From Sanguibacter keddieii (GTDB taxonomy: Bacteria; Actinomycetota; Actinomycetes; Actinomycetales; Actinomycetaceae), in NCBI RefSeq assembly GCF_001064145.1, contig NZ_JVOJ01000032.1:82927-146926 (forward strand): a DNA stretch of 64,000 nucleotides, read 5' to 3'. Made by a program: the position numbers and the translations under genes. The notes under the pieces were generated by a model. The model made no database searches. It saw nothing but the letters and a program-made list of their open reading frames with translations, and was not told the origin of the DNA. Shown piece after piece: positions 1-64,000 of the stretch (position 1 is its first letter; each line of letters starts with the position of its first letter).

Positions 1-746
1 ATCGCTTCGCTGAGCCCTCGACGACGGGCACGACCGAGTGGGCGGGGCTGGGCCTGCTCGTCATCATGATCGTGTGGCCCGGTGCCCCGATCCTCGTGCG
101 CATGACCTGCGCGATCGTCTTCGCGTTCGTGGGCACGATGGTGTTTTTCGCGCTGCTGCGCCGCGTCTCCCTGCGCTCCTCGCTGCTCGTGCCGATCATG
201 GGCATGATGCTCGGCGCGGTTGTCTCCGCGATCTCGACGTTCCTGGCGCTCGAGACGAACACCCTGCAGAGCGTGTCCGTCTGGTTCCAGGGGTCCTTCA
301 CGTCGGTCTACGAGGGCCAGTACGAGGTCCTCTGGATCGTCACCGTCGTCGTCGCGGTCGTGTTCATCATGGCGGACCGGCTGACGGCCGTGTCCCTCGG
401 CGAGGACATCGCGATCTCCCTCGGCGTCAACTACCACCGCATGGTCCTCATCGCGACGGGGCTCGTGGCCGTGGCGACCGGCGTCGTCACCGTCGTCGTC
501 GGATCGCTTCCCTTCCTGGGCCTCATCGTCCCCAACCTCGTGTCCATGTCGATGGGTGACAACCTGCGCACGAACCTCCCCTGGGTATGCCTGGCGGGCA
601 TCGCCCTGGTCACGGTCACAGATCTGCTGGCACGCACAATCATCTCCCCCTTCGAGATGCCCGTGTCGGTCATCCTGGGTGTCCTCGGAGCCTTCGTCTT
701 CATCGCGCTCGTGCTGCGCCAGGCCAGGAAGGGAGCCGTCCTGTGA
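1..746 (+). CDS. Siderophore ABC importer permease, first subunit (5' truncated)
   Basis: Inner-membrane permease of a FecCD/BtuC-type importer for ferric siderophores. The frame is open to the first base of the window, so the N-terminus lies outside; about 247 residues remain. Hydrophobic helices run along the whole length. The coupling region FLGLIVPNLV followed by GDNLR is typical of the YclN/CeuB branch that takes up catecholate siderophores such as petrobactin or enterobactin. The stop codon overlaps the GTG start of the second permease (GTGA), and that gene overlaps the ATPase the same way, so the three form a tight operon. The substrate-binding lipoprotein is not in the window and is probably upstream. 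The family assignment is firm; the substrate is inferred. Confidence 0.88.
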   Translation, partial: RFAEPSTTGTTEWAGLGLLVIMIVWPGAPILVRMTCAIVFAFVGTMVFFALLRRVSLRSSLLVPIMGMMLGAVVSAISTFLALETNTLQSVSVWFQGSFTSVYEGQYEVLWIVTVVVAVVFIMADRLTAVSLGEDIAISLGVNYHRMVLIATGLVAVATGVVTVVVGSLPFLGLIVPNLVSMSMGDNLRTNLPWVCLAGIALVTVTDLLARTIISPFEMPVSVILGVLGAFVFIALVLRQARKGAVL

Positions 747-1828
747 GCGTCATGACTTCCCCCGCGCAACGCGAGGCTGCCTCCCCGGTCCCCGCCCCGG
801 CCTCGTCCGTGCCCACGAAGCGCCCCGCCCGACGCACGGGCGCGTTCACGTCCCCGGCCGCCCGGCGCCGCTGGTGGATCATCTTCGGTCTCGTGTGCGC
901 AGTGGCGATCCTCGCCTGCATCGGCCTCCTGACGTGGAAGAACCCCGCACAGTTCGGCACCCCGGTGTTCTGGAGGCTCGCCCGCCGGCGCGCCTTCGCG
1001 GTCCTCGCGATCGCCATCGTCGCGGTATGCCAGGGCATGGCGACGGTCGCCTTCCAGACGGTGGCGAACAACCGCATCATCACGCCCTCGATCCTTGGTT
1101 TCGAGTCCCTGTACCGGGCGATCCACACCTCCACGATCTTCTTCCTGGGCGTCGCCGGCCTCAACGCGTCGGCGACGGTCGGCAACTTCGTCGGGCAGCT
1201 CGCCCTCATGATCGCCCTGACCCTCGCGCTCTACTCGTGGCTGCTCACCTCGCAGCGCGCCTCGATGCACGCGATGCTCCTCATCGGCGTCATGCTGGGC
1301 GCTGGCCTCGGTTCGATTTCCACCTTCATGCAGAGGCTGCTCACTCCCTCGGAGTTCGACGTGCTCACGGCGCGCCTTTTCGGGTCGATCGCGAACGCCC
1401 AGAAGGAGTATTTCCCGATCGCGGTCCCCCTCGTCGCAGCCGCAGCCATCGCCCTCGTGTTGCTCACGCGCCAGCTGTCGGTGCTCTCACTCGGCCGCGA
1501 GACGGCCACCAACCTGGGCCTGAACCATCGCCGCACGTCCGTGCTCGTCCTCGTCCTGGTGTCGATCCTCATGGCCACGTCGACCGCCCTCGTGGGTCCC
1601 ATGACGTTCCTCGGGTTCCTCGTGGCGACGCTGGCCTACCAGTTCTCGGACACGCACGACCACCGCTACATCTTCGCGATGTCCGTCGCCCTGGGTGCCG
1701 CGATCCTGGCCAGCGCGTACTTCGTCATGAATCACGTGTTCAACACGCAGGGCGTCGTCTCCATCATCATCGAGTTCGTCGGCGGGCTCGCGTTCATCGT
1801 CACTATTTTGCGGAAGGGCCGCCTGTGA
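743..1828 (+). CDS. Siderophore ABC importer permease, second subunit
   Basis: Second FecCD-type permease, 361 residues from the GTG that overlaps the previous stop codon; the longer open frame upstream would lie inside the first permease and is rejected. The first 45 residues or so are polar and rich in Pro, Ala and Arg, an unusual cytoplasmic extension before the first membrane helix (WWIIFGLVCAVAIL). The late motif GPMTFLGFLVATLAYQF matches the YclO/CeuC branch, which pairs with YclN-type permeases as a heterodimer. The stop codon overlaps the ATPase start. Function is well supported; substrate specificity is inferred from family resemblance only. Confidence 0.88.
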   Translation: MSVMTSPAQREAASPVPAPASSVPTKRPARRTGAFTSPAARRRWWIIFGLVCAVAILACIGLLTWKNPAQFGTPVFWRLARRRAFAVLAIAIVAVCQGMATVAFQTVANNRIITPSILGFESLYRAIHTSTIFFLGVAGLNASATVGNFVGQLALMIALTLALYSWLLTSQRASMHAMLLIGVMLGAGLGSISTFMQRLLTPSEFDVLTARLFGSIANAQKEYFPIAVPLVAAAAIALVLLTRQLSVLSLGRETATNLGLNHRRTSVLVLVLVSILMATSTALVGPMTFLGFLVATLAYQFSDTHDHRYIFAMSVALGAAILASAYFVMNHVFNTQGVVSIIIEFVGGLAFIVTILRKGRL

Positions 1829-2580
1829 TCTCCATCAATTCCGTCGTCAAGCAGTACTCGCCGTCAGTGCGCATCGGCGAGGTCTCCCTCGACATCCCCA
1901 CGGGCGGCATCACGGCTCTCGTGGGCCCCAACGGCGCGGGCAAGTCCACGATCCTCACCATGATCGGGCGCCTCCTCGGCATCGACGAGGGCACGATCGA
2001 GGTCGGCGGCCTCAACGTCGCGACGACAAAGTCCTCCGAGCTGGCGCACACCCTGTCGATCCTGCGCCAAGAGAACCACTTCATTTCGCGCCTCACGGTG
2101 CGTCAGCTGGTGGGTTTCGGGCGCTTCCCGCACTCGAAGGGACGCCTGAGCGCGCAGGATGAGGCGATCATCGACCGCTACATCGGCTTCCTCGACCTGG
2201 AGGAGCTGGAGGGTCGCTACCTGGATCAGCTCTCGGGCGGCCAGCGTCAGCGCGCCTACGTCGCCATGGTGCTCGCCCAGGAGACGGAGTACGTCCTGCT
2301 GGACGAGCCCCTCAACAACCTGGACATCGCGCGCAGCGTCGAGATGATGCGGATGCTGGAGCGGGCGGCCCGCGAGTTTTCGCGCACGATCGTCATCGTC
2401 CTGCACGACATCAACTTCGCGGCGCGCTACGCCTCCCAGATCTGCGCGCTCAAGGATGGAAAGGTCGCCTTCATGGGCACGCCCGAGGAGATCATGCGCG
2501 ACGAGGTCCTCACCGACATCTTCGACACCCCCGTCACCGTCGTGCCGGGCCCCAACGGCCCGCTCGCCTGCTACTTCTGA
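1825..2580 (+). CDS. Siderophore ABC importer ATPase
   Basis: ATP-binding subunit of the siderophore importer, 251 residues. It shows Walker A GPNGAGKST (about residues 34-42), the signature LSGGQRQR, Walker B YVLLDEP and the switch histidine in VLHDINFAARY. Length and motifs fit the FepC/YclP family, which energises uptake of ferric catecholates. The chosen GTG overlaps the stop of the second permease (GTGA), giving translational coupling across all three genes; the same frame is open far upstream but runs through the permease genes. No convincing terminator follows; the next gene begins 134 bp downstream and may have its own promoter. Confidence 0.9.
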   Translation: MISINSVVKQYSPSVRIGEVSLDIPTGGITALVGPNGAGKSTILTMIGRLLGIDEGTIEVGGLNVATTKSSELAHTLSILRQENHFISRLTVRQLVGFGRFPHSKGRLSAQDEAIIDRYIGFLDLEELEGRYLDQLSGGQRQRAYVAMVLAQETEYVLLDEPLNNLDIARSVEMMRMLERAAREFSRTIVIVLHDINFAARYASQICALKDGKVAFMGTPEEIMRDEVLTDIFDTPVTVVPGPNGPLACYF

Positions 2581-2652
2581 GCGGGGCTGGCTCGGGCGCG
2601 CGGCTTGGCCGCCGCTCGCCACTGCGTTCGCGGCGACGAGGCCGGGGCCGGG

Positions 2653-2658
2653 TAGAAT
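2653..2658 (+). promoter_or_regulatory. Candidate -10 box for the small membrane protein gene
   Basis: TAGAAT lies 56 nt before the GTG of the next gene. No good -35 box is visible, so this is a weak call based on the -10 match alone. Confidence 0.35.
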
Positions 2659-2714
2659 GGGCGCGCGGCCCTTCGTGAAACGGCCGTGAAACGCTTATCT
2701 TTCGAGGGGTTCCC

Positions 2715-3071
2715 GTGCACGTCGGACTGATCGCCGCCTTCCTGATTCTCGCCGTCGCTCTCATCGCGGGTGGCCTCTACCTGTTTGCCTCGGGCCTGAC
2801 CGCGCGCGCCGGCGTGTGCCGCCCTCCCCTGGGGCTGCGCCTGGCGGGCGTCGAGCCCGCCACCGAGGCGTGGGAGCGCGCCCACCGCGCCGCGTGGCCC
2901 ATCCTCTTCGGCGGCGGCGTCCTGGGCACCGCCCACGGAATCGCACTGGCGGCCACCACCCTCATGGACGCGCGCATCTCCGTGCCCATCGTCTTCATCG
3001 TCTCTGGGCTCATCGTCGAGGCCGGCCTCTGGCTGGTCGCACAGGGCGCCGGCAAGGCGTCAATGAAGTAA
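2715..3071 (+). CDS. Small integral membrane protein, SdpI-like
   Basis: A 118-residue protein with an N-terminal membrane helix and two or three more hydrophobic stretches. The middle segment, with a short loop and then WERAHRAAWPILFGGG, resembles the conserved part of the SdpI immunity/permease family (a Trp-x-x-x-His/Asn stretch before a helix). The GTG start is preceded by GAGGGG at good spacing. It stands alone between the siderophore importer and the convergent cupin gene. SdpI family members protect against membrane-active toxins in Bacillus, but similarity here is short and the role is not established. Confidence 0.5.
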   Translation: MHVGLIAAFLILAVALIAGGLYLFASGLTARAGVCRPPLGLRLAGVEPATEAWERAHRAAWPILFGGGVLGTAHGIALAATTLMDARISVPIVFIVSGLIVEAGLWLVAQGAGKASMK

Positions 3072-3095
3072 CGCCCCGCGCGGATACGACAAACG

Positions 3096-3135
3096 GGCCC
3101 CGGCCTCGTGCATCACCTCACGAGGACGGGGCCCG
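3096..3135. terminator. Bidirectional terminator between convergent genes
   Basis: A 16-bp stem with one mismatch and an 8-base loop lies between two convergent genes. Both arms contain a CCTCGTG/CACGAGG core, the motif that recurs in other terminators of this window. No long T-run follows on either side. Confidence 0.7.
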
Positions 3136-3152
3136 CCGCACAGTGTCGGGCC

Positions 3153-3524
3153 TCAGGCCTTGGGGCGCTCGCGGCGATCCAGCATGTACAGGGCCAGCTT
3201 CGAGGGCTCAAGCGCGCGCACGGCGTGCGGCAGGCGCGTGCCGAAGTGGATGACGTCGCCGGGCTTGAGGACGACGGTGCGACCGTCGGCCTCGATCTCG
3301 AGAGCACCCTCAAGGGTGTGGAGGATGACGGGCATCGCGGCGGTGTGCTCGCTGAGGATCTCGTCCTTGTCGAAACTGAAGAGGACCAGGCGCACGCCCT
3401 CGGCGTGCATGACGGTGCGCGAGACTGTGGCCTCCTCGTTGATCTGGATCATCGAGGCGATGTCCTGCAGGTCCGTCATGATCGGCGTGGGGACCTCGGT
3501 GTTCGATTCGGGCGACAGGCTCAT
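3153..3524 (-). CDS. Cupin-domain protein
   Basis: A 123-residue single-domain cupin. The beta-barrel motifs are recognisable: FSFDKDEILSEHTAAMPVILHTLEGALEIE for motif 1 would carry the metal ligands (E and H present), and a second motif GDVIHFGTRLPHAV holds another His. The frame opens further upstream, but the ATG at 3524 overlaps the stop of the methyltransferase (ATGA) and has AGGAGA before it. Coupled translation suggests that the two proteins work together. Small cupins can be isomerases, dioxygenases or sensors of small molecules; nothing here tells which. Confidence 0.75.
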   Translation of the reverse strand: MSLSPESNTEVPTPIMTDLQDIASMIQINEEATVSRTVMHAEGVRLVLFSFDKDEILSEHTAAMPVILHTLEGALEIEADGRTVVLKPGDVIHFGTRLPHAVRALEPSKLALYMLDRRERPKA

Positions 3525-4342
3525 TGGCTCTCCTTGGGTTTGCGCGCGACGATGGCGACGCCGCACAGGTGTCGGTCATATTTCTTAAACGTGCGCGCCA
3601 TCGTCGTGACGCGTTCACGCAGGTCTTTGTCCCGCGCGACGTTGCGCATGATGCGCAGCGCGCCGAGCGCTCCCTCGTCGGCGATCATGCGGCCGGGCTT
3701 GAGGAGGGCCATGGGGGCCGTGCGGGTCTCTTCCACGACGAGGCCGACATCTTCGAGCGCGCGCCTCCAGTCGGCGACGGTGAGGGGGCGGGCGTTGACG
3801 TTGATGGCGCGGGCCAGCGCCCGGCGGATCTCGGTGGCGGGTTCTTCCGGGATCGTGTCGGGGCGCATCGCCAGCTCGTGGATGACGTAGCGGCCGCCGG
3901 GACGCAGGATGCGCGCGGCCTCGCTCATGATGGCACGCTTGGCCTTCTCCCCCTGCATGGAGAGCATGGCTTCGCCGACGACGACGTCCGCGCTCTCGTC
4001 CGGCAGGCCGGTCTGCGCCGCGTCGGCGTTCACGCAGCGCCCCACGCCCGAGGCGATGGCGTCCACACGCGCGGAGGCGTTCGGATCGCGCTCCACGCCG
4101 ATGTAGGAGCCGGGGCCCACCCCAATAATCGCCGAGGCCGTGACGCCCAGGCCAGGCGCGAACTCGACGACGTCCGAACCGGGCAACACGGCACGCTTGA
4201 GCGCCCACGTGCTGAGGGCGAGGCCGCCGGGGCGCAGCACCGTCTTCCCGGCGCGTGCGAGGACCCAGTGGCCGGGCGCCTTCTCGACGGGCCGGTCGGC
4301 GAAGGGCAGGGCCTCCGCCAGCGATTCACTGTGAGTTGCCAT
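3521..4342 (-). CDS. Class I SAM-dependent methyltransferase
   Basis: A 273-residue methyltransferase. The SAM-binding motif I is VVEFAPGLGVTA, followed by an acidic residue in GVERD at the end of strand 2, the DESADVVVGEAML segment of motif IV, and ILRPGGRYVIHE, typical of small-molecule methyltransferases of the UbiE/arsenite-methylase superfamily. I chose ATG 4342 rather than the longer frame because a TATACT box ends 7 nt before it, the geometry of a leaderless transcript, and no ribosome site is seen. It is coupled to the cupin gene by an ATGA overlap. The substrate is unknown. Confidence 0.75.
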   Translation of the reverse strand: MATHSESLAEALPFADRPVEKAPGHWVLARAGKTVLRPGGLALSTWALKRAVLPGSDVVEFAPGLGVTASAIIGVGPGSYIGVERDPNASARVDAIASGVGRCVNADAAQTGLPDESADVVVGEAMLSMQGEKAKRAIMSEAARILRPGGRYVIHELAMRPDTIPEEPATEIRRALARAINVNARPLTVADWRRALEDVGLVVEETRTAPMALLKPGRMIADEGALGALRIMRNVARDKDLRERVTTMARTFKKYDRHLCGVAIVARKPKESQ

Positions 4343-4349
4343 ATACGCA

Positions 4350-4355
4350 AGTATA
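4350..4355 (-). promoter_or_regulatory. -10 box of a leaderless methyltransferase-cupin transcript
   Basis: TATACT on the minus strand ends 7 nt before ATG 4342, placing the expected start of transcription at or next to the start codon. No strong -35 box is seen. Confidence 0.6.
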
Positions 4356-4422
4356 GCGTTATCTATTTTGTTACGCAGGGCTATACCCACAGAAAATACG
4401 CCGACGGAGGCCCGATTCGCTC

Positions 4423-6096
4423 CTACAGGCCGATAATCTCGGCAAAAGCTCCCTTAATTGCCTCGAGGCGCTCGCGCGCCTGCTCCCAGGGCACCGGCTC
4501 GCCCTCGGTGACCGGCAGGATCACCTCGAGGTAGCACTTGAGCTTGGGCTCGGTGCCCGAGGGGCGCGCGATGACGCGGTCCCCCGCCTCGGTGAGCACC
4601 AGGACGCCGTCCGTGGGCGGCAGGCCACCGTACCCCTGCGACAGGTCCGAGACCTCGACGACGGGAGAACCGGCAAGAACGCTCGGCGGCTGGGCACGCA
4701 GGCGCGCCATGCCGCTCGCGATCTGCTCGATCTCCTCGACGCGGAAGGTCAGCGGCGAGCTCACGTGCAGGCCGTGCAGACGCGCCAGGCGCTCCAGCTC
4801 GTCCCACACGCTGCGTCCCTGCGCCTTGAGCGCGGCCACCAGGGAGGCGGCGACGACCGAGGTCGCGATACCGTCCTTGTCGCGCACATGGGCGGGGTCG
4901 GGGCAAAAGCCGATGGCCTCCTCGTAGCCGAAGCCGAGGCCCGGGGCGCGGGCGATCCACTTAAAGCCCGTGAGCGTCGTGTGATGCTCCAGGCCGTGGG
5001 CGCGGGCGATGCGCGAGAGCAGGCGCGAAGACACGATCGAGTTCGCGAGCGAGCCCTTCATGCCGCGCGAGGCCAGGAACTCACCCAGCAGCGAGCCGAT
5101 CTGGTCGCCGCTCAGCGGACGCCATCCCGTCTCCGAGGTGGGGTCGGGCACCGCGAGCGCGCAGCGGTCCGCGTCGGGGTCGACCGCGATGATGAGGTCG
5201 GCCCCCTGCTCGCGCGCCTGCTCGATCGCCATGTCGAGGGCGCCGGCCTCTTCGGGGTTGGGGAAGGGCACGGTCGGGAAGTCCGGATCGGGATCGGCCT
5301 GCGCCGCCACGAGGGAGACGTGAGAGAAACCGGCCTCAGACAGGACACGCGAGGTGATCGCAGCGCCCACGCCGTGCATGGCGGTGAGCACGATGCGCAG
5401 GTCCTCGCGCACCGAGGCCTCACCCGAGGCCAGGGCGGACGCGCAGGCCACGTACTCCTCGCGCGGATCCACGGCCTCAACAAGGTCGTCGCTCATCGGG
5501 ACCTCGTCCGCGGGCGGGGCAGCCTCGATGGCCGCCGCGATCTCCGCGTCGAAGGGCGGGACGATCTGGACGCCGCGCCCGTCGCCCTGCGCGACGGTGC
5601 CGCCCAGGTAGACCTTGTAGCCATTGTCCGGGGCGGGGTTGTGGGAGGCGGTCACCATGACGCCCGCGTCCGCATCGTAGTGGCGCACCGCGAAGGAGGT
5701 CAGCGGAGTCGGGTTGGCCTGGGGCAGCGCGAGGACACGCACGCCGGCGGCGGAGGCCACGCGGCAGGCAGCCGTGGCGAACTCGGAGGACCCGTAGCGG
5801 GCGTCGCAGCCAACCACCAGCGTGGGCGTGCCAGTTGCGTGGCGCTTGACAACCTCGCACAGGCCGGCGGTCGCGCGGATGACGACCGCGAGATTCATGC
5901 GCGACTCCCCCGGACCCACGACGCCTCGCAGGCCGGCTGTGCCGAACTGGAGGGGGCCGTTCATGGCCGCACCCACGCGGGCCACCGCCTCCTCGTCGCC
6001 ACGCTGTGCGGCCTCAATGTCGGCGCTCAGGGCCGAGGCTGTGGCGGGGTCAGGGTCGTGGCTCGCCCACTGGCGGGCGCGCTCGAGCAGCTCCAT
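4423..6096 (-). CDS. Phospho-sugar mutase, PGM2-like (candidate phosphopentomutase)
   Basis: A 557-residue alpha-D-phosphohexomutase. It has the phosphoserine loop VTASHNPAPDNGYK, the metal-binding loop DPDADRCA, the sugar-specificity loop GYEEAIGF and the phosphate-binding tail RPSGTEPKLKCYLE. The EEAIGF form is that of the PGM2 branch, whose human member prefers pentose phosphates. It is the last gene of the nucleoside block, 5 nt after deoC, and no deoB-type phosphopentomutase is present. I therefore infer that it converts (deoxy)ribose 1-phosphate, released by the phosphorylases, into the 5-phosphate used by DeoC. The family is certain; the pentose preference is inference. A GGAGG site precedes the ATG. 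Confidence 0.9.
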   Translation of the reverse strand: MELLERARQWASHDPDPATASALSADIEAAQRGDEEAVARVGAAMNGPLQFGTAGLRGVVGPGESRMNLAVVIRATAGLCEVVKRHATGTPTLVVGCDARYGSSEFATAACRVASAAGVRVLALPQANPTPLTSFAVRHYDADAGVMVTASHNPAPDNGYKVYLGGTVAQGDGRGVQIVPPFDAEIAAAIEAAPPADEVPMSDDLVEAVDPREEYVACASALASGEASVREDLRIVLTAMHGVGAAITSRVLSEAGFSHVSLVAAQADPDPDFPTVPFPNPEEAGALDMAIEQAREQGADLIIAVDPDADRCALAVPDPTSETGWRPLSGDQIGSLLGEFLASRGMKGSLANSIVSSRLLSRIARAHGLEHHTTLTGFKWIARAPGLGFGYEEAIGFCPDPAHVRDKDGIATSVVAASLVAALKAQGRSVWDELERLARLHGLHVSSPLTFRVEEIEQIASGMARLRAQPPSVLAGSPVVEVSDLSQGYGGLPPTDGVLVLTEAGDRVIARPSGTEPKLKCYLEVILPVTEGEPVPWEQARERLEAIKGAFAEIIGL

Positions 6097-6101
6097 CGTC
6101 T

Positions 6102-6755
6102 TTAGTCCTCCAGTCCCGCCAGGATAGCGTTGGTTGCAGACACTCCCAGGCGGGAGGCACCGGCCTCAATCATTGCCAGGGCGCTCTGCGCGTCTCGGAT
6201 GCCGCCCGAGGCCTTGACCCCCAGGGCGTCGCCGACCGTGGCGCGCATGAGCGCGACCGCGTGGGTCGAGGCGCCGCCCGCGGGATGGAAACCCGTCGAG
6301 GTCTTGACGAAGTCCGCGCCCGCCGCCATCGAGGCCGTGCAGGCGGCGACGATCTCGTCGTCCGTCAGAGCGGCGGACTCGATGATGACCTTGAGGATGC
6401 GCGGGGCGGGGACGACGCGGCGCACGGCCGCGATCTCCTCCTCGAGCTCACGAAGGCGCGAGTCCTTGAGCAACTCGATGTTGATGACCATGTCGATCTC
6501 GTCCGCACCGTCGGCGACGGCCTGGGCGGCCTCGAAAGCCTTGACCTGGGGCTTGACCGCACCCGACGGGAAGCCGACCACGCAGGCGACCTTCAGGCCC
6601 TCGGGAACGTCCAGGGGCAGCATCGAGGGGGACACGCACACCGAGAAGGTGCCGGCCGCGGCACCCTCCTCGACGATGCGGGCAACGTCCGCCCGGGTGG
6701 CCTCGGGCTTGAGGATCGTGTGGTCGATCATCGCGGCCACATCACGCTTGTTCAT
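6102..6755 (-). CDS. deoC: Deoxyribose-phosphate aldolase
   Basis: Splits 2-deoxyribose 5-phosphate into glyceraldehyde 3-phosphate and acetaldehyde, the last step of deoxynucleoside breakdown. The 217-residue protein starts [10 protein letters not shown], contains the Schiff-base lysine region in [10 protein letters not shown] (Lys in VKTSTGF) and ends with KASGGIRD, all hallmarks of DeoC. The longer frame would begin inside the stop of the upstream phosphorylase; the ATG at 6755 with AAGAAAG seven bases upstream is preferred. It sits 20 nt downstream of deoD and 5 nt upstream of the mutase, so the three are one transcript. Confidence 0.95.
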
Positions 6756-6775
6756 AAAACTACTTTCTTGTCGCA

Positions 6776-7483
6776 TCACAGCTGGGCCAGGGGCAGGGCC
6801 AGCTCCATCATGGTGGTAAAGGACGTCTGACGCGCCTGAGCGTCGGTGGCCTCGCCCGTGACCAGGGAGTCCGAGACCGTGAAGATACCCACGGCCTCGA
6901 CGCCCGCGTGGGCGGCGGTCGCGTACAGACCCGCGGACTCCATCTCGACCGCGAGCACGCCCATGCGCTGCCAGGCCTCGTTGAAGGTCGGGTTCGCGTT
7001 GTAGAACGTGTCAGAGGAGAGGATGTTGCCTACGTGGATAGGAACGCCCGCCTCGCGGGCGCGGCGCACCACATCGTCAATGAGGCGGAAGGAACCGATC
7101 GGGGCGTAGGAGCCGGGGATCTGGTACTGATCGAGGAACGCCGAGTTCGAGCACGCGGCCTGGGCGACCACGACGTCGTACAGGTTGACGTCTGGCTGCA
7201 GAGCGCCGCACGTGCCCACGCGCACGAGGCGCGTGCAGCCGAACTCGTGGATCAGCTCGTGGGCGTACAGCGAGATCGAGGGAATGCCCATGCCCGACCC
7301 CATCACGGATACCGGTGTGCCGCGGTAGGTGCCGGTGTAGCCCAGCATGTTGCGCACGGCGTTGAACTGCTGGGCGTCCTCCAGGAAGGTCTCGGCGATG
7401 AACTTCGCGCGCAGCGGGTCTCCGGGCAGGAGGATCGTCGGCGCGATGGGAGCGGTGGGGTTGATGTGCGGTGTCGAGCGCAT
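6776..7483 (-). CDS. deoD: Purine-nucleoside phosphorylase, DeoD type
   Basis: Phosphorolysis of purine (deoxy)nucleosides to free base and (deoxy)ribose 1-phosphate. The 235-residue length, the N-terminal [14 protein letters not shown], the GTCGALQ and the late [10 protein letters not shown] stretch identify the hexameric DeoD class (E. coli type) of the nucleoside phosphorylase-I family. The ATG at 7483 has a perfect AGGAGG; the longer frame lacks one. A 112-bp gap upstream, holding a candidate operator, separates it from the regulator gene, so deoD-deoC-mutase may also be driven from an internal promoter. Confidence 0.95.
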
Positions 7484-7568
7484 GTGTCCTCCTGTGGTGT
7501 CGAGGAGCCCGGGGCTCCGTCGAGGCTTCATTACCCTTGTCGCAAGGCTATGCCGTGCAATTGAAATG

Positions 7569-7595
7569 TGTCAATGAGTGGTTTGACAAATGTTC
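7569..7595 (-). promoter_or_regulatory. Candidate operator/promoter upstream of deoD
   Basis: TGTCAA (7569-7574) and TTGACA (7583-7588) form an inverted repeat with an 8-bp spacer. Overlapping it, TGACAAATGTTC (7584-7595, plus strand) is identical to a 12-mer upstream of the Bmp lipoprotein gene. On the minus strand, TTGACA itself would serve as a -35 box, although the -10 box is poor. The site directly abuts the stop codon of the regulator gene. Confidence 0.55.
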
Positions 7596-8579
7596 TCATC
7601 CGCTTGGAGTGCTATCACGCACCCCGCGCGGGGTTGCCCCACGCGGCCGTTCCAGCAGCGCGAGAGCCAGGCCGTGGTCGACCACCAGATGCGTGGCCAA
7701 CCCCATGTGAAGCGCCGTGCCCAGCGCCTCCGCTTTCACACGCCCGCCGGCAACGAGCACCCGCACAGGGCGAGAGCGCAGCTCGTCGAGCGTAATGCCG
7801 ACCGTCCTGCGGTCGACCGACGCCAGGGCGACGTCGCCCTCGCGCGTGAAAAATCGCGAGCACGCGTCCCCGACCGCGTCGCGCATGAGCGCCTCCACCT
7901 CGTCGTCCTCGAGCTGTCCGAGGTTGAGTAATAGGGCCTCACGTCCGAGGGAGCCAACGGTAAACACCGCCACGTCCACCCCGCGCCCTTCCTCCAGGAT
8001 CCGCTCGATCGACCGGTCGCGGCGCACGATCGAGAGCATCGCGGTGTCCTGGAAAATGACGGGCAGCGGCAGGTAGCGCGGCTCCGCGCCGAAGGCCTCA
8101 CAAAAGGAACGCATGATCTCAAAATCGTGCGTCGCCCTCTCAGAGAAGGACGCCCCACCCTTGAGCTGGACGACGCGCACGCCCACGCGCGGGGCGCGGG
8201 TCAGGTGGGCTGCGAGCGCGCTCATCGTGCGCCCCCAGGAGATCCCGACGCTCATGCCGTCGCGCACGAGCTGAGTCACCACATCCGCACCGACGCGGCC
8301 GACCTGCTCGATGGCCCCGCCCTCGGTCATGTCGGGGCCGTGGGCGACGCGCGCGCAGGCCAGGCCGAAGCGCCTCTCCAGCCGCAGGGCGATCTCCGAG
8401 GCATCCTCGCGCGGGTCGTGGATCTCGATGGTCACGAAGCCTCGCTCGCGGCCGTGAGCGAGGAGTTTGGCGATCGTGGGGCGCGACAGGCCCATGCGGG
8501 TGGCGACCTCGGCCTGGCTGAGGCCGTGCTGGTAGTAGAGCTTGACCGCCTCGATCGACTGTTCGTCGCGCCGTTCCAC
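7596..8579 (-). CDS. SorC/DeoR-type sugar-phosphate-responsive transcriptional regulator
   Basis: A 327-residue regulator: N-terminal helix-turn-helix (YYQHGLSQAEVATRMGLSRP, residues about 15-34) and a C-terminal sugar-phosphate-binding domain of the SorC family (VGISWGRTMSALA and DVAVFTVGSLG). Bacillus subtilis DeoR, the repressor of dra-nupC-pdp, belongs to this family and responds to deoxyribose 5-phosphate. Its position between deoA and deoD makes it the obvious local regulator of nucleoside catabolism. The GTG start has AGGAGGA before it. The gene lies inside the operon it would control, giving autoregulation. Ligand and sites are inferred. Confidence 0.85.
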   Translation of the reverse strand: MERRDEQSIEAVKLYYQHGLSQAEVATRMGLSRPTIAKLLAHGRERGFVTIEIHDPREDASEIALRLERRFGLACARVAHGPDMTEGGAIEQVGRVGADVVTQLVRDGMSVGISWGRTMSALAAHLTRAPRVGVRVVQLKGGASFSERATHDFEIMRSFCEAFGAEPRYLPLPVIFQDTAMLSIVRRDRSIERILEEGRGVDVAVFTVGSLGREALLLNLGQLEDDEVEALMRDAVGDACSRFFTREGDVALASVDRRTVGITLDELRSRPVRVLVAGGRVKAEALGTALHMGLATHLVVDHGLALALLERPRGATPRGVRDSTPSG

Positions 8580-8615
8580 GATTCCTCCTCCCCGTGCGCT
8601 CGCCGCTGGCTGCCT

Positions 8616-9902
8616 TTAGGACACCGTCTCCAGGACGACGCTGCGCGGCTCGGGGGTCACCCCGTCGGCGATCTCGATGGCACCGGAGAGGGACTCCAGG
8701 GCGCGCTCGATGCGCCACTCGTCGTCGGTGTGGAGCGTGAGCAGGGGCTGGCCCGCCGCGACGGTGTCGCCCGGCTTGGCGTGGATTTCAATGCCGGCGC
8801 CCGCCTGCACGGGATCCTCCTTGACGGCTCGGCCAGCGCCCAGCCTCCACGAGGCCACGCCCACGGACAGGGCGTCCATGCCGACCACGGTTCCCTGGGC
8901 CTCGGCGAGGACCTGGTGGGTGTGCGCGGCGCGCGGCAGCGCGGCGTCCGGGTCTCCGCCCTGCTCGCGAATCATCGCACGCCAGCGGTCCATCGCGCGC
9001 CCGTCCGCCAGGGCGGCCTCCACGTCGGCGTCGCTCACCCCCGCGAGGTCGAGCATGTTGCGCGCGAGCTCGCACGTCAGCTCGACGACGTCGCGGGGGC
9101 CGCCTCCGGCGAGGACCTCGACGGATTCCTCCACCTCGAGGGCGTTGCCGATCTTGCGCCCCAACGGTACAGACATGTCGGTGAGGAGGGCGCGCGTGGC
9201 GACCCCCGCGTCGCGCCCGAGATCGACCATCGTGCGGGCGAGCTCACGCGCGGCGTCCAGGTCCTTCATGAAGGCACCCGATCCGACCTTGACGTCCAGG
9301 ACGAGGGCTCCCGTCCCCTCTGCGATCTTCTTGCTCATGATGGAGCTGGCGATCAGCGCGATCGACTCGACGGTCGAGGTGATGTCTCGCAGGGCGTAGA
9401 GCTTCTTGTCCGCGGGTGCCAGGCCCGAGCCCGCCGCGCAGATGACTGCGCCGCACCCCTGCCCCAGCTGGGTCATGATCTCGTCGTTGCTCAGCTGCGC
9501 GCGCCACCCGGGGATCGCCTCGAGCTTGTCGAGGGTGCCGCCCGTATGCCCCAGGCCTCGGCCCGACAGCTGCGGGACGGCCACGCCGAAGCACGCGACC
9601 AGCGGGGCCAGGGGCAGCGTGATCTTGTCGCCCACGCCGCCCGTGGAGTGCTTGTCCGCCGTCGGCTTGCCGATGCCGGAGAAGTCCATGCGCGCCCCCG
9701 AGCGGATCATCGCGTCCGTCCAGCGGGCGATCTCGCCCCGGTCCATGCCGCGCAGGAAGATCGCCATCGCCAGGGCGGCCATCTGCTCATCCTTGATGAC
9801 GCCCTTCGTGTAGGCGTCGATCGTCCAGTCGATCTGGTCGGGGGTGAGCACTCCCCCGTCTCGCTTGACGCGAATGATGTCAACGGCATCAAAGAGAGCC
9901 AT
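8616..9902 (-). CDS. deoA: Pyrimidine-nucleoside (thymidine) phosphorylase
   Basis: Phosphorolysis of thymidine, deoxyuridine and possibly uridine. The 428-residue protein carries the phosphate-binding KHSTGGVGDK and the family signature SGRGLGHTGGTLDKLE, with the usual three-domain length. Because the cluster handles all pyrimidines after cytidine deamination, a broad pyrimidine-nucleoside phosphorylase activity (Pdp-like) is equally possible. The ATG lies 14 bp inside the end of cdd, so the two are translationally linked. The regulator gene follows after 36 bp. Confidence 0.95.
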   Translation of the reverse strand: MALFDAVDIIRVKRDGGVLTPDQIDWTIDAYTKGVIKDEQMAALAMAIFLRGMDRGEIARWTDAMIRSGARMDFSGIGKPTADKHSTGGVGDKITLPLAPLVACFGVAVPQLSGRGLGHTGGTLDKLEAIPGWRAQLSNDEIMTQLGQGCGAVICAAGSGLAPADKKLYALRDITSTVESIALIASSIMSKKIAEGTGALVLDVKVGSGAFMKDLDAARELARTMVDLGRDAGVATRALLTDMSVPLGRKIGNALEVEESVEVLAGGGPRDVVELTCELARNMLDLAGVSDADVEAALADGRAMDRWRAMIREQGGDPDAALPRAAHTHQVLAEAQGTVVGMDALSVGVASWRLGAGRAVKEDPVQAGAGIEIHAKPGDTVAAGQPLLTLHTDDEWRIERALESLSGAIEIADGVTPEPRSVVLETVS

Positions 9903-10344
9903 CGTGTTCTTCTTTCTCTTCCGACGAGGCCGGGGCTGCCTGGGCGACGCTCGACAGGTCGTGGGGTCCGAACGCGCCGGGCAGCACCTCGGTCATGGGC
10001 GCGACACCGTCAGGCATGAGGACCAGGCAGGACGGCCCACCGTGCTCGTAGATGAGCTGGCGGCAACGCCCGCACGGGGCCACCGGCTCCTCGTTGCCGT
10101 TGACGGCGACGACCGCGACGAGGGTGCCGCCGCCGGAACGGATAAGGTCGGAGACCATGCCACACTCGGCGCACAGGGTGACGCCGTAGCCCGCGTTTTC
10201 GACGTTGCAGCCGCTGACAAGCCAGCCGTCTGCCGTCAGGCCCGCGGCACCCACGGGGAAGTTCGAGTAGGGGCAGTAGGCGTGCTTCATGGCCTCGATG
10301 GCCTCGGCCAGCAGGTCGTCCCAGTCAATATCTGTTGGATCCAT
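9889..10344 (-). CDS. cdd: Cytidine deaminase
   Basis: Zinc enzyme that turns (deoxy)cytidine into (deoxy)uridine so that the phosphorylase can act. Zinc ligands and catalytic Glu are in TLCAEC and PCGRC; YCPYSNFPVGAA and GCNVENAGYG are family hallmarks. I use ATG 10344 (151 residues), which has AAGTGAG seven bases upstream; a GTG four codons earlier would overlap the permease stop. The last 20 residues or so, rich in Ser, Glu and Lys, extend past the normal fold and overlap the start of deoA by 14 bp. Confidence 0.94.
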   Translation of the reverse strand: MDPTDIDWDDLLAEAIEAMKHAYCPYSNFPVGAAGLTADGWLVSGCNVENAGYGVTLCAECGMVSDLIRSGGGTLVAVVAVNGNEEPVAPCGRCRQLIYEHGGPSCLVLMPDGVAPMTEVLPGAFGPHDLSSVAQAAPASSEEKEEHDGSL

Positions 10345-10352
10345 GCGGATTC

Positions 10353-11633
10353 TCACTTCACGTAGGGGATGTTCTCAGCGGCGGGGGCACGCGACTTGCC
10401 GACGAATCCAGCAACGGCCACGATCGTGACCACGTAGGGGATCATCGAGACGAGGTCGGCAGGGATCGCGGGCTCGATATTGGGCAGCATGCGCGCCAGG
10501 GCCTGCGCGAATCCGAACATGACGGCCGCACCCATAGCACCCAGCGGGTTCCACTTGCCCAGGATCATGGCGGCTAGGGCGATGTAGCCGTTACCCGCGG
10601 AAATGTTGTCCGTGAACGCCAGGCCGGAACCGATCGTGAAGAACGCGCCGCCCAGGCCAGCGAAGGACGACCCCAGGATCGTGTTGAGGGTGCGCGTACG
10701 TCCCACGTTGATGCCCACCGTGTCGGCGGCGCGCGGGTGTTCACCGCAGGCCCTCAGCCGCAGGCCCCACCGGGAGCGGAACAGGAAGAAGGACAGTGCG
10801 ATGACGGCCGCGTACATGAGGTACACGAGGATCGACTGGTTGAACAGAACCGGGCCGATGACCGGGATCTCCGAGAGCAGCGGAATCTTGATCTTGAACA
10901 GCGAGAACTGGTCGGTGTTCAGGCTCTCCCGGGCATCCTTCATGATCGTGCCGTAGAAGAACGTCGTCAGGCCCAGGGCCAGGACGTTCAGGACGACGCC
11001 GACGATGATCTGATCCACCCCGTACTTGACGGAGAAGATCGCCAGGAGGGACCCCAGGAGGGCACCCGCGAGAGGAGCCGCGACGAGGCCCGCGTAGGGG
11101 GTCTGGAAGTACGAGGCCGCCATGACGCCCGCGAAGGCGCCGACCAGGAGATCGCCCTCGATCGCGATGTTAACGACGCCGACGCGCTCCGAGATGACGC
11201 CCGAGAGGGAGCCGAAGATGAGCGGCGTCGAGATCGCCACGGTGGACACAAGCGTCGAGGTCAGGGTGACGACGCCCGTCGAACCGGAGCCCGCGTAGAA
11301 CAGGAATCCCAGGATCGTGGACAGCCCGACGACGGCCATCTCGCCGACGCGTGCCCACGCGGGTTGCTCTACCCGCCGCAGGGTCACGATAATCGTCCAC
11401 GCGGTGATCGCGATCGACGCCGCGGCAAGCACCCACACGACAGGCGCGCCCGCGGTGACGATGTCGGGAATCGAGTAGGACTGCGAGTTGTCGTTCAGGC
11501 GCAGGGTCATGTCCCCGCGCGCGGTGGCCGCGAAGACCACGAGCAGCACACAGGCCGCCACGTAGATGCCGGGAAGCTTCCACGAGCGCTTCGCCTCGAC
11601 CTGAGTAACGACGGTGGACTCACTTGTGCTCAT
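10353..11633 (-). CDS. Nucleoside ABC importer permease, second subunit
   Basis: A 426-residue BPD_transp_2-family permease, the class found in Bmp/Pnr/Nup nucleoside importers (YufQ, RnsD, NupC of Lactococcus). The stretch GVVNIAIEGDLLVGAF is the conserved motif of this class. About ten hydrophobic helices are present, with a long N-terminal part before the conserved core. ATG 11633 has AGGGGA upstream and overlaps the end of the first permease by 14 bp; cdd follows after 8 bp. It forms the heterodimeric channel with the preceding permease. Confidence 0.9.
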   Translation of the reverse strand: MSTSESTVVTQVEAKRSWKLPGIYVAACVLLVVFAATARGDMTLRLNDNSQSYSIPDIVTAGAPVVWVLAAASIAITAWTIIVTLRRVEQPAWARVGEMAVVGLSTILGFLFYAGSGSTGVVTLTSTLVSTVAISTPLIFGSLSGVISERVGVVNIAIEGDLLVGAFAGVMAASYFQTPYAGLVAAPLAGALLGSLLAIFSVKYGVDQIIVGVVLNVLALGLTTFFYGTIMKDARESLNTDQFSLFKIKIPLLSEIPVIGPVLFNQSILVYLMYAAVIALSFFLFRSRWGLRLRACGEHPRAADTVGINVGRTRTLNTILGSSFAGLGGAFFTIGSGLAFTDNISAGNGYIALAAMILGKWNPLGAMGAAVMFGFAQALARMLPNIEPAIPADLVSMIPYVVTIVAVAGFVGKSRAPAAENIPYVK

Positions 11634-12807
11634 CGGCGTTCCCCTTTCGCGTATTAGCCGCGAGCGCACGGGCATCGGGCAGATGGAACAGCCAGCGCAC
11701 AAGCGCAGGCGCTGCGATCAGCAGAACGATGACCGACTGCAGGATGAGGATCATGTCGATCGGCACACCCTTGGCCTGCATCGTGTAACCGCCCGCCTTG
11801 AAGGCACCGAAGAGGAGCCCCGCGCCGAAGGTTCCCCACGTCTTGTTGCGGCCCAGGAGGGCCACCGTGATCGCGTCGAAGCCGATCGAACCGGCCACGT
11901 CACGCGAGACGTACCCGATGGTCCCCAATGCCTCGTTCGCCCCGGCCAGGCCGAGGAACGCGCCCGAGAGAACCATCGTGATCGCCGTGATGCGCTCGAC
12001 CGAGATACCGGCCGTGCGGGCGGCTGCCGCGTTCGCGCCGACCGCGCGGATCTGGAAGCCCAGCGTGGATCGCTCGATCAGCCACCAGAAGAGGCCCAGC
12101 GCGACGATGGCGACCAGGAAACCGACGTGCAGCTTGAAGGGGGCGGGAAGCAGCCGCACGAGCGCCGCACTGTCCGCGACCTTCGGAGTCACCGGCTGAT
12201 TCGTTCCGGGCACCTGCCATGCCTTCTGCGCGAGCGTGTATCCCAAGCCCAGCGTCGCAATCGAGTTGAGCATGATCGTCACGATCACCTCGTTCGCGCC
12301 CGTCTTCGCCTTCAGCACGCCCGCGATGCCGCCGTAGAGGCCGCCCGCAATCACCGCGACGAGGAGGGCCACCAGCGTGTGCAAAACCGGCGGCAGGCTC
12401 ACAGCAAAGCCCACCCACACGGCCGCGAGCGCTCCGACGATGATCTGGCCGTTGCCACCGATGTTGAACAGGCCGGCTCGGAAACCGAGCGCCAGGCCCA
12501 GGCCCGAAATAATCAGCGGGATCGAATAGAAGAGAGAGTCCGTCAGCGGCTTGATCATGCGAACGGCGTTCGCCGCGTTCGGGTCCACGATGGAGCCGCG
12601 GAACATCGCATAGTAGGCATCCAGAACGGATGCACCCGACAGCGCGATGAGGATCGCGCCGATCGCGAAGGCGATGAGGACGGCCAGCACCGAGACAAAC
12701 CACTGGGAGCCAAGGATCCGGGTGAGGACGGCCAGCACCGAGACAAACCACCGCGAGCCAAGGATCCGGGTGACGACACCCGGCCTCCTACTCGTGCGCG
12801 CGCTCAT
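11620..12807 (-). CDS. Nucleoside ABC importer permease, first subunit (with N-terminal duplication)
   Basis: A 395-residue permease of the same class (YufP/RnsC/NupB-like), with FRAGLFNIGGNGQIIVGA as its conserved motif. Its N-terminus is odd: a 16-residue block containing RILGSRWFVSVLAVL occurs twice in tandem, encoded by a 48-bp direct repeat, so the first membrane segment is preceded by a second copy of itself. The start overlaps the ATPase stop (ATGA) and the end overlaps the second permease by 14 bp. The rest of the protein looks intact. Confidence 0.9.
   Translation of the reverse strand: MSARTSRRPGVVTRILGSRWFVSVLAVLTRILGSQWFVSVLAVLIAFAIGAILIALSGASVLDAYYAMFRGSIVDPNAANAVRMIKPLTDSLFYSIPLIISGLGLALGFRAGLFNIGGNGQIIVGALAAVWVGFAVSLPPVLHTLVALLVAVIAGGLYGGIAGVLKAKTGANEVIVTIMLNSIATLGLGYTLAQKAWQVPGTNQPVTPKVADSAALVRLLPAPFKLHVGFLVAIVALGLFWWLIERSTLGFQIRAVGANAAAARTAGISVERITAITMVLSGAFLGLAGANEALGTIGYVSRDVAGSIGFDAITVALLGRNKTWGTFGAGLLFGAFKAGGYTMQAKGVPIDMILILQSVIVLLIAAPALVRWLFHLPDARALAANTRKGNADEHK
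12675..12770. repeat. 48-bp tandem duplication inside the permease gene
   Basis: Two adjacent 48-bp units (12675-12722 and 12723-12770) differ at only a few bases (cactgggagcc against caccgcgagcc). Being a multiple of three, the repeat keeps the reading frame and doubles a 16-residue block at the N-terminus of the first permease. Confidence 0.93.
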
Positions 12808-14369
12808 TGTTCCTCCTTTCGAGGCGCCCCGGCGTCCCCAGCGGATCCCGAGGAAGCCGCCACGGCCTCGTCGAGGGGGACGCCGGCCATCATGAGGCCG
12901 AGGACGTCACGGCCCGTGTCCGCCGGGACGACGCCGACAATGCGACCGCGGTACATGACGGCGATGCGGTCGGCAAGCGAGACGACCTCGTCGAGCTCCG
13001 AGGAGATGAGCAGGACCGCGCAGCCCTGGTCCCGCACGTCCACGATCCTGCGGTGAATGAACTCGATCGAGCCGACGTCGACTCCGCGCGTTGGCTGATT
13101 GGCGACCAGCAGCGTCAGGTCGCGCGACATCTCACGGGCGACGACCACCTTCTGCTGATTGCCACCCGACAGGGAGGAGACCGGGTCCTCGATCGACGTC
13201 AGACGAATGTCGTATTCCGTCTCCTTCTCACGGGCGTTGCGCGCGATCGCGCCGCGCTTGAGCGAGCCCGCAGCCGAGAAGGATGAGGAGCGGAACTGGT
13301 CGAGCACCAGGTTGTCCGCGATCGAAAACGAGGCGATGATGCCGTCCGTCGAACGGTCCTCGGGGATAAAACCGACTCCTGCGTCCAGGGATTCGCGAGG
13401 CTTCGCGCGGGTAATGTCCGCGTCCTCAAGTCGGATGACCCCACTGTCGGGTGTTTGCAGGCCCAGGATTACCTCGGCCAGCTCCGTCTGTCCGTTGCCC
13501 TGCACGCCTGCGACCGCCAGGATCTCACCGCGGGGAACATCGAAGGACACGTGATCAAGCAGCGGAACACCACCCGCACCCAGCAGCGACACATCCTCGA
13601 AGGACAGGCCACCGCCCGCGGGGCGCGCGGGCTCCTTCTCCACGCGCATGAGCACCTCGCGCCCGACCATCTGCGTGGCGAGCGAGGCCTCGGAATCGCT
13701 CGGGGACGCATGCCCCACGACCCGACCGCGGCGAATGACCGTGATCTCGTCGGCCACCGCGCGCACCTCGCGCAGCTTGTGGGTGATGAACACGATCGAG
13801 GTCCCCGCGTCGGCCAGCTGACGCATGATCGTCATCAGCTCGTCCGTCTCCTGCGGGGTGAGCACAGCGGTTGGCTCATCGAGAATGAGGACCTTCGCCT
13901 GGCGCGACAGCGCCTTGACGATCTCCACCCGCTGCTGGGCCCCCACCGGTAGATCTTCGATGAGCGCATCGGGGTCCAGGTCGAAGCCGAAACGCGCCGA
14001 GACCTCGCGCACCGTCTGACGGGCGCGCTCGCGGCTGATGATCCCGGCTGGTCCTGTCGGCTCGAAGCCGAGGGCGATCGACTCGGCGACCGTGAAGACG
14101 GGGATGAGCATGAAGTGCTGGTGCACCATGCCGATGCCCGCCGCGACCGCGTCGCCGGGTCCCTTGAACGTCACGGGCTCACCGTCAATGAGGATCTGCC
14201 CCTCGTCGGGGGCGTGCATCCCGTACAGGACGTTCATGAGCGTGGACTTGCCCGCGCCGTTCTCCCCGAGCAGGGCATGAATGTGCCCCTCCTCAATCGT
14301 TAAATCGATCGAGTCGTTGGCGATGAGGGGGCCAAACCTCTTCGTGATCCCCCGCAGCTCTAATTTCAT
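12804..14369 (-). CDS. Nucleoside ABC importer ATPase (two ABC domains)
   Basis: A 521-residue protein with two fused ABC domains. The first has a full Walker A GENGAGKST, signature VGAQQRVEI and Walker B KVLILDEPTAVLTP. The second has a degenerate Walker A (GVQGNGQTE) but a good signature LSGGNQQKVVVA, as is usual for YufO/RnsB/NupA-type and sugar (RbsA-type) ATPases. The ATG at 14369 is chosen over the longer frame because the family begins here (MKLELRGITKRFG). It ends in an ATGA overlap with the first permease. An 88-bp gap with a strong hairpin separates it from the lipoprotein gene. Confidence 0.92.
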   Translation of the reverse strand: MKLELRGITKRFGPLIANDSIDLTIEEGHIHALLGENGAGKSTLMNVLYGMHAPDEGQILIDGEPVTFKGPGDAVAAGIGMVHQHFMLIPVFTVAESIALGFEPTGPAGIISRERARQTVREVSARFGFDLDPDALIEDLPVGAQQRVEIVKALSRQAKVLILDEPTAVLTPQETDELMTIMRQLADAGTSIVFITHKLREVRAVADEITVIRRGRVVGHASPSDSEASLATQMVGREVLMRVEKEPARPAGGGLSFEDVSLLGAGGVPLLDHVSFDVPRGEILAVAGVQGNGQTELAEVILGLQTPDSGVIRLEDADITRAKPRESLDAGVGFIPEDRSTDGIIASFSIADNLVLDQFRSSSFSAAGSLKRGAIARNAREKETEYDIRLTSIEDPVSSLSGGNQQKVVVAREMSRDLTLLVANQPTRGVDVGSIEFIHRRIVDVRDQGCAVLLISSELDEVVSLADRIAVMYRGRIVGVVPADTGRDVLGLMMAGVPLDEAVAASSGSAGDAGAPRKEEQ

Positions 14370-14411
14370 TCCTTCGACCTTCCCCAGCAGGTGGGTGAAC
14401 CCCCGATGCCC

Positions 14412-14449
14412 GTGTGGGGCTGGCAGCGTCACCGCCACCAGCCCCACAC
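14412..14449 (-). terminator. Intra-operon hairpin after the Bmp lipoprotein gene
   Basis: A perfect 12-bp stem (GTGTGGGGCTGG against CCAGCCCCACAC) with a 14-base loop begins 9 bp past the lipoprotein stop. There is no T-run, so it is more likely a partial terminator or an mRNA-stabilising 3' structure that keeps binding-protein levels above those of the transporter subunits. Confidence 0.7.
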
Positions 14450-14457
14450 GCGCCGTA

Positions 14458-15552
14458 TCACTTCGGGGCGTTCTGCGATTCGATGACGAGCTTGCCGGAC
14501 TTGATGTCGTCCGTGAGCTTGGTCAGGTCCGCCTTGAGCTCCGCGGACACCTTGTCGTCGAAATCGTGGAACGGGGCGATCGAGACGCCGCCGTTGGCCA
14601 GCGTGCCCACGTACGGGGTCGAGCTGAACTTGCCATTGACCGAGTCCTGGATCGCCTGCTCGACCGAGGCACCGATCTCCTTCATCACCGAGGTCAGCAC
14701 GATCGACGAGTAGTCGGGGTTGGCCTCGTACCAGTCGGAGTCAACGCCGATGATCCAGGTGTTGCCATCCGCCTTGGCAGCCGCCGCAGCGCCCAGGCCG
14801 ACCGGGCCCGCGACGGGCATGATGATGTCCGCGCCCTGCGAGATGAACTGCTGGGCCTGCTCCTTGCCGAGAGTCTGATCGTCGAAGGACTGCGTGAAGG
14901 AGCCGTTCTGCGAAGCCTTGTCCCAGCCGAGCAGCTGCACGTTCGTGCCCTTGGCCTTGTTGTAGGCCGCGACGCCGTCAGCGAAGCCATCCATGAACAC
15001 CGTCACCGAGGGGATCTGGATACCGCCGAAGGTGGCGACCTTACCGGTCTTGGTCATGCCCGCGGCCACGTAGCCTGCCAGGTAGGCGGCCTCAGCGGTG
15101 TTGAACAGCAGCGGACGCGCGTTGTCCAGCATCACCGTGTTGTTGTTACCGTCGTTGAAGCTGGAGTCGATGAGGGCGTAGTGCACGTCCTTGTTCTCCT
15201 CGGCGGAGGTGTGGATTGCCTTCTCCAGGTTGAAGCCGACGCCGATGATCAGGTTGCAGCCGTCGGACACCATGGACTCCACGTTCGGGTTGAAGTCCGC
15301 GTCCGAGTTGGACTCGGCCGTGTTGATCTGGATGCCGAGGCTGGTCTGGGAGGCCTTGAGGCCGTCGTAGGCGGACTCGTTGAAGGACTTGTCGTCCCAG
15401 CCGCCAGCGTCAGAGACCGCGCAGGCCTTGAACGAGGTGGCGTCCTTCGCCCCGCCCGACTGGCTGGTGGCGGTTCCTCCACCGCCACCACAGCCGGCCA
15501 AGGCGAGCGTTGCGACTCCCGCCGCAGCGAGGAGCTTCGTGAGGTGCTTCAT
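14458..15552 (-). CDS. Bmp/PnrA-type nucleoside-binding lipoprotein
   Basis: A 364-residue extracytoplasmic binding protein. The signal peptide ends in the lipobox LALAGC, followed by a Gly/Ser-rich linker, so it is lipid-anchored outside the membrane. GGWDDKSFNESAYDGL is the hallmark of the BmpA/PnrA/Med family, whose studied members bind purine or broad-range nucleosides. An AGGA site precedes the ATG. With the ATPase and two permeases behind it, this is a complete Bmp-NupABC-type importer, and the nucleoside-breakdown genes that follow support nucleosides as substrate. Confidence 0.92.
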   Translation of the reverse strand: MKHLTKLLAAAGVATLALAGCGGGGGTATSQSGGAKDATSFKACAVSDAGGWDDKSFNESAYDGLKASQTSLGIQINTAESNSDADFNPNVESMVSDGCNLIIGVGFNLEKAIHTSAEENKDVHYALIDSSFNDGNNNTVMLDNARPLLFNTAEAAYLAGYVAAGMTKTGKVATFGGIQIPSVTVFMDGFADGVAAYNKAKGTNVQLLGWDKASQNGSFTQSFDDQTLGKEQAQQFISQGADIIMPVAGPVGLGAAAAAKADGNTWIIGVDSDWYEANPDYSSIVLTSVMKEIGASVEQAIQDSVNGKFSSTPYVGTLANGGVSIAPFHDFDDKVSAELKADLTKLTDDIKSGKLVIESQNAPK

Positions 15553-15635
15553 GAGTGTTTTCCTCCGTTGATGTGGATTCTTCCTTGAACCGGTGGCGGC
15601 GCGGGCCGCGGATCATGTCCACGCAGCCATTGCGC

Positions 15636-15647
15636 GAACATTTGTCA
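15636..15647 (-). promoter_or_regulatory. Candidate operator upstream of the nucleoside importer operon
   Basis: TGACAAATGTTC on the minus strand, 84 nt before the lipoprotein start, is an exact 12-of-12 match to the site in front of deoD (there on the plus strand). It is AT-rich against a GC-rich background. Probable binding site for the SorC/DeoR-type regulator in this cluster. Confidence 0.55.
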
Positions 15648-15703
15648 TGATCGACTTTTACGCCTGATCCGAGTCTCCCGCGCCGCCCCTCCCCTGTCAA
15701 GGG

Positions 15704-18007
15704 CTACTTGTTTTCGCTTTGGTAACGATTGAAGCGGCGCCGGGCGAACACACCGGCAACGCCGATCGCTCCGACAAACATCGCCCCGGCCAGGCCACCC
15801 AAGTCAGCGCCCGTGCGGGCCAGGGAGCCCTTGGGAGACTTCTTGTTCTTGTGCTGTGTGGAAGGTGCCGCCTGGTCACCCGACCGGGTGTCACCCGACG
15901 CGTCAGCCGACGGGCTCGGATCGGGCGCCGAGGCCCCCGAGCAGGTCACGGGGATCGTCAGGCCATCCCCGGCCTCGACGACCGTCGCGAAGTCGGTGGC
16001 GACCGTGACGGGAACGTTCACGACCTCGCCGGCAGCCTTACCCTCACAGGCACCCACGACCGTCACGTCCACGCTCGCCTGCCCCGCGCCATCGGTCGTG
16101 ATGACCGAGGCAGCGTCGGAGGCGTGCGCATCCACGAGGGAGTTATTGACCTCGGCCACGGCCTGGGCTCCCCCGGCGCCCACCCGCACCTTCGACGTGA
16201 TGGAGGGGCCTTCGGAGAAGGACAGGCCGCGCATCGGGATCGTCACCGTCGAGCCGTCGGCGACGGGATCCGTGGGCAGGGTCAGGCCGATCGAGGACTT
16301 GGCCTCGCGCGGCGTCAGGCCGCCCGTGGCCTGGATCGAGCGGGCCGCCGCACCCGAGTGCGCGCCCAGGTAAGCGTTGAAAGAATCGCGGTCCAGGTTT
16401 CCGTTCGTCGTGGCCGCTCCCCCTCGGGTCAGGGCCTCGAACGAGTCGCCACCGGCCAGCAGGAAGGTCACGGATCCGACCGTGTACGTCGCGTCGGCCT
16501 TCAGCGGCTCACCGTTGATCGTCACCGACGTGATGCGCTCCCCGTAGGGCCTGGCCGGATCGTAGGTGTAGCGCACGTTCGAGGACAGGCCCAGCTTGAG
16601 CATGGGCCGAGAATTCTGCGAGTTCAGATCGGTCTTCCACTGCTGCTCGAGCGCGTCCTTGACGTCGGATCCCTTGAGCGTCACGTACCCCAGCTCGTTG
16701 GAGAAGGGCTCAACCTCGTAGGTCTGCGCGTAGGTGATCGTCCCGTCCTCGTTCGGCACCAGGTCGGCGCGCAGGCCGCCCGCGTTGATCATGCCGATGT
16801 CGACGCTCTTGCCGTCCGGGGTGAGGATGGTTTCGCGCAGCGAGTCGGCCACCAGATCGCCCAGCGAGGACTCGATGCCTCGGTTCGATCCCGGGTCCGT
16901 AGCCCCCTCGGGCGTCGTGAAGACGCCGCGCCTGAAGGGCTGCGTGTACCCGGTGGCGACGACGCGCTTGCCGGCTTCCTTCGAGTCGGCCTCGGCTTGA
17001 TCGACGATCGCCTGGGTGTCCGGGTCCGCGCCGCACTGGGCGACCTCGGCGGCGGGGATGAGGATCGAGTCGGCGCTGGTGACCTGCCGCGTCGCGGGGT
17101 CGATCGTCAGTCGGATCAGGCCCAGGTTGTCCGTGTAGGAACCCGACGCGATGCCCGCCAGGCGCGGGTTGGCGGAGTCGAAGGACTCCACCGAGTTGAC
17201 GTGGTCGAACTCGTAGGGCACGTGCGTGTCCCCGCCCATGAGGCCGTCGACATCCTTGCCGACCTTCGTGTAGTTGTTCTTCACGTCGTCGTCCAGCATG
17301 GCGATGACGACGTCGGCCTCTCCGCTAGTCTTCAGCTTGGCCGCCAGGGAGTTGATGCGCGCAATCGGGTCCGTGAAAGTCAGGCCCGCCGTCGTTCCGG
17401 GACTGAGCTTGTAGGGCACGTCCTGAGCGATCGCCCCAATGAAAGCGACCTTCATGCCCGAGGGCGACGTCCACACCTTGTAGTCCCCCAGGTAGGGGGT
17501 GCCATTCCCGTAGGTGCCCATGCCCTCGATGTTGGCCCCCAGATAGGGGAAGGTCGCCTGCACGAATTCGCTCGGGTTGGATCCGTCGACGCGCTGTTTG
17601 AAGACGGCCTGCCCCATGTCCAGCTCGTGGTTGCCGATCGTTGAGGCCAGCGGATTCATCGTGTTGAGAGCCGAGATGGTCGGGTTGTCCTTGAGCGCCC
17701 CAGAAATGTAGGGGGAGGCACCGATGTTGTCTCCCAGCAGGGTGAACGAGGAATTGGGGTTCGTCGCGCGCGCCTTCTTCAGGTAGCAGTTCATAGCGGG
17801 CAACCCGGCCTCGCGCACGACGCCCTTCTTGGCGACCTGCTGGATGTGCCCGTGCACGTCCGTGAGGGTGTAGAGGTCCAGGGTGATCGGCGGTGCCTCG
17901 TTGCGTGACGCATCATCCTGTGGGGCCGCGAGCGCGGCTGCGGGCAGGGAGGCCAGGGAGAGGGCGGCCGCCGAGGCGAGCGCGAGGCGAGTCCATGGTC
18001 TGTGCAT
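15704..18007 (-). CDS. Wall-anchored 5'-nucleotidase/metallophosphatase
   Basis: A 767-residue secreted enzyme that would strip phosphate from nucleotides outside the cell. Signal peptide at residues 1-28. The metallophosphatase domain shows DVHGH (50-54), GDN (92-94), GNHE (125-128) and GGDTH, the bimetal site residues. The 5_nucleotid_C domain follows (YAQTYEVEPFSNELGYVT). The C-terminus is a sorting signal: LARTG at 729-733, a hydrophobic helix and a basic tail, fitting class E sortase sites. It follows the nuclease gene by 68 bp and precedes the importer, so its nucleoside products would be imported directly. GAAAGGA precedes the ATG. Confidence 0.93.
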   Translation of the reverse strand: MHRPWTRLALASAAALSLASLPAAALAAPQDDASRNEAPPITLDLYTLTDVHGHIQQVAKKGVVREAGLPAMNCYLKKARATNPNSSFTLLGDNIGASPYISGALKDNPTISALNTMNPLASTIGNHELDMGQAVFKQRVDGSNPSEFVQATFPYLGANIEGMGTYGNGTPYLGDYKVWTSPSGMKVAFIGAIAQDVPYKLSPGTTAGLTFTDPIARINSLAAKLKTSGEADVVIAMLDDDVKNNYTKVGKDVDGLMGGDTHVPYEFDHVNSVESFDSANPRLAGIASGSYTDNLGLIRLTIDPATRQVTSADSILIPAAEVAQCGADPDTQAIVDQAEADSKEAGKRVVATGYTQPFRRGVFTTPEGATDPGSNRGIESSLGDLVADSLRETILTPDGKSVDIGMINAGGLRADLVPNEDGTITYAQTYEVEPFSNELGYVTLKGSDVKDALEQQWKTDLNSQNSRPMLKLGLSSNVRYTYDPARPYGERITSVTINGEPLKADATYTVGSVTFLLAGGDSFEALTRGGAATTNGNLDRDSFNAYLGAHSGAAARSIQATGGLTPREAKSSIGLTLPTDPVADGSTVTIPMRGLSFSEGPSITSKVRVGAGGAQAVAEVNNSLVDAHASDAASVITTDGAGQASVDVTVVGACEGKAAGEVVNVPVTVATDFATVVEAGDGLTIPVTCSGASAPDPSPSADASGDTRSGDQAAPSTQHKNKKSPKGSLARTGADLGGLAGAMFVGAIGVAGVFARRRFNRYQSENK

Positions 18008-18075
18008 GGGTGTGTTCCTTTCATCGGGGCGGCACCGAAGCCGCGTCCTGCGTGGTGGGTGTGGAGTTCGTGGTG

Positions 18076-20358
18076 TCAGCCGCGGCGGCGACGGCGGTGC
18101 GCGACGAGGATGAGCCCACCGCCGATGGCGGCGAGGAGAATCCCGATGCCGATTGCCCGGTCGGCGTCCGCACCGGTGCGCGCGAGGCCGCTCACCGCGG
18201 CAGCGCGCGTGGGTGCCTTGCGGGACGAGGCCGTGGCCGCCCTCGAGGGGACCGCCGCGGGAGACGCGGAGGGGACTGCGGCGGGTGGGGCCGCACTGGG
18301 GGCGCTGGACGGGTCAGCGGACGGGTCAGCGCTCGGCGTCGGTGCCGGGGCGTCCCCGCCGAGCAGCGTAAGCCCGATAAGCTCGGGGTTGTGGTCCGAG
18401 GAGCGGTAGGGGTTGTCCGCCTCGACCGCCAGGTGGGCGTTCATGCCGGCCCTCGAGTATTCGAAGGCGATGGATTCCTGAGCGTTGACGGCCCAGCTGG
18501 TGACGCCCGCCAGCAGCGGCTTCGCGGCCGCGTTGGCGAAAACGTGGTCGAGGGATCCGGAGCGTCCCGCGTAGACGTAGGAGGCCTCGCCCCCGCCGGA
18601 GACGCGCTCCCAGCCCGCGGCCTCGAGGGCCTTGATCGGGTCCTCCTGCGAGTAGGAGTTGAAGTCACCCACGAGCAGGGTCGGCTTGTCCGCGAATCGG
18701 GCGGCAAAGGTTGCCAGGGCGCCGGCCTGGGCGACGCGGATCGCGTTCGCGTTGCCCTGACCGTCCCCGCTGTCAACGTTGCCAGCAGGCGCTCCCTCGG
18801 GCACGGATCCCTTCGACTTGAAGTGATTGGCGACAACCACGAAGGTCGCGGGCGCGACCCTCTCGGTGGTCACACGGGCGAACTCTTGGGCGAGGGGCTG
18901 ACGCGCCAGGCCCGTGAACGCCGGGTCGTCGTGGATCAGCGAGGGGCCGACGGGGGCCACGGTCGCGGGCTTGTAAATGAAGGCGACCCGGATGACGTCC
19001 TCGGCCTCGGGCACGGCCTTAGGAGACGGCACGTACGCCCACGTTCCGGCACCCGCATCCTTGTTGAGGGCCTCGACGAGGCGCGCGAGGGACGCGTCGC
19101 GGTCCGTCCCCACCCCCACGGCGACGGGATTTTCGATCTCCTCGAGGGCGACCACGTCGGCGTCCAGGGCGTTGATCGCGGAGACGATCTTGGCCTCCTG
19201 GTTGGCGAAGGCCTCGCGCGAAAACGCGCCGCGCACCTTGCAATTCTTGGCCGTCACGAAGGCGCCCGTGCGGTCCGGGTAGCCCTTGCATCCGGCCTCG
19301 TCGACGCCCAGGTCGGAGAAGTAGTTGAGGACATTGAACGTCGCCACGCGGGTGTCGCCGCCGACCGTGGGTGCGCTCGGGCGCTCCCCGGTGATGGTCA
19401 CGGGAGAGCGGTCGGGGTGCCCGGCGACCATGGAGGTCGGCTGGAAGACAAAGGAACCGTGCCGGGGCTCGAGGACCACAGGCTTGGTGAAGGCCACGTG
19501 GTAGCCGACGCGCGCGGGCGAGCCGTTGGCCAGGTAGGCGTAGGCGGCCTCGGTGGCGGCCCCCTTCTGCAGGTTCGTGTTGGTCCCGTCGTCGAGGGCG
19601 ATGGCGCGGGCGACGTTGGCGGCCTCGTACTCGCGGGCCGCCTGCCCGGGAGCGACCACGTCCGTGGCCGAGCGCAGCGGGCTCTCACCGGGGGTGAGGG
19701 TCAGGGTGCCGTACTGGTTCGTCTGGTAGTTGTCGGTGATGGTCCACGTTCCCTGGGGTGCGAGGAGCATGGACTCGAGGGCCTCGGCCTCGTCCGGCGT
19801 GGGGACGCGGGTTGCCGGGATGGGCGTCGGTGCCTGGCATCCCTCGACCTCGCTCACGGAGGTCGCGGCCAGCTGGGTGAGGCTCTGGGGGTTGCCCTTC
19901 GCACTCGTCGCGGGGAACTCCCCCACCGTGCCGGTCACTCGCACGCAGGTGCCCGGGGCCGGGATCTCACCCTTGTTGCCCGCGTAGACGAAGATGCCGT
20001 CGGATCGAGTGCGCCCCGGCTCCCACGCGCCGCCCGATCCGGGTGTCTGGATCGTGTAGCCGTCGAGGGTCGCGCCCAGCCCGGATTCGGCGGCCGGGTA
20101 GGCGGCCGTCACGACGCCGAGAGTCGTCACGGTGGCCCCCACCATCGCGGAATCGTCGCCCTCGCCTACGGCCTGGATGTCGGGGATCGGAGTATCGACG
20201 AGGCCGGGGCGCTCCTCGCCCGATTGCGCGGCATCCACCTGAGCGGACTGGCCGGAATCAGCCTGACCCACATCGGCCGCCCAAGCGGCAGGCACAAGCC
20301 CCATCGCGGACAGCGCGAGCGCGCCGAGTACAGCTAGTGATCGTGTCCCGCACTTCAT
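18076..20358 (-). CDS. Wall-anchored ExeM/NucH-type extracellular nuclease
   Basis: A 760-residue secreted nuclease. Signal peptide ending near AAWAA, an OB-fold-like N-terminal part (GTCVRVTGTVGEF), then an endonuclease/exonuclease/phosphatase domain with all expected motifs: ATFNVLNYFSD, ALEEIEN, NHFKSKG, VGDFNSY, GSLDHVF and SSDHNPE. A Pro/Ala/Ser linker and LARTG at 725-729, hydrophobic helix and RRRRR tail give sortase anchoring like the neighbouring nucleotidase. ExeM/NucH-type enzymes degrade extracellular and biofilm DNA. It is the first gene of the block; the 277-bp upstream region holds a degenerate copy of the candidate operator. Confidence 0.93.
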   Translation of the reverse strand: MKCGTRSLAVLGALALSAMGLVPAAWAADVGQADSGQSAQVDAAQSGEERPGLVDTPIPDIQAVGEGDDSAMVGATVTTLGVVTAAYPAAESGLGATLDGYTIQTPGSGGAWEPGRTRSDGIFVYAGNKGEIPAPGTCVRVTGTVGEFPATSAKGNPQSLTQLAATSVSEVEGCQAPTPIPATRVPTPDEAEALESMLLAPQGTWTITDNYQTNQYGTLTLTPGESPLRSATDVVAPGQAAREYEAANVARAIALDDGTNTNLQKGAATEAAYAYLANGSPARVGYHVAFTKPVVLEPRHGSFVFQPTSMVAGHPDRSPVTITGERPSAPTVGGDTRVATFNVLNYFSDLGVDEAGCKGYPDRTGAFVTAKNCKVRGAFSREAFANQEAKIVSAINALDADVVALEEIENPVAVGVGTDRDASLARLVEALNKDAGAGTWAYVPSPKAVPEAEDVIRVAFIYKPATVAPVGPSLIHDDPAFTGLARQPLAQEFARVTTERVAPATFVVVANHFKSKGSVPEGAPAGNVDSGDGQGNANAIRVAQAGALATFAARFADKPTLLVGDFNSYSQEDPIKALEAAGWERVSGGGEASYVYAGRSGSLDHVFANAAAKPLLAGVTSWAVNAQESIAFEYSRAGMNAHLAVEADNPYRSSDHNPELIGLTLLGGDAPAPTPSADPSADPSSAPSAAPPAAVPSASPAAVPSRAATASSRKAPTRAAAVSGLARTGADADRAIGIGILLAAIGGGLILVAHRRRRRG

Positions 20359-20443
20359 CGGGATGTCCTCTCAACCTCACCTCACCGTGAGGGGCCGGCG
20401 AGCCCCGCGCCGCAGGCGTCTTTACCAACGACAACACGAGTTA

Positions 20444-20474
20444 TGACAAGTGTAAGCTCACGCACATACGTGCG
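20444..20474 (-). promoter_or_regulatory. Candidate regulatory sites upstream of the nuclease gene
   Basis: TGACAAGTGTAA (20444-20455, plus strand) matches 9 of 12 bases of the sites before deoD and the importer; on the minus strand it shares ACAYTTGTCA with them. A near-palindrome CGCACATACGTGCG (20461-20474) lies next to it. Both sit 86-116 nt before the nuclease start, where a repressor or activator would bind. Weak evidence on its own. Confidence 0.4.
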
Positions 20475-20545
20475 GAAGCTATTGAGAATATTCCCGAAAA
20501 TACAAGGCGCAAGCGGGCGAGCGTGCACCCGTGAGGGCGCAACCG

Positions 20546-20617
20546 CCCCGGCCTCGTCAAACTTAGCCAGGTCCCGCTGAGCTCCCCGGCCTCGTCGCGC
20601 TCAGCCCCGGCCTCGTC
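20546..20617. repeat. Three copies of CCCCGGCCTCGTC
   Basis: The 13-mer occurs at 20546-20558, 20584-20596 and 20605-20617 in the gap between guaB3 and the nuclease gene; the last two form a 21-bp tandem repeat. It contains GGCCTCGTC, which is over-represented in the whole window and builds several terminators. Confidence 0.8.
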
Positions 20618-20635
20618 GCGCCCAGTGAGCGCGAG

Positions 20636-21760
20636 TCAGGACGCCGAGTACGGGGAGACGACCACCTGGGCGCGCTGAAGATCCTTGACCTCCGAGTATC
20701 CCGTCGAGGCCATCGTCCGCTTGAGGGCACCCACAAAGTTCAGGGAGCCGTCCGCGCGTGTCGAGGGGCCGTAGAGGATTTGCTCAAGCGTGCCCGTCGT
20801 GCCGACGTGGACGCGCTGGCCGCGCGGCATATCCGGGTGGGTCGCCTCGGATCCCCAGTGCCAGCCGCGTCCCGGAGCCTCCTCCGCGCGGGCGATGGCA
20901 GCGCCGAGCATGACGGCGTCCGCACCACACGCGATCGCGCGCGCCAGGTCACCGCTGCGGCCGATGCCGCCGTCCGCGATGACGTGCACGTAGCGGCCGC
21001 CGGACTCGTCCATGTAGTCGCGCCGGGCCGCGGCGACGTCCGCGATCGCGGTCGCCATGGGTGCGTGAACGCCCAGGGACTGGCGCGTCGAGTGGGCCGC
21101 ACCCCCGCCGAAACCGACGAGGACGCCCGCAGCGCCCGTGCGCATCAGGTGCAGGGCCGCCGTGTCCGTGCAGACGCCGCCCACGATGACGGGGACATCC
21201 AGCTCGTAGATGAAGCGCTTGAGGTTGAGGGGCTCACGGCGCGAGGACACGTGCTCGGCGGACACCGTCGAGCCGCGAATGATGAACAGGTCGACGCCCG
21301 CATCCACGACCGCGCGCCAGTACTTCTGCACGCGCTGAGGCGACAGCTTGCCGGCGACGACCACGCCGGCCTCGCGCAGCTGCTTGAGGCGCGCGGTGAT
21401 CAGCGAGGGCTTGATCGGCTCAGAGTACACGCGCTGGAGGGTGGCAATCGACTCCTCCTCGCCCAGGTGAGCAATGTGGTCAAGGATCGGCGTAGGGTCC
21501 TCGTAGCGGGTCCACAGGCCGTCCAGATCGAGCACGCCGATGCCGCCGAGGCGACCGAAAGCGATCGCGGTCTCCGGGCTCATCACCGAGTCCATCGGGG
21601 CCGCCATCAGGGGTATATCGACGTGGTAGGCGTCGATCTGCCAGCCGACGTTGACATCCTCGGGGTCACGGGTGCGCCGCGAGGGCACGAGGGCGATATC
21701 GTCCAGCGTGTAGGCGCGGCGTCCGCGCTTGCCACGACCGATTTCCACTTCGTCGCTCAT
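20636..21760 (-). CDS. guaB3: GuaB3-family IMP dehydrogenase-related protein
   Basis: A 374-residue member of the IMPDH/GMP reductase barrel family without CBS domains. LDDIALVPSRRTRDP, IPLMAAPMDSVMSPE and the later VIADGGIGRSGDLARAIACGAD are conserved GuaB3 features. Actinobacteria carry it beside guaB; its reaction was long uncertain, and a GMP reductase-like role has been proposed for GuaB3 proteins. In M. tuberculosis the order guaB3-guaB2 is adjacent; here an exonuclease, a repeat island and an aldolase separate the two. A TAGAAT box 6 nt before the ATG and no ribosome site point to a leaderless mRNA. Confidence 0.9.
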   Translation of the reverse strand: MSDEVEIGRGKRGRRAYTLDDIALVPSRRTRDPEDVNVGWQIDAYHVDIPLMAAPMDSVMSPETAIAFGRLGGIGVLDLDGLWTRYEDPTPILDHIAHLGEEESIATLQRVYSEPIKPSLITARLKQLREAGVVVAGKLSPQRVQKYWRAVVDAGVDLFIIRGSTVSAEHVSSRREPLNLKRFIYELDVPVIVGGVCTDTAALHLMRTGAAGVLVGFGGGAAHSTRQSLGVHAPMATAIADVAAARRDYMDESGGRYVHVIADGGIGRSGDLARAIACGADAVMLGAAIARAEEAPGRGWHWGSEATHPDMPRGQRVHVGTTGTLEQILYGPSTRADGSLNFVGALKRTMASTGYSEVKDLQRAQVVVSPYSAS

Positions 21761-21766
21761 GACCCG

Positions 21767-21772
21767 ATTCTA
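21767..21772 (-). promoter_or_regulatory. -10 box of a leaderless guaB3 transcript
   Basis: TAGAAT ends 6 nt before the ATG at 21760; no Shine-Dalgarno sequence fits between. Confidence 0.6.
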
Positions 21773-21860
21773 CTGCCTACTTCCCGCTTCTACCGCCTCC
21801 GAGACGCAGATGTGCCCACCCTCTGCCACACTGGAGTCACCGGCAAGGCTAGGAGCAATC

Positions 21861-22613
21861 ATGAGCTGGATCGACGACCCGTGGATGGGTTTTGACACCG
21901 AGACGACGGGCGTGCGCGCGCTCAAGGACCGCCTCGTCACCGCCGCGCTGGTGCTGCGCATCGACGGCGCGTCCTACCGGTCCGGCGTCAGCGCCCCCGA
22001 CCAGGTGGCCACGTGGCTGACCGACCCGGGCGTCGAGATCCCCGAGCAGGCTACGGCCGTCCACGGCATCACGACCGAGCAGGCGCGGCGCGACGGCCGC
22101 CCCATTGAGGAGGTCCTGCACGAGCTGGCCGGTTCCATCGTCGAGCACTGGCTGCGCGGCTACCCCGTCGTCGCATTCAACGCGACCTACGACATCACGC
22201 TGGTCAACCAGGAGCTGCGTCGCCACCACCTGGGCTCCTTCGAGGAGCGCCTGGAGGGCGCGCCCATGCTGGTCGTCGACCCGTTGGTTTTGGACCGCAA
22301 GCTCGACCGCTTCCGCAAGGGCAAGAAGACACTGACGGAGATGGCACCGGTGTACGGGGCGGTCGCCTCCCCCGACGCTCACACGGCCGAGGTCGACGTG
22401 GCCATGACGCTCGACGTGCTCGCCGGCATGGTGGACAAGTACCCGCAGCTGGCCTCCATGAGCGCCCTGGAGCTCATGGACTATCAGCTCCAGGCTCACC
22501 AGGATTGGGCCGAGGACTTCGAGAAGTACCTGCGCAAGCAGGGCAAGGACGCAACCATCGACCGCGAGTGGCCCCAGATCACACCGCGGGGCCGCGGCGG
22601 CGACCAGCAGTAA
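21861..22613 (+). CDS. DnaQ-like 3'-5' exonuclease
   Basis: A 250-residue DEDD exonuclease. Exo I is GFDTETTG, Exo II is VAFNATYDITL with its Asp, and Exo III is DAHTAEVDV, giving the DEDDh residue set. The protein is free-standing, not fused to a polymerase or helicase, and is the common actinobacterial 'exonuclease domain-containing protein' that may act in DNA repair or RNA trimming. The ATG at 21861 has AGGAG at good spacing and puts the family's N-terminus in place; an upstream in-frame start would overlap the divergent guaB3. A good terminator follows the stop. Confidence 0.88.
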   Translation: MSWIDDPWMGFDTETTGVRALKDRLVTAALVLRIDGASYRSGVSAPDQVATWLTDPGVEIPEQATAVHGITTEQARRDGRPIEEVLHELAGSIVEHWLRGYPVVAFNATYDITLVNQELRRHHLGSFEERLEGAPMLVVDPLVLDRKLDRFRKGKKTLTEMAPVYGAVASPDAHTAEVDVAMTLDVLAGMVDKYPQLASMSALELMDYQLQAHQDWAEDFEKYLRKQGKDATIDREWPQITPRGRGGDQQ

Positions 22614-22625
22614 GACCACGTCGGG

Positions 22626-22652
22626 CGGGGGTCGGGTGCCGGCCCCCGTTTT
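22626..22652 (+). terminator. Terminator of the exonuclease gene
   Basis: GGGGGTCGG pairs with CCGGCCCCC (one G-T wobble) around a 3-base loop, followed by GTTTTC. This is a standard intrinsic terminator 13 bp after the stop. Confidence 0.8.
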
Positions 22653-22852
22653 CGTTGCACCTGAGGTGTCCTCCGCGCACAGGGGGGTATTTGCGAGCGC
22701 GGCGTGTTCCAAGCTGGGACAGCCCGGGGTCCTCCGAGGACAGGGGCTTTTACGAGGCATTGGGCGGGTTCCGACGGAAGCCTGGAGTGCGCCCTGGGGC
22801 GAGCCAGGGCGGGACCAGAGCGCGGCCACAGCAGAATCACCATGCTCTGCCG

Positions 22853-22966
22853 AAAAGTCGCACATAATTTCCCACGGTCATTTTTCGAGTACCCCTCAAA
22901 ACGTTGCAATTCCAACGATGCAAATTCAAGGTATGAAGAAGCTGGAGGGGAATTACGTGCGAAATT
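22853..22966. repeat. Palindromic element, copy A
   Basis: Arms TCGCACATAATTTCCC (22858-22873) and GGGGAATTACGTGCGA (22947-22962) pair at 14 of 16 positions, with one G-T wobble among the exceptions. The inner 20-mer AAAACGTTGCAATTCCAACG (22898-22917) is identical in copy B at the same distance from the arm, and the next bases also match almost fully. The arms are 105 bp apart end to end, exactly as in copy B, and AAAAGTCGCA and GCGAAATT flank both copies. Confidence 0.85.
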
Positions 22967-23083
22967 GGTGAGCGTGCTTGGAAAGCGGCGACGGGTCGAA
23001 GGGCCTGTACATGCTTCGAGCCGACAACGCAGCCGCCCAATCAGCGACGAGTACCGCTGGGTGACATTGCAGCTGAATCCTGC

Positions 23084-23181
23084 AGGCCATGCACCAATTA
23101 GGGAGCATTACACCAGTTAGGGAGTATTACACCACCTCCGAAGTGGTGTAATACCCGCCTAAGTGGTGTAACACCACTTAG
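23084..23181. repeat. TTACACCA/TGGTGTAA repeats and two hairpins
   Basis: A unit like ACCARTTAGGGAGYATTAC occurs twice in tandem (about 23094-23131). It runs into a perfect 12-bp hairpin (GTATTACACCAC 23124-23135, GTGGTGTAATAC 23143-23154, 7-base loop) and then a second 10-bp palindrome (CTAAGTGGTG 23159-23168, CACCACTTAG 23172-23181, TAA loop). The same GGTGTAA core is therefore present five times in alternating orientation. No adjacent gene explains it. Confidence 0.8.
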
Positions 23182-23242
23182 CAACAAGCCTAAATGCGGC
23201 CCCGTCCGGGAAAGGGAGCCGAGGCCATCGACCGCCAGCTCA

Positions 23243-23330
23243 CATCCGGATAGGTAACCAACATCCGGATAGGTAAGGAACATCCGGATAGCTTAATAAC
23301 CTATCCGGATGTGCACAACCTATCCGGATG
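23243..23330. repeat. Five-copy 19-bp-spaced CATCCGGATAG array
   Basis: Three direct copies of CATCCGGATAG start at 23243, 23262 and 23281 (19-bp period). Two inverted copies, CTATCCGGATG, end at 23311 and 23330, again 19 bp apart. The third and fourth copies face each other across CTTAATAAC and can form an 11-bp hairpin. The unit is itself centred on the palindrome ATCCGGAT. The regular spacing suggests a multi-site protein-binding array (iteron-like). Confidence 0.85.
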
Positions 23331-23470
23331 CACCCAGGTAGAGGGGCAGGGCCGGGGAAACAGATGCTGCGCCCGGGGCGGTAGAAGGACCTGGCCGGGC
23401 ACCACACGCCACTCCACACCTCACCAGCGTGGAGGGTGCCGGCAGGTAGCAAGGCCTCCCCCACCCCCAA

Positions 23471-23584
23471 AAAAGTCGCATGCAATTCGATTGGGCGAAG
23501 ATTCAACAAAGTCAGAAAACGTTGCAATTCCAACGCTGCAAATTCACGGTTTGAAATGGTCACAAGGGAATTGCATGCGAAATT
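23471..23584. repeat. Palindromic element, copy B
   Basis: Arms TCGCATGCAATTC (23476-23488) and GAATTGCATGCGA (23568-23580) are perfectly complementary over 13 bp. The element aligns without gaps to copy A at an offset of 618 bp, with the same conserved core. Between A and B the arms differ but each keeps its own complementarity, so the pairing, not the sequence, is conserved. Confidence 0.85.
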
Positions 23585-23798
23585 AGTTGCGGACTCAGCG
23601 ATTCAGGGGCACAAAGACTGGAGTGAGGTGGACCTACACAGGCACCGCAACCACCAGCCACCAGCGTGGAGAGCGCCGGAGGGACCTGCCTCGGTGCCGG
23701 CGGGGCCGCGGCTTGGCCGGGCTTCGAACCGACGCGCCGAGCAAAGCTCGCAGCACAGCCGGTAAGCGGGGCCGACGGCGCCCGGAACACAGGTGGCG

Positions 23799-23894
23799 CA
23801 GCCAGCAAGAACACCGGCGACACAGCCAACAGAAACACCAGCGGCGCAGCCAGCAGAAACACCGGCGGCACAGCCAGCAAGAACACCGGCAGCA
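23799..23894. repeat. 24-bp minisatellite, four copies
   Basis: Four adjacent 24-bp units begin CAGCCARCARRAACACC, at 23799, 23823, 23847 and 23871, with a few differences each. The array abuts the aldolase terminator. Frames across it give 8-residue repeats on both strands, but no start site or other coding sign supports a gene. Confidence 0.85.
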
Positions 23895-23896
23895 TG

Positions 23897-23928
23897 AAAA
23901 GCCCGGAGGCGAGTCACCGCCTCCGGGC
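23897..23928 (-). terminator. Intrinsic terminator of the aldolase gene
   Basis: An 11-bp perfect stem (GCCCGGAGGCG/CGCCTCCGGGC) with a 6-base loop is followed on the minus strand by TTTT, 13 bp after the stop codon of the aldolase gene. Confidence 0.88.
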
Positions 23929-23941
23929 CTCTACGCAAGGC

Positions 23942-24631
23942 TCACTTTTCCTTGATGAGATCCAGCCACGTGCGGCGCTCGCCCACGAGGAAGCCGAAGT
24001 CGCGGTTCTGGTCCGCGATGGCGGCGTCGGTCGCGGGGTTCTTAATGAGTGCGGCCAGCACGTCGGGGGCGGCGGTGATGGCACCCACGCCCTGGCGGAC
24101 CAGCTCGAGGACCTGCTCAGAGTTCTTGAAGGACGCGGCCAGCACGTCGGCCTTCAGGTCGTAGGTGCGCAGGGTGCGGTGGATTTCGGAGGCGACGCGC
24201 ACGCCGTCGATGCCGTAGTTGTCCATGCGATTGACGTAGGGGGCGACGTAGCGAGCCCCGGCCTTGGCGGCCATGAAGCCCTGCATCGAGGAGTGGATGC
24301 CGGTCGCGGTCACCTGCATGCCTTCGCGCACGATGCGCGGGATGGCGGCGAAGCCTTCGCGCGTGACGGGAAGCTTGATGAAGAGGTTGCCACCGATTTC
24401 GCCGCGCAGCGCCCGGGCCTCGGCGACCATGTCGTCGGCGCGCTGGGAGACGATCTGGACGTGCAGCTGGGCACCATCGGGCAGGACGGACTTGATCGCG
24501 TGGAGGACCTCGAGGGGTTCCTTGCCTTCGCGGTACAGGATCGTCGGGTTGGTCGTCACGCCGTCGATGGGCAGGTATTCGAGGGTCTTGGCGATGGAAT
24601 CGACGTTCGCGTGATCGATGAGGATGAGCAT
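23942..24631 (-). CDS. Fructose-6-phosphate aldolase/transaldolase-like protein
   Basis: A 229-residue protein of the small transaldolase family (FSA/TalC subfamily). LILIDHANVD near the N-terminus, DGVTTNPTIL, and the Schiff-base lysine in NLFIKLPVT match the barrel's catalytic strands; ATGIHSSMQG and APYVNRMDNYG also fit. Members cleave fructose 6-phosphate to dihydroxyacetone and glyceraldehyde 3-phosphate or act as transaldolases; the sequence alone does not separate these. ATG 24631 has AAAGGAG upstream. A candidate -10 box TATCCT lies at 24672-24677 and a terminator follows the gene. Confidence 0.85.
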   Translation of the reverse strand: MLILIDHANVDSIAKTLEYLPIDGVTTNPTILYREGKEPLEVLHAIKSVLPDGAQLHVQIVSQRADDMVAEARALRGEIGGNLFIKLPVTREGFAAIPRIVREGMQVTATGIHSSMQGFMAAKAGARYVAPYVNRMDNYGIDGVRVASEIHRTLRTYDLKADVLAASFKNSEQVLELVRQGVGAITAAPDVLAALIKNPATDAAIADQNRDFGFLVGERRTWLDLIKEK

Positions 24632-24681
24632 GGACGGCTCCTTTGCGCTGTCGTGGGTTTTTCGCACCCCTAGGATAGCGC

Positions 24682-24713
24682 GGGCGGGAGCAGTCCACCG
24701 ACTGCTCCCGCCC
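24682..24713 (-). terminator. Terminator of guaB
   Basis: A perfect 13-bp stem (GGGCGGGAGCAGT/ACTGCTCCCGCCC) with a 6-base loop lies 23 bp beyond the guaB stop. No T-run follows. The aldolase -10 box TATCCT lies just past it. Confidence 0.72.
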
Positions 24714-24735
24714 ATTCCGAACGCTCGACCTGCGA

Positions 24736-27634
<2,899 letters not shown>

Positions 27635-27751
27635 GACTGTTCTCCTGCCGGTACGTGCCTTCACGGTATCACCTGTCCAGGCGCCGCGGGCGAAGGTGGG
27701 GGTCGCGTGCGTGCAGTTGAGGGCGCGGTTGTGCGTGAGCGGTCACAGGCG

Positions 27752-28672
27752 TTAGGAGCGGCCGACGAGCTCCAGGTCAGCCTGGGGTGCGAGGAGGGCG
27801 AGGGCCTCCTCGACGCAGGCGCTGATGGTGCGCACGCGCTGCACCTGGGGCGAGAGGATCTCGGGAGCATCCGCGCCCACCATGATCATGGGTACTCCGT
27901 ATCGCGTCACGAGGTTTTCCACCGTGTGCGCGCACGCGGGACCGCATCCGAGGACGACGGTGAGGGCGGGGACGCCGCCGCGCACGTACTCACGGAAGCG
28001 TTCGGTGGTGCTGACGCCCCCGTAGTTGTCACTGGACAGCATGCGTACGTCGCAGCCGTACCAGGCCAGGGCGACGCCGATGACCTGGGCGGCGGTCTCG
28101 TGGAGCGAGTCGGAGATGAGCGCGACGCGGTCCCCTCCGACGAGGGAACGGGCGGGGCGGGACTGGTAGACGGAGCGGCACACGCGCTGGAAGGCGTTGA
28201 CCAGCATGAGGGCGGGCGCACTGCCGACGGGTTCGCCTCCCGGATCGGAGCGCAGGGATTTGAGGGTGGGTTCGACGAAGCGCGACCACGTATGGACGAG
28301 GCCGTGGCTGGCGACGGCGGCCTCGATCACTTCTTCGAGGCGATGGTAGTCGTCGGAGAGGGCGACGGTGCGCAACTGTGCGGCGTTCGCCGGGCCTCGA
28401 CGGGGAAGGAGCGTGCTTTCTGCGAGGGCGCGCTTGGCGGCCTCGGCGGCGGACATGCCGGCGCGCACGTGGTGAATCATGGCGCGCAGACGGTCAACGT
28501 CCTCGGGCTGGTAGCGACGTCGCTCGCCGGTCTCGCGCTGCGCGGGGCCGAGGCCGTAGCGTCGTTCCCAGGTGCGCAGGGTGGAGGGGGATACTCCCAG
28601 TTCATCGGACACGGAGGACATGGTGCGGGAGCGGTCGACGTGCGTCGACTGCGCCAGTATGGCTCGTGGCAT
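27752..28672 (-). CDS. MerR-type regulator with a B12-binding-like domain
   Basis: A 306-residue regulator. The MerR helix-turn-helix is at about residues 15-75 (ELGVSPSTLRTWERRYGL and RRRYQPEDVDRL). The C-terminal part has the layout of the LitR/CarH class: a helical segment, then a Rossmann-like domain with VALISDSLHETAAQVIGVAL and TVVLGCGPACAHTVE. The cobalamin-ligating E-x-H-x-x-G motif is degenerate here (only the His is in place), so B12 may not bind. GGGAGC precedes the ATG. It is divergent from the whiB gene with a 292-bp shared upstream region; light or oxidative-stress control is conceivable but not shown. Confidence 0.75.
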   Translation of the reverse strand: MPRAILAQSTHVDRSRTMSSVSDELGVSPSTLRTWERRYGLGPAQRETGERRRYQPEDVDRLRAMIHHVRAGMSAAEAAKRALAESTLLPRRGPANAAQLRTVALSDDYHRLEEVIEAAVASHGLVHTWSRFVEPTLKSLRSDPGGEPVGSAPALMLVNAFQRVCRSVYQSRPARSLVGGDRVALISDSLHETAAQVIGVALAWYGCDVRMLSSDNYGGVSTTERFREYVRGGVPALTVVLGCGPACAHTVENLVTRYGVPMIMVGADAPEILSPQVQRVRTISACVEEALALLAPQADLELVGRS

Positions 28673-28880
28673 GGCTGCTCCCTGTGGTCTTCGTCCGTCT
28701 CCTGCTCCGATTCTTGCGTGTTCGAGGTCCGCACGCCACAGGAAGGGGCAGGACTCTCGCACCCAAGTTGTTCAAAAAGTTATTCACGTTCTGTTCACTG
28801 CGCGCGCCACTCGTTTCTCCACGTTTTAGCAGTACGGGCACGCTCAATCTGAGAACTGGCTCATAATTCAAGAAAGATCC

Positions 28881-28910
28881 TTGAATAACTACCGCACAAG
28901 TGTCTATTCT
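28881..28910 (+). promoter_or_regulatory. Promoter of the whiB gene
   Basis: TTGAAT (28881-28886) and TATTCT (28905-28910) with an 18-bp spacer form a good vegetative promoter. Transcription should start near 28917, about 48 nt before the ATG. Confidence 0.65.
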
Positions 28911-28940
28911 TGCCGACATCGTGTGCCGAAAATGTCGGCA
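28911..28940 (+). promoter_or_regulatory. Inverted repeat at the whiB transcription start
   Basis: TGCCGACAT (28911-28919) and ATGTCGGCA (28932-28940) are perfect inverted copies 12 bp apart. They cover the predicted start of transcription and could be an operator or a hairpin at the 5' end of the mRNA. Confidence 0.65.
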
Positions 28941-28964
28941 CGACAGACATGAAGGAGGCACCCA

Positions 28965-29261
28965 ATGACTGACGTCTCCCGTCTGCCCGGACCCATGATC
29001 GACGCGTGGGAATGGCAGTACGAAGCGGCGTGCCGAGACCTGGACACCGAGCTGTTCTTCCACCCCGAGGGTGAGCGTGGCTCCACGCGCCGGCGCCGCG
29101 CAGCAAACGCCAAGGCAATCTGCGCGACCTGCCCGGTGATCGAGCAGTGCCGGTCCTACGCTCTGGCCGCTCAGGAGCCTTACGGCATCTGGGGTGGAAT
29201 GACTGAAGAAGAACGACGCGAAGAGATCCGCTCCTCCGGACGCGGTCGCCGCGTCTCCTAA
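28965..29261 (+). CDS. WhiB-family iron-sulfur regulator, WhiB3/WhiD-like
   Basis: A 98-residue [4Fe-4S] transcription factor. Four cysteines are placed as in the family: one in EAACRD, two in ICATC and one in EQCRSYAL. The turn GIWGGMTEEER follows, and the basic tail GRGRRVS would contact DNA. FFHPEGERG and CPVIEQCRSYA match the WhiB3/WhiD group, and in M. tuberculosis whiB3 also lies near groES/groEL1, tsaD and guaB. WhiB3 senses redox state and controls lipid and virulence genes there. GAAGGAGG gives a strong ribosome site. A terminator follows 18 bp after the stop. Confidence 0.92.
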   Translation: MTDVSRLPGPMIDAWEWQYEAACRDLDTELFFHPEGERGSTRRRRAANAKAICATCPVIEQCRSYALAAQEPYGIWGGMTEEERREEIRSSGRGRRVS

Positions 29262-29278
29262 CGCGCATCCATTTTTCC

Positions 29279-29313
29279 GGTGCGGCATCGCCACCGCGGT
29301 GCCGCACCTTTTT
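29279..29313 (+). terminator. Intrinsic terminator of the whiB gene
   Basis: GGTGCGGCATCGC pairs with GCGGTGCCGCACC (one mismatch) around a 4-base loop, followed by TTTTT. Confidence 0.9.
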
Positions 29314-29350
29314 ACTGCCCACCACAACGCCCACCTCTCCGGGAGCTCGC

Positions 29351-30163
29351 ATGACCAGCAACGACACCAAGGCCTCGCAGAAAAAGGCCGAGGATACCTC
29401 CGTCAACCCGTACAAGACCCTGTTCTTCATCACCGCGCCGCTCACCGCGGTCCTCGCGGGCGCGTGCGTGTGGATGGGCGTTCAGCTCTCCTCCACCTCT
29501 CCGGCGAGCCAGGCGACCCCGGCGGCCACGCCGACCGCGGCGGCTCAGATGCCGCAGAACACCGAGACTGCGGCCCCCAGCCAGACGAACCCGAACAACC
29601 TGGAGATCATGAAATCGTTCGTGCGCCACCAGGCTGATGACCCGCAGGCGAAGGGCGACATCAACGCTCCCGTGACGATGGTTCTCTTCTCGGACTTCGC
29701 GTGCCCCTACTGCACGAAGTACGCCCAGGAGATCGACCCTGCACTGGCTGATCTCGTCGAGGATGGCACCCTGCGCGTGGAGTGGTACGACCTGGCCCAG
29801 ATCACCGAGACCTCTCCCCTGGCGGCCCAGGCGGGCATCGCTGCGGGCGAGCAGGGTAAGTTCTGGGAGTTCCACGACGTCGTCTACCAGGCGGCGGATC
29901 CGACCGGTCACCCCCAGTACTCGGAGCAGGCCCTCATTGACTTCGCACAGAAGGCGGGCGTGCCCGACCTGGATAAGTTCCGCGAGACGATGCTCTCCGA
30001 CCACACCGCTACCACGGTGAAGGCTGCCAAGGAACAGGCCCACCAGGCCGGCATCACCGGCACTCCCACCATGTTCATCAACAAGGCGTACGTCAGCGGC
30101 TACCGCGACGTCGACTACATCCGCAACACGATCCTCGACCAGGCGGCGCAGTCCGCCTCCTGA
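29351..30163 (+). CDS. Membrane-anchored DsbA-like thiol oxidoreductase
   Basis: A 270-residue protein: cytoplasmic stretch, one membrane helix (about residues 24-45), a Ser/Thr/Pro/Ala linker and an extracytoplasmic DsbA-family thioredoxin fold. The active site is FACPYC at about residue 117, and the cis-Pro loop is TGTPTMFIN. In actinobacteria such proteins catalyse disulfide formation during protein export, important for secreted and pilus proteins. It has its own GGGAG site and is flanked by terminators on both sides, so it is monocistronic. Confidence 0.88.
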   Translation: MTSNDTKASQKKAEDTSVNPYKTLFFITAPLTAVLAGACVWMGVQLSSTSPASQATPAATPTAAAQMPQNTETAAPSQTNPNNLEIMKSFVRHQADDPQAKGDINAPVTMVLFSDFACPYCTKYAQEIDPALADLVEDGTLRVEWYDLAQITETSPLAAQAGIAAGEQGKFWEFHDVVYQAADPTGHPQYSEQALIDFAQKAGVPDLDKFRETMLSDHTATTVKAAKEQAHQAGITGTPTMFINKAYVSGYRDVDYIRNTILDQAAQSAS

Positions 30164-30211
30164 CACGAGGACCCGCGCCGCACATACGCGGCGCGGGAGA
30201 CACGAACAAAG

Positions 30212-30248
30212 AGGGGCGGCCCGGAAGGATTCCTTCCGGGCCGCCCCT
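30212..30248. terminator. Bidirectional terminator between the DsbA-like gene and groES
   Basis: A perfect 15-bp stem (AGGGGCGGCCCGGAA and its complement) with a 7-base loop separates two convergent genes. Confidence 0.88.
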
Positions 30249-30271
30249 GTAGCGTTCAGTGTGCGAAGCGC

Positions 30272-30568
30272 TCAGCGCTCCACGACCGCCAGCACGTCAC
30301 GCGAGGACAGGATCTGGAACTCCTGGCCGTCGTACTTGACCTCGGTGCCGCCGTAGCGCGAGTAGATGACGACGTCGCCGACCTTGACGTCGACGGGGAT
30401 ACGGTGACCGTTGTCGTCCACGCGGCCGGGGCCCACGGCGATAACTTCGCCTTCCTGCGGCTTCTCCTTGGCGGTGTCCGGAATGACCAGGCCGGAGGCG
30501 GTGGTCTGCTCGGCCTCAACCTGGCGGATGACGATGCGGTCCTCGAGGGGCTTGATGGAGATCGACAT
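30272..30568 (-). CDS. groES: Co-chaperonin GroES
   Basis: The 98-residue lid of the chaperonin. [13 protein letters not shown], the mobile loop [18 protein letters not shown], and [20 protein letters not shown] are canonical. AAAGGGAG precedes the ATG. No groEL follows: downstream there is only a terminator and the convergent DsbA-like gene, so GroEL must be encoded elsewhere. A CIRCE operator overlapping the promoter shows heat-shock control by HrcA. Confidence 0.97.
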
Positions 30569-30671
30569 TGTCGCTCCCTTTCTTCTTTGTCACGAAGGTG
30601 CTCGTCCTTTCCCTGCCGTCGCGGGGGTCAGGTGCAGGACCGGTCGCGGGTGTTCCCGCGCTTCCTCCACG

Positions 30672-30701
30672 AGTGTAGGCGCGATCCTGGCACTCGGGCA
30701 A
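30672..30701 (-). promoter_or_regulatory. groES promoter
   Basis: On the minus strand, TTGCCC (30696-30701) and TACACT (30672-30677) with an 18-bp spacer form a promoter about 100 nt upstream of groES. The -35 box lies inside the CIRCE spacer. Confidence 0.65.
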
Positions 30702-30713
30702 GCTGAGTGCCAG
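30687..30713. promoter_or_regulatory. CIRCE element (HrcA operator)
   Basis: CTGGCACTC, 9-bp spacer, GAGTGCCAG: the arms and the spacer length match the consensus TTAGCACTC-N9-GAGTGCTAA at 14 of 18 arm positions, and the two arms are perfect inverted copies. It overlaps the -35 region of the groES promoter, as expected for repression by HrcA. Confidence 0.88.
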
Positions 30714-30788
30714 GCGCGTTCACCCTGGGCGAGACGCCGCCCGCGCCCCGACCGCAGACCCCACTCGGCCTCGTCCCGCGAGAGATGG

Positions 30789-30794
30789 GACAAT
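30789..30794 (+). promoter_or_regulatory. -10 box of a leaderless methyltransferase transcript
   Basis: GACAAT ends 6 nt before the GTG at 30801; no ribosome site is present. Confidence 0.55.
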
Positions 30795-30800
30795 GAGCGG

Positions 30801-32042
30801 GTGAGCGCCCTGACCCCCATTTTGTCCTCCCCCGGCTGGGAGCTGCTGGAGTCCCTGCAAGCGAAGCAGGCCACCAGCCCCATCCCGCTGCCCGAGCTCG
30901 GATCCGCCCTGCGCGCCTCCGGTCTCGACGCGGAGCTCGTGGTCGCAGTCCTCACCCAGCTGGCTCTGCGCCAGGCCGCGCGAGCCAAGTTCGGCGCCTT
31001 CGCCTCCCACATGGTGTTCACCCGCGACGGCCTCGAGCAGGCAACGCGCCTCGTTGTTGCAGCCCGCCACGCCCAGCGCTTCAGGGACTGCGGCGCGACG
31101 CGCGTCGCGGACCTTGGCTGCGGCATCGGATCGGACGCCATGGCGATCGCCGGCCTCGGCATGAACGTGCTGGCGGTCGACATCGACCCCGATACCGCCG
31201 GTGCCGTGGCCGCGAACCTGCGGGCCTTCGAGGGGGCCGAGGTGCGCCTGGGCGACGTCACGGACCTCGACATGGACGAGCTGGCCGCCGAGGGCGTCGA
31301 CGCGATCTTCGCAGACCCGGCCCGCCGTACGGGCGCCTCGCGCGGGTCGGCGCGCATCACGGACCCTGAGCAGTGGTCCCCTCCCCTGTCGCTCGCCCTC
31401 GGCTGGGCCTCCACGATCGAACGCGTCGGCATCAAGGTGGCACCGGGCATCGCGTACGAGCACATCCCCTCCTCCTGGCATGCGCAGTGGGTGAGCGTGG
31501 GCGGCGACCTCGTCGAGGCCTCGCTCTGGTCCCCCGCGCTGTCCCCCGAGGGTCGCGGGCGCTCGTGTCTCCTCCTGGACGAGGCCGGGGCCGCCCGTTC
31601 GCTCTCCACGCCCGAGGGGTATGCGCCCAACGCCCCCGCGCCTCGCGTGGAGGTCCGCCCCCTGGGCACGATGATCGTCGAGCCCGACAGCGCGGTCATC
31701 CGCTCGGGCCTCCTGGGACGCCTCGCGGACGAGGTTGGCGCGGGCATCGTGTCCGACAAGATCGCCTACCTGACGGGGGACGACCTGCCCGATTCCCCCT
31801 TCTACGACCGCTTCGAGGTCCTCGGGGTGACCAACCTGCGGGCAAAGGCAATATCCGCCGAGCTGCGCACACGCGGCGCGGGCAGCGTCGAAATCAAGAA
31901 GCGCGGAGCGGACATCAACCCCGACGACCTACGCAAATCGTTGAAATTGGGCGGAGGCGACGAGCAGCTGACCGTCATCGCGACGCGCGTGGACGGGCGC
32001 CACCGCGCGATCATCTGCCGGCGGTTGGCTAAAAACCTGTAA
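30801..32042 (+). CDS. Class I SAM-dependent methyltransferase with THUMP-like domain
   Basis: A 413-residue protein. An N-terminal helical part is followed by a methyltransferase core with motif I VADLGCGIGSDAMA, VDIDPD at strand 2 and FADPARRTG at motif IV. The last 70 residues or so (TRGAGSVEIKKRGADINPDD) match the THUMP_like C-terminal domain seen in this conserved but uncharacterised family, presumed to modify RNA. GTG 30801 is preferred because a GACAAT box sits 6 nt upstream; the frame extends back over groES without reason. The ligase gene follows after 65 bp. Confidence 0.82.
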   Translation: MSALTPILSSPGWELLESLQAKQATSPIPLPELGSALRASGLDAELVVAVLTQLALRQAARAKFGAFASHMVFTRDGLEQATRLVVAARHAQRFRDCGATRVADLGCGIGSDAMAIAGLGMNVLAVDIDPDTAGAVAANLRAFEGAEVRLGDVTDLDMDELAAEGVDAIFADPARRTGASRGSARITDPEQWSPPLSLALGWASTIERVGIKVAPGIAYEHIPSSWHAQWVSVGGDLVEASLWSPALSPEGRGRSCLLLDEAGAARSLSTPEGYAPNAPAPRVEVRPLGTMIVEPDSAVIRSGLLGRLADEVGAGIVSDKIAYLTGDDLPDSPFYDRFEVLGVTNLRAKAISAELRTRGAGSVEIKKRGADINPDDLRKSLKLGGGDEQLTVIATRVDGRHRAIICRRLAKNL

Positions 32043-32107
32043 GAAAGCTCTCCACCGACACCACGCGCCGCCCTGCCACAATGGAGGAAGCCAGCGAAAG
32101 GATCGAC

Positions 32108-33277
32108 ATGTCTTTGCCCTTCGGTTCCTCCCAGCGTTCCACGATCGGTGTCGAATGGGAGCTCCAGCTCGTTGACCGCGACTCCCACGACCTGCGCCAG
32201 AGCGCGGACGCGATCATCGACCGCGCCACGACCGACGGGAAGCTCTACCCGGGCATCCACCGTGAGATGCTCCTCAACACGATCGAGGTCGTGTCCAAGC
32301 CGCGCGCGACCGTTGCCGAGTGCATGGCTGACCTGACGGACTGCGTCGACTACCTGACGCCCCTGGCCTCGGACCTGCGCATCGACCTGGCCACCGCCGG
32401 CACGCACCCCTTCGCGCGCCCGGGCCGCCAGCGCGTCACCGATTCCGAGCGCTACGCGCAGCTGGTGGAGCGCACCGCCTACTGGGGGCACCAGATGCTC
32501 CTGTACGGCGTCCACGTGCACGTCGGCGTCGAGGACCGCGCGAAGATCCTCCCGATCCAGGCAGCCCTCACCGCCCACCTGGGTCACCTGCAGGCCATCT
32601 CCGCGTCCTCCCCCTTCTGGGCGGGCGAGGACACCGGCTACGCGTCGAACCGCGCGATGGTCTTCCAGCAGCTGCCCACCGCCGGCATCCCGCGCCAGTT
32701 CACGACATGGGAGGATCTCGAGGCCTACACGGACGACATGATCCGCACAGGCGTCATCGAGGGCTTCGACGAGGTCCGCTGGGATATTCGCCCATCGCCC
32801 GCCTTCGGCACGATCGAAAACCGCGTGTACGACGCTGCGACGAACGTGACCGAGGTCGCCACCTTCGCGGCCTTCACCCACGTCCTCGTCGAGCACTTCT
32901 CGCGCCTGTACGACGCGGGCGAGCATCTTCCTTCCCTGCCGGATTGGTTCGTCGCCGAGAACAAGTGGCGCTCGGCGCGCTACGGCATGGATGCGACGCT
33001 CATCGTCTCGCGCGACGGCACGACCGAGAGCGCACGCGACGGCATCGCGCGATTGAAGGAAGATCTGGCCCCCGTGGCCGCCGACCTGCAGTGCGCGCGC
33101 GAGTTCGCCGGCCTGGAGACGATCCTGACGATCGGTGCCTCCTACGAGCGCCAGCGGGCCGTCGCGGCGGCCGCGCGACCCGGCCAGGGCCTCGACGCGG
33201 TCGTGGACCTCATGCGCGCGGAGATGAGCGCGGGGCGTCCCCTGGCTCTCGCCGAGTTTGCGACCCTGAACGTCTGA
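32108..33277 (+). CDS. YbdK-type carboxylate-amine ligase (glutamate-cysteine ligase 2 family)
   Basis: A 389-residue member of the GCS2 family. TIGVEWELQLVD at the N-terminus, HPFARPGRQRVTDSERY in the middle, and HVHVGVEDR with its metal-binding residues match YbdK. These enzymes join glutamate to cysteine or a related amine; EgtA and mycothiol-linked ligases are distant relatives. Actinobacteria usually rely on mycothiol rather than glutathione, so the real product is uncertain. ATG 32108 has AAAGGA upstream; an ATG nine codons earlier has none. A hairpin terminator follows. Confidence 0.85.
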   Translation: MSLPFGSSQRSTIGVEWELQLVDRDSHDLRQSADAIIDRATTDGKLYPGIHREMLLNTIEVVSKPRATVAECMADLTDCVDYLTPLASDLRIDLATAGTHPFARPGRQRVTDSERYAQLVERTAYWGHQMLLYGVHVHVGVEDRAKILPIQAALTAHLGHLQAISASSPFWAGEDTGYASNRAMVFQQLPTAGIPRQFTTWEDLEAYTDDMIRTGVIEGFDEVRWDIRPSPAFGTIENRVYDAATNVTEVATFAAFTHVLVEHFSRLYDAGEHLPSLPDWFVAENKWRSARYGMDATLIVSRDGTTESARDGIARLKEDLAPVAADLQCAREFAGLETILTIGASYERQRAVAAAARPGQGLDAVVDLMRAEMSAGRPLALAEFATLNV

Positions 33278-33289
33278 CTCCGTCACGCC

Positions 33290-33323
33290 AGTGCCCCACA
33301 CTCTCACGCGGGCGTGGGGCACT
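33290..33323 (+). terminator. Terminator after the YbdK-type ligase gene
   Basis: AGTGCCCCAC and GTGGGGCACT form a perfect 10-bp stem with a 14-base loop, then GTTGT. Confidence 0.7.
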
Positions 33324-33425
33324 GTTGTCACCACCACACACTCCCAGACAGCATTCAGGCGACTCTCAGAACGTCGCCGTATGCTTTGGGAGGATCGAAA
33401 ACTGAAGCTGAGAGGACACTTACCC

Positions 33426-36089
33426 ATGGCGCAGGAAGACACACAGTCACCCGAATCCGAGCACGTTCCATCTGCGCTCGCCAAGGTTTTCTCTCCGATC
33501 GAGGCTACCCTGCAGACTCTCTGGCTGCTGCTGTCCTCGCTGGTCCACCTCACTGTCCGCTGGCTGTCACGATGCCCGGCCACCGCCGTCCTCACCGTCG
33601 CGCTGACGATCGTGTCAGCGACCTACTGGGTGTGGCACGATCAATTCACAGCCCTCGAAGCTGATCCTTCCAGCCCTCACTGGTGGTCGATCTTCTCCGC
33701 CGTCGGCGCGGTTCCAGGTAATTTCGTTGCCACGGCCGTGCTCGGCATCGTCGTGATGATCATTGCCGGCGGCGCTGCGGAGCGGTACCTAGGCACGCGC
33801 GCATGGGTAGCCGCTGCGGCCGCGGGACAGATCGTCGGCGTCGCCGCCACGTGGCTGACGCTCCCCCTGCTCACCAGGGTGTTCTCCATGTGGGGGCAGA
33901 CGATTGACGCGGGGAGCCTGTGGGGCACAAGCCTCATCCTCGTCGCCCTCGTGGGCGCCGCAGCGCAGTCGCTGGCCTCGCACTGGCGCTGGCGCGCGCA
34001 TTTCCTCCTCATCGGAATCCTCATCCTGTCGGCGGCGATCCTCGGATCGGCGATCTCGTACGCGCGCGTGTGGGCCCTCCTCGCGGGCATCGTGGCCGCG
34101 CATCTCGCGGGCGTGCGCGGGGAGCGCAGCGGGTCCAGAAGCGACATCACGATCGGACGGCAGCTCGCATCCGTCGCCGCCCTGTGCTGGGCGTGTGCGG
34201 CGGCGCTGACCGTTATTTCTTCGTCCCCCGAGGGACCGCTCGCTGAGATGCGGTGGTCGCTGGGACCCGCGTGGTGGCTCGAGGGGCGCACGGGCGTCAT
34301 CACGACTCTGCTGTGCCTGGCCCCCATCACGCTCCAGCTGATCTTCGCCTATGGGCTACGCAAGGGCAGGCGCGCCGCCTACTTCGGCACTCTGATCCTC
34401 CAGTTGGTCCTCGGTCTGTCGACGGTCGCGGCGACGGGCGTCGCACTTACCCAGGGCACCGATGAGAACGGGATGGCCAGGCCCGAGCTCGTCACCACGG
34501 CCTCGCTCCTTCTCGTTCCGGTCATCCTCAACGCCGCCCTGTGCGTCATCACGTGGTGGGTGCGTCGTTCCTTCACGATTCACGCGGAGCCCTCCACGAC
34601 CTCGACCCTGCTGCGGCGCTGGCTGATCCTCATGGTCGGCTGCGCGGGCGCCGTCCTCGTCCTCGGATTCCTCGCGAGCGACTCGTTCGTCCCCCTCGAG
34701 GCCCTCAACTCCGGCGACGACGTGACCGTCACCGACTATGCGAGTCCCCTGCAGATCCTCCACGACTACACCCTCGCGCTGCTCCCCACGGCGACGGCCT
34801 CGATCTTCGAGCCGTCCCTGGTTCCGATGACCCTCTTCGCCGAGGCGCCCGTCCTGTGGGTTCCCCTCGTCGCCTGGGTCGGCACCCTCGCCATCATCCT
34901 GAGCGCGCTGCTCGCCCGGCCTCGTATCCCGCTGTCCTCGCCGCTCGAGAGCCTCACGCCGCTCCTGCGCACCCACGGTGCGGGCACCCTCGGGTGGATG
35001 CAGACCTGGGAGGGCAACCAGGTGTGGGTGTCCCCTTCCGGCGAGGCCGGGGTCGCCTACCGTGGGTCGGGCGGCGTCGCGCTGACAGTCACGGACCTGG
35101 CGTACGAGCCGGGCAAGGCCTCCGAGGCGATCGCGCAGTTCTCAGCCTTCGCGTCCGCCTCGGGCCTGACCCCCGCGCTCTACTCGGTCCACGAGGAACT
35201 CGCGCAGGCCGCGCGCGAGGAGGGCTGGACGATCATGCAGGTCGCCGAGGAGTCGCTGCTGGACCTGCCCGACCTCGCTTTCAAGGGCAAGGCCTACCAG
35301 GACGTGCGCACCGCCATGAACCACGCAACCCGCGAGGGCGTCGAGGCCGTGTGGACCACCTGGGAGGAGTGCCCGGCGGGCTGGCGCGATCAGATCACCG
35401 TCATCTCCGATACGTGGAGCGATGACAAGGCCCTGCCCGAAATGAGCTTTACACTCGGCGGCGTGCCCGAACTCGCGGTCCCCGAGACGCGCATCCTGGT
35501 CGCCATCGACGAGGAATCGACGATCCACGCCGTCACCTCGTGGCTCCCCATCTACCGCGACGGAACAGTCGTCGGCCTGACCCTGGACGTCATGCGTCGG
35601 CGCACGGCCGGGTGGCGTCCCGCGATCGAGTTCCTCATCGGCAAGGCCGCCCTGGCGGCGCAGGAAGAGGGGCTGGAGATCCTGTCCCTGTCGGGCGCTC
35701 CCCTGTCGCGCTCCGCCGATGACACCTCAGCCTTTGGCCCCCTCACCGACGCGCTGGCCGCCATCATGGAGCCGCTCTACGGCTTCACCTCGCTGCACGC
35801 GTTCAAGCGTAAGTTCAAGCCCCGCACGCAGTCCCTGTACCTGGCGGTGCCGGACCCGGCCTCCCTCGCGACAGTCGGACTGGCCATCTCGCACGCCTAC
35901 GTGCCCCACGTGTCTCCCGCGCAGACCCTCACGCTCGTCGCCTCGGTCGCCGGGGGCCTTGCCAAGCTCGCCGCGAAGGGCGTCGGAGACCTGCGCTCGA
36001 CGCGAGCAGCCTCCCGGGAGCGCGCGTCCGATGAGGACACGCCCGCTGCCACGGCCTCGTCCGATGGAAACGGAAAGGAACTTCAATGA
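33426..36089 (+). CDS. MprF-like aminoacyl-phosphatidylglycerol synthase
   Basis: An 887-residue membrane enzyme. About 500 N-terminal residues contain many membrane helices; from about residue 518 to 815 there is a soluble DUF2156 domain (GTLGWMQTWEGNQVWVSPSG, KGKAYQDVRTAMNHA, PLYGFTSLHAFKRKFKPR), the double-GNAT fold that moves an amino acid from aminoacyl-tRNA to phosphatidylglycerol. The last 70 residues or so are a polar tail. Such lipids lower the negative surface charge and protect against cationic peptides. ATG 33426 with GAGAGGA upstream is used. The start of the next gene overlaps its stop (ATGA), which ties the esterase to it. Confidence 0.85.
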   Translation: MAQEDTQSPESEHVPSALAKVFSPIEATLQTLWLLLSSLVHLTVRWLSRCPATAVLTVALTIVSATYWVWHDQFTALEADPSSPHWWSIFSAVGAVPGNFVATAVLGIVVMIIAGGAAERYLGTRAWVAAAAAGQIVGVAATWLTLPLLTRVFSMWGQTIDAGSLWGTSLILVALVGAAAQSLASHWRWRAHFLLIGILILSAAILGSAISYARVWALLAGIVAAHLAGVRGERSGSRSDITIGRQLASVAALCWACAAALTVISSSPEGPLAEMRWSLGPAWWLEGRTGVITTLLCLAPITLQLIFAYGLRKGRRAAYFGTLILQLVLGLSTVAATGVALTQGTDENGMARPELVTTASLLLVPVILNAALCVITWWVRRSFTIHAEPSTTSTLLRRWLILMVGCAGAVLVLGFLASDSFVPLEALNSGDDVTVTDYASPLQILHDYTLALLPTATASIFEPSLVPMTLFAEAPVLWVPLVAWVGTLAIILSALLARPRIPLSSPLESLTPLLRTHGAGTLGWMQTWEGNQVWVSPSGEAGVAYRGSGGVALTVTDLAYEPGKASEAIAQFSAFASASGLTPALYSVHEELAQAAREEGWTIMQVAEESLLDLPDLAFKGKAYQDVRTAMNHATREGVEAVWTTWEECPAGWRDQITVISDTWSDDKALPEMSFTLGGVPELAVPETRILVAIDEESTIHAVTSWLPIYRDGTVVGLTLDVMRRRTAGWRPAIEFLIGKAALAAQEEGLEILSLSGAPLSRSADDTSAFGPLTDALAAIMEPLYGFTSLHAFKRKFKPRTQSLYLAVPDPASLATVGLAISHAYVPHVSPAQTLTLVASVAGGLAKLAAKGVGDLRSTRAASRERASDEDTPAATASSDGNGKELQ

Positions 36090-37660
36090 GCGCCCTGGGT
36101 AGCATCCCCCTCACCTCGCTCAAGACCCTCGCGGTAGTCGCCGTCCTGGCGATTCTGTCTCTATTGGCTGGGGCTTCTCTGCTTGCGCATTCAGCCCCGT
36201 CGCGCTGCCCGGGACGCACGAGGCGGTGGCTAGGCCGCACGGTCATCCTCCTCGTGCCCACGATCCTGATCGCGTCCGCGGGGGCGCTCGTCTTCAATCG
36301 CTCGCTCGGGCTCGTGAAAACCAGCGGGGACCTGGCAAAACTCGTGTACTCAACCGTCGTCGGAACGAGCGCCCAGTCCGGTGGAGAGGCCGATGTCGAG
36401 GTGCAGTCCGACGCCGCATCCGAACTCGACGCGACTTTCACGACGACCGAAGACGGCATGCTCGAGACCACCTGGACCGGCCCGGCAAGCGGGATCACTC
36501 TCCCCGTCTTCGTCATCACCCCACGCGACTACTCCCCTACCGACGGCAAGACCTATGCGGTCATCGAGCTTCTCCATGGCTACCCGGGCGAGGCCGACGG
36601 CACGATGCAGGGCGCGCAGGTTCAGGAAGCGCTCAACAACGCCATCGACGCGGGGATCATCCCGCCGACAATCATCGTCGGTCCCTCCCTCAGCGTCGAC
36701 GAGGAGGCCCACGACTGCGCCGACATCGAGGGGCGCCCCGCCGTCTACACGTGGGTGTCCCACGACGTCCCCGAGATGATCCGACACAATTTCCCCAATA
36801 CGACGTCCAATCGAGACGCCTGGATGATCGGCGGATTCTCTGCCGGCGCCTACTGCGCGATCTGGACGGCCCTGCGCACGCCCGAGACCTACGGTGCCGC
36901 CGCCTCTCTGTCCGGTTATGACACGCAGATTGAGGGGCAGATGACCAACCAGGGCGACCAGTACCTGGCCGACAACACGCTGTCGGTCATGCTGGCGAAC
37001 CGCACGCCTGACGGGATGCGCATCTACGCCATGGCCGCCGGCGACGACGCCGTTGGCGGCGCGTACACGGCACTCAAGATGGCCTCAGCCGTCAAGGAAC
37101 CCGACACGGTGACGACGGACGTTCCCCCGACGGGCGGGCACGCGGGCCCGCTGTGGCGCGAACACATTCCGACGATGCTGGCGTGGTGGGGGTCCTCCGA
37201 CCGGGTCTCGAGGGCCGTCGGCGCCGCTTCGACGGCGGCGACCGCACAGTCCTCCGAAGCCAGCGCGTCCATCGTCCCGGTGACGACTGTGACCCACGAG
37301 GTGCGGCCGACCGCTCCGAACGGGTACCTGACGCTTGGCCTCCTGATTGTCGGCGTCATCGTCTCGCTCGTACTCACGTGGCTTGTCGCGCCGCGCTGGC
37401 AGCTGCGCCGCCACGAGGACGAGGGCGATCAGGCCGACGACCATCCGCACCGGGCACGTCACCGCGCGCAGCACTCGGTTGTCTTCGCCTCTGTGCCGCG
37501 TCCCGCGCTCCGTGGACTCGCATACCTTGCGCGTCTGACGTCCCTCGGGGCGGCCACGGCAAGCGCCGCGATCCTTATTGGCATCGCCGCCAACATGGTG
37601 GGCGGCTTCTACACCTCGTGGAGCTCGATCGCGCAGAGCTTCATGGACGGCCTGCGCTAG
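36086..37660 (+). CDS. Membrane-anchored esterase coupled to MprF (candidate aminoacyl-lipid hydrolase)
   Basis: A 524-residue protein with two N-terminal membrane helices (about residues 12-35 and 48-70), an extracytoplasmic alpha/beta-hydrolase of the putative esterase (Esterase D/antigen 85-like) family, and one C-terminal pair of helices. LLHGYPGEADG forms the oxyanion region and GGFSAGAYCA holds the nucleophilic serine; GGHAGPLW probably holds the catalytic histidine. Translational coupling to the MprF-like gene suggests hydrolysis of the aminoacyl lipid made by its partner, as in AhyD-type pairs of enterococci. That role is inference. Confidence 0.75.
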   Translation: MSALGSIPLTSLKTLAVVAVLAILSLLAGASLLAHSAPSRCPGRTRRWLGRTVILLVPTILIASAGALVFNRSLGLVKTSGDLAKLVYSTVVGTSAQSGGEADVEVQSDAASELDATFTTTEDGMLETTWTGPASGITLPVFVITPRDYSPTDGKTYAVIELLHGYPGEADGTMQGAQVQEALNNAIDAGIIPPTIIVGPSLSVDEEAHDCADIEGRPAVYTWVSHDVPEMIRHNFPNTTSNRDAWMIGGFSAGAYCAIWTALRTPETYGAAASLSGYDTQIEGQMTNQGDQYLADNTLSVMLANRTPDGMRIYAMAAGDDAVGGAYTALKMASAVKEPDTVTTDVPPTGGHAGPLWREHIPTMLAWWGSSDRVSRAVGAASTAATAQSSEASASIVPVTTVTHEVRPTAPNGYLTLGLLIVGVIVSLVLTWLVAPRWQLRRHEDEGDQADDHPHRARHRAQHSVVFASVPRPALRGLAYLARLTSLGAATASAAILIGIAANMVGGFYTSWSSIAQSFMDGLR

Positions 37661-37662
37661 GC

Positions 37663-37687
37663 CCGCGGGCCGCTCTCAGGCCCGCGG
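37663..37687. terminator. Hairpin between convergent esterase and tsaD genes
   Basis: CCGCGGGCC and GGCCCGCGG pair over 9 bp with a 7-base loop; the tsaD stop codon lies in the loop. The convergent genes are only 15 bp apart. Confidence 0.6.
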
Positions 37688-38731
37688 CGCCAGGTACGTA
37701 GTCGTCAGCTCCATACCCGAATCCGGGGAGAAATCCCAGTCCGACGGCGGCAGACCCGCCGCGACCAGCTCGGAGCCGATCGCCGCGATCTGCGCGCCGT
37801 TATCCGTGCAGAAGCGCAGAGGGGGCATGCGAACCTGCACGCCGGCCGCCTCGGCTCGCTGGGCCAGCAGAGCACGCAGTCGGGAGTTCGCAGAGAATCC
37901 ACCGCCCACGACAATCGTGTCGCAACCGGTGTCCAGCGCGGCACGCACAGCCTTCGCGGTGAGGGAATCATTGACGGCCTCGGAGAACGCAGCGCACACG
38001 TTTTCCTTGCTGACAGCCTCTCCGCGCGCGGTCGCGCCCTCGATGTATCGGGCGACGGCGGTCTTCAGACCCGAGAAGGAGAAGTCATACTTGTGACGCT
38101 CCTTGTCCTTGCCGGCAGCCAGGCCGCGCGGGAAACGGATCGCCTCGCGCTCCCCCTGCTGAGACAGACGGTCCACGTGTGGGCCGCCCGGGTAGGGCAG
38201 GCCGAGCAGGCGCCCGACCTTGTCGAAGGCTTCGCCCGCAGCGTCGTCCAGGGTGCCGCCCAGCTCGACGACGTCCGTCGCGATATTGCGGATTTCTAGG
38301 ATGTTGGAGTGGCCACCGGAGACGACGAGCCCGATAAAGTGCTCGGGCAGCGGCCCGTCGGCGAGCTTATCGACGGCCAGGTGGCCGATCACGTGGTTGA
38401 CGCCGTACAGGGGCTTACCCAACGACGAGGCCAGCGCCTTCGCCGCGCAGATACCGACGGTCAGCGAACCAACGAGACCAGGTCCGGCCGCAACCGCAAT
38501 CGCGTCCACGTCCGCCAGGGCTACTCCGGCCTCGTCGAGAGCAGCATCCAGCGTGGGCAGGAAGGACTCCAGATGCGCACGCGACGCGATTTCAGGGATG
38601 ATGCCGCCGTAGCGGGCGTACTCATCCATCGACGTGGCCGTGCGGTCGACCAGCAGCTGCGTACCGCGCACGAGGCCGACGCCGGTCTCGTCGCAGGTTG
38701 ACTCAATACCAAGGACCAGGGGTTCACTCAC
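37676..38731 (-). CDS. tsaD: tRNA threonylcarbamoyladenosine transferase TsaD
   Basis: Transfers the threonylcarbamoyl group to A37 of tRNAs reading ANN codons, together with TsaB and TsaE. The 351-residue protein begins VLGIESTCDETG, has the metal-binding GVNHVIGHLA (HxxxH), LVVSGGHSN, LDDAAGEAFDKVGRLLGL and FSGLKTA. The GTG at 38731 with GGGGGG upstream is the family start; the frame extends upstream without support. In many actinobacteria tsaD directly follows rimI; here the sdh operon and a small membrane protein gene come between. Confidence 0.96.
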   Translation of the reverse strand: MSEPLVLGIESTCDETGVGLVRGTQLLVDRTATSMDEYARYGGIIPEIASRAHLESFLPTLDAALDEAGVALADVDAIAVAAGPGLVGSLTVGICAAKALASSLGKPLYGVNHVIGHLAVDKLADGPLPEHFIGLVVSGGHSNILEIRNIATDVVELGGTLDDAAGEAFDKVGRLLGLPYPGGPHVDRLSQQGEREAIRFPRGLAAGKDKERHKYDFSFSGLKTAVARYIEGATARGEAVSKENVCAAFSEAVNDSLTAKAVRAALDTGCDTIVVGGGFSANSRLRALLAQRAEAAGVQVRMPPLRFCTDNGAQIAAIGSELVAAGLPPSDWDFSPDSGMELTTTYLAPRA

Positions 38732-38813
38732 GCCCCCCAGTTTAATCCGCGTATGCGGGAGTCGCCGCACGCGCGCGGCGCGCAGCTCCAGTGCCTGCGG
38801 GATTGGCGTCGAT

Positions 38814-39050
38814 CTAATCGCGTGAACGCGCGTTCGCGATGAACATCGAAACGCCCGCAACCGCGAAGACCAGCAGGCTCCAGGGGAACAGCGAATCGGC
38901 GATCGGCTTGATCTGGGGGGAGCCAAAGAGCATGCCCAGCAGCAGGAGGATCGACAGAATCGCGAAGGCGATCATCGCCGCAATACCAACGGTCGCGCTG
39001 ACCCAGTAGCGACGCGTATGCGTGTTCGGACCGGTTTCATCAAATTGCAT
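38814..39050 (-). CDS. Small two-helix membrane protein
   Basis: A 78-residue protein with two clear membrane helices (about residues 18-42 and 55-73), a polar N-terminus (MQFDETGPNTHTRRYW) and a short basic tail. GAGAGGAG precedes the ATG, and a -10 like TATCAT lies at 39083-39088, so it is probably expressed on its own. I do not recognise the family. It sits between sdhB and tsaD. Confidence 0.65.
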   Translation of the reverse strand: MQFDETGPNTHTRRYWVSATVGIAAMIAFAILSILLLLGMLFGSPQIKPIADSLFPWSLLVFAVAGVSMFIANARSRD

Positions 39051-39200
39051 GGCGTGCTCCTCTCTGAGCCGATGATGCTTCCATGATACGCCGCACGCCG
39101 GTCCGTCATGCGCATTTTGCGGTCGACTACTGAGCCCGTAGCGCCGCGCTATCACACGCGGCAGATCACTGTGCCGCCGCGTCTGCCCCACACAAACGCG

Positions 39201-39232
39201 GGAGGGCCCGGCGCGTGCGCGCCGGGCCCTCC
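39201..39232 (-). terminator. Terminator of the sdhCAB operon
   Basis: GGAGGGCCCGGCGCG and its complement form a 15-bp inverted repeat with almost no spacer, 20 bp after the sdhB stop, followed on the minus strand by CGCGTTTGTG. Confidence 0.82.
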
Positions 39233-39252
39233 GCGAGGCCACTCCAGCCGAA

Positions 39253-39996
39253 TCAGACGCCCTTGAAGGCAGCCTTGCCGAGCTGGCGGTTCAGGTTTGC
39301 GATCACGTCGAGCGGGATCTGCTTGGGGCAGACCGCAGCACACTCGCCGATGTTCGAGCAGGAGCCGAAGCCCTCCTCGTCCATCTGGTTGAGCATGCCC
39401 ACAACGCGCTTGTAGTTCTCGGGCTTGCCCTGCGGGAGCAGGCCGAGGTGCGTGACCTTCGCCGAGGTGAAAAGCATCGCGGAGGCGTTCGGGCAGGCAG
39501 CCACGCACGCACCGCAGCCGATGCACGCGGCAGCCTCGAACGCGCGATCCGCGTCCTGCTTCGGGACCGGGGTCGCGTGCGCGTCGGGGGCTGCACCCGT
39601 GTTCACGGAAATGTAGCCGCCGGCCTGGATGATGCGATCCAGGGCGCTACGGTTGACCACGAGGTCCTTGATGATCGGGAAGCCCGATGCACGCCACGGC
39701 TCGATCGTAATGACGTCGCCATCGTGGAAAGAACGCATGTGCAGCTGGCAGGTCGTGGTGACCTCCGGGCCGTGAGCAATGCCGTTGATGACGATGCCAC
39801 ACTGACCGCAGATGCCCTCGCGGCAGTCGGAGTCGAAGGCGATGGGTTCCTCGCCGCGTGCGAAGAGCTCTTCGTTCAGGACGTCGAGCATCTCCAGGAA
39901 CGAGGACTCTTCCGAGATTCCCTTCACCTGGTATTCATGAATTGCGCCCTTGTCTTCGGGACCGTTTTGGCGCCAGATCCTCAGTGTCAGGTTCAC
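39253..39996 (-). CDS. sdhB: Succinate dehydrogenase/fumarate reductase iron-sulfur subunit
   Basis: The 247-residue electron-transfer subunit. [10 protein letters not shown] and a later Cys hold the [2Fe-2S] cluster; [13 protein letters not shown] and [12 protein letters not shown] hold the [4Fe-4S] and [3Fe-4S] clusters. Its length and the three-gene layout with a single cytochrome subunit fit the type B enzyme, which reacts with menaquinone and can run as fumarate reductase. The GTG start overlaps the sdhA stop (GTGA), and the longer frame inside sdhA is rejected. Confidence 0.95.
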
Positions 39997-41972
39997 TTGT
40001 AGCTCCGCTGCTTCAGCTCGATGTCGTTGTAAATCAGGTCTTCCTTGTGGAGGATCGGGGGCTCGCCTTCGCCAGCGAACTCCCACGCCGCCACGTACAG
40101 GAACTTGTCGTCGTGACGCAGTGCCTCACCCTCGGGAGTCTGGGACTCCGCGCGGAAGTGGCCGCCACACGACTCTTCGCGGTGCAGCGCGTCGATGCAC
40201 ATGAGCTCGCCCAGCTCCATGAAGTCGGCGACGCGGCCGGCCTTCTCGAGGGACTGGTTGAGTTCGCCGATCGACTTGCCGGGAACGCGAACGTTCTTCC
40301 AGTAGTCGGCGCGCAGCTCGCGGATCATACCGACGGCCTTCTTCAGGCCTTCCTCGGTGCGCTCCATGCCGCAGTACTCCCACATGATCTTGCCCAGCTC
40401 CTTGTGGAACGAGTCCACGGAGCGGGTGCCGTTGATCGACATGAGGGTATCAATGCGTCCCTGAGCCGACTCGAGAGCTTCCTTGACGGAAGGCGAGTTC
40501 TCGTCCAGCTTGGGCAGGTGGAAGCAGTGCGCCAGGTAGTCGTTGATCGTGTTGGGCAGGACGAAGTAGCCGTCCGACAGGCCCTGCATGAGCGCCGAGG
40601 CACCCAGGCGGTTCGCGCCGTGGTCGGAGAAGTTTGCCTCGCCGGCCACGTACAGACCGGGCAGGTTCGACTCGAGGTCGTAGTCAACCCACAGGCCACC
40701 CATGGTGTAGTGGACGGCCGGGTAGATACGCATGGGTACCTCGTAGGGGTTGTCGCCCGTGATGCGCTCGTACATGTCGAAGAGGTTGCCGTACTTAGCG
40801 GAGACGGCCGCCCTGCCCATACGGGAGATGGCCTCGGAGAAGTCGAGGTAGACGCCGCGGGCGACACCGTCGATCTTCGGGCCGACGCCACGGCCCTCGT
40901 CGCACATGTTCTTGGCCTGACGCGACGCGATGTCGCGAGGCACGAGGTTACCGAAGGAGGGGTAGATGCGCTCCAGGTAGTAGTCGCGATCATCTTCGGG
41001 GATGTCGCGCGGGTCCTTCTCGCAGTCCTCGGCGCGCTTGGGAACCCAGATGCGGCCGTCGTTACGCAGCGACTCCGACATGAGGGTCAGCTTCGACTGC
41101 TGGTCGCCGTGCTGGGGAATGCACGTGGGGTGGATCTGCGTGAAGCAGGGGTTGCCGAAGTAGGCGCCCTTGCGGTACGCACGCCAGATGGCGGTCGCGT
41201 TGCAGCCCATCGCGTTGGTGGACAGGAAGAACACGTTGCCGTAGCCGCCGGTAGCCAGGACGACCGCGTCAGCGATGAAGGTCTCGAGCTTGCCGGTGGA
41301 CATGTCGCGGGCGATAATACCGCGAGCCTTGCCCTCATCGACGATGAGCTCAACCATCTCGTGACGCGAGTGCTCGGTGACGGTGCCTGCGGCAACCTGG
41401 CGCTCAAGCGCCTGGTAGGCACCGATCAGCAGCTGCTGACCCGTCTGGCCACGCGCGTAGAACGTACGGGACACCTGCACGCCACCGAAGGAGCGGTTGT
41501 CGAGGAGGCCTCCGTACTCGCGGGCGAAGGGGACGCCCTGCGCGACGCACTGGTCGATGATGTTGGCGCTGACCTCGGCGAGGCGGTAGACGTTGTCCTC
41601 ACGGGCGCGGTAGTCGCCGCCCTTGACCGTGTCGTAGAAGAGACGGTAGACGGAGTCGTTGTCGTTGCGGTAGTTCTTCGCGGCGTTGATACCACCCTGC
41701 GCGGCGATGGAGTGCGCGCGGCGGGCGGAGTCCTGGTAGAAGAAGCAGTCGACGTTGTAGCCCATTTCGCCGAGCGAGGCGGCGGCAGCGCCGCCCGCGA
41801 GGCCGGAGCCGACGATGATGACACGCAGCTTACGGCGGTTGGCGGGGTTGACCAGCGCGGCGCTGAACTTACGCTGCTCCCAGCGCTGCGCGATCGGAAC
41901 GTCGTGGGGAGCCTTCGTGTCGGCGATCTTGTCGCCTTCACGGTAGAGGCCGTGAATGAGTGTATCGGTCAT
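39993..41972 (-). CDS. sdhA: Succinate dehydrogenase/fumarate reductase flavoprotein subunit
   Basis: The 659-residue catalytic subunit. [17 protein letters not shown] binds [22 protein letters not shown] carries the histidine that links FAD covalently, and TQIHPTCIP and [13 protein letters not shown] contain active-site residues. Subunits of this length belong to the long type B group found in actinobacteria and Bacteroides. In a facultative or fermentative actinomycete, fumarate reduction to succinate is a likely main direction, but direction cannot be read from sequence. AAGGGC lies upstream of the ATG; sdhC ends 16 bp before. Confidence 0.95.
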
Positions 41973-41988
41973 GATTGCGTGCCCTTCC

Positions 41989-42702
41989 TCAGTGGATCAA
42001 GCCGGTGACGATGGCGACGGGCGGGGCCATGAACATCACGAAGATGATCAGACCGACCAGGCCCGAGAGGAGAACCAGCGGCTTGCGGGTCGCGTTACGC
42101 ACCCAACCGAGCGACTGGAACATGGACCAGAAGCCGTGGGAGACGTGGATGCAGGCGCAGCCGACGAACACGGCGTAGAGGATCACCAGGACCGGCGACT
42201 GGAAGGAGGCGACCATGCGGGCGTAGGGCGTGGTGACGTCAGCGCCGAAGTTCGCGACCTTCGCGGGCAGGCTCACGGTGGTGAAGTGAGCAATGTGGAA
42301 GATCAGGATCAGCAGGATGAGGACACCGCTCATACGCATGGTGCGAGCCGCGTAGGAGTCCGAGACGGACTTCTTGACGACGTAGCGGGTGGAGCGAGCG
42401 CGACGCGAACGCTTCCACGTGTAGGCGGCGGCCCACAGGTGGATGACGAGCATCAGCACCATGGCGGCGCGGAATACCCAGAGGAATCCGCCGTGCGGGA
42501 AGATCGGCACAAAAGCCTCTTCATGCAGCCAGTGCGCGTAGTCGTTGTAGACCTCCGCGCCCAGGAACATCTTGAGGTTGCCGTAGGAGTGGAACAGCAA
42601 GAAGAAAACGAAAACGAAGCCCGAGACGGCCATCAGCTGCTTAATAAAGACGCTGGTGGTCCACGCGCGGCGCTTCTTCGTTGCGACATTTTGAGTGGCC
42701 AT
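41989..42702 (-). CDS. sdhC: Succinate dehydrogenase cytochrome b558 subunit
   Basis: A 237-residue, five-helix membrane anchor. Histidines in [27 protein letters not shown] and CIHVSHGF are placed to bind two haems b, as in the SdhC/FrdC of type B enzymes. The ATG at 42702 has no ribosome site; a TATGCT box 6 nt before it suggests a leaderless mRNA that starts the sdhCAB operon. The frame is open for 25 codons more upstream, without support. Confidence 0.92.
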
Positions 42703-42708
42703 GGCATG

Positions 42709-42714
42709 AGCATA
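42709..42714 (-). promoter_or_regulatory. -10 box of a leaderless sdhCAB transcript
   Basis: TATGCT on the minus strand, 6 nt before the ATG at 42702. Confidence 0.55.
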
Positions 42715-42854
42715 TCGACGCTTTTCGTCCGCTTCGTAGGACCATGGCACGAGGCCGAGCGCGAAGGGTCTCGACACGGTGTCATTTTCGGCGATTTTCC
42801 GCGGTTGTCACGGGGATCTTGAGCCGGCGTCGCAAGGAAAACACCTAGGACCAT

Positions 42855-42875
42855 CGACCCCAAAAACAGGGGTCG
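42855..42875 (-). terminator. Possible terminator downstream of rimI
   Basis: CGACCCC and GGGGTCG make a 7-bp stem with loop AAAAACA, about 60 bp beyond the rimI stop. There is no T-run; a weak call. Confidence 0.4.
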
Positions 42876-42933
42876 TAAGACAGGAATTTTGATACACCAA
42901 CGATACCTATTTAGTGGTGGTCATCGCATCGCG

Positions 42934-43383
42934 TCAGGTCAGGGGTGCCCTCATCTCGACGGCATCTTCGACGGGGTTGCGGAAGTAGCGCGGCCGGCGC
43001 CCGATTTCAACGAAGCCTCGGGATTCGTACAGGCCGATGGCGCCCTCGTTGGAGGGCCTCACGTCGAGGAAGATGTCGCGCGCTCCGGCCTCGCGTGACC
43101 AGTCCAGGAGGGTATCCAGGATCGCTGCGCCGATGCCTCGCCCCCGCGCATGGGCGCGCACGCCGACGGTCATGACGTCGGCCTGATCTCCGCCGACCTT
43201 CGCGCCGCCGTATCCGACGACGTCGCCGGACTCATCAGTGGCAATCCAATAGCGAGAGGCCGGGGACGAGAGCTCCTCGGCGATCATGGAGGGGGTCCAG
43301 GGGTCCTCGGCGAACACCTCGGCCTCGAGGGCTGCGAAGATTTCGAGGTCGCCCGGTTCCGCGACGCGCAGCGAGGCCTTCAC
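42934..43383 (-). CDS. rimI: Ribosomal-protein-alanine N-acetyltransferase
   Basis: A 149-residue GNAT acetyltransferase. The acetyl-CoA loop is VRAHARGRGIGAAIL, with DVRPSNEGAIGLYESRGF after it, typical of RimI. Known RimI enzymes acetylate the N-terminus of ribosomal protein S18, and actinobacterial RimI may have broader targets. Its GTG overlaps the tsaB stop (GTGA), so it is the last gene of the alr-tsaE-tsaB-rimI operon. Confidence 0.92.
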   Translation of the reverse strand: MKASLRVAEPGDLEIFAALEAEVFAEDPWTPSMIAEELSSPASRYWIATDESGDVVGYGGAKVGGDQADVMTVGVRAHARGRGIGAAILDTLLDWSREAGARDIFLDVRPSNEGAIGLYESRGFVEIGRRPRYFRNPVEDAVEMRAPLT

Positions 43384-44075
43384 AGGCGCGCGGTGGGCTG
43401 GCCCTGGATGTCCGGGCGGCGCAGGTACAGGGGGTCAGTGCGCAGACGGTCCTCCTCGCCGCGCGACAGGCGCGTAGCGACGATGCGGCTCATGACGGCG
43501 GGATCGAGACTCACCTGGGGTCCGAGGTCCGCGCGGGCGAGCGCGCCGCCGCTGTGCGCGGGGATCGGTGCTCCCGCGACGACGAGGCCGGGGGCAGTGC
43601 GCATGGCACCCAGGAGCGTGCTGACGTCGCCTACCTCGAGGCGTCCCTCAAGGGTGACGTCGTCGGGCCCGGCGGCCACGTACGAGCCCCAGTAGAGTTC
43701 GCGGCGGCGCGCGTCGGCGATCGCGTAGACGCGGGTGTCGGGGGCAAGCAGGTCAAGGCCCTGGCGGGCAATGACATCGAGGGCGGACACGCCGTAGGCG
43801 GGAACGCCGGCGACCGAGGCGAGGACGCGGGCGGAAACGAGGCCGGCGCGCAGCCCGGTGAAGGGGGCGGGCCCGGTGCCCACGAGGACGCGATCAACGC
43901 CGGCATGGGCGAGCTGCGCGGGCAGACCTGCTGCCGCTAGCGCCTCGCGCACGAGCGGGGTGATGGATTCTGCGTGGTGGCGTCCAGAATCGTTCTGGGC
44001 GCGGCCGAGAACGCAGCCGTCGTCGATGATGGCGACGGTGGTGGCCGCTTGGGTGTCTAGGGCTATCTCTCGCAC
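43380..44075 (-). CDS. tsaB: tRNA threonylcarbamoyladenosine biosynthesis protein TsaB
   Basis: A 231-residue partner of TsaD. IALDTQAATTVAI and RHHAESITPLVREAL at the N-terminus and GTGPAPFTGLRAGLVSARVLA are the conserved ASKHA-fold motifs of TsaB (YeaZ). It scaffolds the TsaBDE complex for t6A formation. GTG start, 9 bp after tsaE, and coupled to rimI by an overlap. Confidence 0.94.
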   Translation of the reverse strand: MREIALDTQAATTVAIIDDGCVLGRAQNDSGRHHAESITPLVREALAAAGLPAQLAHAGVDRVLVGTGPAPFTGLRAGLVSARVLASVAGVPAYGVSALDVIARQGLDLLAPDTRVYAIADARRRELYWGSYVAAGPDDVTLEGRLEVGDVSTLLGAMRTAPGLVVAGAPIPAHSGGALARADLGPQVSLDPAVMSRIVATRLSRGEEDRLRTDPLYLRRPDIQGQPTARL

Positions 44076-44084
44076 GGTGTGATC

Positions 44085-44657
44085 CTACTCGTCGGCGCCA
44101 GTCTCGTCGATGCGGGTTCCGCCGTGGGCGGCGACGACGCCGTCGAGGACGCCGTCCCAGCGGTGCCCGTGGGCACGCAGGATGATGACGCGCGTGCCGT
44201 CGTCCATGTTCTCCAGGTCGATGACGTCACCGTCGTGGGCGGCCTCACCACCCGAGGCTCGGCGTACCTCGATGGAGAGGCGTTCGTCGCTCATCGCCTC
44301 GGTCTTGCCTTCGCCCCATTCGACGACGGTCACGGCCTCGTCGAGGGAGGAGTCGAGGTCGAGGGTCTCCAGGTCGTTCAGGTCGGTGATGCGGTAGGCA
44401 TCCGCGTGGATGAGGTCTGGGCCACCGCTCAGAGAGGGGTGCACGCGGGCGACGATGAATGTCGGCGAGGCGACGCGTCCGCGCACGCCCATGCCGACGC
44501 CGATGCCCTGGGTGAGGGTGGTCTTGCCCGCGCCGAGGCCGCCCGAGAGCATGAGAAGGTCTCCGGCCGCGAGGATGCGGCCGAGGTCTTCGCCGAACGC
44601 GCGCGTCTGGTCGGCGTCGCGCGTTGACACCTCGTAGGAGGCGATGGGCTGGGTCAT
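44085..44657 (-). CDS. tsaE: tRNA threonylcarbamoyladenosine biosynthesis ATPase TsaE
   Basis: A 190-residue P-loop ATPase. Walker A is GGLGAGKTT (39-47), ASPTFIVARVHP follows, and VTVVEWGEG is the conserved late motif. TsaE drives the TsaBD catalytic cycle. The last 40 residues or so go beyond the usual core. The ATG overlaps the alr stop (ATGA). Confidence 0.94.
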   Translation of the reverse strand: MTQPIASYEVSTRDADQTRAFGEDLGRILAAGDLLMLSGGLGAGKTTLTQGIGVGMGVRGRVASPTFIVARVHPSLSGGPDLIHADAYRITDLNDLETLDLDSSLDEAVTVVEWGEGKTEAMSDERLSIEVRRASGGEAAHDGDVIDLENMDDGTRVIILRAHGHRWDGVLDGVVAAHGGTRIDETGADE

Positions 44658-45922
44658 GAGTTGCTCCCGAAGGTCGCGTCGACGCCATCCCGATAGATGC
44701 GGGGGATGTGTGCGCCCAGATTGGTGACGATTTCGTAGTTGATGGTACCGGCTGCCTGCGCCCAGTCGTCGGCCAGGGGTTCACCGAGTGCACTCGAGCC
44801 AAGCAGAATCGCGGTGTCGCCCGGGGCGGCGGGGGCTTGCCCGCTGCGCGCTGTCGGCGTTCCGGGTTCCCCCTGCGCGGGACCGAGATCGACCATGAAT
44901 TGGTCCATGCACACGCGTCCGATGAGGGGCGCATTGAGGAGGCCGGCCTCGGTGCGAACGACGACACGGGCCTTATTGGAGGCCGCGCGGAAGATGCCGT
45001 CGCCGTAGCCGAGGGGAACGAGTCCGATCCAGCGGCGCGTGGGCGCGACCCAGGTTCCCCCGTACGAGGCGGGGGTCCCCTCCTCGATGACCTTGACGGA
45101 GGTGAGGGGCGCGCTCAGCTCGAGGGCGGGGATGAGGCCGAGTTCTTCAGCTGTAGCGACCGCAGGGTCGGGGCTGAGGCCGTACAGGCCGATGCCGACG
45201 CGGACCATGTCGTAGTGGGCCTCGGGATGCCACAGGATGCCCGACGTGGCGGACAGGTGACGGATGCGCGGCGTGATGCCGGCGTCGGCGAGGATCGCCA
45301 GGCCCTCCTCGAAAATCCGCACGTGGCTCGCGGTCGAGGCATTGCCCGCCTCGCTGGGGTCATCGGCGCGGGACATGTGGCTCCACGCGCCCACGATGTC
45401 GACGAGGCCATCGTCTGCGGCCATGCGCAGGGCCGAGGCCAGGGCGGGCAGGTCGGCGAGCGTGGAGCCGGCCCGGGACATGCCGGTATCGATCTTGACG
45501 TGAACGCGGGCGGGGCGGCCCACCGCTCGCGCGGCGGCGCAGATGTCGGCGAGGACCCAGGTCCACGACACGGACAGGTCGATGTCGGCCTCGATCGCGG
45601 CCGCGAAGTCGGAGGATGAGGTGGAGATCCACGCAAGGATGGGTGCGTCGGCTCGGGCGACCCCGGCCTCGTCGAGGCCGCGGCGCAGCGCGAAGGCCTC
45701 GGCCAGCTGAGCAACCCCCAGCCAGTCGGCACCACCGTCCAGGGCCGCGAGCGCGACGGGGACGAGCCCGTGTCCGTAGGCGTTCGCCTTGACAGTGGCG
45801 AGCTGGAGAGCGTCCGGGGCTGCGGCCCGCAGGACACTCAGATTGTGCTTGATGGCGGCCAGGTCGACCACCGCGCTCGACGGGTATCCCCGCCCCTCGC
45901 TTTGAATGTCTGTGACAGTCAC
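44654..45922 (-). CDS. alr: Alanine racemase
   Basis: Makes D-alanine for peptidoglycan. The 422-residue PLP enzyme has the PLP lysine in ATVKANAYGHG (Lys45), HVKIDTGMSRAG, the second catalytic tyrosine in PASYGGTW and GRVCMDQFMVDLG. An insertion rich in Ala, Gly and Pro follows the last motif. The GTG at 45922 has a GATACT box 6 nt upstream, so the transcript for alr-tsaE-tsaB-rimI is probably leaderless; the AGGGGA between them is too close to serve as ribosome site. Confidence 0.95.
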   Translation of the reverse strand: MTVTDIQSEGRGYPSSAVVDLAAIKHNLSVLRAAAPDALQLATVKANAYGHGLVPVALAALDGGADWLGVAQLAEAFALRRGLDEAGVARADAPILAWISTSSSDFAAAIEADIDLSVSWTWVLADICAAARAVGRPARVHVKIDTGMSRAGSTLADLPALASALRMAADDGLVDIVGAWSHMSRADDPSEAGNASTASHVRIFEEGLAILADAGITPRIRHLSATSGILWHPEAHYDMVRVGIGLYGLSPDPAVATAEELGLIPALELSAPLTSVKVIEEGTPASYGGTWVAPTRRWIGLVPLGYGDGIFRAASNKARVVVRTEAGLLNAPLIGRVCMDQFMVDLGPAQGEPGTPTARSGQAPAAPGDTAILLGSSALGEPLADDWAQAAGTINYEIVTNLGAHIPRIYRDGVDATFGSNS

Positions 45923-45928
45923 TCCCCT

Positions 45929-45934
45929 AGTATC
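45929..45934 (-). promoter_or_regulatory. -10 box of a leaderless alr operon transcript
   Basis: GATACT on the minus strand, 6 nt before the GTG at 45922. Confidence 0.55.
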
Positions 45935-45985
45935 TCACGCGAGAGCGACCGCGCAGCGCAGCGGAAGCCAGCGGCGTCTGACGCG

Positions 45986-47758
45986 TTACGGTCTGCGATC
46001 GGCCAGGACTGCGGGAATCGCGGCCACAATGTCGCTGGCCTGAATGGGGGCGCCGCCGTTCTGTTGATTCGCGGCAGCGTAGGCCGCGCGGGCGTGCAGA
46101 CACACGGCTGCCGATAGGCGCGCCGAGGTCACGCACTGCGAGCGAGAGCTAGCGCTTGCTCGCGCACTGGCGCGCGCCAAGATTCCCGCGATGAAACCTG
46201 CCAGGACGTCACCGTTGCCTGCGATGCCGGCCCAGGACGTGCTTGGCGCGCTGACCGTGGGTTCGTAGACGCACGTGAGCTCGGAGCGCGTGTCCGCGCC
46301 GTTCTCGGTTCCGTCGAGGCTGGTAGCGGAGTTTTCCTCCGCGTCGACGGCGACGTATTCGAACGAATAGACGATCGTCACGGGGCCCTTGAGGACGATG
46401 TGGCAGCCCGTGGCCTCGTGGAGGGCGCGAGCGTAGCGCAGGGGGGAGGCCGCGACCTCGCGCTTCGTGATCGGCGTTCCGAGCGCGCTCAGCAGGCGCG
46501 CTGCCTCGCCGTAGTGCGGGGTGAGCACGGTGGCATCGGGGGTGAGCGAGCCGAGAAGCTCGGGGACGAGGTCAAGCGCCCACGCGTCGATGACGAGCGG
46601 CATGCCCGATTGACCGCAGAACTGAGCGAGTTCGAGCGCGTCCTCGCGGCGTTCCTCGTCCAGGCCGGGCCCGATGAGCGCCGCCTGAATGCGGCCGCCG
46701 ATCATGACGACACCCGGCTGGTCAGCCAGCACGAGATCTTGGACGCGCCGGGTCGAGTTGAGGCGCACCATACCCACGCCCGCGGCCAGCGCCCCGCGCG
46801 TAGCGAGAATACCCGCGCCCGGATAGGTGTCGGAGCCTGCGACGAGGCCGACAACGCCGCGCGCGTACTTGTCGTCCGAGAATGCGGGAACCGGCACGGC
46901 GGAGTGGGCGCGATATTCATCGTCGTAGTAGTAGATGTCGCCCGCGCCGATCGTTCCGTCAGCGTCGGGATGCGTGCTGGTGGCCACCTCGCTCCAATAC
47001 ATTCGCATCAGCCTCACCTCGCCGGAGTATTCGACGGCGGGTGGCAGGATCTGTGCGCGCTTGTAGGTGCCAACCGCGAGGGTGTGCGTGGCCCGCAGAA
47101 TCGGACCGCGGACCGCGCCGTCGTCATCGGTGAGGCCCGACGGTACATCGATGGCAATCACTTTCTTCGGGTGCGCGCGCATTGCGTCGTTCAGGCACGT
47201 CACCGTATCCGCGAGCTCGCCCACGAGGGGCCCACGTGAACCGATGCCCACGATTCCGTCGATCCACAGGCGCGCACCGCAGATAGTGCCCCACTCGGGT
47301 GTTCCTTCGATGGAGCGCAGGGAGCGACCGCCCAGTTCCACGATGCCGACTCCCGCTTCTCGAGCCGCAGCCAGGCCGCGTGCATGACACGTGGGCTTGA
47401 GCAGAAATGCTGTGACAACCATCCCCTGCTCCGCCAGCAGCGCGCACGCGTACAGGGCATCACCGCCGTTGTCGCCTCCGCCAACGAAAGCGACCACGCA
47501 GGTGTCCAAGTCTTCGATGCGCGCAGCTGCCTCGTCAAGACCGATATCGTCTCGCAGCCTGGAGATGGCGGCCGCCTCCGGTATATTCCACAGCCACGCA
47601 AGCGGATCGGACAGGTAGCGGACACGATCGGCGACCTTCTCCGCGACCTGGCGCATGTAGCGGTCGGGGTCGCCGTCCGCTGCTGCTGCTTCAACGTGCC
47701 GACGTTCAATGTCTCGTGCCTCAGCGAAGGACACGGCGCGACCGTCCAGAATCAACAT
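45986..47758 (-). CDS. nnr: Bifunctional NAD(P)H-hydrate epimerase/dehydratase
   Basis: Repairs damaged NADH and NADPH. The 590-residue protein joins an N-terminal epimerase domain (FVGGGDNGGDALYACA, IDVPSGLTDDDG) to a C-terminal ADP/ATP-dependent dehydratase (VLTPHYGEAARLLSALG, HIVLKGPVTIV, AGNGDVLAGFIAGILA). About 25 residues between HIVLKGPVTI and the GNGDVLAG loop are longer than usual. Start chosen at ATG 47758, which has a GAGAAT box 6 nt upstream. The synteny next to alr is the same as in mycobacteria. Confidence 0.93.
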   Translation of the reverse strand: MLILDGRAVSFAEARDIERRHVEAAAADGDPDRYMRQVAEKVADRVRYLSDPLAWLWNIPEAAAISRLRDDIGLDEAAARIEDLDTCVVAFVGGGDNGGDALYACALLAEQGMVVTAFLLKPTCHARGLAAAREAGVGIVELGGRSLRSIEGTPEWGTICGARLWIDGIVGIGSRGPLVGELADTVTCLNDAMRAHPKKVIAIDVPSGLTDDDGAVRGPILRATHTLAVGTYKRAQILPPAVEYSGEVRLMRMYWSEVATSTHPDADGTIGAGDIYYYDDEYRAHSAVPVPAFSDDKYARGVVGLVAGSDTYPGAGILATRGALAAGVGMVRLNSTRRVQDLVLADQPGVVMIGGRIQAALIGPGLDEERREDALELAQFCGQSGMPLVIDAWALDLVPELLGSLTPDATVLTPHYGEAARLLSALGTPITKREVAASPLRYARALHEATGCHIVLKGPVTIVYSFEYVAVDAEENSATSLDGTENGADTRSELTCVYEPTVSAPSTSWAGIAGNGDVLAGFIAGILARASARASASSRSQCVTSARLSAAVCLHARAAYAAANQQNGGAPIQASDIVAAIPAVLADRRP

Positions 47759-47764
47759 GGGGTC

Positions 47765-47770
47765 ATTCTC
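47765..47770 (-). promoter_or_regulatory. -10 box of a leaderless nnr transcript
   Basis: GAGAAT on the minus strand, 6 nt before the ATG at 47758. Confidence 0.5.
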
Positions 47771-47824
47771 CCACACGTGCTGGCCCTCGCAGGGCAGCGG
47801 GTAAGGGGGAAGATGCTAACAAAC

Positions 47825-47854
47825 ACGGCGGCGAGGCACATGCCCCGCCGCCGT
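47825..47854 (-). terminator. Terminator of the sugar transporter gene
   Basis: ACGGCGGCG and CGCCGCCGT form a 9-bp stem with a 12-base loop, 27 bp after the stop; TGTTTGTT follows on the minus strand. Confidence 0.72.
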
Positions 47855-47881
47855 CAGATGATCAGATAGTCGCCGCGCCGC

Positions 47882-48781
47882 TCAGGCGACGTCGAGGGTC
47901 TTGGCGACGCCCGCCAGCACCGCGCCCACGATAACGAGGGCGACACCGATGATCGTCCAGCGCAGTTCCTTGCGCGAGCGCGTCTCGTGAAGCCACAGAA
48001 TTCCCAGCGGCGTGGAAATAAGGATTCCCAGCTGCGAGAGGGTGAAACCCGTGCCCGCGCCCAGGTTGTTGGAGTTGAGCTGGAGCAGCAGGATGGCGGT
48101 GCCCCACAGGACGCCGTTGAAGGTCGAAGGGAGCATGCGACGGTGGCGCAGCGAATCCTCGGGGTCGACGCCGCCGCGGCCCTGGATCGCGAAGAAAGCA
48201 CCGCAATAGACGGTGTAGCCGATCGCCTGGGGCAGGAGGAACTCGGCGGGCGCGATCCCGAACCACTTGATGATGAGGGGGAAAGCCACGAGGCCCAGCG
48301 TCGAGGTGGTCAGCAGGAAGGCGCCGCGCTTCCAGTCGAGGGAGGCCGCGTCGGAGCCGGACTCGGAGCGCGACAGGAACCAGATGCCGACGATGAGGAC
48401 CACGATGGCGGCGATTCCGTAGGGCAGCGCGCCACCGTGGAGCCACTCGCCGAAGATCGCGATGCCCGCCAGGGACATGAGGACCAGCTGGCCGCCGGTA
48501 GACAGCGGCATCGTGCGGCTCATGCCCAGGACCGAGTAGGAGCGCAGCTGATCGCACACGCCGACGCCGAGGAGCAGGCCGGTCAGGAAAGAGACGCCCA
48601 GGTTCAGCGGCGTCCACGCGGGGTGCAGGAAAGGGGTGGCGACGGCGGCCATGAGCAGGCCGCCGAGGACGGCGCCCATGACTCGCTGGCGGTCTGATCC
48701 GCCGGTCTTTCCCATCAGCGTCGTAGCGACACCGAAGAAGACAGAGGGCAGGATTCCGATAAGGATCGTGGACAGGGTCAT
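47882..48781 (-). CDS. GRP-type sugar uptake protein (GlcU/RbsU-like)
   Basis: A 299-residue protein with about ten hydrophobic helices of the drug/metabolite transporter superfamily. The start GILPSVFFGVATTLMGK, the middle SVLGMSRTMPLSTGGQLVL and the late LGILISTPLGILWLHET match the GRP (glucose/ribose porter) family. Gram-positive members import glucose or ribose with protons. The substrate here is not certain. GGAGG precedes the ATG. It is monocistronic, ending in a terminator. Confidence 0.85.
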   Translation of the reverse strand: MTLSTILIGILPSVFFGVATTLMGKTGGSDRQRVMGAVLGGLLMAAVATPFLHPAWTPLNLGVSFLTGLLLGVGVCDQLRSYSVLGMSRTMPLSTGGQLVLMSLAGIAIFGEWLHGGALPYGIAAIVVLIVGIWFLSRSESGSDAASLDWKRGAFLLTTSTLGLVAFPLIIKWFGIAPAEFLLPQAIGYTVYCGAFFAIQGRGGVDPEDSLRHRRMLPSTFNGVLWGTAILLLQLNSNNLGAGTGFTLSQLGILISTPLGILWLHETRSRKELRWTIIGVALVIVGAVLAGVAKTLDVA

Positions 48782-48998
48782 GTGCGCACCTCCTGGGGTG
48801 GTCGATGCCCCGTTTCACAAGGTCGGGGCTTGCTTGCGTTGAATGGTGCGGCGGGCGCGCCGCCACCTCTTCCACGCTAGTCGCTGCCTCCCCCATGCCT
48901 GCAATCTCCATCGCGGTTTTGGCTACTGTTTCACATACACATCGTGAAGCCTTTCACCATATCAGGCCGACTCGATGACGCAGCGAACGCCCGGTTCC

Positions 48999-49060
48999 GG
49001 AAGCTGACACCGATCCGCACAAGCGGCCCGGGCCTCGTCCCATATGAGGAACGAGGCCCG
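48999..49060. repeat. 62-bp direct repeat, left copy (flanks the TAC island)
   Basis: Aligns without gaps to 50648-50709 with 9 mismatches; the last 32 positions, which contain the terminator hairpin, differ at a single base. Together the copies bracket the three accessory genes. Confidence 0.85.
49029..49060 (-). terminator. Terminator of the TAC operon (duplicate of the glmS terminator)
   Basis: CGGGCCTCGT (49029-49038) and ACGAGGCCCG (49051-49060) pair over 10 bp. It lies 53 bp past the stop of the SecB-like gene. Confidence 0.7.
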
Positions 49061-49112
49061 TTATCGTTCACGAGGCGCAGACCCTATAAGCCCTATAAGA
49101 AAACCGCATGGA

Positions 49113-49568
49113 CTACTTGTTGGGAGCGAAAGTGATTTGGCCGGAACGAATGAGAGGCAGGAGAACGGCCGTGCCAGTGACCCGCGCGGTCAAGCCACTG
49201 AGGGCTTCACGAACAAAGGGAATCGCTGCCATGAGCGCGACTTTCGATGCGAAGTCGGCAGATGCTTCAGGGGCGAGAACAAACTCCTGAGACCCCGCAT
49301 AATCGGTGATTACCGCGATAACGGCCTGCCACTGCGCGGCTTTGAAATGGAATTCAAACCGAGCTCCGAACTCTTTTCCTTCCTGCCGAGTCCCGAGCTT
49401 GCAGGTAATCTCGATCGGCGTCGACTCGCTATCTTCACGATCGACACCTGCCTGCGGAGCATTGTCAATGAGGTCAATCGACAGGTGGTCAAAGCGGATA
49501 GCTGCCAGCTGGAGTTCCGCAACCCTGAGTATCTCATCGGCGGTTGTCAAGAGCGGCACGTCAGACAT
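49113..49568 (-). CDS. SecB-like chaperone of a toxin-antitoxin-chaperone module
   Basis: A 151-residue protein. The C-terminal half, with PFVREALSGLTARVTG and then a short hydrophobic run before SGQITF, follows the SecB helix pattern (PYAREVISDLVTRGG...). The N-terminal half has alternating strand-like segments (EFGARFEFHF). In TAC systems such as M. tuberculosis Rv1955-1957, the SecB-like chaperone binds the C-terminal tail of the antitoxin and stabilises it. Gene order here is the same: toxin, antitoxin, chaperone. The start overlaps the antitoxin end by 8 bp. Similarity is read by eye, so the fold call is moderate. Confidence 0.6.
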   Translation of the reverse strand: MSDVPLLTTADEILRVAELQLAAIRFDHLSIDLIDNAPQAGVDREDSESTPIEITCKLGTRQEGKEFGARFEFHFKAAQWQAVIAVITDYAGSQEFVLAPEASADFASKVALMAAIPFVREALSGLTARVTGTAVLLPLIRSGQITFAPNK

Positions 49569-49950
49569 GAGCTGGCTCCTGGGTAATGGTCCAGCCGTCG
49601 GCGATTACCTGTGCCTTACGCGGCGTCGCCGGAACATGGACAGTTGCTTTGGCGGCTCCGGTCATCTGCCACGCACCGGGTACGCCTGCACCGCAGTCAT
49701 CGACAACCTTAATGTCGAGGAGCGCATTGACGGCCATCGCGTACCGGATGATGGATGACACAGTCGGGTTAGCGTCATAGCGCTCAAACGCAGCGACCGT
49801 AGGCTGACTGACGCCCATGCGCTCGGCGACAGTCTGCTGGCTGAGCTTATGCTCCTTGCGGAGCCTTACCAAACCCTCGAGAAGACGATCCCTCGCATCG
49901 ACCAGCAGATCTGCGCGGCGCTCAAGGCTCTCATCACTCACTGAAGTCAT
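49561..49950 (-). CDS. higA: HigA-like antitoxin with XRE helix-turn-helix
   Basis: A 129-residue DNA-binding protein. KLSQQTVAERMGVSQPTVAAFER (about residues 35-57) is a classic XRE helix-turn-helix. After it come about 60 residues ending KAQVIADGWTITQEPAHV; TAC antitoxins carry a chaperone-addiction tail at this place, often with an exposed Trp. The gene has its own promoter with a TATAGT box 7 nt before the ATG, so it can be made leaderless and apart from the toxin. It overlaps the chaperone gene. Confidence 0.78.
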   Translation of the reverse strand: MTSVSDESLERRADLLVDARDRLLEGLVRLRKEHKLSQQTVAERMGVSQPTVAAFERYDANPTVSSIIRYAMAVNALLDIKVVDDCGAGVPGAWQMTGAAKATVHVPATPRKAQVIADGWTITQEPAHV

Positions 49951-49957
49951 AGATTAA

Positions 49958-49987
49958 ACTATATAAGTGTGAGATGGTGTTATGCAA
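49958..49987 (-). promoter_or_regulatory. Promoter between toxin and antitoxin genes
   Basis: On the minus strand, TTGCAT (49982-49987), an 18-bp spacer and TATAGT (49958-49963) lie 7 nt before the antitoxin ATG. The near-palindrome ACTATATAAGT over the -10 box could be the antitoxin's own operator. Confidence 0.65.
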
Positions 49988-49990
49988 ACT

Positions 49991-50551
49991 TCAGTCATGT
50001 TGTGTGCGCCGCTCGACACCCCAGTGTGTGGAATATCCAGAGGTGAGGCGACACTCAGCAATGTCGATCTCAGCGTCTTGCGCGGCCTTGGTCGCAGCCG
50101 GGTCACCGTTGACGATCACCTTCTCATGAGCATAAAGGCCTAGTATGCACAGGCCTAGCTGATCGAATGGCTGAGCGTGAATGAGACGGACCTCAGCCTG
50201 AGCATAGGAGTCAATCCCTGAGGAATTAACTTCGCGAACATCAATGTCCCGCCAGCGAATTTCGAAAAGAGCAGCACCGCCGCGCAGAGATTTCAGTTCT
50301 TCCGGTGGTCGAAGTTTGCCTTGTGCGGCTTTTTCCAGGCGCTTTTTAAAACTCGCGCGGATCATCGCCTCTTGGTACGGATTCCAGCGACGGTTCCTTG
50401 GCTCCTTGATGGCCGCCATAAGAGCATTTACAGCTAAGCTGATGTGCTCTTGAGCCGTTCCATTACCGCCGCCATACCAATAGAAGTCCGCAGGCAGGTC
50501 GAGACACGCATTCGACCTGGAGGAATTATCTGCGACACTCATGACCTCCAT
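49991..50551 (-). CDS. higB: HigB-like toxin
   Basis: A 186-residue protein. Its second half matches the Gp49/HigB (RelE-like mRNA interferase) pattern: LKSLRGGAALFEIRWRD, a strand region, LGLYAHEKV and then AAQDAEIDIAECRL. HigB toxins cut mRNA on the ribosome. The N-terminal 70 residues or so are longer than in compact HigB toxins. The start is uncertain: ATG 50551 is used; an ATG three codons later has GGAGG too close to it. A higher A+T content than the neighbours supports acquisition. Confidence 0.6.
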   Translation of the reverse strand: MEVMSVADNSSRSNACLDLPADFYWYGGGNGTAQEHISLAVNALMAAIKEPRNRRWNPYQEAMIRASFKKRLEKAAQGKLRPPEELKSLRGGAALFEIRWRDIDVREVNSSGIDSYAQAEVRLIHAQPFDQLGLCILGLYAHEKVIVNGDPAATKAAQDAEIDIAECRLTSGYSTHWGVERRTQHD

Positions 50552-50647
50552 GGTAGCCGGATGGTATTGAATTGTGAGCGCACATGCCGTCGACGGCTTG
50601 CCTCGCACAACACGCAAGGGGAACCCACAGTCGCCCACGAGCATGAG

Positions 50648-50709
50648 GAAACTGACGCCGGTCCGTAAAACCAGCGCGGGCCTCGTCCCAGATGAGGAAC
50701 GAGGCCCGG
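50648..50709. repeat. 62-bp direct repeat, right copy (flanks the TAC island)
   Basis: Right partner of 48999-49060. It contains the glmS terminator, and so is probably the original sequence, with the left copy a duplicate made when the island was gained. Confidence 0.85.
50678..50709 (-). terminator. Terminator of glmS
   Basis: CGGGCCTCGT (50678-50687) and ACGAGGCCCG (50700-50709) pair over 10 bp, 36 bp after the glmS stop. Confidence 0.72.
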
Positions 50710-50744
50710 GAGCGCTGCCGGGACACCAGCCCCGCGTCGGTGGA

Positions 50745-52658
<1,914 letters not shown>

Positions 52659-52665
52659 AGCACCC

Positions 52666-52671
52666 ATTCCA
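52666..52671 (-). promoter_or_regulatory. Possible -10 box of a leaderless glmS transcript
   Basis: TGGAAT on the minus strand, 7 nt before the ATG at 52658; 4 of 6 consensus bases. Confidence 0.4.
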
Positions 52672-52752
52672 ACACACCAAACCCCCCTATCGGTCAGTAA
52701 CGTGTGTCGCTTCACGCGGTGAACAAGTGCACACGACCACAAACAAGTGGGG

Positions 52753-52758
52753 CACAAT
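52753..52758 (+). promoter_or_regulatory. -10 box of a leaderless coaA transcript
   Basis: CACAAT ends 6 nt before the GTG at 52765. Confidence 0.5.
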
Positions 52759-52764
52759 GGGATC

Positions 52765-53787
52765 GTGAGCACCACCGAGAGCCCCTCGACCGTCCCATCC
52801 ACAGCCTCGCCGGCCGCCTCGCCTGACGAGCTAAGCCCGGCTGCCGCACGCAACGCGCACAACCCCTACGCGCGCTTCGACCGCCGCGAGTGGGACCGCC
52901 TCGCCGATCGCACTCCCCTGCCCCTCACGCAGGAGGACATCGACCGCATCGCGTCACTGGGCGACCCCATCGACATGACCGAGGTCGATACAATTTACCG
53001 GCCCCTGAGCGCGCTGCTGCAGCTCTACATCGACGGGCGCCGCCGCACCGCCGCCGAGCGCCACGCCTTCCTCGGAGAGCCCGAGGGCCACTCAACGCCC
53101 TTCGTCATCGGCATCGCCGGCTCGGTCGCCGTCGGAAAGTCGACGGTCGCGCGCCTCCTCCAGCTGCTGCTCTCCCGCTGGGACTCCACCCCACGCGTGG
53201 ACCTGGTGACCACCGACGGCTTCCTCTACCCGAACCGGATCCTGCAGGAACGCTCCCTCATCGCCCGCAAGGGGTTCCCCGAGTCCTACGACCGCTCGGC
53301 CCTCATTTCGTTCCTCGCCTCGGTGAAGGCCGGCAACCCGCACGCAAAAGCCCCGGTGTACTCGCACGTCACCTACGACATCGTGCCCGACACCTACATC
53401 GACGTGGATCGCCCCGACATCCTCATCGTCGAGGGCCTCAACGTGCTCCAGCCGCCGCGCTCGGCACCCGGTTCCATCTCGGTGGCAGTTTCGGACTACT
53501 TCGACTTTTCCATCTACGTCGACGCCGACGAAACGTTCATTGAACAGTGGTACGTGGACCGCTTCCTCAAGCTGCGCGCAACCGCGTTCTCCCGTGAGGA
53601 CTCCTACTTCAAGACCTACGCCTCCCTCACCGACGACGAGGCCGTCTCGACCGCGCACGTCGTCTGGAACGCGATCAACCTGCCGAACCTGCGCGAAAAC
53701 ATCCGCCCCACCCGCGAGCGCGCGACCCTCATCTTCACGAAGGGCCCCGACCACCGCGTCGAGTCCCTGTCAATCCGCAAGGACTGA
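52765..53787 (+). CDS. coaA: Pantothenate kinase (type I)
   Basis: First step of coenzyme A synthesis. The 340-residue protein has the P-loop [36 protein letters not shown] and the late [17 protein letters not shown], all of the PanK I family. An N-terminal Ser/Thr/Pro/Ala extension of about 30 residues precedes the core. GTG 52765 is chosen because CACAAT stands 6 nt upstream; a GTG six codons earlier would lie inside the promoter. A bidirectional terminator follows. Confidence 0.94.
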
Positions 53788-53814
53788 TCTCTTTCCCTCT
53801 CGTAGCGCACGCGA

Positions 53815-53851
53815 ACGAGGCCGCAGCCGGAAAACCCGGCCACGGCCTCGT
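53815..53851. terminator. Bidirectional terminator between coaA and the secreted glycan protein
   Basis: Outer stem ACGAGGCCG/CGGCCTCGT (9 bp) and inner stem GCCGG/CCGGC form a long hairpin between convergent genes. The outer stem is another copy of the GGCCTCGT motif. Confidence 0.75.
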
Positions 53852-53869
53852 CTCATGTGGAGCTAACGG

Positions 53870-56800
53870 TTAGCCGATCCACGCTCCCGAGGGCGCGAAG
53901 TGGTACCAGGACCAGCCGATGAGTTCCCAACCGGTGGCCATGGAGCCGTTCGAGCGCAGGTAGAACCAGACGGGGCCCTCCTGGTACCAGCCGGTGGTCA
54001 TCGCACCGTTGGCACCCAGGTGGTACCAGGTGCCGCCGAGGAGCTGCCAGCCGGTGACCATGGAGCCGGAGGGCGACAGGTAGTACCAGGTGCCGCCGTC
54101 CTTGACCCAACCGGTACGCATGACGCCGGAGGAGGACAGGTAGAACCAAGTTCCGTCGATCTGGGCCCAACCGGTCGCCATCTGACCGGTCGCGGGATCG
54201 AGGTAGTACCAGGAGCCGCGGTCCATGATCCAGCCGTACTGCTGGGCACCGCTGGAGCCGTGGTAGTACCAGTGTCCGCCGTCGTAGACCCAGCCCATCT
54301 TCAGGTAGCCGCTCGCGTCGAAGCGGTAGGTCTGCCCGTCGATGACGAGAGTCTCGTTGGCGGCGTAGGTGCCGTCAGAGTAGCTGTACCACCAGCCGAA
54401 GTATCCGGACTTCCACTGACCGGTGCGGGGCTGGGGCGCGGGATCCGGGGTCGGAGTCGGGGTGGGATCGACGGTCGGCACGGGTGCCGGGGTCGGGTCC
54501 ACGGTGGGCTGCGGAGCCGGGGGCGGGTCCACAGTCGGCTGCGGGTCCGGCGTGGGCTGCGGGTCCGGCGTGGGGGTCGGATCATCGACCGTCACCCAGT
54601 ACAGGAAGCGCGAGTCGCCGCCACCAACGGCATGGAGCACGACCTGCGAGGTCTCGCCCTCGCCAAGCTCGACTTCCTGCGTCGTCTTGTCGGCCGGGTT
54701 GACGAGCATCAGGTGCGCGTTCGCAGCCGGCTTCTTGACGGTCAGGGTGATGTCCTGAGCGGTCTCGGCCAGCGAGCCGTTGTCGGTGCGCGGGTCGAGG
54801 AGGTAGGACGGGTAGCGGGTCTGGCCGGTCAGAGCGTTGACGACCATGAAACCCTTGGGGGCCGTCGTGGAGTCGCCGAAGATTTCGGCGGACTTGGCGG
54901 TCTCCAGGCCCTTCAGCTGCTCGAAGTAGCCGACGACGACGTCGCCGGGCAGTCTATCGTTGACGGAGCCGACGTTGGTGACCGACATGTCAACCAGACC
55001 GACGGCCTCGTTGGCGGCCTTGGCCTCGTCTCCCGAGGCGAAGTCACCGTACTTGTAGCCGCTCAGCGAAGGGGCCTCACCGCGAGCCGCGTACTGGCCG
55101 GGCTTGTAGGCGACGAACGTGGAATTCATGGCCTTCGTGTAGTTACCGATGTAAGCAACGTTGCCGAAGATGTTGGAGAACTCGTAGAACGAACGCGTCG
55201 GCGCACCATCGTGGTCGATGATCGAGGAGCGGTCGTAGCCGTTGTATTCCATGCGGAACAGGCCGAACCACTTCTGGCCGGTGGCCAGGCCCAGGGACGG
55301 GACGATCGACTTTTCGGAGGCCGACACGTTGGCGTCCCAGTTGTAGTCCAGGTACTGGCCGTACAGGATCGGGCTGGTGCCGTCACCGGTGAGGCCCTTG
55401 AGGCCGTATTCGCGCTGCTTCTTCCAGGTGTTGGTGTTCAGCAGGTCCATAACGACTCTGCTCGGAGCCGGGCCACCGTTGGCACCCCAGTAGTACTTGT
55501 CCCAGCTGAGCAGGTCGGGCTTGGCGTTCTCGACGTAGTAGCTCAGGTTCGCGTCGCGGTACCAGGAAGGATCATCCCAAGAGTTGGCGTGGACGACGGC
55601 ACCGGGGATGTTCTGCTTGGACCAGGAGAACCAGTTCTTAAAGCACTCCGACTCGACGCGGTTGAATCCGCCCTCATCGCCGTACTGGATGTCGACCAAC
55701 GTGGACGCGTAAGGCAACATGTACTCGTTCATGAAGTCGCGGGGCTCGCCCGCGTTGCACATGCTGTTCTTGCCGGTGGGAGCCTTCGCGAGGGCCCACG
55801 GCGCGCCCTTGCCGAGGGACTCCATCATGGCGGTATTGAACATGGGCAGGTCGTAGAACATCGGGAATGCGCCGCCCGTGAGGTCACGCTCGTTGGCATC
55901 GAAGCCGCCGCGGCCGTAGCCCTCGGAGGGAACCCACGCGGGCATCATGACGCCGTACTGCAGCGCGAGGGCCTGTGCGCGGTTCACGCCCCACTTGCCC
56001 TCCCCGGGGTTGAAGCCGGAGTAGCGCTCGTACATGGAGTTGTCGACTGCCGGGGCAACGGGGGTCTTGCCGGCGGGCAAGCCCCACACCTCGACGTCGT
56101 TGAAGGTCACCGCAGTGGCGATGTTGCGCGGAGTCTGCGGCTCGGTCTCGTCGTTCATCCAGATGCGGATGTTCTTGGCGAGGTGGTAGCTGTTGAAGTC
56201 CCAGTACCACAGGCCGCGCGCGTCGCGCGTGAGCGAGCCGTGGGTGACGATGGTCTTCCACTCGCCGCCGTCGGCCTCCTGGACCGCGATGGCCACGGAG
56301 TTACCGCCGTGCCAGCCCGGGACGCCGGCGGGCAGGGTCGGGGTACCCCATCCGTTGACGCGGTGCACGTAGCGGGCCTCGCCCAGGTGCAGCTCGATGC
56401 CGGTGACACTGCTCGACCAGTCATTCGCGCGGACGAGCGGATCGGAGGTCCACGTCGTTGTGGGGTCGAGGTCGGTGAGGGCCGCATTGTCGGCCTCGGT
56501 GCCGCCGTTCGCGGTGGCCGTCACGGGGACCATGACGTTGCCGCGGAAGTCGGTGTCCACCTTGGTGATGTTGACGACGTAGGTGGCTTCCTTGCCGTCC
56601 TTGCTCACCGTGGCAGTGATGACGTTCAGGCCGGTGGTGAGGTCGAGGTTGGACACGCGGCCGTCGGCGTCGGGGGTCGCGCCGTTGATGGTGACGGTGG
56701 CGCCGTCGACCGCGCGGATGCGGGCCGAGACGGCCTTGGCGTGGTAGTAACCGGTGGCCGTGTAGGTGTGGGTGCCGGGGGCGAAGTCCACGGGCTTGCC

Positions 56801-57598
56801 GGGCTCGCCGTAGGGCAGCTGGTCGATGACGAAGTCAACGACGAGGTCGGACGCACCCGATCCGGAGGCCGGGGCATCGGGGTGGGGCACGACGGGGCGC
56901 GCGACATTGTTGTTGTTTCCGGTGTCGTCGCTGCCGTAGGAGGTAATGGCGTTGCCCTCGGCGTCGCAGGGCAGGAGCTTGATGTCGGACAGCGCCATGT
57001 CCTTCTTGCCGGGGGCGAGGGAACGCAGACCCGTGAGAGCAAAGACGCGCTTCGTGGTCGCCGGGAAGGTGACGTACTGTTCCTTGTTTCCGTACTGCAG
57101 GTCGGTGCCGTGAGCGACCTCGGTACCGCCTTCCCACTCACCTGCGGCGACCTTGGTCTTCCAGTCGGCGAAGGAGGCTTCGGCAGCGGGGTTACCGGGG
57201 TCCTCATCGAAGGCAAAGACGCGGTATTCGCCGGGGAACTGGTCGTTGCCCAGGGTCGAATCGTAGGTTGGGCGCGGGGTTAGGCCGAGGCCGCACACCT
57301 GGGTGCCGGGGGTGGGGTTCTGGACGGCGAGGGCGTGCGGGTATTCATCGAGGCCGCCCTTCCACTTGGTGGTCCAGAAGGTCTTGGTCGCGTCGGTACG
57401 GGTCGTGTCGTCGTCGACGAGGGCTGCGATCGTGCCGTTGGGTGCGCTTTCACCGACCTTTTCTTCGGAGGTCGCCCACAGGACGGTCGGGTGATACGGG
57501 GTTTCGGTGGCGGCGACGGCCGCAGCGGGTGCGAGGCCAAGCATGGTGGCCGCAAGAATCGGGGCTGAGAGCGCACCGATGATGGGTCTAGTCCCCAT
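53870..57598 (-). CDS. Large secreted glycan-active protein with cell-wall-binding repeats
   Basis: A 1242-residue secreted protein. Signal peptide about 1-30. A region at about 373-505 (LTDLDPTTTWTSDPL, VTGIELHLGEARYVHRVNGW) looks like an F5/8-type carbohydrate-binding domain. The core, about 529-840, has YSGFNPGEGKWGVNRAQ, IQYGDEGGFNRVE and KPDLLSWDKYYW; acidic residues at strand ends suggest a barrel glycoside hydrolase that I cannot name. A Pro/Thr/Asp linker (about 1004-1060) leads to seven or eight GW/WYY repeats (TGWVKDGGTWYYLSPSG type) of the choline/glucan-binding family at 1089-1242. GAAGGAG precedes the ATG. It is monocistronic, under a palindromic operator shared with the importer behind it. 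Confidence 0.8.
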   Translation of the reverse strand: MGTRPIIGALSAPILAATMLGLAPAAAVAATETPYHPTVLWATSEEKVGESAPNGTIAALVDDDTTRTDATKTFWTTKWKGGLDEYPHALAVQNPTPGTQVCGLGLTPRPTYDSTLGNDQFPGEYRVFAFDEDPGNPAAEASFADWKTKVAAGEWEGGTEVAHGTDLQYGNKEQYVTFPATTKRVFALTGLRSLAPGKKDMALSDIKLLPCDAEGNAITSYGSDDTGNNNNVARPVVPHPDAPASGSGASDLVVDFVIDQLPYGEPGKPVDFAPGTHTYTATGYYHAKAVSARIRAVDGATVTINGATPDADGRVSNLDLTTGLNVITATVSKDGKEATYVVNITKVDTDFRGNVMVPVTATANGGTEADNAALTDLDPTTTWTSDPLVRANDWSSSVTGIELHLGEARYVHRVNGWGTPTLPAGVPGWHGGNSVAIAVQEADGGEWKTIVTHGSLTRDARGLWYWDFNSYHLAKNIRIWMNDETEPQTPRNIATAVTFNDVEVWGLPAGKTPVAPAVDNSMYERYSGFNPGEGKWGVNRAQALALQYGVMMPAWVPSEGYGRGGFDANERDLTGGAFPMFYDLPMFNTAMMESLGKGAPWALAKAPTGKNSMCNAGEPRDFMNEYMLPYASTLVDIQYGDEGGFNRVESECFKNWFSWSKQNIPGAVVHANSWDDPSWYRDANLSYYVENAKPDLLSWDKYYWGANGGPAPSRVVMDLLNTNTWKKQREYGLKGLTGDGTSPILYGQYLDYNWDANVSASEKSIVPSLGLATGQKWFGLFRMEYNGYDRSSIIDHDGAPTRSFYEFSNIFGNVAYIGNYTKAMNSTFVAYKPGQYAARGEAPSLSGYKYGDFASGDEAKAANEAVGLVDMSVTNVGSVNDRLPGDVVVGYFEQLKGLETAKSAEIFGDSTTAPKGFMVVNALTGQTRYPSYLLDPRTDNGSLAETAQDITLTVKKPAANAHLMLVNPADKTTQEVELGEGETSQVVLHAVGGGDSRFLYWVTVDDPTPTPDPQPTPDPQPTVDPPPAPQPTVDPTPAPVPTVDPTPTPTPDPAPQPRTGQWKSGYFGWWYSYSDGTYAANETLVIDGQTYRFDASGYLKMGWVYDGGHWYYHGSSGAQQYGWIMDRGSWYYLDPATGQMATGWAQIDGTWFYLSSSGVMRTGWVKDGGTWYYLSPSGSMVTGWQLLGGTWYHLGANGAMTTGWYQEGPVWFYLRSNGSMATGWELIGWSWYHFAPSGAWIG
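53880..54330. repeat. Tandem coding repeats for wall-binding modules
   Basis: About 60-bp units repeat through the 3' end of the gene, each encoding a GW...WYYL module of about 20 residues. Identity between neighbours is high enough for slippage or recombination to change copy number. Confidence 0.75.
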
Positions 57599-57670
57599 GA
57601 GTTTAACTCCTTCGTCAGTATGGGGGTCATGGCTGGGATTGGTCGCTAGACGGCGACAAATCCACATTAC

Positions 57671-57684
57671 CTAACACGTGTTAG
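57671..57684 (-). promoter_or_regulatory. Palindromic operator of the secreted glycan protein gene
   Basis: CTAACACGTGTTAG is a perfect 14-bp palindrome. On the minus strand it lies between TTCACA and GGTAAT (18-bp spacer), the place for a repressor, 73 nt before the start codon. A 12-of-14 match is found before the importer operon. Confidence 0.65.
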
Positions 57685-57721
57685 TTTTTTGTGAAAGAAC
57701 CTCCTTTTAGGTAGAGAAGAT

Positions 57722-57750
57722 CCCCGCGGGTGCGAGGGGCACCCGCGGGG
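57722..57750 (-). terminator. Terminator of the carbohydrate ABC importer operon
   Basis: A 12-bp perfect stem (CCCCGCGGGTGC/GCACCCGCGGGG) with a 5-base loop lies 7 bp after the second permease stop. Confidence 0.82.
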
Positions 57751-57757
57751 ATGAGGA

Positions 57758-58687
57758 TCAGAACTTCAGACCGCCGTCTTCGATGCCGCGGAAGAAGAAC
57801 TTCTGGCTGAAGGCGAAGACCAGGACGACCGGGATCATCGCCACGACGGCGCCGGCCAGCACGAGCTGATACGTGACGCCCTGGGGCGAGTTCTGGATGG
57901 CCGTCAGCGTCAGCATCAGGGTCTGCTTATTCGGGTCGGGAAGCATGAGCAGCGGGAAGATGAAGTCGGACCAGGCCCCGATGAACGAGGTCAGGCCGAC
58001 AACCGTCAGCGTGCCGCGCACCTGGGGCAGGAAGATCGACCAGAAGCGACGTAGCTCGCCCGCGCCGTCGATGAGGGCCGCATCCTCGATCTCATCGGGG
58101 ATGCCCATGAACGCGGCGCGCATCATGAGGATCTGGAATGGGCCGATCATGGCGACCATCCACACGCCGGGGAGCGTGTTGTACAGGTCCAGCTGCACCA
58201 TCATCTTGAACAGCGAGAGCATGATCGACTCGAAGGGGAAAATCATGGCGGACAGGACCACGAAGTACATGATGTTGCGCCCGGTCCACCCGCGCCTCGA
58301 CAGCATGTAGCCACCAATGCACGACAGGACGACGTTCGAGGTGACCGTCAGGGTCGCAAGAATCGCGGAGTTCTTGATGGACAGGAGGATGTTCGTGCGT
58401 TCGAAGAGCACGTAGAAGGAGTCCAGTGACCAGTGCTGGGGCAGCATGGTCGCACCCTGACCGAAGACGGATTCACCGGGGGCCTTGAAGGCCGCCATGA
58501 GGGGCAGGACGAGGGGGCCGACCAGGATGAGGGCGACGACGACGAGGAGCGCGTAGCGGGCAAACAAGGCCCCGCCACGCATCTGACGCGAGGCGACGTT
58601 GCGCCCCTGGCGCTCGAGTCGGCGATCCTTGCGCCACTGAGCGAAGCGCTCGCCAAAGGTCGCGGTGCTCGAAGTTGCGGTACTCAT
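57758..58687 (-). CDS. Carbohydrate ABC importer permease, MalG type
   Basis: A 309-residue CUT1-family permease with six helices. The EAA loop for contact with the ATPase is EIEDAALIDGAGELRRFWSI. A basic N-terminus of about 40 residues precedes the first helix. No ATPase gene is in the operon; CUT1 systems of actinobacteria often share one ATPase (MsiK type) encoded elsewhere. The start overlaps the stop of the first permease (ATGA). Confidence 0.93.
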   Translation of the reverse strand: MSTATSSTATFGERFAQWRKDRRLERQGRNVASRQMRGGALFARYALLVVVALILVGPLVLPLMAAFKAPGESVFGQGATMLPQHWSLDSFYVLFERTNILLSIKNSAILATLTVTSNVVLSCIGGYMLSRRGWTGRNIMYFVVLSAMIFPFESIMLSLFKMMVQLDLYNTLPGVWMVAMIGPFQILMMRAAFMGIPDEIEDAALIDGAGELRRFWSIFLPQVRGTLTVVGLTSFIGAWSDFIFPLLMLPDPNKQTLMLTLTAIQNSPQGVTYQLVLAGAVVAMIPVVLVFAFSQKFFFRGIEDGGLKF

Positions 58688-59595
58688 GAGTCTTCAGCCT
58701 TCCTCTGCAGGCTCTGCGAAGCGATGATGAAGCCGAAGGTGATGAGGAACAGGCACACCGAGGCGGCGTCGCCCTGTCCCAGCGATCCGAAGGTCGGGTC
58801 CACAATTCGGTCGCGGATGTACATCGTGAGGGTCTTCGTGGGCGATGCGGAGCCGCCCAGCAGGTAGACCTCGGTGAAGATCTTCAGGCAACCGATCGTC
58901 GTCAGGGTGGCGACGAGGAACATCATGACCTTGACGCCCGGGACGGTGACAGTGAAGAAGCGACGGATGGGCCCGGCGCCGTCGAGTTCGGCAGCCTCGT
59001 ACAGGGACTTGTCGACGTTTGCGAGGGCCGACAAGTACAGGATCATGTAGTAGGGCAGGCCCTGCCACAGGGTGATGACCATGGCGCAGAAGAGGATCAA
59101 CCACTGATTCGACAGGAATGGAATCGGGTCGAGGCCCCACGACGCCAGCAGGTTATTGATGGGACCGCGCTGGTCGAGAAGGTAGCGCCACGCGAGCGAG
59201 ATGACGACCAGCGAGGAGATGGCCGGCAGGTAGTAGAGGGCGCGGAAGAAGCCGATGCCGGGCACGTGCGACTTGACGAGGAGGGCCAGCAGCAGCGGAA
59301 GCAGCACCATGAGCGGGACGACGCACACCGCGTAGATGAGGGAGTTCGTCAGCGACTGCCAGAACTCGGGATCTGACAGTACCGCGGTGAAGTTGTCGAT
59401 ACCAACGAAGCGACCGATGCGTCCCATCGGCTTGGTCTTCGTGAACGACACGTAGACGGTCGTAATGAAGGGGTAGATGTAGAAGGAGATGACCGCGAGG
59501 ACCGGGAGGGTCACCCACAGCCAGGGAACCCAGCCCGGGCGGAATCGGGCGGCGCCATTGAGGGAGCGCGTCTGTGCACTCTTACGTATCGGCAT
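58684..59595 (-). CDS. Carbohydrate ABC importer permease, MalF type
   Basis: A 303-residue CUT1-family permease. The EAA loop is LYEAAELDGAGPIRRFFTV, and six hydrophobic helices are present. It pairs with the MalG-type subunit that follows with an ATGA overlap. ATG 59595 has AAAAAGGA upstream. A hairpin in the 106-bp gap separates it from the binding-protein gene. Confidence 0.93.
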   Translation of the reverse strand: MPIRKSAQTRSLNGAARFRPGWVPWLWVTLPVLAVISFYIYPFITTVYVSFTKTKPMGRIGRFVGIDNFTAVLSDPEFWQSLTNSLIYAVCVVPLMVLLPLLLALLVKSHVPGIGFFRALYYLPAISSLVVISLAWRYLLDQRGPINNLLASWGLDPIPFLSNQWLILFCAMVITLWQGLPYYMILYLSALANVDKSLYEAAELDGAGPIRRFFTVTVPGVKVMMFLVATLTTIGCLKIFTEVYLLGGSASPTKTLTMYIRDRIVDPTFGSLGQGDAASVCLFLITFGFIIASQSLQRKAEDS

Positions 59596-59663
59596 ACCAA
59601 AGTCCTTTTTCAGGGATGCGCGGGGTCGTGAGCCGACGGCCCGACGCTGGGCGTGGAATGCGT

Positions 59664-59692
59664 CGGGGGCCGAGGCCAGGCCTCGGCCCCCG
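59664..59692 (-). terminator. Intra-operon hairpin after the binding-protein gene
   Basis: CGGGGGCCGAGGC and GCCTCGGCCCCCG form a long GC stem with a tiny loop, 9 bp after the lipoprotein stop. As in the nucleoside importer operon, it has no T-run and probably protects or partly terminates the upstream message. Confidence 0.7.
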
Positions 59693-59701
59693 AGCGGTCA
59701 A

Positions 59702-61114
59702 TCAGTCTCCGAGAGCCTTGAGCTTCTCGTTCATCTGATCCTGAGCGGTCTTGAGGGCGGTCTTGGGATCGACCTCACCGCGGATGGCCTTGTTGACGTT
59801 CTCGATGAGGGCGTCCTTCACGGCGCCGGTCGCGTAGAAGACGTCGGTGTAGGCCTCGGCATCCTTGGCGGCCTTAGCGGCCTCCTCGTAGGCGGCCTTG
59901 AAGACCGGGTCGTCGGCGATCTCCGGCGGGTTGGCAACGAGCTTGTCGAGGGCGTCGGTGGCAGCCGGGAAGATGATGGCGCCGCCGTCGTGCGTCCAGG
60001 CGTACTCGTTCTCAGCGTTGGTGATCCACTCGGCGAACTTCATGGCCAGCGGGGCGTTCTGCGTGGTGACAGAGACACCGATGTACTGACCCTCAAAGAC
60101 GGGCTTGATGCCCGGGTTGGTCGGGAACGGGCCGACGCCGGTGTTCTGGTAGACCGTCTCGTTGTTCTTCTTGACGGACTTCAGGAACGAGGCGTTGGGC
60201 GTACCGAAGGCGAGGTTGCCGTCGGTGTAGGCCTTGCCCGGGTCGGGCTCGCCGGTCAGGGAGTCCTTCGGGATCGCACCGGAGGCGTAGAGCTCGGAGA
60301 GCTTGGTGACGTAGTTGATCGCGGCCTCGTTGTCGGCGAAGTCGAAGGCGGTCTTGTCGGCGTTGAGCAGGTTGACGCCCATGCCGTGCAGCTGAGCGAT
60401 CATGTACCACTCGGGCGAGCCGTAGATGCCGTAGTCACCCTGCCCGTCGGCGCCGACCTTGGCGGCATCCTCGAACAGCTCATCCATGGTCTTGGGCGGC
60501 ATGTTCTCGTCGAGACCAGCGCGCTTGAAGACCTCCTTGTTGTAGGTGGTGATGTAGGGGCCGAAGTACCAGGGCAGAGCCGTGTGGTGGTCGTTGGCGC
60601 CCAGGGCAGTGGAGTCCCAAATGGACTTCACGAACTTGTCGCCGATACCGGGGGCCTTGACGTCGTAGTCCATGAGGAGGTTGGACTTGGACAGGGCGAG
60701 GATGGTGGAGGAGGGAACATTGATGACATCCGCCATCTTGCAGTTCGAGGCCTGAGCGGTCACGGTCTGGTCGAACTCGGCACCGCCACCCTGGTCGGTC
60801 CAGTTGATCTTAACGCCGGGGTTGGCGTCCTCGAATTCCTTGATCTTGGCCTTGAAGAAGTCGCCGAAGTCGTTCTGCAGACCCTGGGTCTGGAACGTGA
60901 TCTCGCCTTCGACCTTCGAGGTGTCGATCTTCGAATCGTCAAGGTTGCCCGCGGGAATGTCGCACGCGACATCGGGCTCGGGGATGGAACCGGCAGCGGT
61001 CGAACCGCCGCTCGAGCTATCGGAGCTGGAGCCACCAGGGTTGCAGGCGGCCAGGCCGAGGGTGCTGAACATGGCGAGGGCGACGACGCCTGCAGCCATC
61101 TTCTTCTTCAACAT
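59702..61114 (-). CDS. Carbohydrate-binding lipoprotein of an ABC importer
   Basis: A 470-residue family 1 extracellular solute-binding protein. The signal peptide ends in the lipobox LGLAAC, then a Ser/Gly linker. ITFQTQGLQNDFGDFFKAKI and FEDANPGVKINWTDQ are typical of sugar-binding lipoproteins. GGAGG precedes the ATG. Downstream permeases, the secreted glycan protein and the beta-galactosidase next door suggest a galactose-containing oligosaccharide as ligand; this is inferred from context. Confidence 0.92.
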   Translation of the reverse strand: MLKKKMAAGVVALAMFSTLGLAACNPGGSSSDSSSGGSTAAGSIPEPDVACDIPAGNLDDSKIDTSKVEGEITFQTQGLQNDFGDFFKAKIKEFEDANPGVKINWTDQGGGAEFDQTVTAQASNCKMADVINVPSSTILALSKSNLLMDYDVKAPGIGDKFVKSIWDSTALGANDHHTALPWYFGPYITTYNKEVFKRAGLDENMPPKTMDELFEDAAKVGADGQGDYGIYGSPEWYMIAQLHGMGVNLLNADKTAFDFADNEAAINYVTKLSELYASGAIPKDSLTGEPDPGKAYTDGNLAFGTPNASFLKSVKKNNETVYQNTGVGPFPTNPGIKPVFEGQYIGVSVTTQNAPLAMKFAEWITNAENEYAWTHDGGAIIFPAATDALDKLVANPPEIADDPVFKAAYEEAAKAAKDAEAYTDVFYATGAVKDALIENVNKAIRGEVDPKTALKTAQDQMNEKLKALGD

Positions 61115-61169
61115 GCGAAACCTCCATTGGTCCGATTTTGTTGGTCGATCGATGGGATCGAGTCACTAA

Positions 61170-61183
61170 CTATCTCGTGTTAG
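61170..61183 (-). promoter_or_regulatory. Operator-like palindrome upstream of the importer operon
   Basis: CTATCTCGTGTTAG (plus strand) matches the operator at 57671 at 12 of 14 positions, with one half-site perfect. It lies 56 nt before the lipoprotein start. Confidence 0.6.
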
Positions 61184-61267
61184 TTGATGTCTGAATCATA
61201 GCGGCCTGTGACGCTTCGCGCATCATTTGCCAACAGCTTTGCGCATCGTTATCAAGCCGCAACATAA

Positions 61268-61296
61268 CAGGTTGGGGCTTAATCACCCCCAACCTG
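61268..61296 (-). terminator. Terminator overlapping the beta-galactosidase stop codon
   Basis: CAGGTTGGGG (61268-61277) and CCCCAACCTG (61287-61296) pair over 10 bp. The TAA stop (61279-61281) lies in the loop, so one arm is made of coding sequence. Confidence 0.72.
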
Positions 61297-64000
61297 GGCA
61301 ATTACGAATGTCAGGTCCGTATCGCGCATGTAACCGGCGAACTCGGGCCGAGAGTCAGGCCCGCACGAACGCGTGCCGATGCCGTCCTGGAAGGCGTCCA
61401 ACCACAGGAACGTGCGCTCACTGTCAGGCAGATCCTCCCAGTGCGAGGCCTCGGCCAGTTCGCGCTCGCTCCACGGCGAGGCACTCCAGCCCAGGGACGA
61501 GGTCGGCACAACGAGGACATCGCCCGCCTCACCGCGCAGACAGAGGGCTTCGAGGTCGAGGCGCTGCCCGCCTTCCTGGGGGCGCACGCTGACATCCCAG
61601 AGCTCGCGAACGGGAGCGCTGCCGTATCCGCGAGCGCCACTCACGCGCATGTCTGAGTATCCGATGAGCGTGTCGCCCAGCCACGAAGCTTCCCACTGCG
61701 ATCCGGGCATCTCGATACGCACGCCGAGGCGCGGGACCCGCTCGGGCCAGGCCCCGTAGGGCGCGACGCGGGCGGACACCGACAGGGCAGGAATCTCCCC
61801 CAGCGCAACGGGCCGATATTCCCAGGTGAGGGTGACGCCGAATTGCGCAGCGGGCGGGGCCCAGCGTTCGATGACGCGCTGGCAGGTGCCATCCTCCTCG
61901 ATGGATACGAGGCGTCGGCGCAGCAGGTGCAGGCGTGCCTGCTCCCAGCGGGCCGCGTGCGAGGTTCCATGCTCACCGCGCCCGACCCCGAGGGGACCGA
62001 GGTCGTCCTCGCTAATCCCCCAGTAGTCGATGGGGCCGCGCCCGCGGTCATTGTCGGTAGGGGCTCTAAAGACGCTGAGGTCCACGCTCACGGGCATGGT
62101 GCCGATGCGCGCGAGGTGCCCGCGCACATCGAGCGCGTAGGGGGCCTCCACATCATCGTCCGAGCGCACGACCGAGACGGGGGTGCCGAGGAGCGCGCGC
62201 AGCCGGGCCTCATCTGCCCCGTGCCCGCGCGACGATTCCACGGCCGTCGCGAGGGCGGGCGCATCCGGGGCCATCGCCTGAACCCACGGCCAGGTGCCGG
62301 CGTAGGGGCGCGAGAGGGCGTCAACCAGTCCGTCACACACGAAGTTGCCATCGTGGACTTCCTCGCCAAAATCACCGCCGTAGGACAGAGCGCGGCACCC
62401 ATCCGGGAGGGTGCGCCACAGGGCGTGGTCGCGCCACTCCCACACGAAGCCGCCGGCGTGGCGGGGGTGATCCATCTGCGCAGCATAGGCGGCGGCGTTT
62501 CCGGGGCCGGTTCCCATCGCGTGCAGATATTCGCACATGAGGTAGGGGGCGCGGCGAATGCGCTCGCGCGCGGCGTCGTCAACCAGCGCGGCGACGTGCG
62601 TGGGGACGGCGACCTCGGCGTGGGGATCGCTCTCGTCGAGGACGGCGGCGACTTCCTCCAGGGTCGGGTACATGCGCGAGTAGATGTCCGTGTATTCGAG
62701 GGCATGGTCACCCTCGTAGTGGACGACCGCCCGGGAACCGGTGCGCTCGTGGACCCAGCGCGCGCAGGCGACCAGGTTCACGCCGGTGCCGGACTCGTTG
62801 CCGAGGCTCCAGCTCATGATCGAGGGATGGTTCTTGTCGCGTTCGAAGGCGCGGACCGTGCGGTCCATGTAGGCGTCGGCCCAGCGCGGGTCGTCGGAGG
62901 GGTTATCGATCCACTCCCCCACGCCCTCGAACCCGTGCGTCTCGATGTCGCCTTCGAGCATGACCCACAGGCCAATCTCGTCGGCGAGGTCGAGCAGGCG
63001 GGGGTGGGGCGGGTAGTGAGAGGTGCGGATCGCGTTGATTCCCATGGACTTCATGAGGGCGAGGTCCTCGCGTGCCCAGGCCTCGTCGAACACGCGCCCC
63101 TCGTCGGCACGCACCTCGTGGCGGTTGACGCCGTTGAGGGTCAGGGGCTCGCCGTTGGCCATGAGCACGCCGTCCTCGATGGACACGCGACAAAAACCGA
63201 TGCGCAGGCACCGCTCCCCCGCGCCGAGGCCTTTCCCGCCCTGGACGCTGATGCGCGCCTCGTAGAGGGCTGGGTCCTGCGGGCTCCACGGGCGTACGCT
63301 GCCCACTTCGATGCGACCGCTGCGGTAGCGACCATCCTCGCCGCGCTCGAGAGAGCAGGCGAAAGACCAGAGGCCGTCGATGCTGAGATGCCCGGACAGA
63401 TGAGCCTCCTGGGCACCGAGCACCCGGGCTTCGATGGTCACATAACCCACCCCGGCCTCGTAGTCGGTGTCGATCCACAGGTCTTCGATGGCGCCGGGAG
63501 CGAGGCGGCGCAGGCTCACCGAGCGGAAGATGCCGGGCAGCCACCACTGGTCCTGATCCTCGAGGTAGGAGCCGGGGCTGAACTGGTGCACGCGCACGGT
63601 GACCCGATTGGGGCCGGGGCGCACGGCCTCGGTCACATCGAACTCGTGGGCAAGGCGCGAGCCGCGGGCCATGCCGATCCACGTACCGTTGACCCACACG
63701 CTGGCCTGGCTTTCGACGCCGTCGAAACGCAGGCGAATATGACCGCCCTGCCAGTCGGCGGGAAGCTCAAAGGCGCGGCGGTAGTCGCCGACGGGGTTAT
63801 CGTCGGGCGGGAACGGGGGGTCGACCGGGAAGGGGAAGTCAACGTTGGTGTAGGCGGGGTGGCCCCAGGTGCCCTCGCCGCGCAGGACCCAGTGACTGGG
63901 CACGTCAATCTCGGACGCATCATCGGCAACAGCGGGCTCATCCCAGGGCTGCTCGACGTTGACGAAGGGGGCGGGGTCGGTGGGGTGATAGACGAAGTTC
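61279..64000 (-). CDS. lacZ: Beta-galactosidase, GH2 (5' end outside the window)
   Basis: A GH2 beta-galactosidase of which 907 residues are visible; the frame stays open to the window end with family-like sequence (NFVYHPTDPAPF...IDVPSHW), so the real start lies beyond 64000. The sugar-binding domain (PAYTNVDFPF, NPVGDYRRAF), the acid/base Glu in SWSLGNESG and the nucleophile Glu in LMCEYLHAMGTGPGN are present, and the C-terminal Bgal_small_N-type domain (VFRAPTDNDRG) completes the LacZ layout. No signal peptide can be judged. It would split galactosides brought in by the importer next to it. Confidence 0.94.
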   Translation of the reverse strand, partial: NFVYHPTDPAPFVNVEQPWDEPAVADDASEIDVPSHWVLRGEGTWGHPAYTNVDFPFPVDPPFPPDDNPVGDYRRAFELPADWQGGHIRLRFDGVESQASVWVNGTWIGMARGSRLAHEFDVTEAVRPGPNRVTVRVHQFSPGSYLEDQDQWWLPGIFRSVSLRRLAPGAIEDLWIDTDYEAGVGYVTIEARVLGAQEAHLSGHLSIDGLWSFACSLERGEDGRYRSGRIEVGSVRPWSPQDPALYEARISVQGGKGLGAGERCLRIGFCRVSIEDGVLMANGEPLTLNGVNRHEVRADEGRVFDEAWAREDLALMKSMGINAIRTSHYPPHPRLLDLADEIGLWVMLEGDIETHGFEGVGEWIDNPSDDPRWADAYMDRTVRAFERDKNHPSIMSWSLGNESGTGVNLVACARWVHERTGSRAVVHYEGDHALEYTDIYSRMYPTLEEVAAVLDESDPHAEVAVPTHVAALVDDAARERIRRAPYLMCEYLHAMGTGPGNAAAYAAQMDHPRHAGGFVWEWRDHALWRTLPDGCRALSYGGDFGEEVHDGNFVCDGLVDALSRPYAGTWPWVQAMAPDAPALATAVESSRGHGADEARLRALLGTPVSVVRSDDDVEAPYALDVRGHLARIGTMPVSVDLSVFRAPTDNDRGRGPIDYWGISEDDLGPLGVGRGEHGTSHAARWEQARLHLLRRRLVSIEEDGTCQRVIERWAPPAAQFGVTLTWEYRPVALGEIPALSVSARVAPYGAWPERVPRLGVRIEMPGSQWEASWLGDTLIGYSDMRVSGARGYGSAPVRELWDVSVRPQEGGQRLDLEALCLRGEAGDVLVVPTSSLGWSASPWSERELAEASHWEDLPDSERTFLWLDAFQDGIGTRSCGPDSRPEFAGYMRDTDLTFVIAQVGGD

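Follow-up and report, generated by a model that had tools for sequence, protein, structure and literature searches.

The grouping of genes for the breakdown and uptake of extracellular DNA is a concept already known from the DNA-degradation loci of Candidatus Izemoplasmatales (PMC8289736), which, like those of Hujiaoplasma nucleasis (PMC10470597), bring together nucleases, phosphohydrolases and ABC transporters for parts of nucleic acids and are associated with the use of extracellular DNA, as described in the portions of these papers on which we draw. In Bacillus subtilis, according to the part of the published account used here, deoR and dra-nupC-pdp combine a SorC-type DeoR and deoxyribonucleoside genes with a bipartite operator, which has a GAAC left half and TT(T/G)AC at +21 (PMC11229326). 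Likewise, the wall-anchored 5'-nucleotidases of Gram-positive bacteria, AdsA, Nt5e and S5nA, are presented in the relevant excerpt as proteins with a signal peptide, a 5_nucleotid_C domain and a sortase signal (PMC10454023). The extracellular nucleases of the ExeM/NucH family are represented by the profile NF033681.

The locus considered here lies in a stretch of 64,000 nucleotides of DNA recorded as Sanguibacter keddieii (contig NZ_JVOJ01000032.1), hereafter the window, from a genome of the Schaalia odontolytica group, and resembles each of these systems in part. Unlike the Izemoplasmatales and Hujiaoplasma loci as described in those sources, it shows sortase-type anchoring of nuclease and nucleotidase, a complete deo branch within the block and a shared DeoR-like box. 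With B. subtilis it has in common the type of repressor, the deoxyribonucleoside genes, the bipartite operator and the +21 spacing, but, compared with the arrangement set out in that account, there are three boxes, an ABC importer takes the place of NupC, and secreted enzymes that digest DNA seem to fall within the regulon. The nuclease differs from ExeM/NucH enzymes in its C-terminal wall-sorting signal and its linkage to deo genes. A search of open-licence literature, by title and the beginning of the abstract, on S. odontolytica DNase, on the use of extracellular DNA with nucleosides, on anchored nucleases, sortases and deoC, and on actinobacterial DeoR and nucleoside regulons found no description of the set among the papers listed. 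We consider it likely that the locus is a regulon with which the Schaalia/Pauljensenia branch scavenges DNA and nucleosides under the control of a SorC-type DeoR. The observations on which this reading is built are the genes, their order and its conservation, the sorting signals, the shared boxes and the absence of boxes at importer and deoD from four loci without the regulator gene.

The gene block and its predicted pathway

The order of twelve genes given by the first-pass annotation, all on the minus strand between positions 20358 and 4423, is borne out by the list of open reading frames and by profile matches:

18076..20358, minus: ExeM/NucH-family extracellular endonuclease with a C-terminal LARTG sorting signal (NF033681)
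15704..18007, minus: 5'-nucleotidase-like surface protein with a C-terminal LARTG sorting signal (PF02872, C-terminus, alignment)
14458..15552, minus: Bmp-family (PnrA-like) substrate-binding lipoprotein, bmp (PF02608, E 1.9e-50; solved relatives)
12804..14447, minus: importer ABC ATPase (PF00005, two stretches)
11620..12807, minus: permease 1 (PF02653, BPD_transp_2)
10353..11702, minus: permease 2 (PF02653, BPD_transp_2; translation)
9889..10356, minus: cytidine deaminase, cdd (NF004064, 171.2 bits, cut-off 74)
8616..9902, minus: thymidine/pyrimidine-nucleoside phosphorylase, pdp (NF004490, 621 bits, cut-off 269)
7596..8579, minus: SorC-family DeoR-type repressor, sorC (structure 8r7y, E 3.9e-73; NF053881, 316.3 bits, cut-off 420)
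6776..7531, minus: DeoD purine-nucleoside phosphorylase (TIGR00107, 264.9 bits, cut-off 232.25)
6102..6779, minus: DeoC deoxyribose-phosphate aldolase (TIGR00126, 219.3 bits, cut-off 117.3)
4423..6096, minus: PGM/PMM-family mutase, probable phosphopentomutase (PF02878, PF02879, PF02880, PF00408)

The mechanically delimited frame of permease 2 opens at TTG, and the true start is probably an ATG within it. Directly upstream of the block, guaB3, a transaldolase-like gene and guaB lie on the same strand, so that co-orientation by itself is weak evidence. The proposal that each product supplies the next step of a pathway agrees with the family assignments, with the mutase as phosphopentomutase, the substrate of the importer and the activity of the nucleotidase standing as predictions; to call the system self-contained, as was done, is an overstatement with regard to the step from the nuclease products to mononucleotides, and its suiting life in DNA-rich biofilms is a conjecture.

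The lipoprotein, the ATPase and the two permeases together have the composition of a Bmp/PnrA-type nucleoside ABC importer, and the solved relatives of the lipoprotein found among structure matches are of the Bmp/TmpC type, which binds nucleosides. Nucleosides are the predicted substrate, with some doubt left by NCBIfam, where the four importer proteins score best against 'putative B6 ABC transporter' models, all under cut-off (81.9 of 400, 480.6 of 670, 144.1 of 400 and 179.6 of 465 bits). These matches, together with the upstream guaB3 and guaB, would favour an importer of another substrate, for example vitamin B6, or a set engaged in base salvage rather than in obtaining carbon from DNA. 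We judge this very unlikely: the scores fall short of every cut-off, the lipoprotein has the relatives named above, and cdd, pdp, deoD, deoC and the DeoR-type regulator point to deoxyribonucleosides.

A profile search of the whole genome for DeoB returned no match, and the PGM/PMM-family mutase is a probable phosphopentomutase. Its position after deoC recurs in the four loci without sorC, and its 52 matches include 9ix8, 'Phosphopentomutase', which is distant (E 2.1e-14) and not the best of them.

Conservation of gene order

The nucleotidase was found in 53 loci, 26 of the Actinomycetaceae type (L002-L027) and 27 others. The order nuclease, nucleotidase, bmp, ATPase, permease 1, permease 2, cdd, pdp is kept in 14 of the 26, and one (L010) keeps only nuclease and nucleotidase; in 11 the nucleotidase occurs without nuclease and bmp in the examined stretch, one of these (L019) having parts of the importer/deo set on the opposite strand. 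Among 35 genomes of the genus, that of the window being one, 20 have the nucleotidase next to bmp by our count. The comparison of gene order, which the first-pass annotation had proposed as a check, therefore indicates conservation across many species and not an accident of one strain, and a secreted nuclease, a nucleotidase and an importer stand in one conserved locus, as in the DNA-degradation loci described above.

These distributions also bear on the notion that the block comprises two neighbours with separate jobs, a deo/nucleoside set under DeoR and an otherwise regulated nuclease-nucleotidase pair. Nucleases and anchored nucleotidases of other bacteria serve in escape from DNA nets, adenosine production and the shaping of biofilms, and such functions could be those of the pair. 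We regard this as unlikely. The 11 loci in which the nucleotidase has neither nuclease nor bmp nearby are in its favour, as is A. bovis, where the nuclease-nucleotidase pair and the deo cluster are on different contigs, but the frequent adjacency of nucleotidase and bmp within the genus speaks against it.

Surface enzymes and predicted wall anchoring

The nuclease matches NF033681 over its full length (profile positions 2-546 of 546; 549.8 bits, cut-off 300). Inspection by eye gives both the nuclease and the nucleotidase-like protein a signal-peptide-like start and, at the C-terminus, LARTG followed by hydrophobic residues and a basic tail, and the earlier assignment of a sortase-type signal to both surface enzymes is thereby confirmed in their sequences. 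Such a signal ends 15 of the 16 nuclease reading frames inspected (window included) and is out of frame in the remaining one (L008). Class E sortases prefer LAXTG; the genome encodes a class E sortase, which thus occurs together with C-terminal signals of this type, as well as a second sortase, and either of the two may act on the surface proteins.

The nucleotidase-like protein has a C-terminal 5_nucleotid_C domain (PF02872, E 9.8e-36), and a Pfam profile search of the protein gave no match to PF00149. In the alignment Asp replaces the usual metal-ligand His in both the HEG-like and the GHTH-like motif, in the window and in all 26 Actinomycetaceae-type loci; among the other 27 loci, 26 have His at both positions and the sequence of one (L028) does not cover them. 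The window protein thus departs from the usual two-metal His site of secreted UshA/NT5E-type 5'-nucleotidases, and we call it 'nucleotidase-like' because these two positions hold Asp. Compared with AdsA, Nt5e and S5nA as presented in the excerpt cited above, it is set apart by LARTG, by the want of a PF00149 match and by the two substitutions. The double change from His to Asp may serve as the mark of an enzyme group whose metal use is measurable.

Probable transcription units and DeoR-like boxes

Since the 151-base gap between nucleotidase and bmp contains a conserved TTGACA and a promoter-like sequence precedes deoD, a single twelve-gene operon was rejected as the default, and the block is probably not one operon. 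The earlier treatment of the block as a single unit is accordingly not sustained; from sequence, three transcription units are predicted, namely nuclease-nucleotidase, importer to sorC, and deoD-deoC-mutase. No site of the sigma-70 consensus emerged from a promoter scan, and Rfam at gathering thresholds over 3000-27000 gave no match, and hence no known RNA element in the leaders. Each predicted unit is headed by a DeoR-like box:

20420..20455, minus: box upstream of the nuclease gene that overlaps a -10-like TACACT and has a degenerate right half
15636..15671, plus: box reverse to the genes, between the conserved TTGACA (15695-15700) and bmp
7560..7595, minus: box between sorC and deoD whose right half overlaps a -35-like TTGACA

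The boxes resemble the B. subtilis DeoR operator in a GAAC-type left half and a TT(T/G)AC right half. The right half is exactly at +21 in 13 of the 15 listed bmp (importer) and deoD sites, as expected of a bipartite operator of fixed spacing, against only three of eight nuclease sites with a regular right half (TTTAC or TTTGC, at +20/+21), one of these at +20.

An unsupervised motif search of seven nuclease upstream regions alone returned TACRNTTGTMAAA (22.9 bits against 15.9-17.5 in eight shuffled sets), and that of six bmp upstream regions alone returned TTTTACAAAWGTTC, nearly the reverse complement of TACRNTTGTMAAA. A 12-base matrix, with which some 35,000-55,000 positions were ranked, was built from nuclease sites of other clades chosen by eye for their likeness to the bmp box; the unsupervised search, run to remove this bias, recovered identical nuclease sites. 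By this matrix the bmp box ranks 1-4 in each of the 11 sorC sequences, among them the window, and a deoD-upstream site 1-7 in all ten sorC sequences that reach deoD, compared with best ranks of 47-71 and 272-320 in the four loci without sorC; the genomes being related, their sites do not count as independent. For L011 the top match upstream of deoD is a reverse-strand site and not the main box. A 14-base version separates less (with sorC, 3-9 for bmp and 1-12 for deoD; without it, 8-56 and 35-156).

When the matrix is instead built on the bmp and deoD sites that other clades possess, its two top matches in 10 of 11 sorC sequences are the bmp and deoD boxes, with one tie with the nuclease box in L011. 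This matrix, 16 bases long, is weak at the nuclease upstream region in most loci: the shuffle counts are 0/300 for L011 and 8/300 for L009, but 30/300 for the window, where the best place differs from the box. L012, which lacks sorC, has a fair match before the nuclease (1/300), and L014 gives 15/300. With a 21-base matrix drawn solely from bmp sites, recognition of the nuclease upstream region is poor.

The nuclease box is accordingly the most degenerate of the three, which would suit a separately regulated surface pair. Against such a separation, the nuclease is preceded by a conserved element, which was found without prior information and is present in A. bovis even though its pair is unlinked from the deo cluster, with the proviso that the A. 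bovis boxes were found at one mismatch, where chance matches are common.

We give very little credence to the idea that the common element is a promoter feature, akin to a -10 or -35 region, rather than a repressor site. Its overlap with such hexamers at the nuclease and deoD would be explained, but before bmp the element is reversed and downstream of TTGACA, with the +21 spacing unchanged, and the four sorC-less loci retain TTGAC(A/G) before bmp without the box, comparable boxes being absent at both importer and deoD. An operator for the repressor thus remains the preferred reading.

The regulator and the proposed circuit

The sorC product aligns with the B. subtilis DeoR structure 8r7y over residues 4-309 (E 3.9e-73), that is, across the DNA-binding and effector domains, although its score against the DeoR equivalog NF053881 (316.3 bits) is below the cut-off of 420. 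SRPT..LL and VVQLKGG are conserved between the two proteins, and the Lys of the latter motif presumably binds the effector.

In the regulon that we propose, the wall-anchored DNase and the nucleotidase-like enzyme would digest extracellular nucleic acid, and nucleosides would enter through the Bmp-type importer. Cdd, the pyrimidine phosphorylase and DeoD would then free the base and yield (deoxy)ribose-1-phosphate, which the mutase would convert to the 5-phosphate, and DeoC would cleave deoxyribose-5-phosphate to glyceraldehyde-3-phosphate and acetaldehyde. The repressor, encoded within the set, would occupy the bipartite operator heading the three units and leave it as deoxyribose-5-phosphate accumulates, such that success in eating DNA would raise the surface enzymes. 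The enzyme activities, substrates, DeoR binding, inducer, transcription units and growth on DNA are all predictions from sequence. Because a DeoR-like box heads each unit, and the four loci without sorC have no comparable boxes at importer and deoD, surface digestion is probably under the same repression as import and catabolism, with deoxyribose-5-phosphate as the signal for release. Co-regulation of surface, import and catabolic genes is consistent with the box common to their promoters, while the nuclease box is weak in one of the tests. More tentatively, and we would not yet count it as probable, a repressor sensing deoxyribose-5-phosphate may impose feed-forward DNA foraging on wall-anchored enzymes, including a nucleotidase in which two His are replaced by Asp and which may use another metal.

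If the proposal is correct, the use of DNA in a common mouth-type actinomycete would be one circuit from cell wall to central carbon, the repressor site would offer a direct handle for testing if plaque and host DNA are food for such bacteria, and relatives without the regulator gene and boxes would provide a natural comparison.

In the genome of the window ACAYTTGTCAWR occurs five times, three times at these promoters, and the reversed control does not occur. The other two matches (L069 and L070) were considered as further members of the regulon and taken as chance, their neighbouring genes having no evident link. The sorC match of A. bovis contains an in-frame TGA.

The gene set and its genome

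The genome containing the window comprises 2.36 Mb in 61 contigs, the window lying on contig C32. By its nucleotidase it is nearest to genomes of the Schaalia odontolytica group, for example the complete chromosome of S. odontolytica FDAARGOS_732 (locus L005), where protein identity is 88% for the nucleotidase, 80% for the nuclease and 92-99% for the remaining ten proteins. The first-pass annotation had claimed twelve co-oriented genes, from a nuclease and a nucleotidase through bmp, an ATPase, two permeases, cdd, pdp, sorC, deoD and deoC to a mutase, and open reading frames together with family matches confirm all twelve in this order on the minus strand. The features discussed here are, in window coordinates:

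4423-20358, minus strand, twelve-gene set
20420-20455, minus strand, DeoR-like box before the nuclease gene
15704-18007, minus strand, nucleotidase gene, with Asp for His at residues 239 and 260
15636-15671, plus strand, DeoR-like box before bmp
7560-7595, minus strand, DeoR-like box before deoD

A full-length match scoring above the cut-off places the nuclease in the ExeM/NucH family. By domain matches, the importer consists of a lipoprotein of the Bmp type, one ATPase and a pair of permeases, and Cdd, the pyrimidine phosphorylase, DeoD and DeoC all pass curated cut-offs. The mutase is a PGM/PMM-family member. Since a search for DeoB, the usual phosphopentomutase, found none in this genome (the same search gives matches in 7 of 14 control genomes), and since a PGM-family phosphopentomutase is known in Thermococcus kodakarensis (PMC11641776), we infer that this mutase supplies the missing phosphopentomutase step.

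Upstream of the set and on the same strand (20636-26733) lie guaB3, a transaldolase/fructose-6-phosphate aldolase-like gene and guaB, a position kept in several related loci. Elsewhere in the window, a 1265-residue reading frame (53870-57667) combines choline-binding-type wall repeats with a cadherin-like domain.

Conservation of gene order and transcription units

A nucleotidase search of genome contigs yielded 53 loci, 26 of them (L002-L027) of the Actinomycetaceae type. Order and strand from nuclease to pyrimidine phosphorylase are kept in 14 of these 26; sorC is present in ten of the 14 (L002-L009, L011, L022) and absent from the locus in four (L012, L013, L014, L026), and in two such loci examined deoD starts 14 and 35 bases after the phosphorylase. 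L010 has the nuclease-nucleotidase pair only, and in the remaining 11 the nucleotidase stands without nuclease and bmp within the stretch available, some stretches being short; one of these, L019, carries the permeases, cdd, pdp and deoC on the opposite strand. Within the window's genus, the nucleotidase occurs in 29 of 35 genomes and bmp in 32 (E 1e-60 or better), and coordinates place the two at most 2 kb apart on the same strand in 20, including the genome itself. Two nuclease matches stand in tandem ahead of the nucleotidase in L013 (about 5640-9900). The loci L002 (named Xylanimonas cellulosilytica 352_XCEL) and L014 (Trueperella pyogenes 331_TPYO) resemble those of Schaalia and Actinomyces sp. 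ph3, and their names may be wrong.

TTGACA stands in 13 of 15 bmp upstreams, the other two (L013, L026) having TTGACG, and a promoter-like TTGACA precedes deoD in most sorC-bearing loci examined, L006 and L007 lacking it. Because a consensus scan of window positions 3000-22500 gave no sigma-70 site, these elements are to be regarded as conserved promoter-like sequences, not as mapped promoters. We infer from the sequence three putative transcription units, namely nuclease-nucleotidase, bmp to sorC, and deoD-deoC-mutase.

A shared DeoR-like box

A motif search without prior information in the 170 bases upstream of the nuclease from seven clade representatives yielded TACRNTTGTMAAA, 97-110 bases ahead of the start, which at 14-base width scores 22.9 bits vs 15.9-17.5 in eight shuffled sets; six bmp upstreams treated likewise yielded TTTTACAAAWGTTC, its near reverse complement. 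With a 12-base matrix derived from other clades' nuclease sites, the bmp box ranked 1-4 in all 11 sorC-bearing sequences and a deoD-upstream site 1-7 in all ten that reach deoD, and in the four loci without sorC the best ranks were 47-71 and 272-320, respectively. A 14-base matrix separated them less well (bmp 3-9 and deoD 1-12 with sorC; 8-56 and 35-156 without).

In 13 of 15 bmp and deoD sites the second half of the box, TT(T/G)AC, has its first base exactly 21 positions downstream of the G of GAAC, the exceptions being the deoD sites of L006 and A. bovis; among nuclease boxes this half is regular in only three of eight. The Bacillus subtilis DeoR operator, as printed in PMC11229326, has GAAC followed 21 bases on by TTTAC, and thus the same spacing as the bmp and deoD boxes. 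As the bmp box is reversed and placed downstream of TTGACA, it is more than a promoter hexamer. In the own genome ACAYTTGTCAWR occurs five times, three of these at the set's promoters, and the reversed control not at all. Unsupervised search, cross-clade matrix and second-half spacing thus agree on a putative shared box.

The converse matrix was made from the bmp and deoD sites of the other clades. In 10 of 11 sorC-bearing sequences its top hits are the bmp and deoD boxes, and upstream of the nuclease it gives a clear signal in L011 (0/300 shuffles) and L009 (8/300) only. In the window, 30 of 300 shuffles reach the score of the nuclease upstream, whose best site does not coincide with the box; L012, which lacks sorC, has a fair match ahead of its nuclease (1/300). 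Because of this weakness at the nuclease and the match in L012, predicted DeoR-type control is firmer for the importer and deoD, and likely for the nuclease.

The regulator

An alignment of the sorC product with B. subtilis DeoR spans residues 4-309, and within it both the sequence of the recognition helix and VVQLKGG are conserved. A search of 17 genomes gave matches of 93% in S. odontolytica and 58% in A. bovis, the latter with one in-frame TGA; in the genomes of the four order-keeping loci without sorC the closest relative stands at 31-32%, and S. odontolytica has a relative of this type as well, in addition to its true sorC. The A. bovis deo cluster, sorC included, is not on the same contig as the nuclease-nucleotidase pair, yet the nuclease retains its upstream element and the bmp and deoD upstreams hold box-like sequences (one mismatch allowed), so that regulation of the nuclease without linkage to the deo cluster is possible. 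In a Gleimia locus (L075, about 8900-10740) a sorC relative precedes a deoC relative, the gap between them holding box-like sequences (one mismatch allowed), and relatives of guaB and guaB3 lie upstream.

Surface enzymes

At the C-terminus of both nuclease and nucleotidase, LARTG is followed by a hydrophobic segment and then a basic tail. Such an end is found in 15 of 16 nuclease reading frames from the window and its relatives, the exception being L008 (about 9800-10010), where the signal is out of frame and the nuclease frame does not extend into it. The nuclease frame of L022 (about 8450-9930) is short, at 492 residues. The genome encodes two sortases, of which the C31 sortase is of class E (227.2 bits, cut-off 160). 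Class E sortases favour the signal LAXTG.

The components and concept of a DNA-scavenging set are already known, DNA-degradation loci being described for Izemoplasmatales (PMC8289736) and Hujiaoplasma (PMC10470597). The literature searched yielded no conserved set with sorting signals on both surface enzymes and a DeoR-like box reaching them.

The nucleotidase has a 5_nucleotid_C domain and no Pfam Metallophos match at E 0.001. Its motifs LDDDV and GGDTH are found by alignment in the window and all 26 family-type loci, and His stands at both Asp places in 26 of 27 other loci (L028 has no coverage there); in an alignment with 3ivd, too, the first Asp lies opposite His. In UshA the residues at both positions coordinate the same metal ion of the two-metal site. 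Because the His-to-Asp change is paired and invariant, it suggests a site that functions but may prefer a different metal, and not one in decay.
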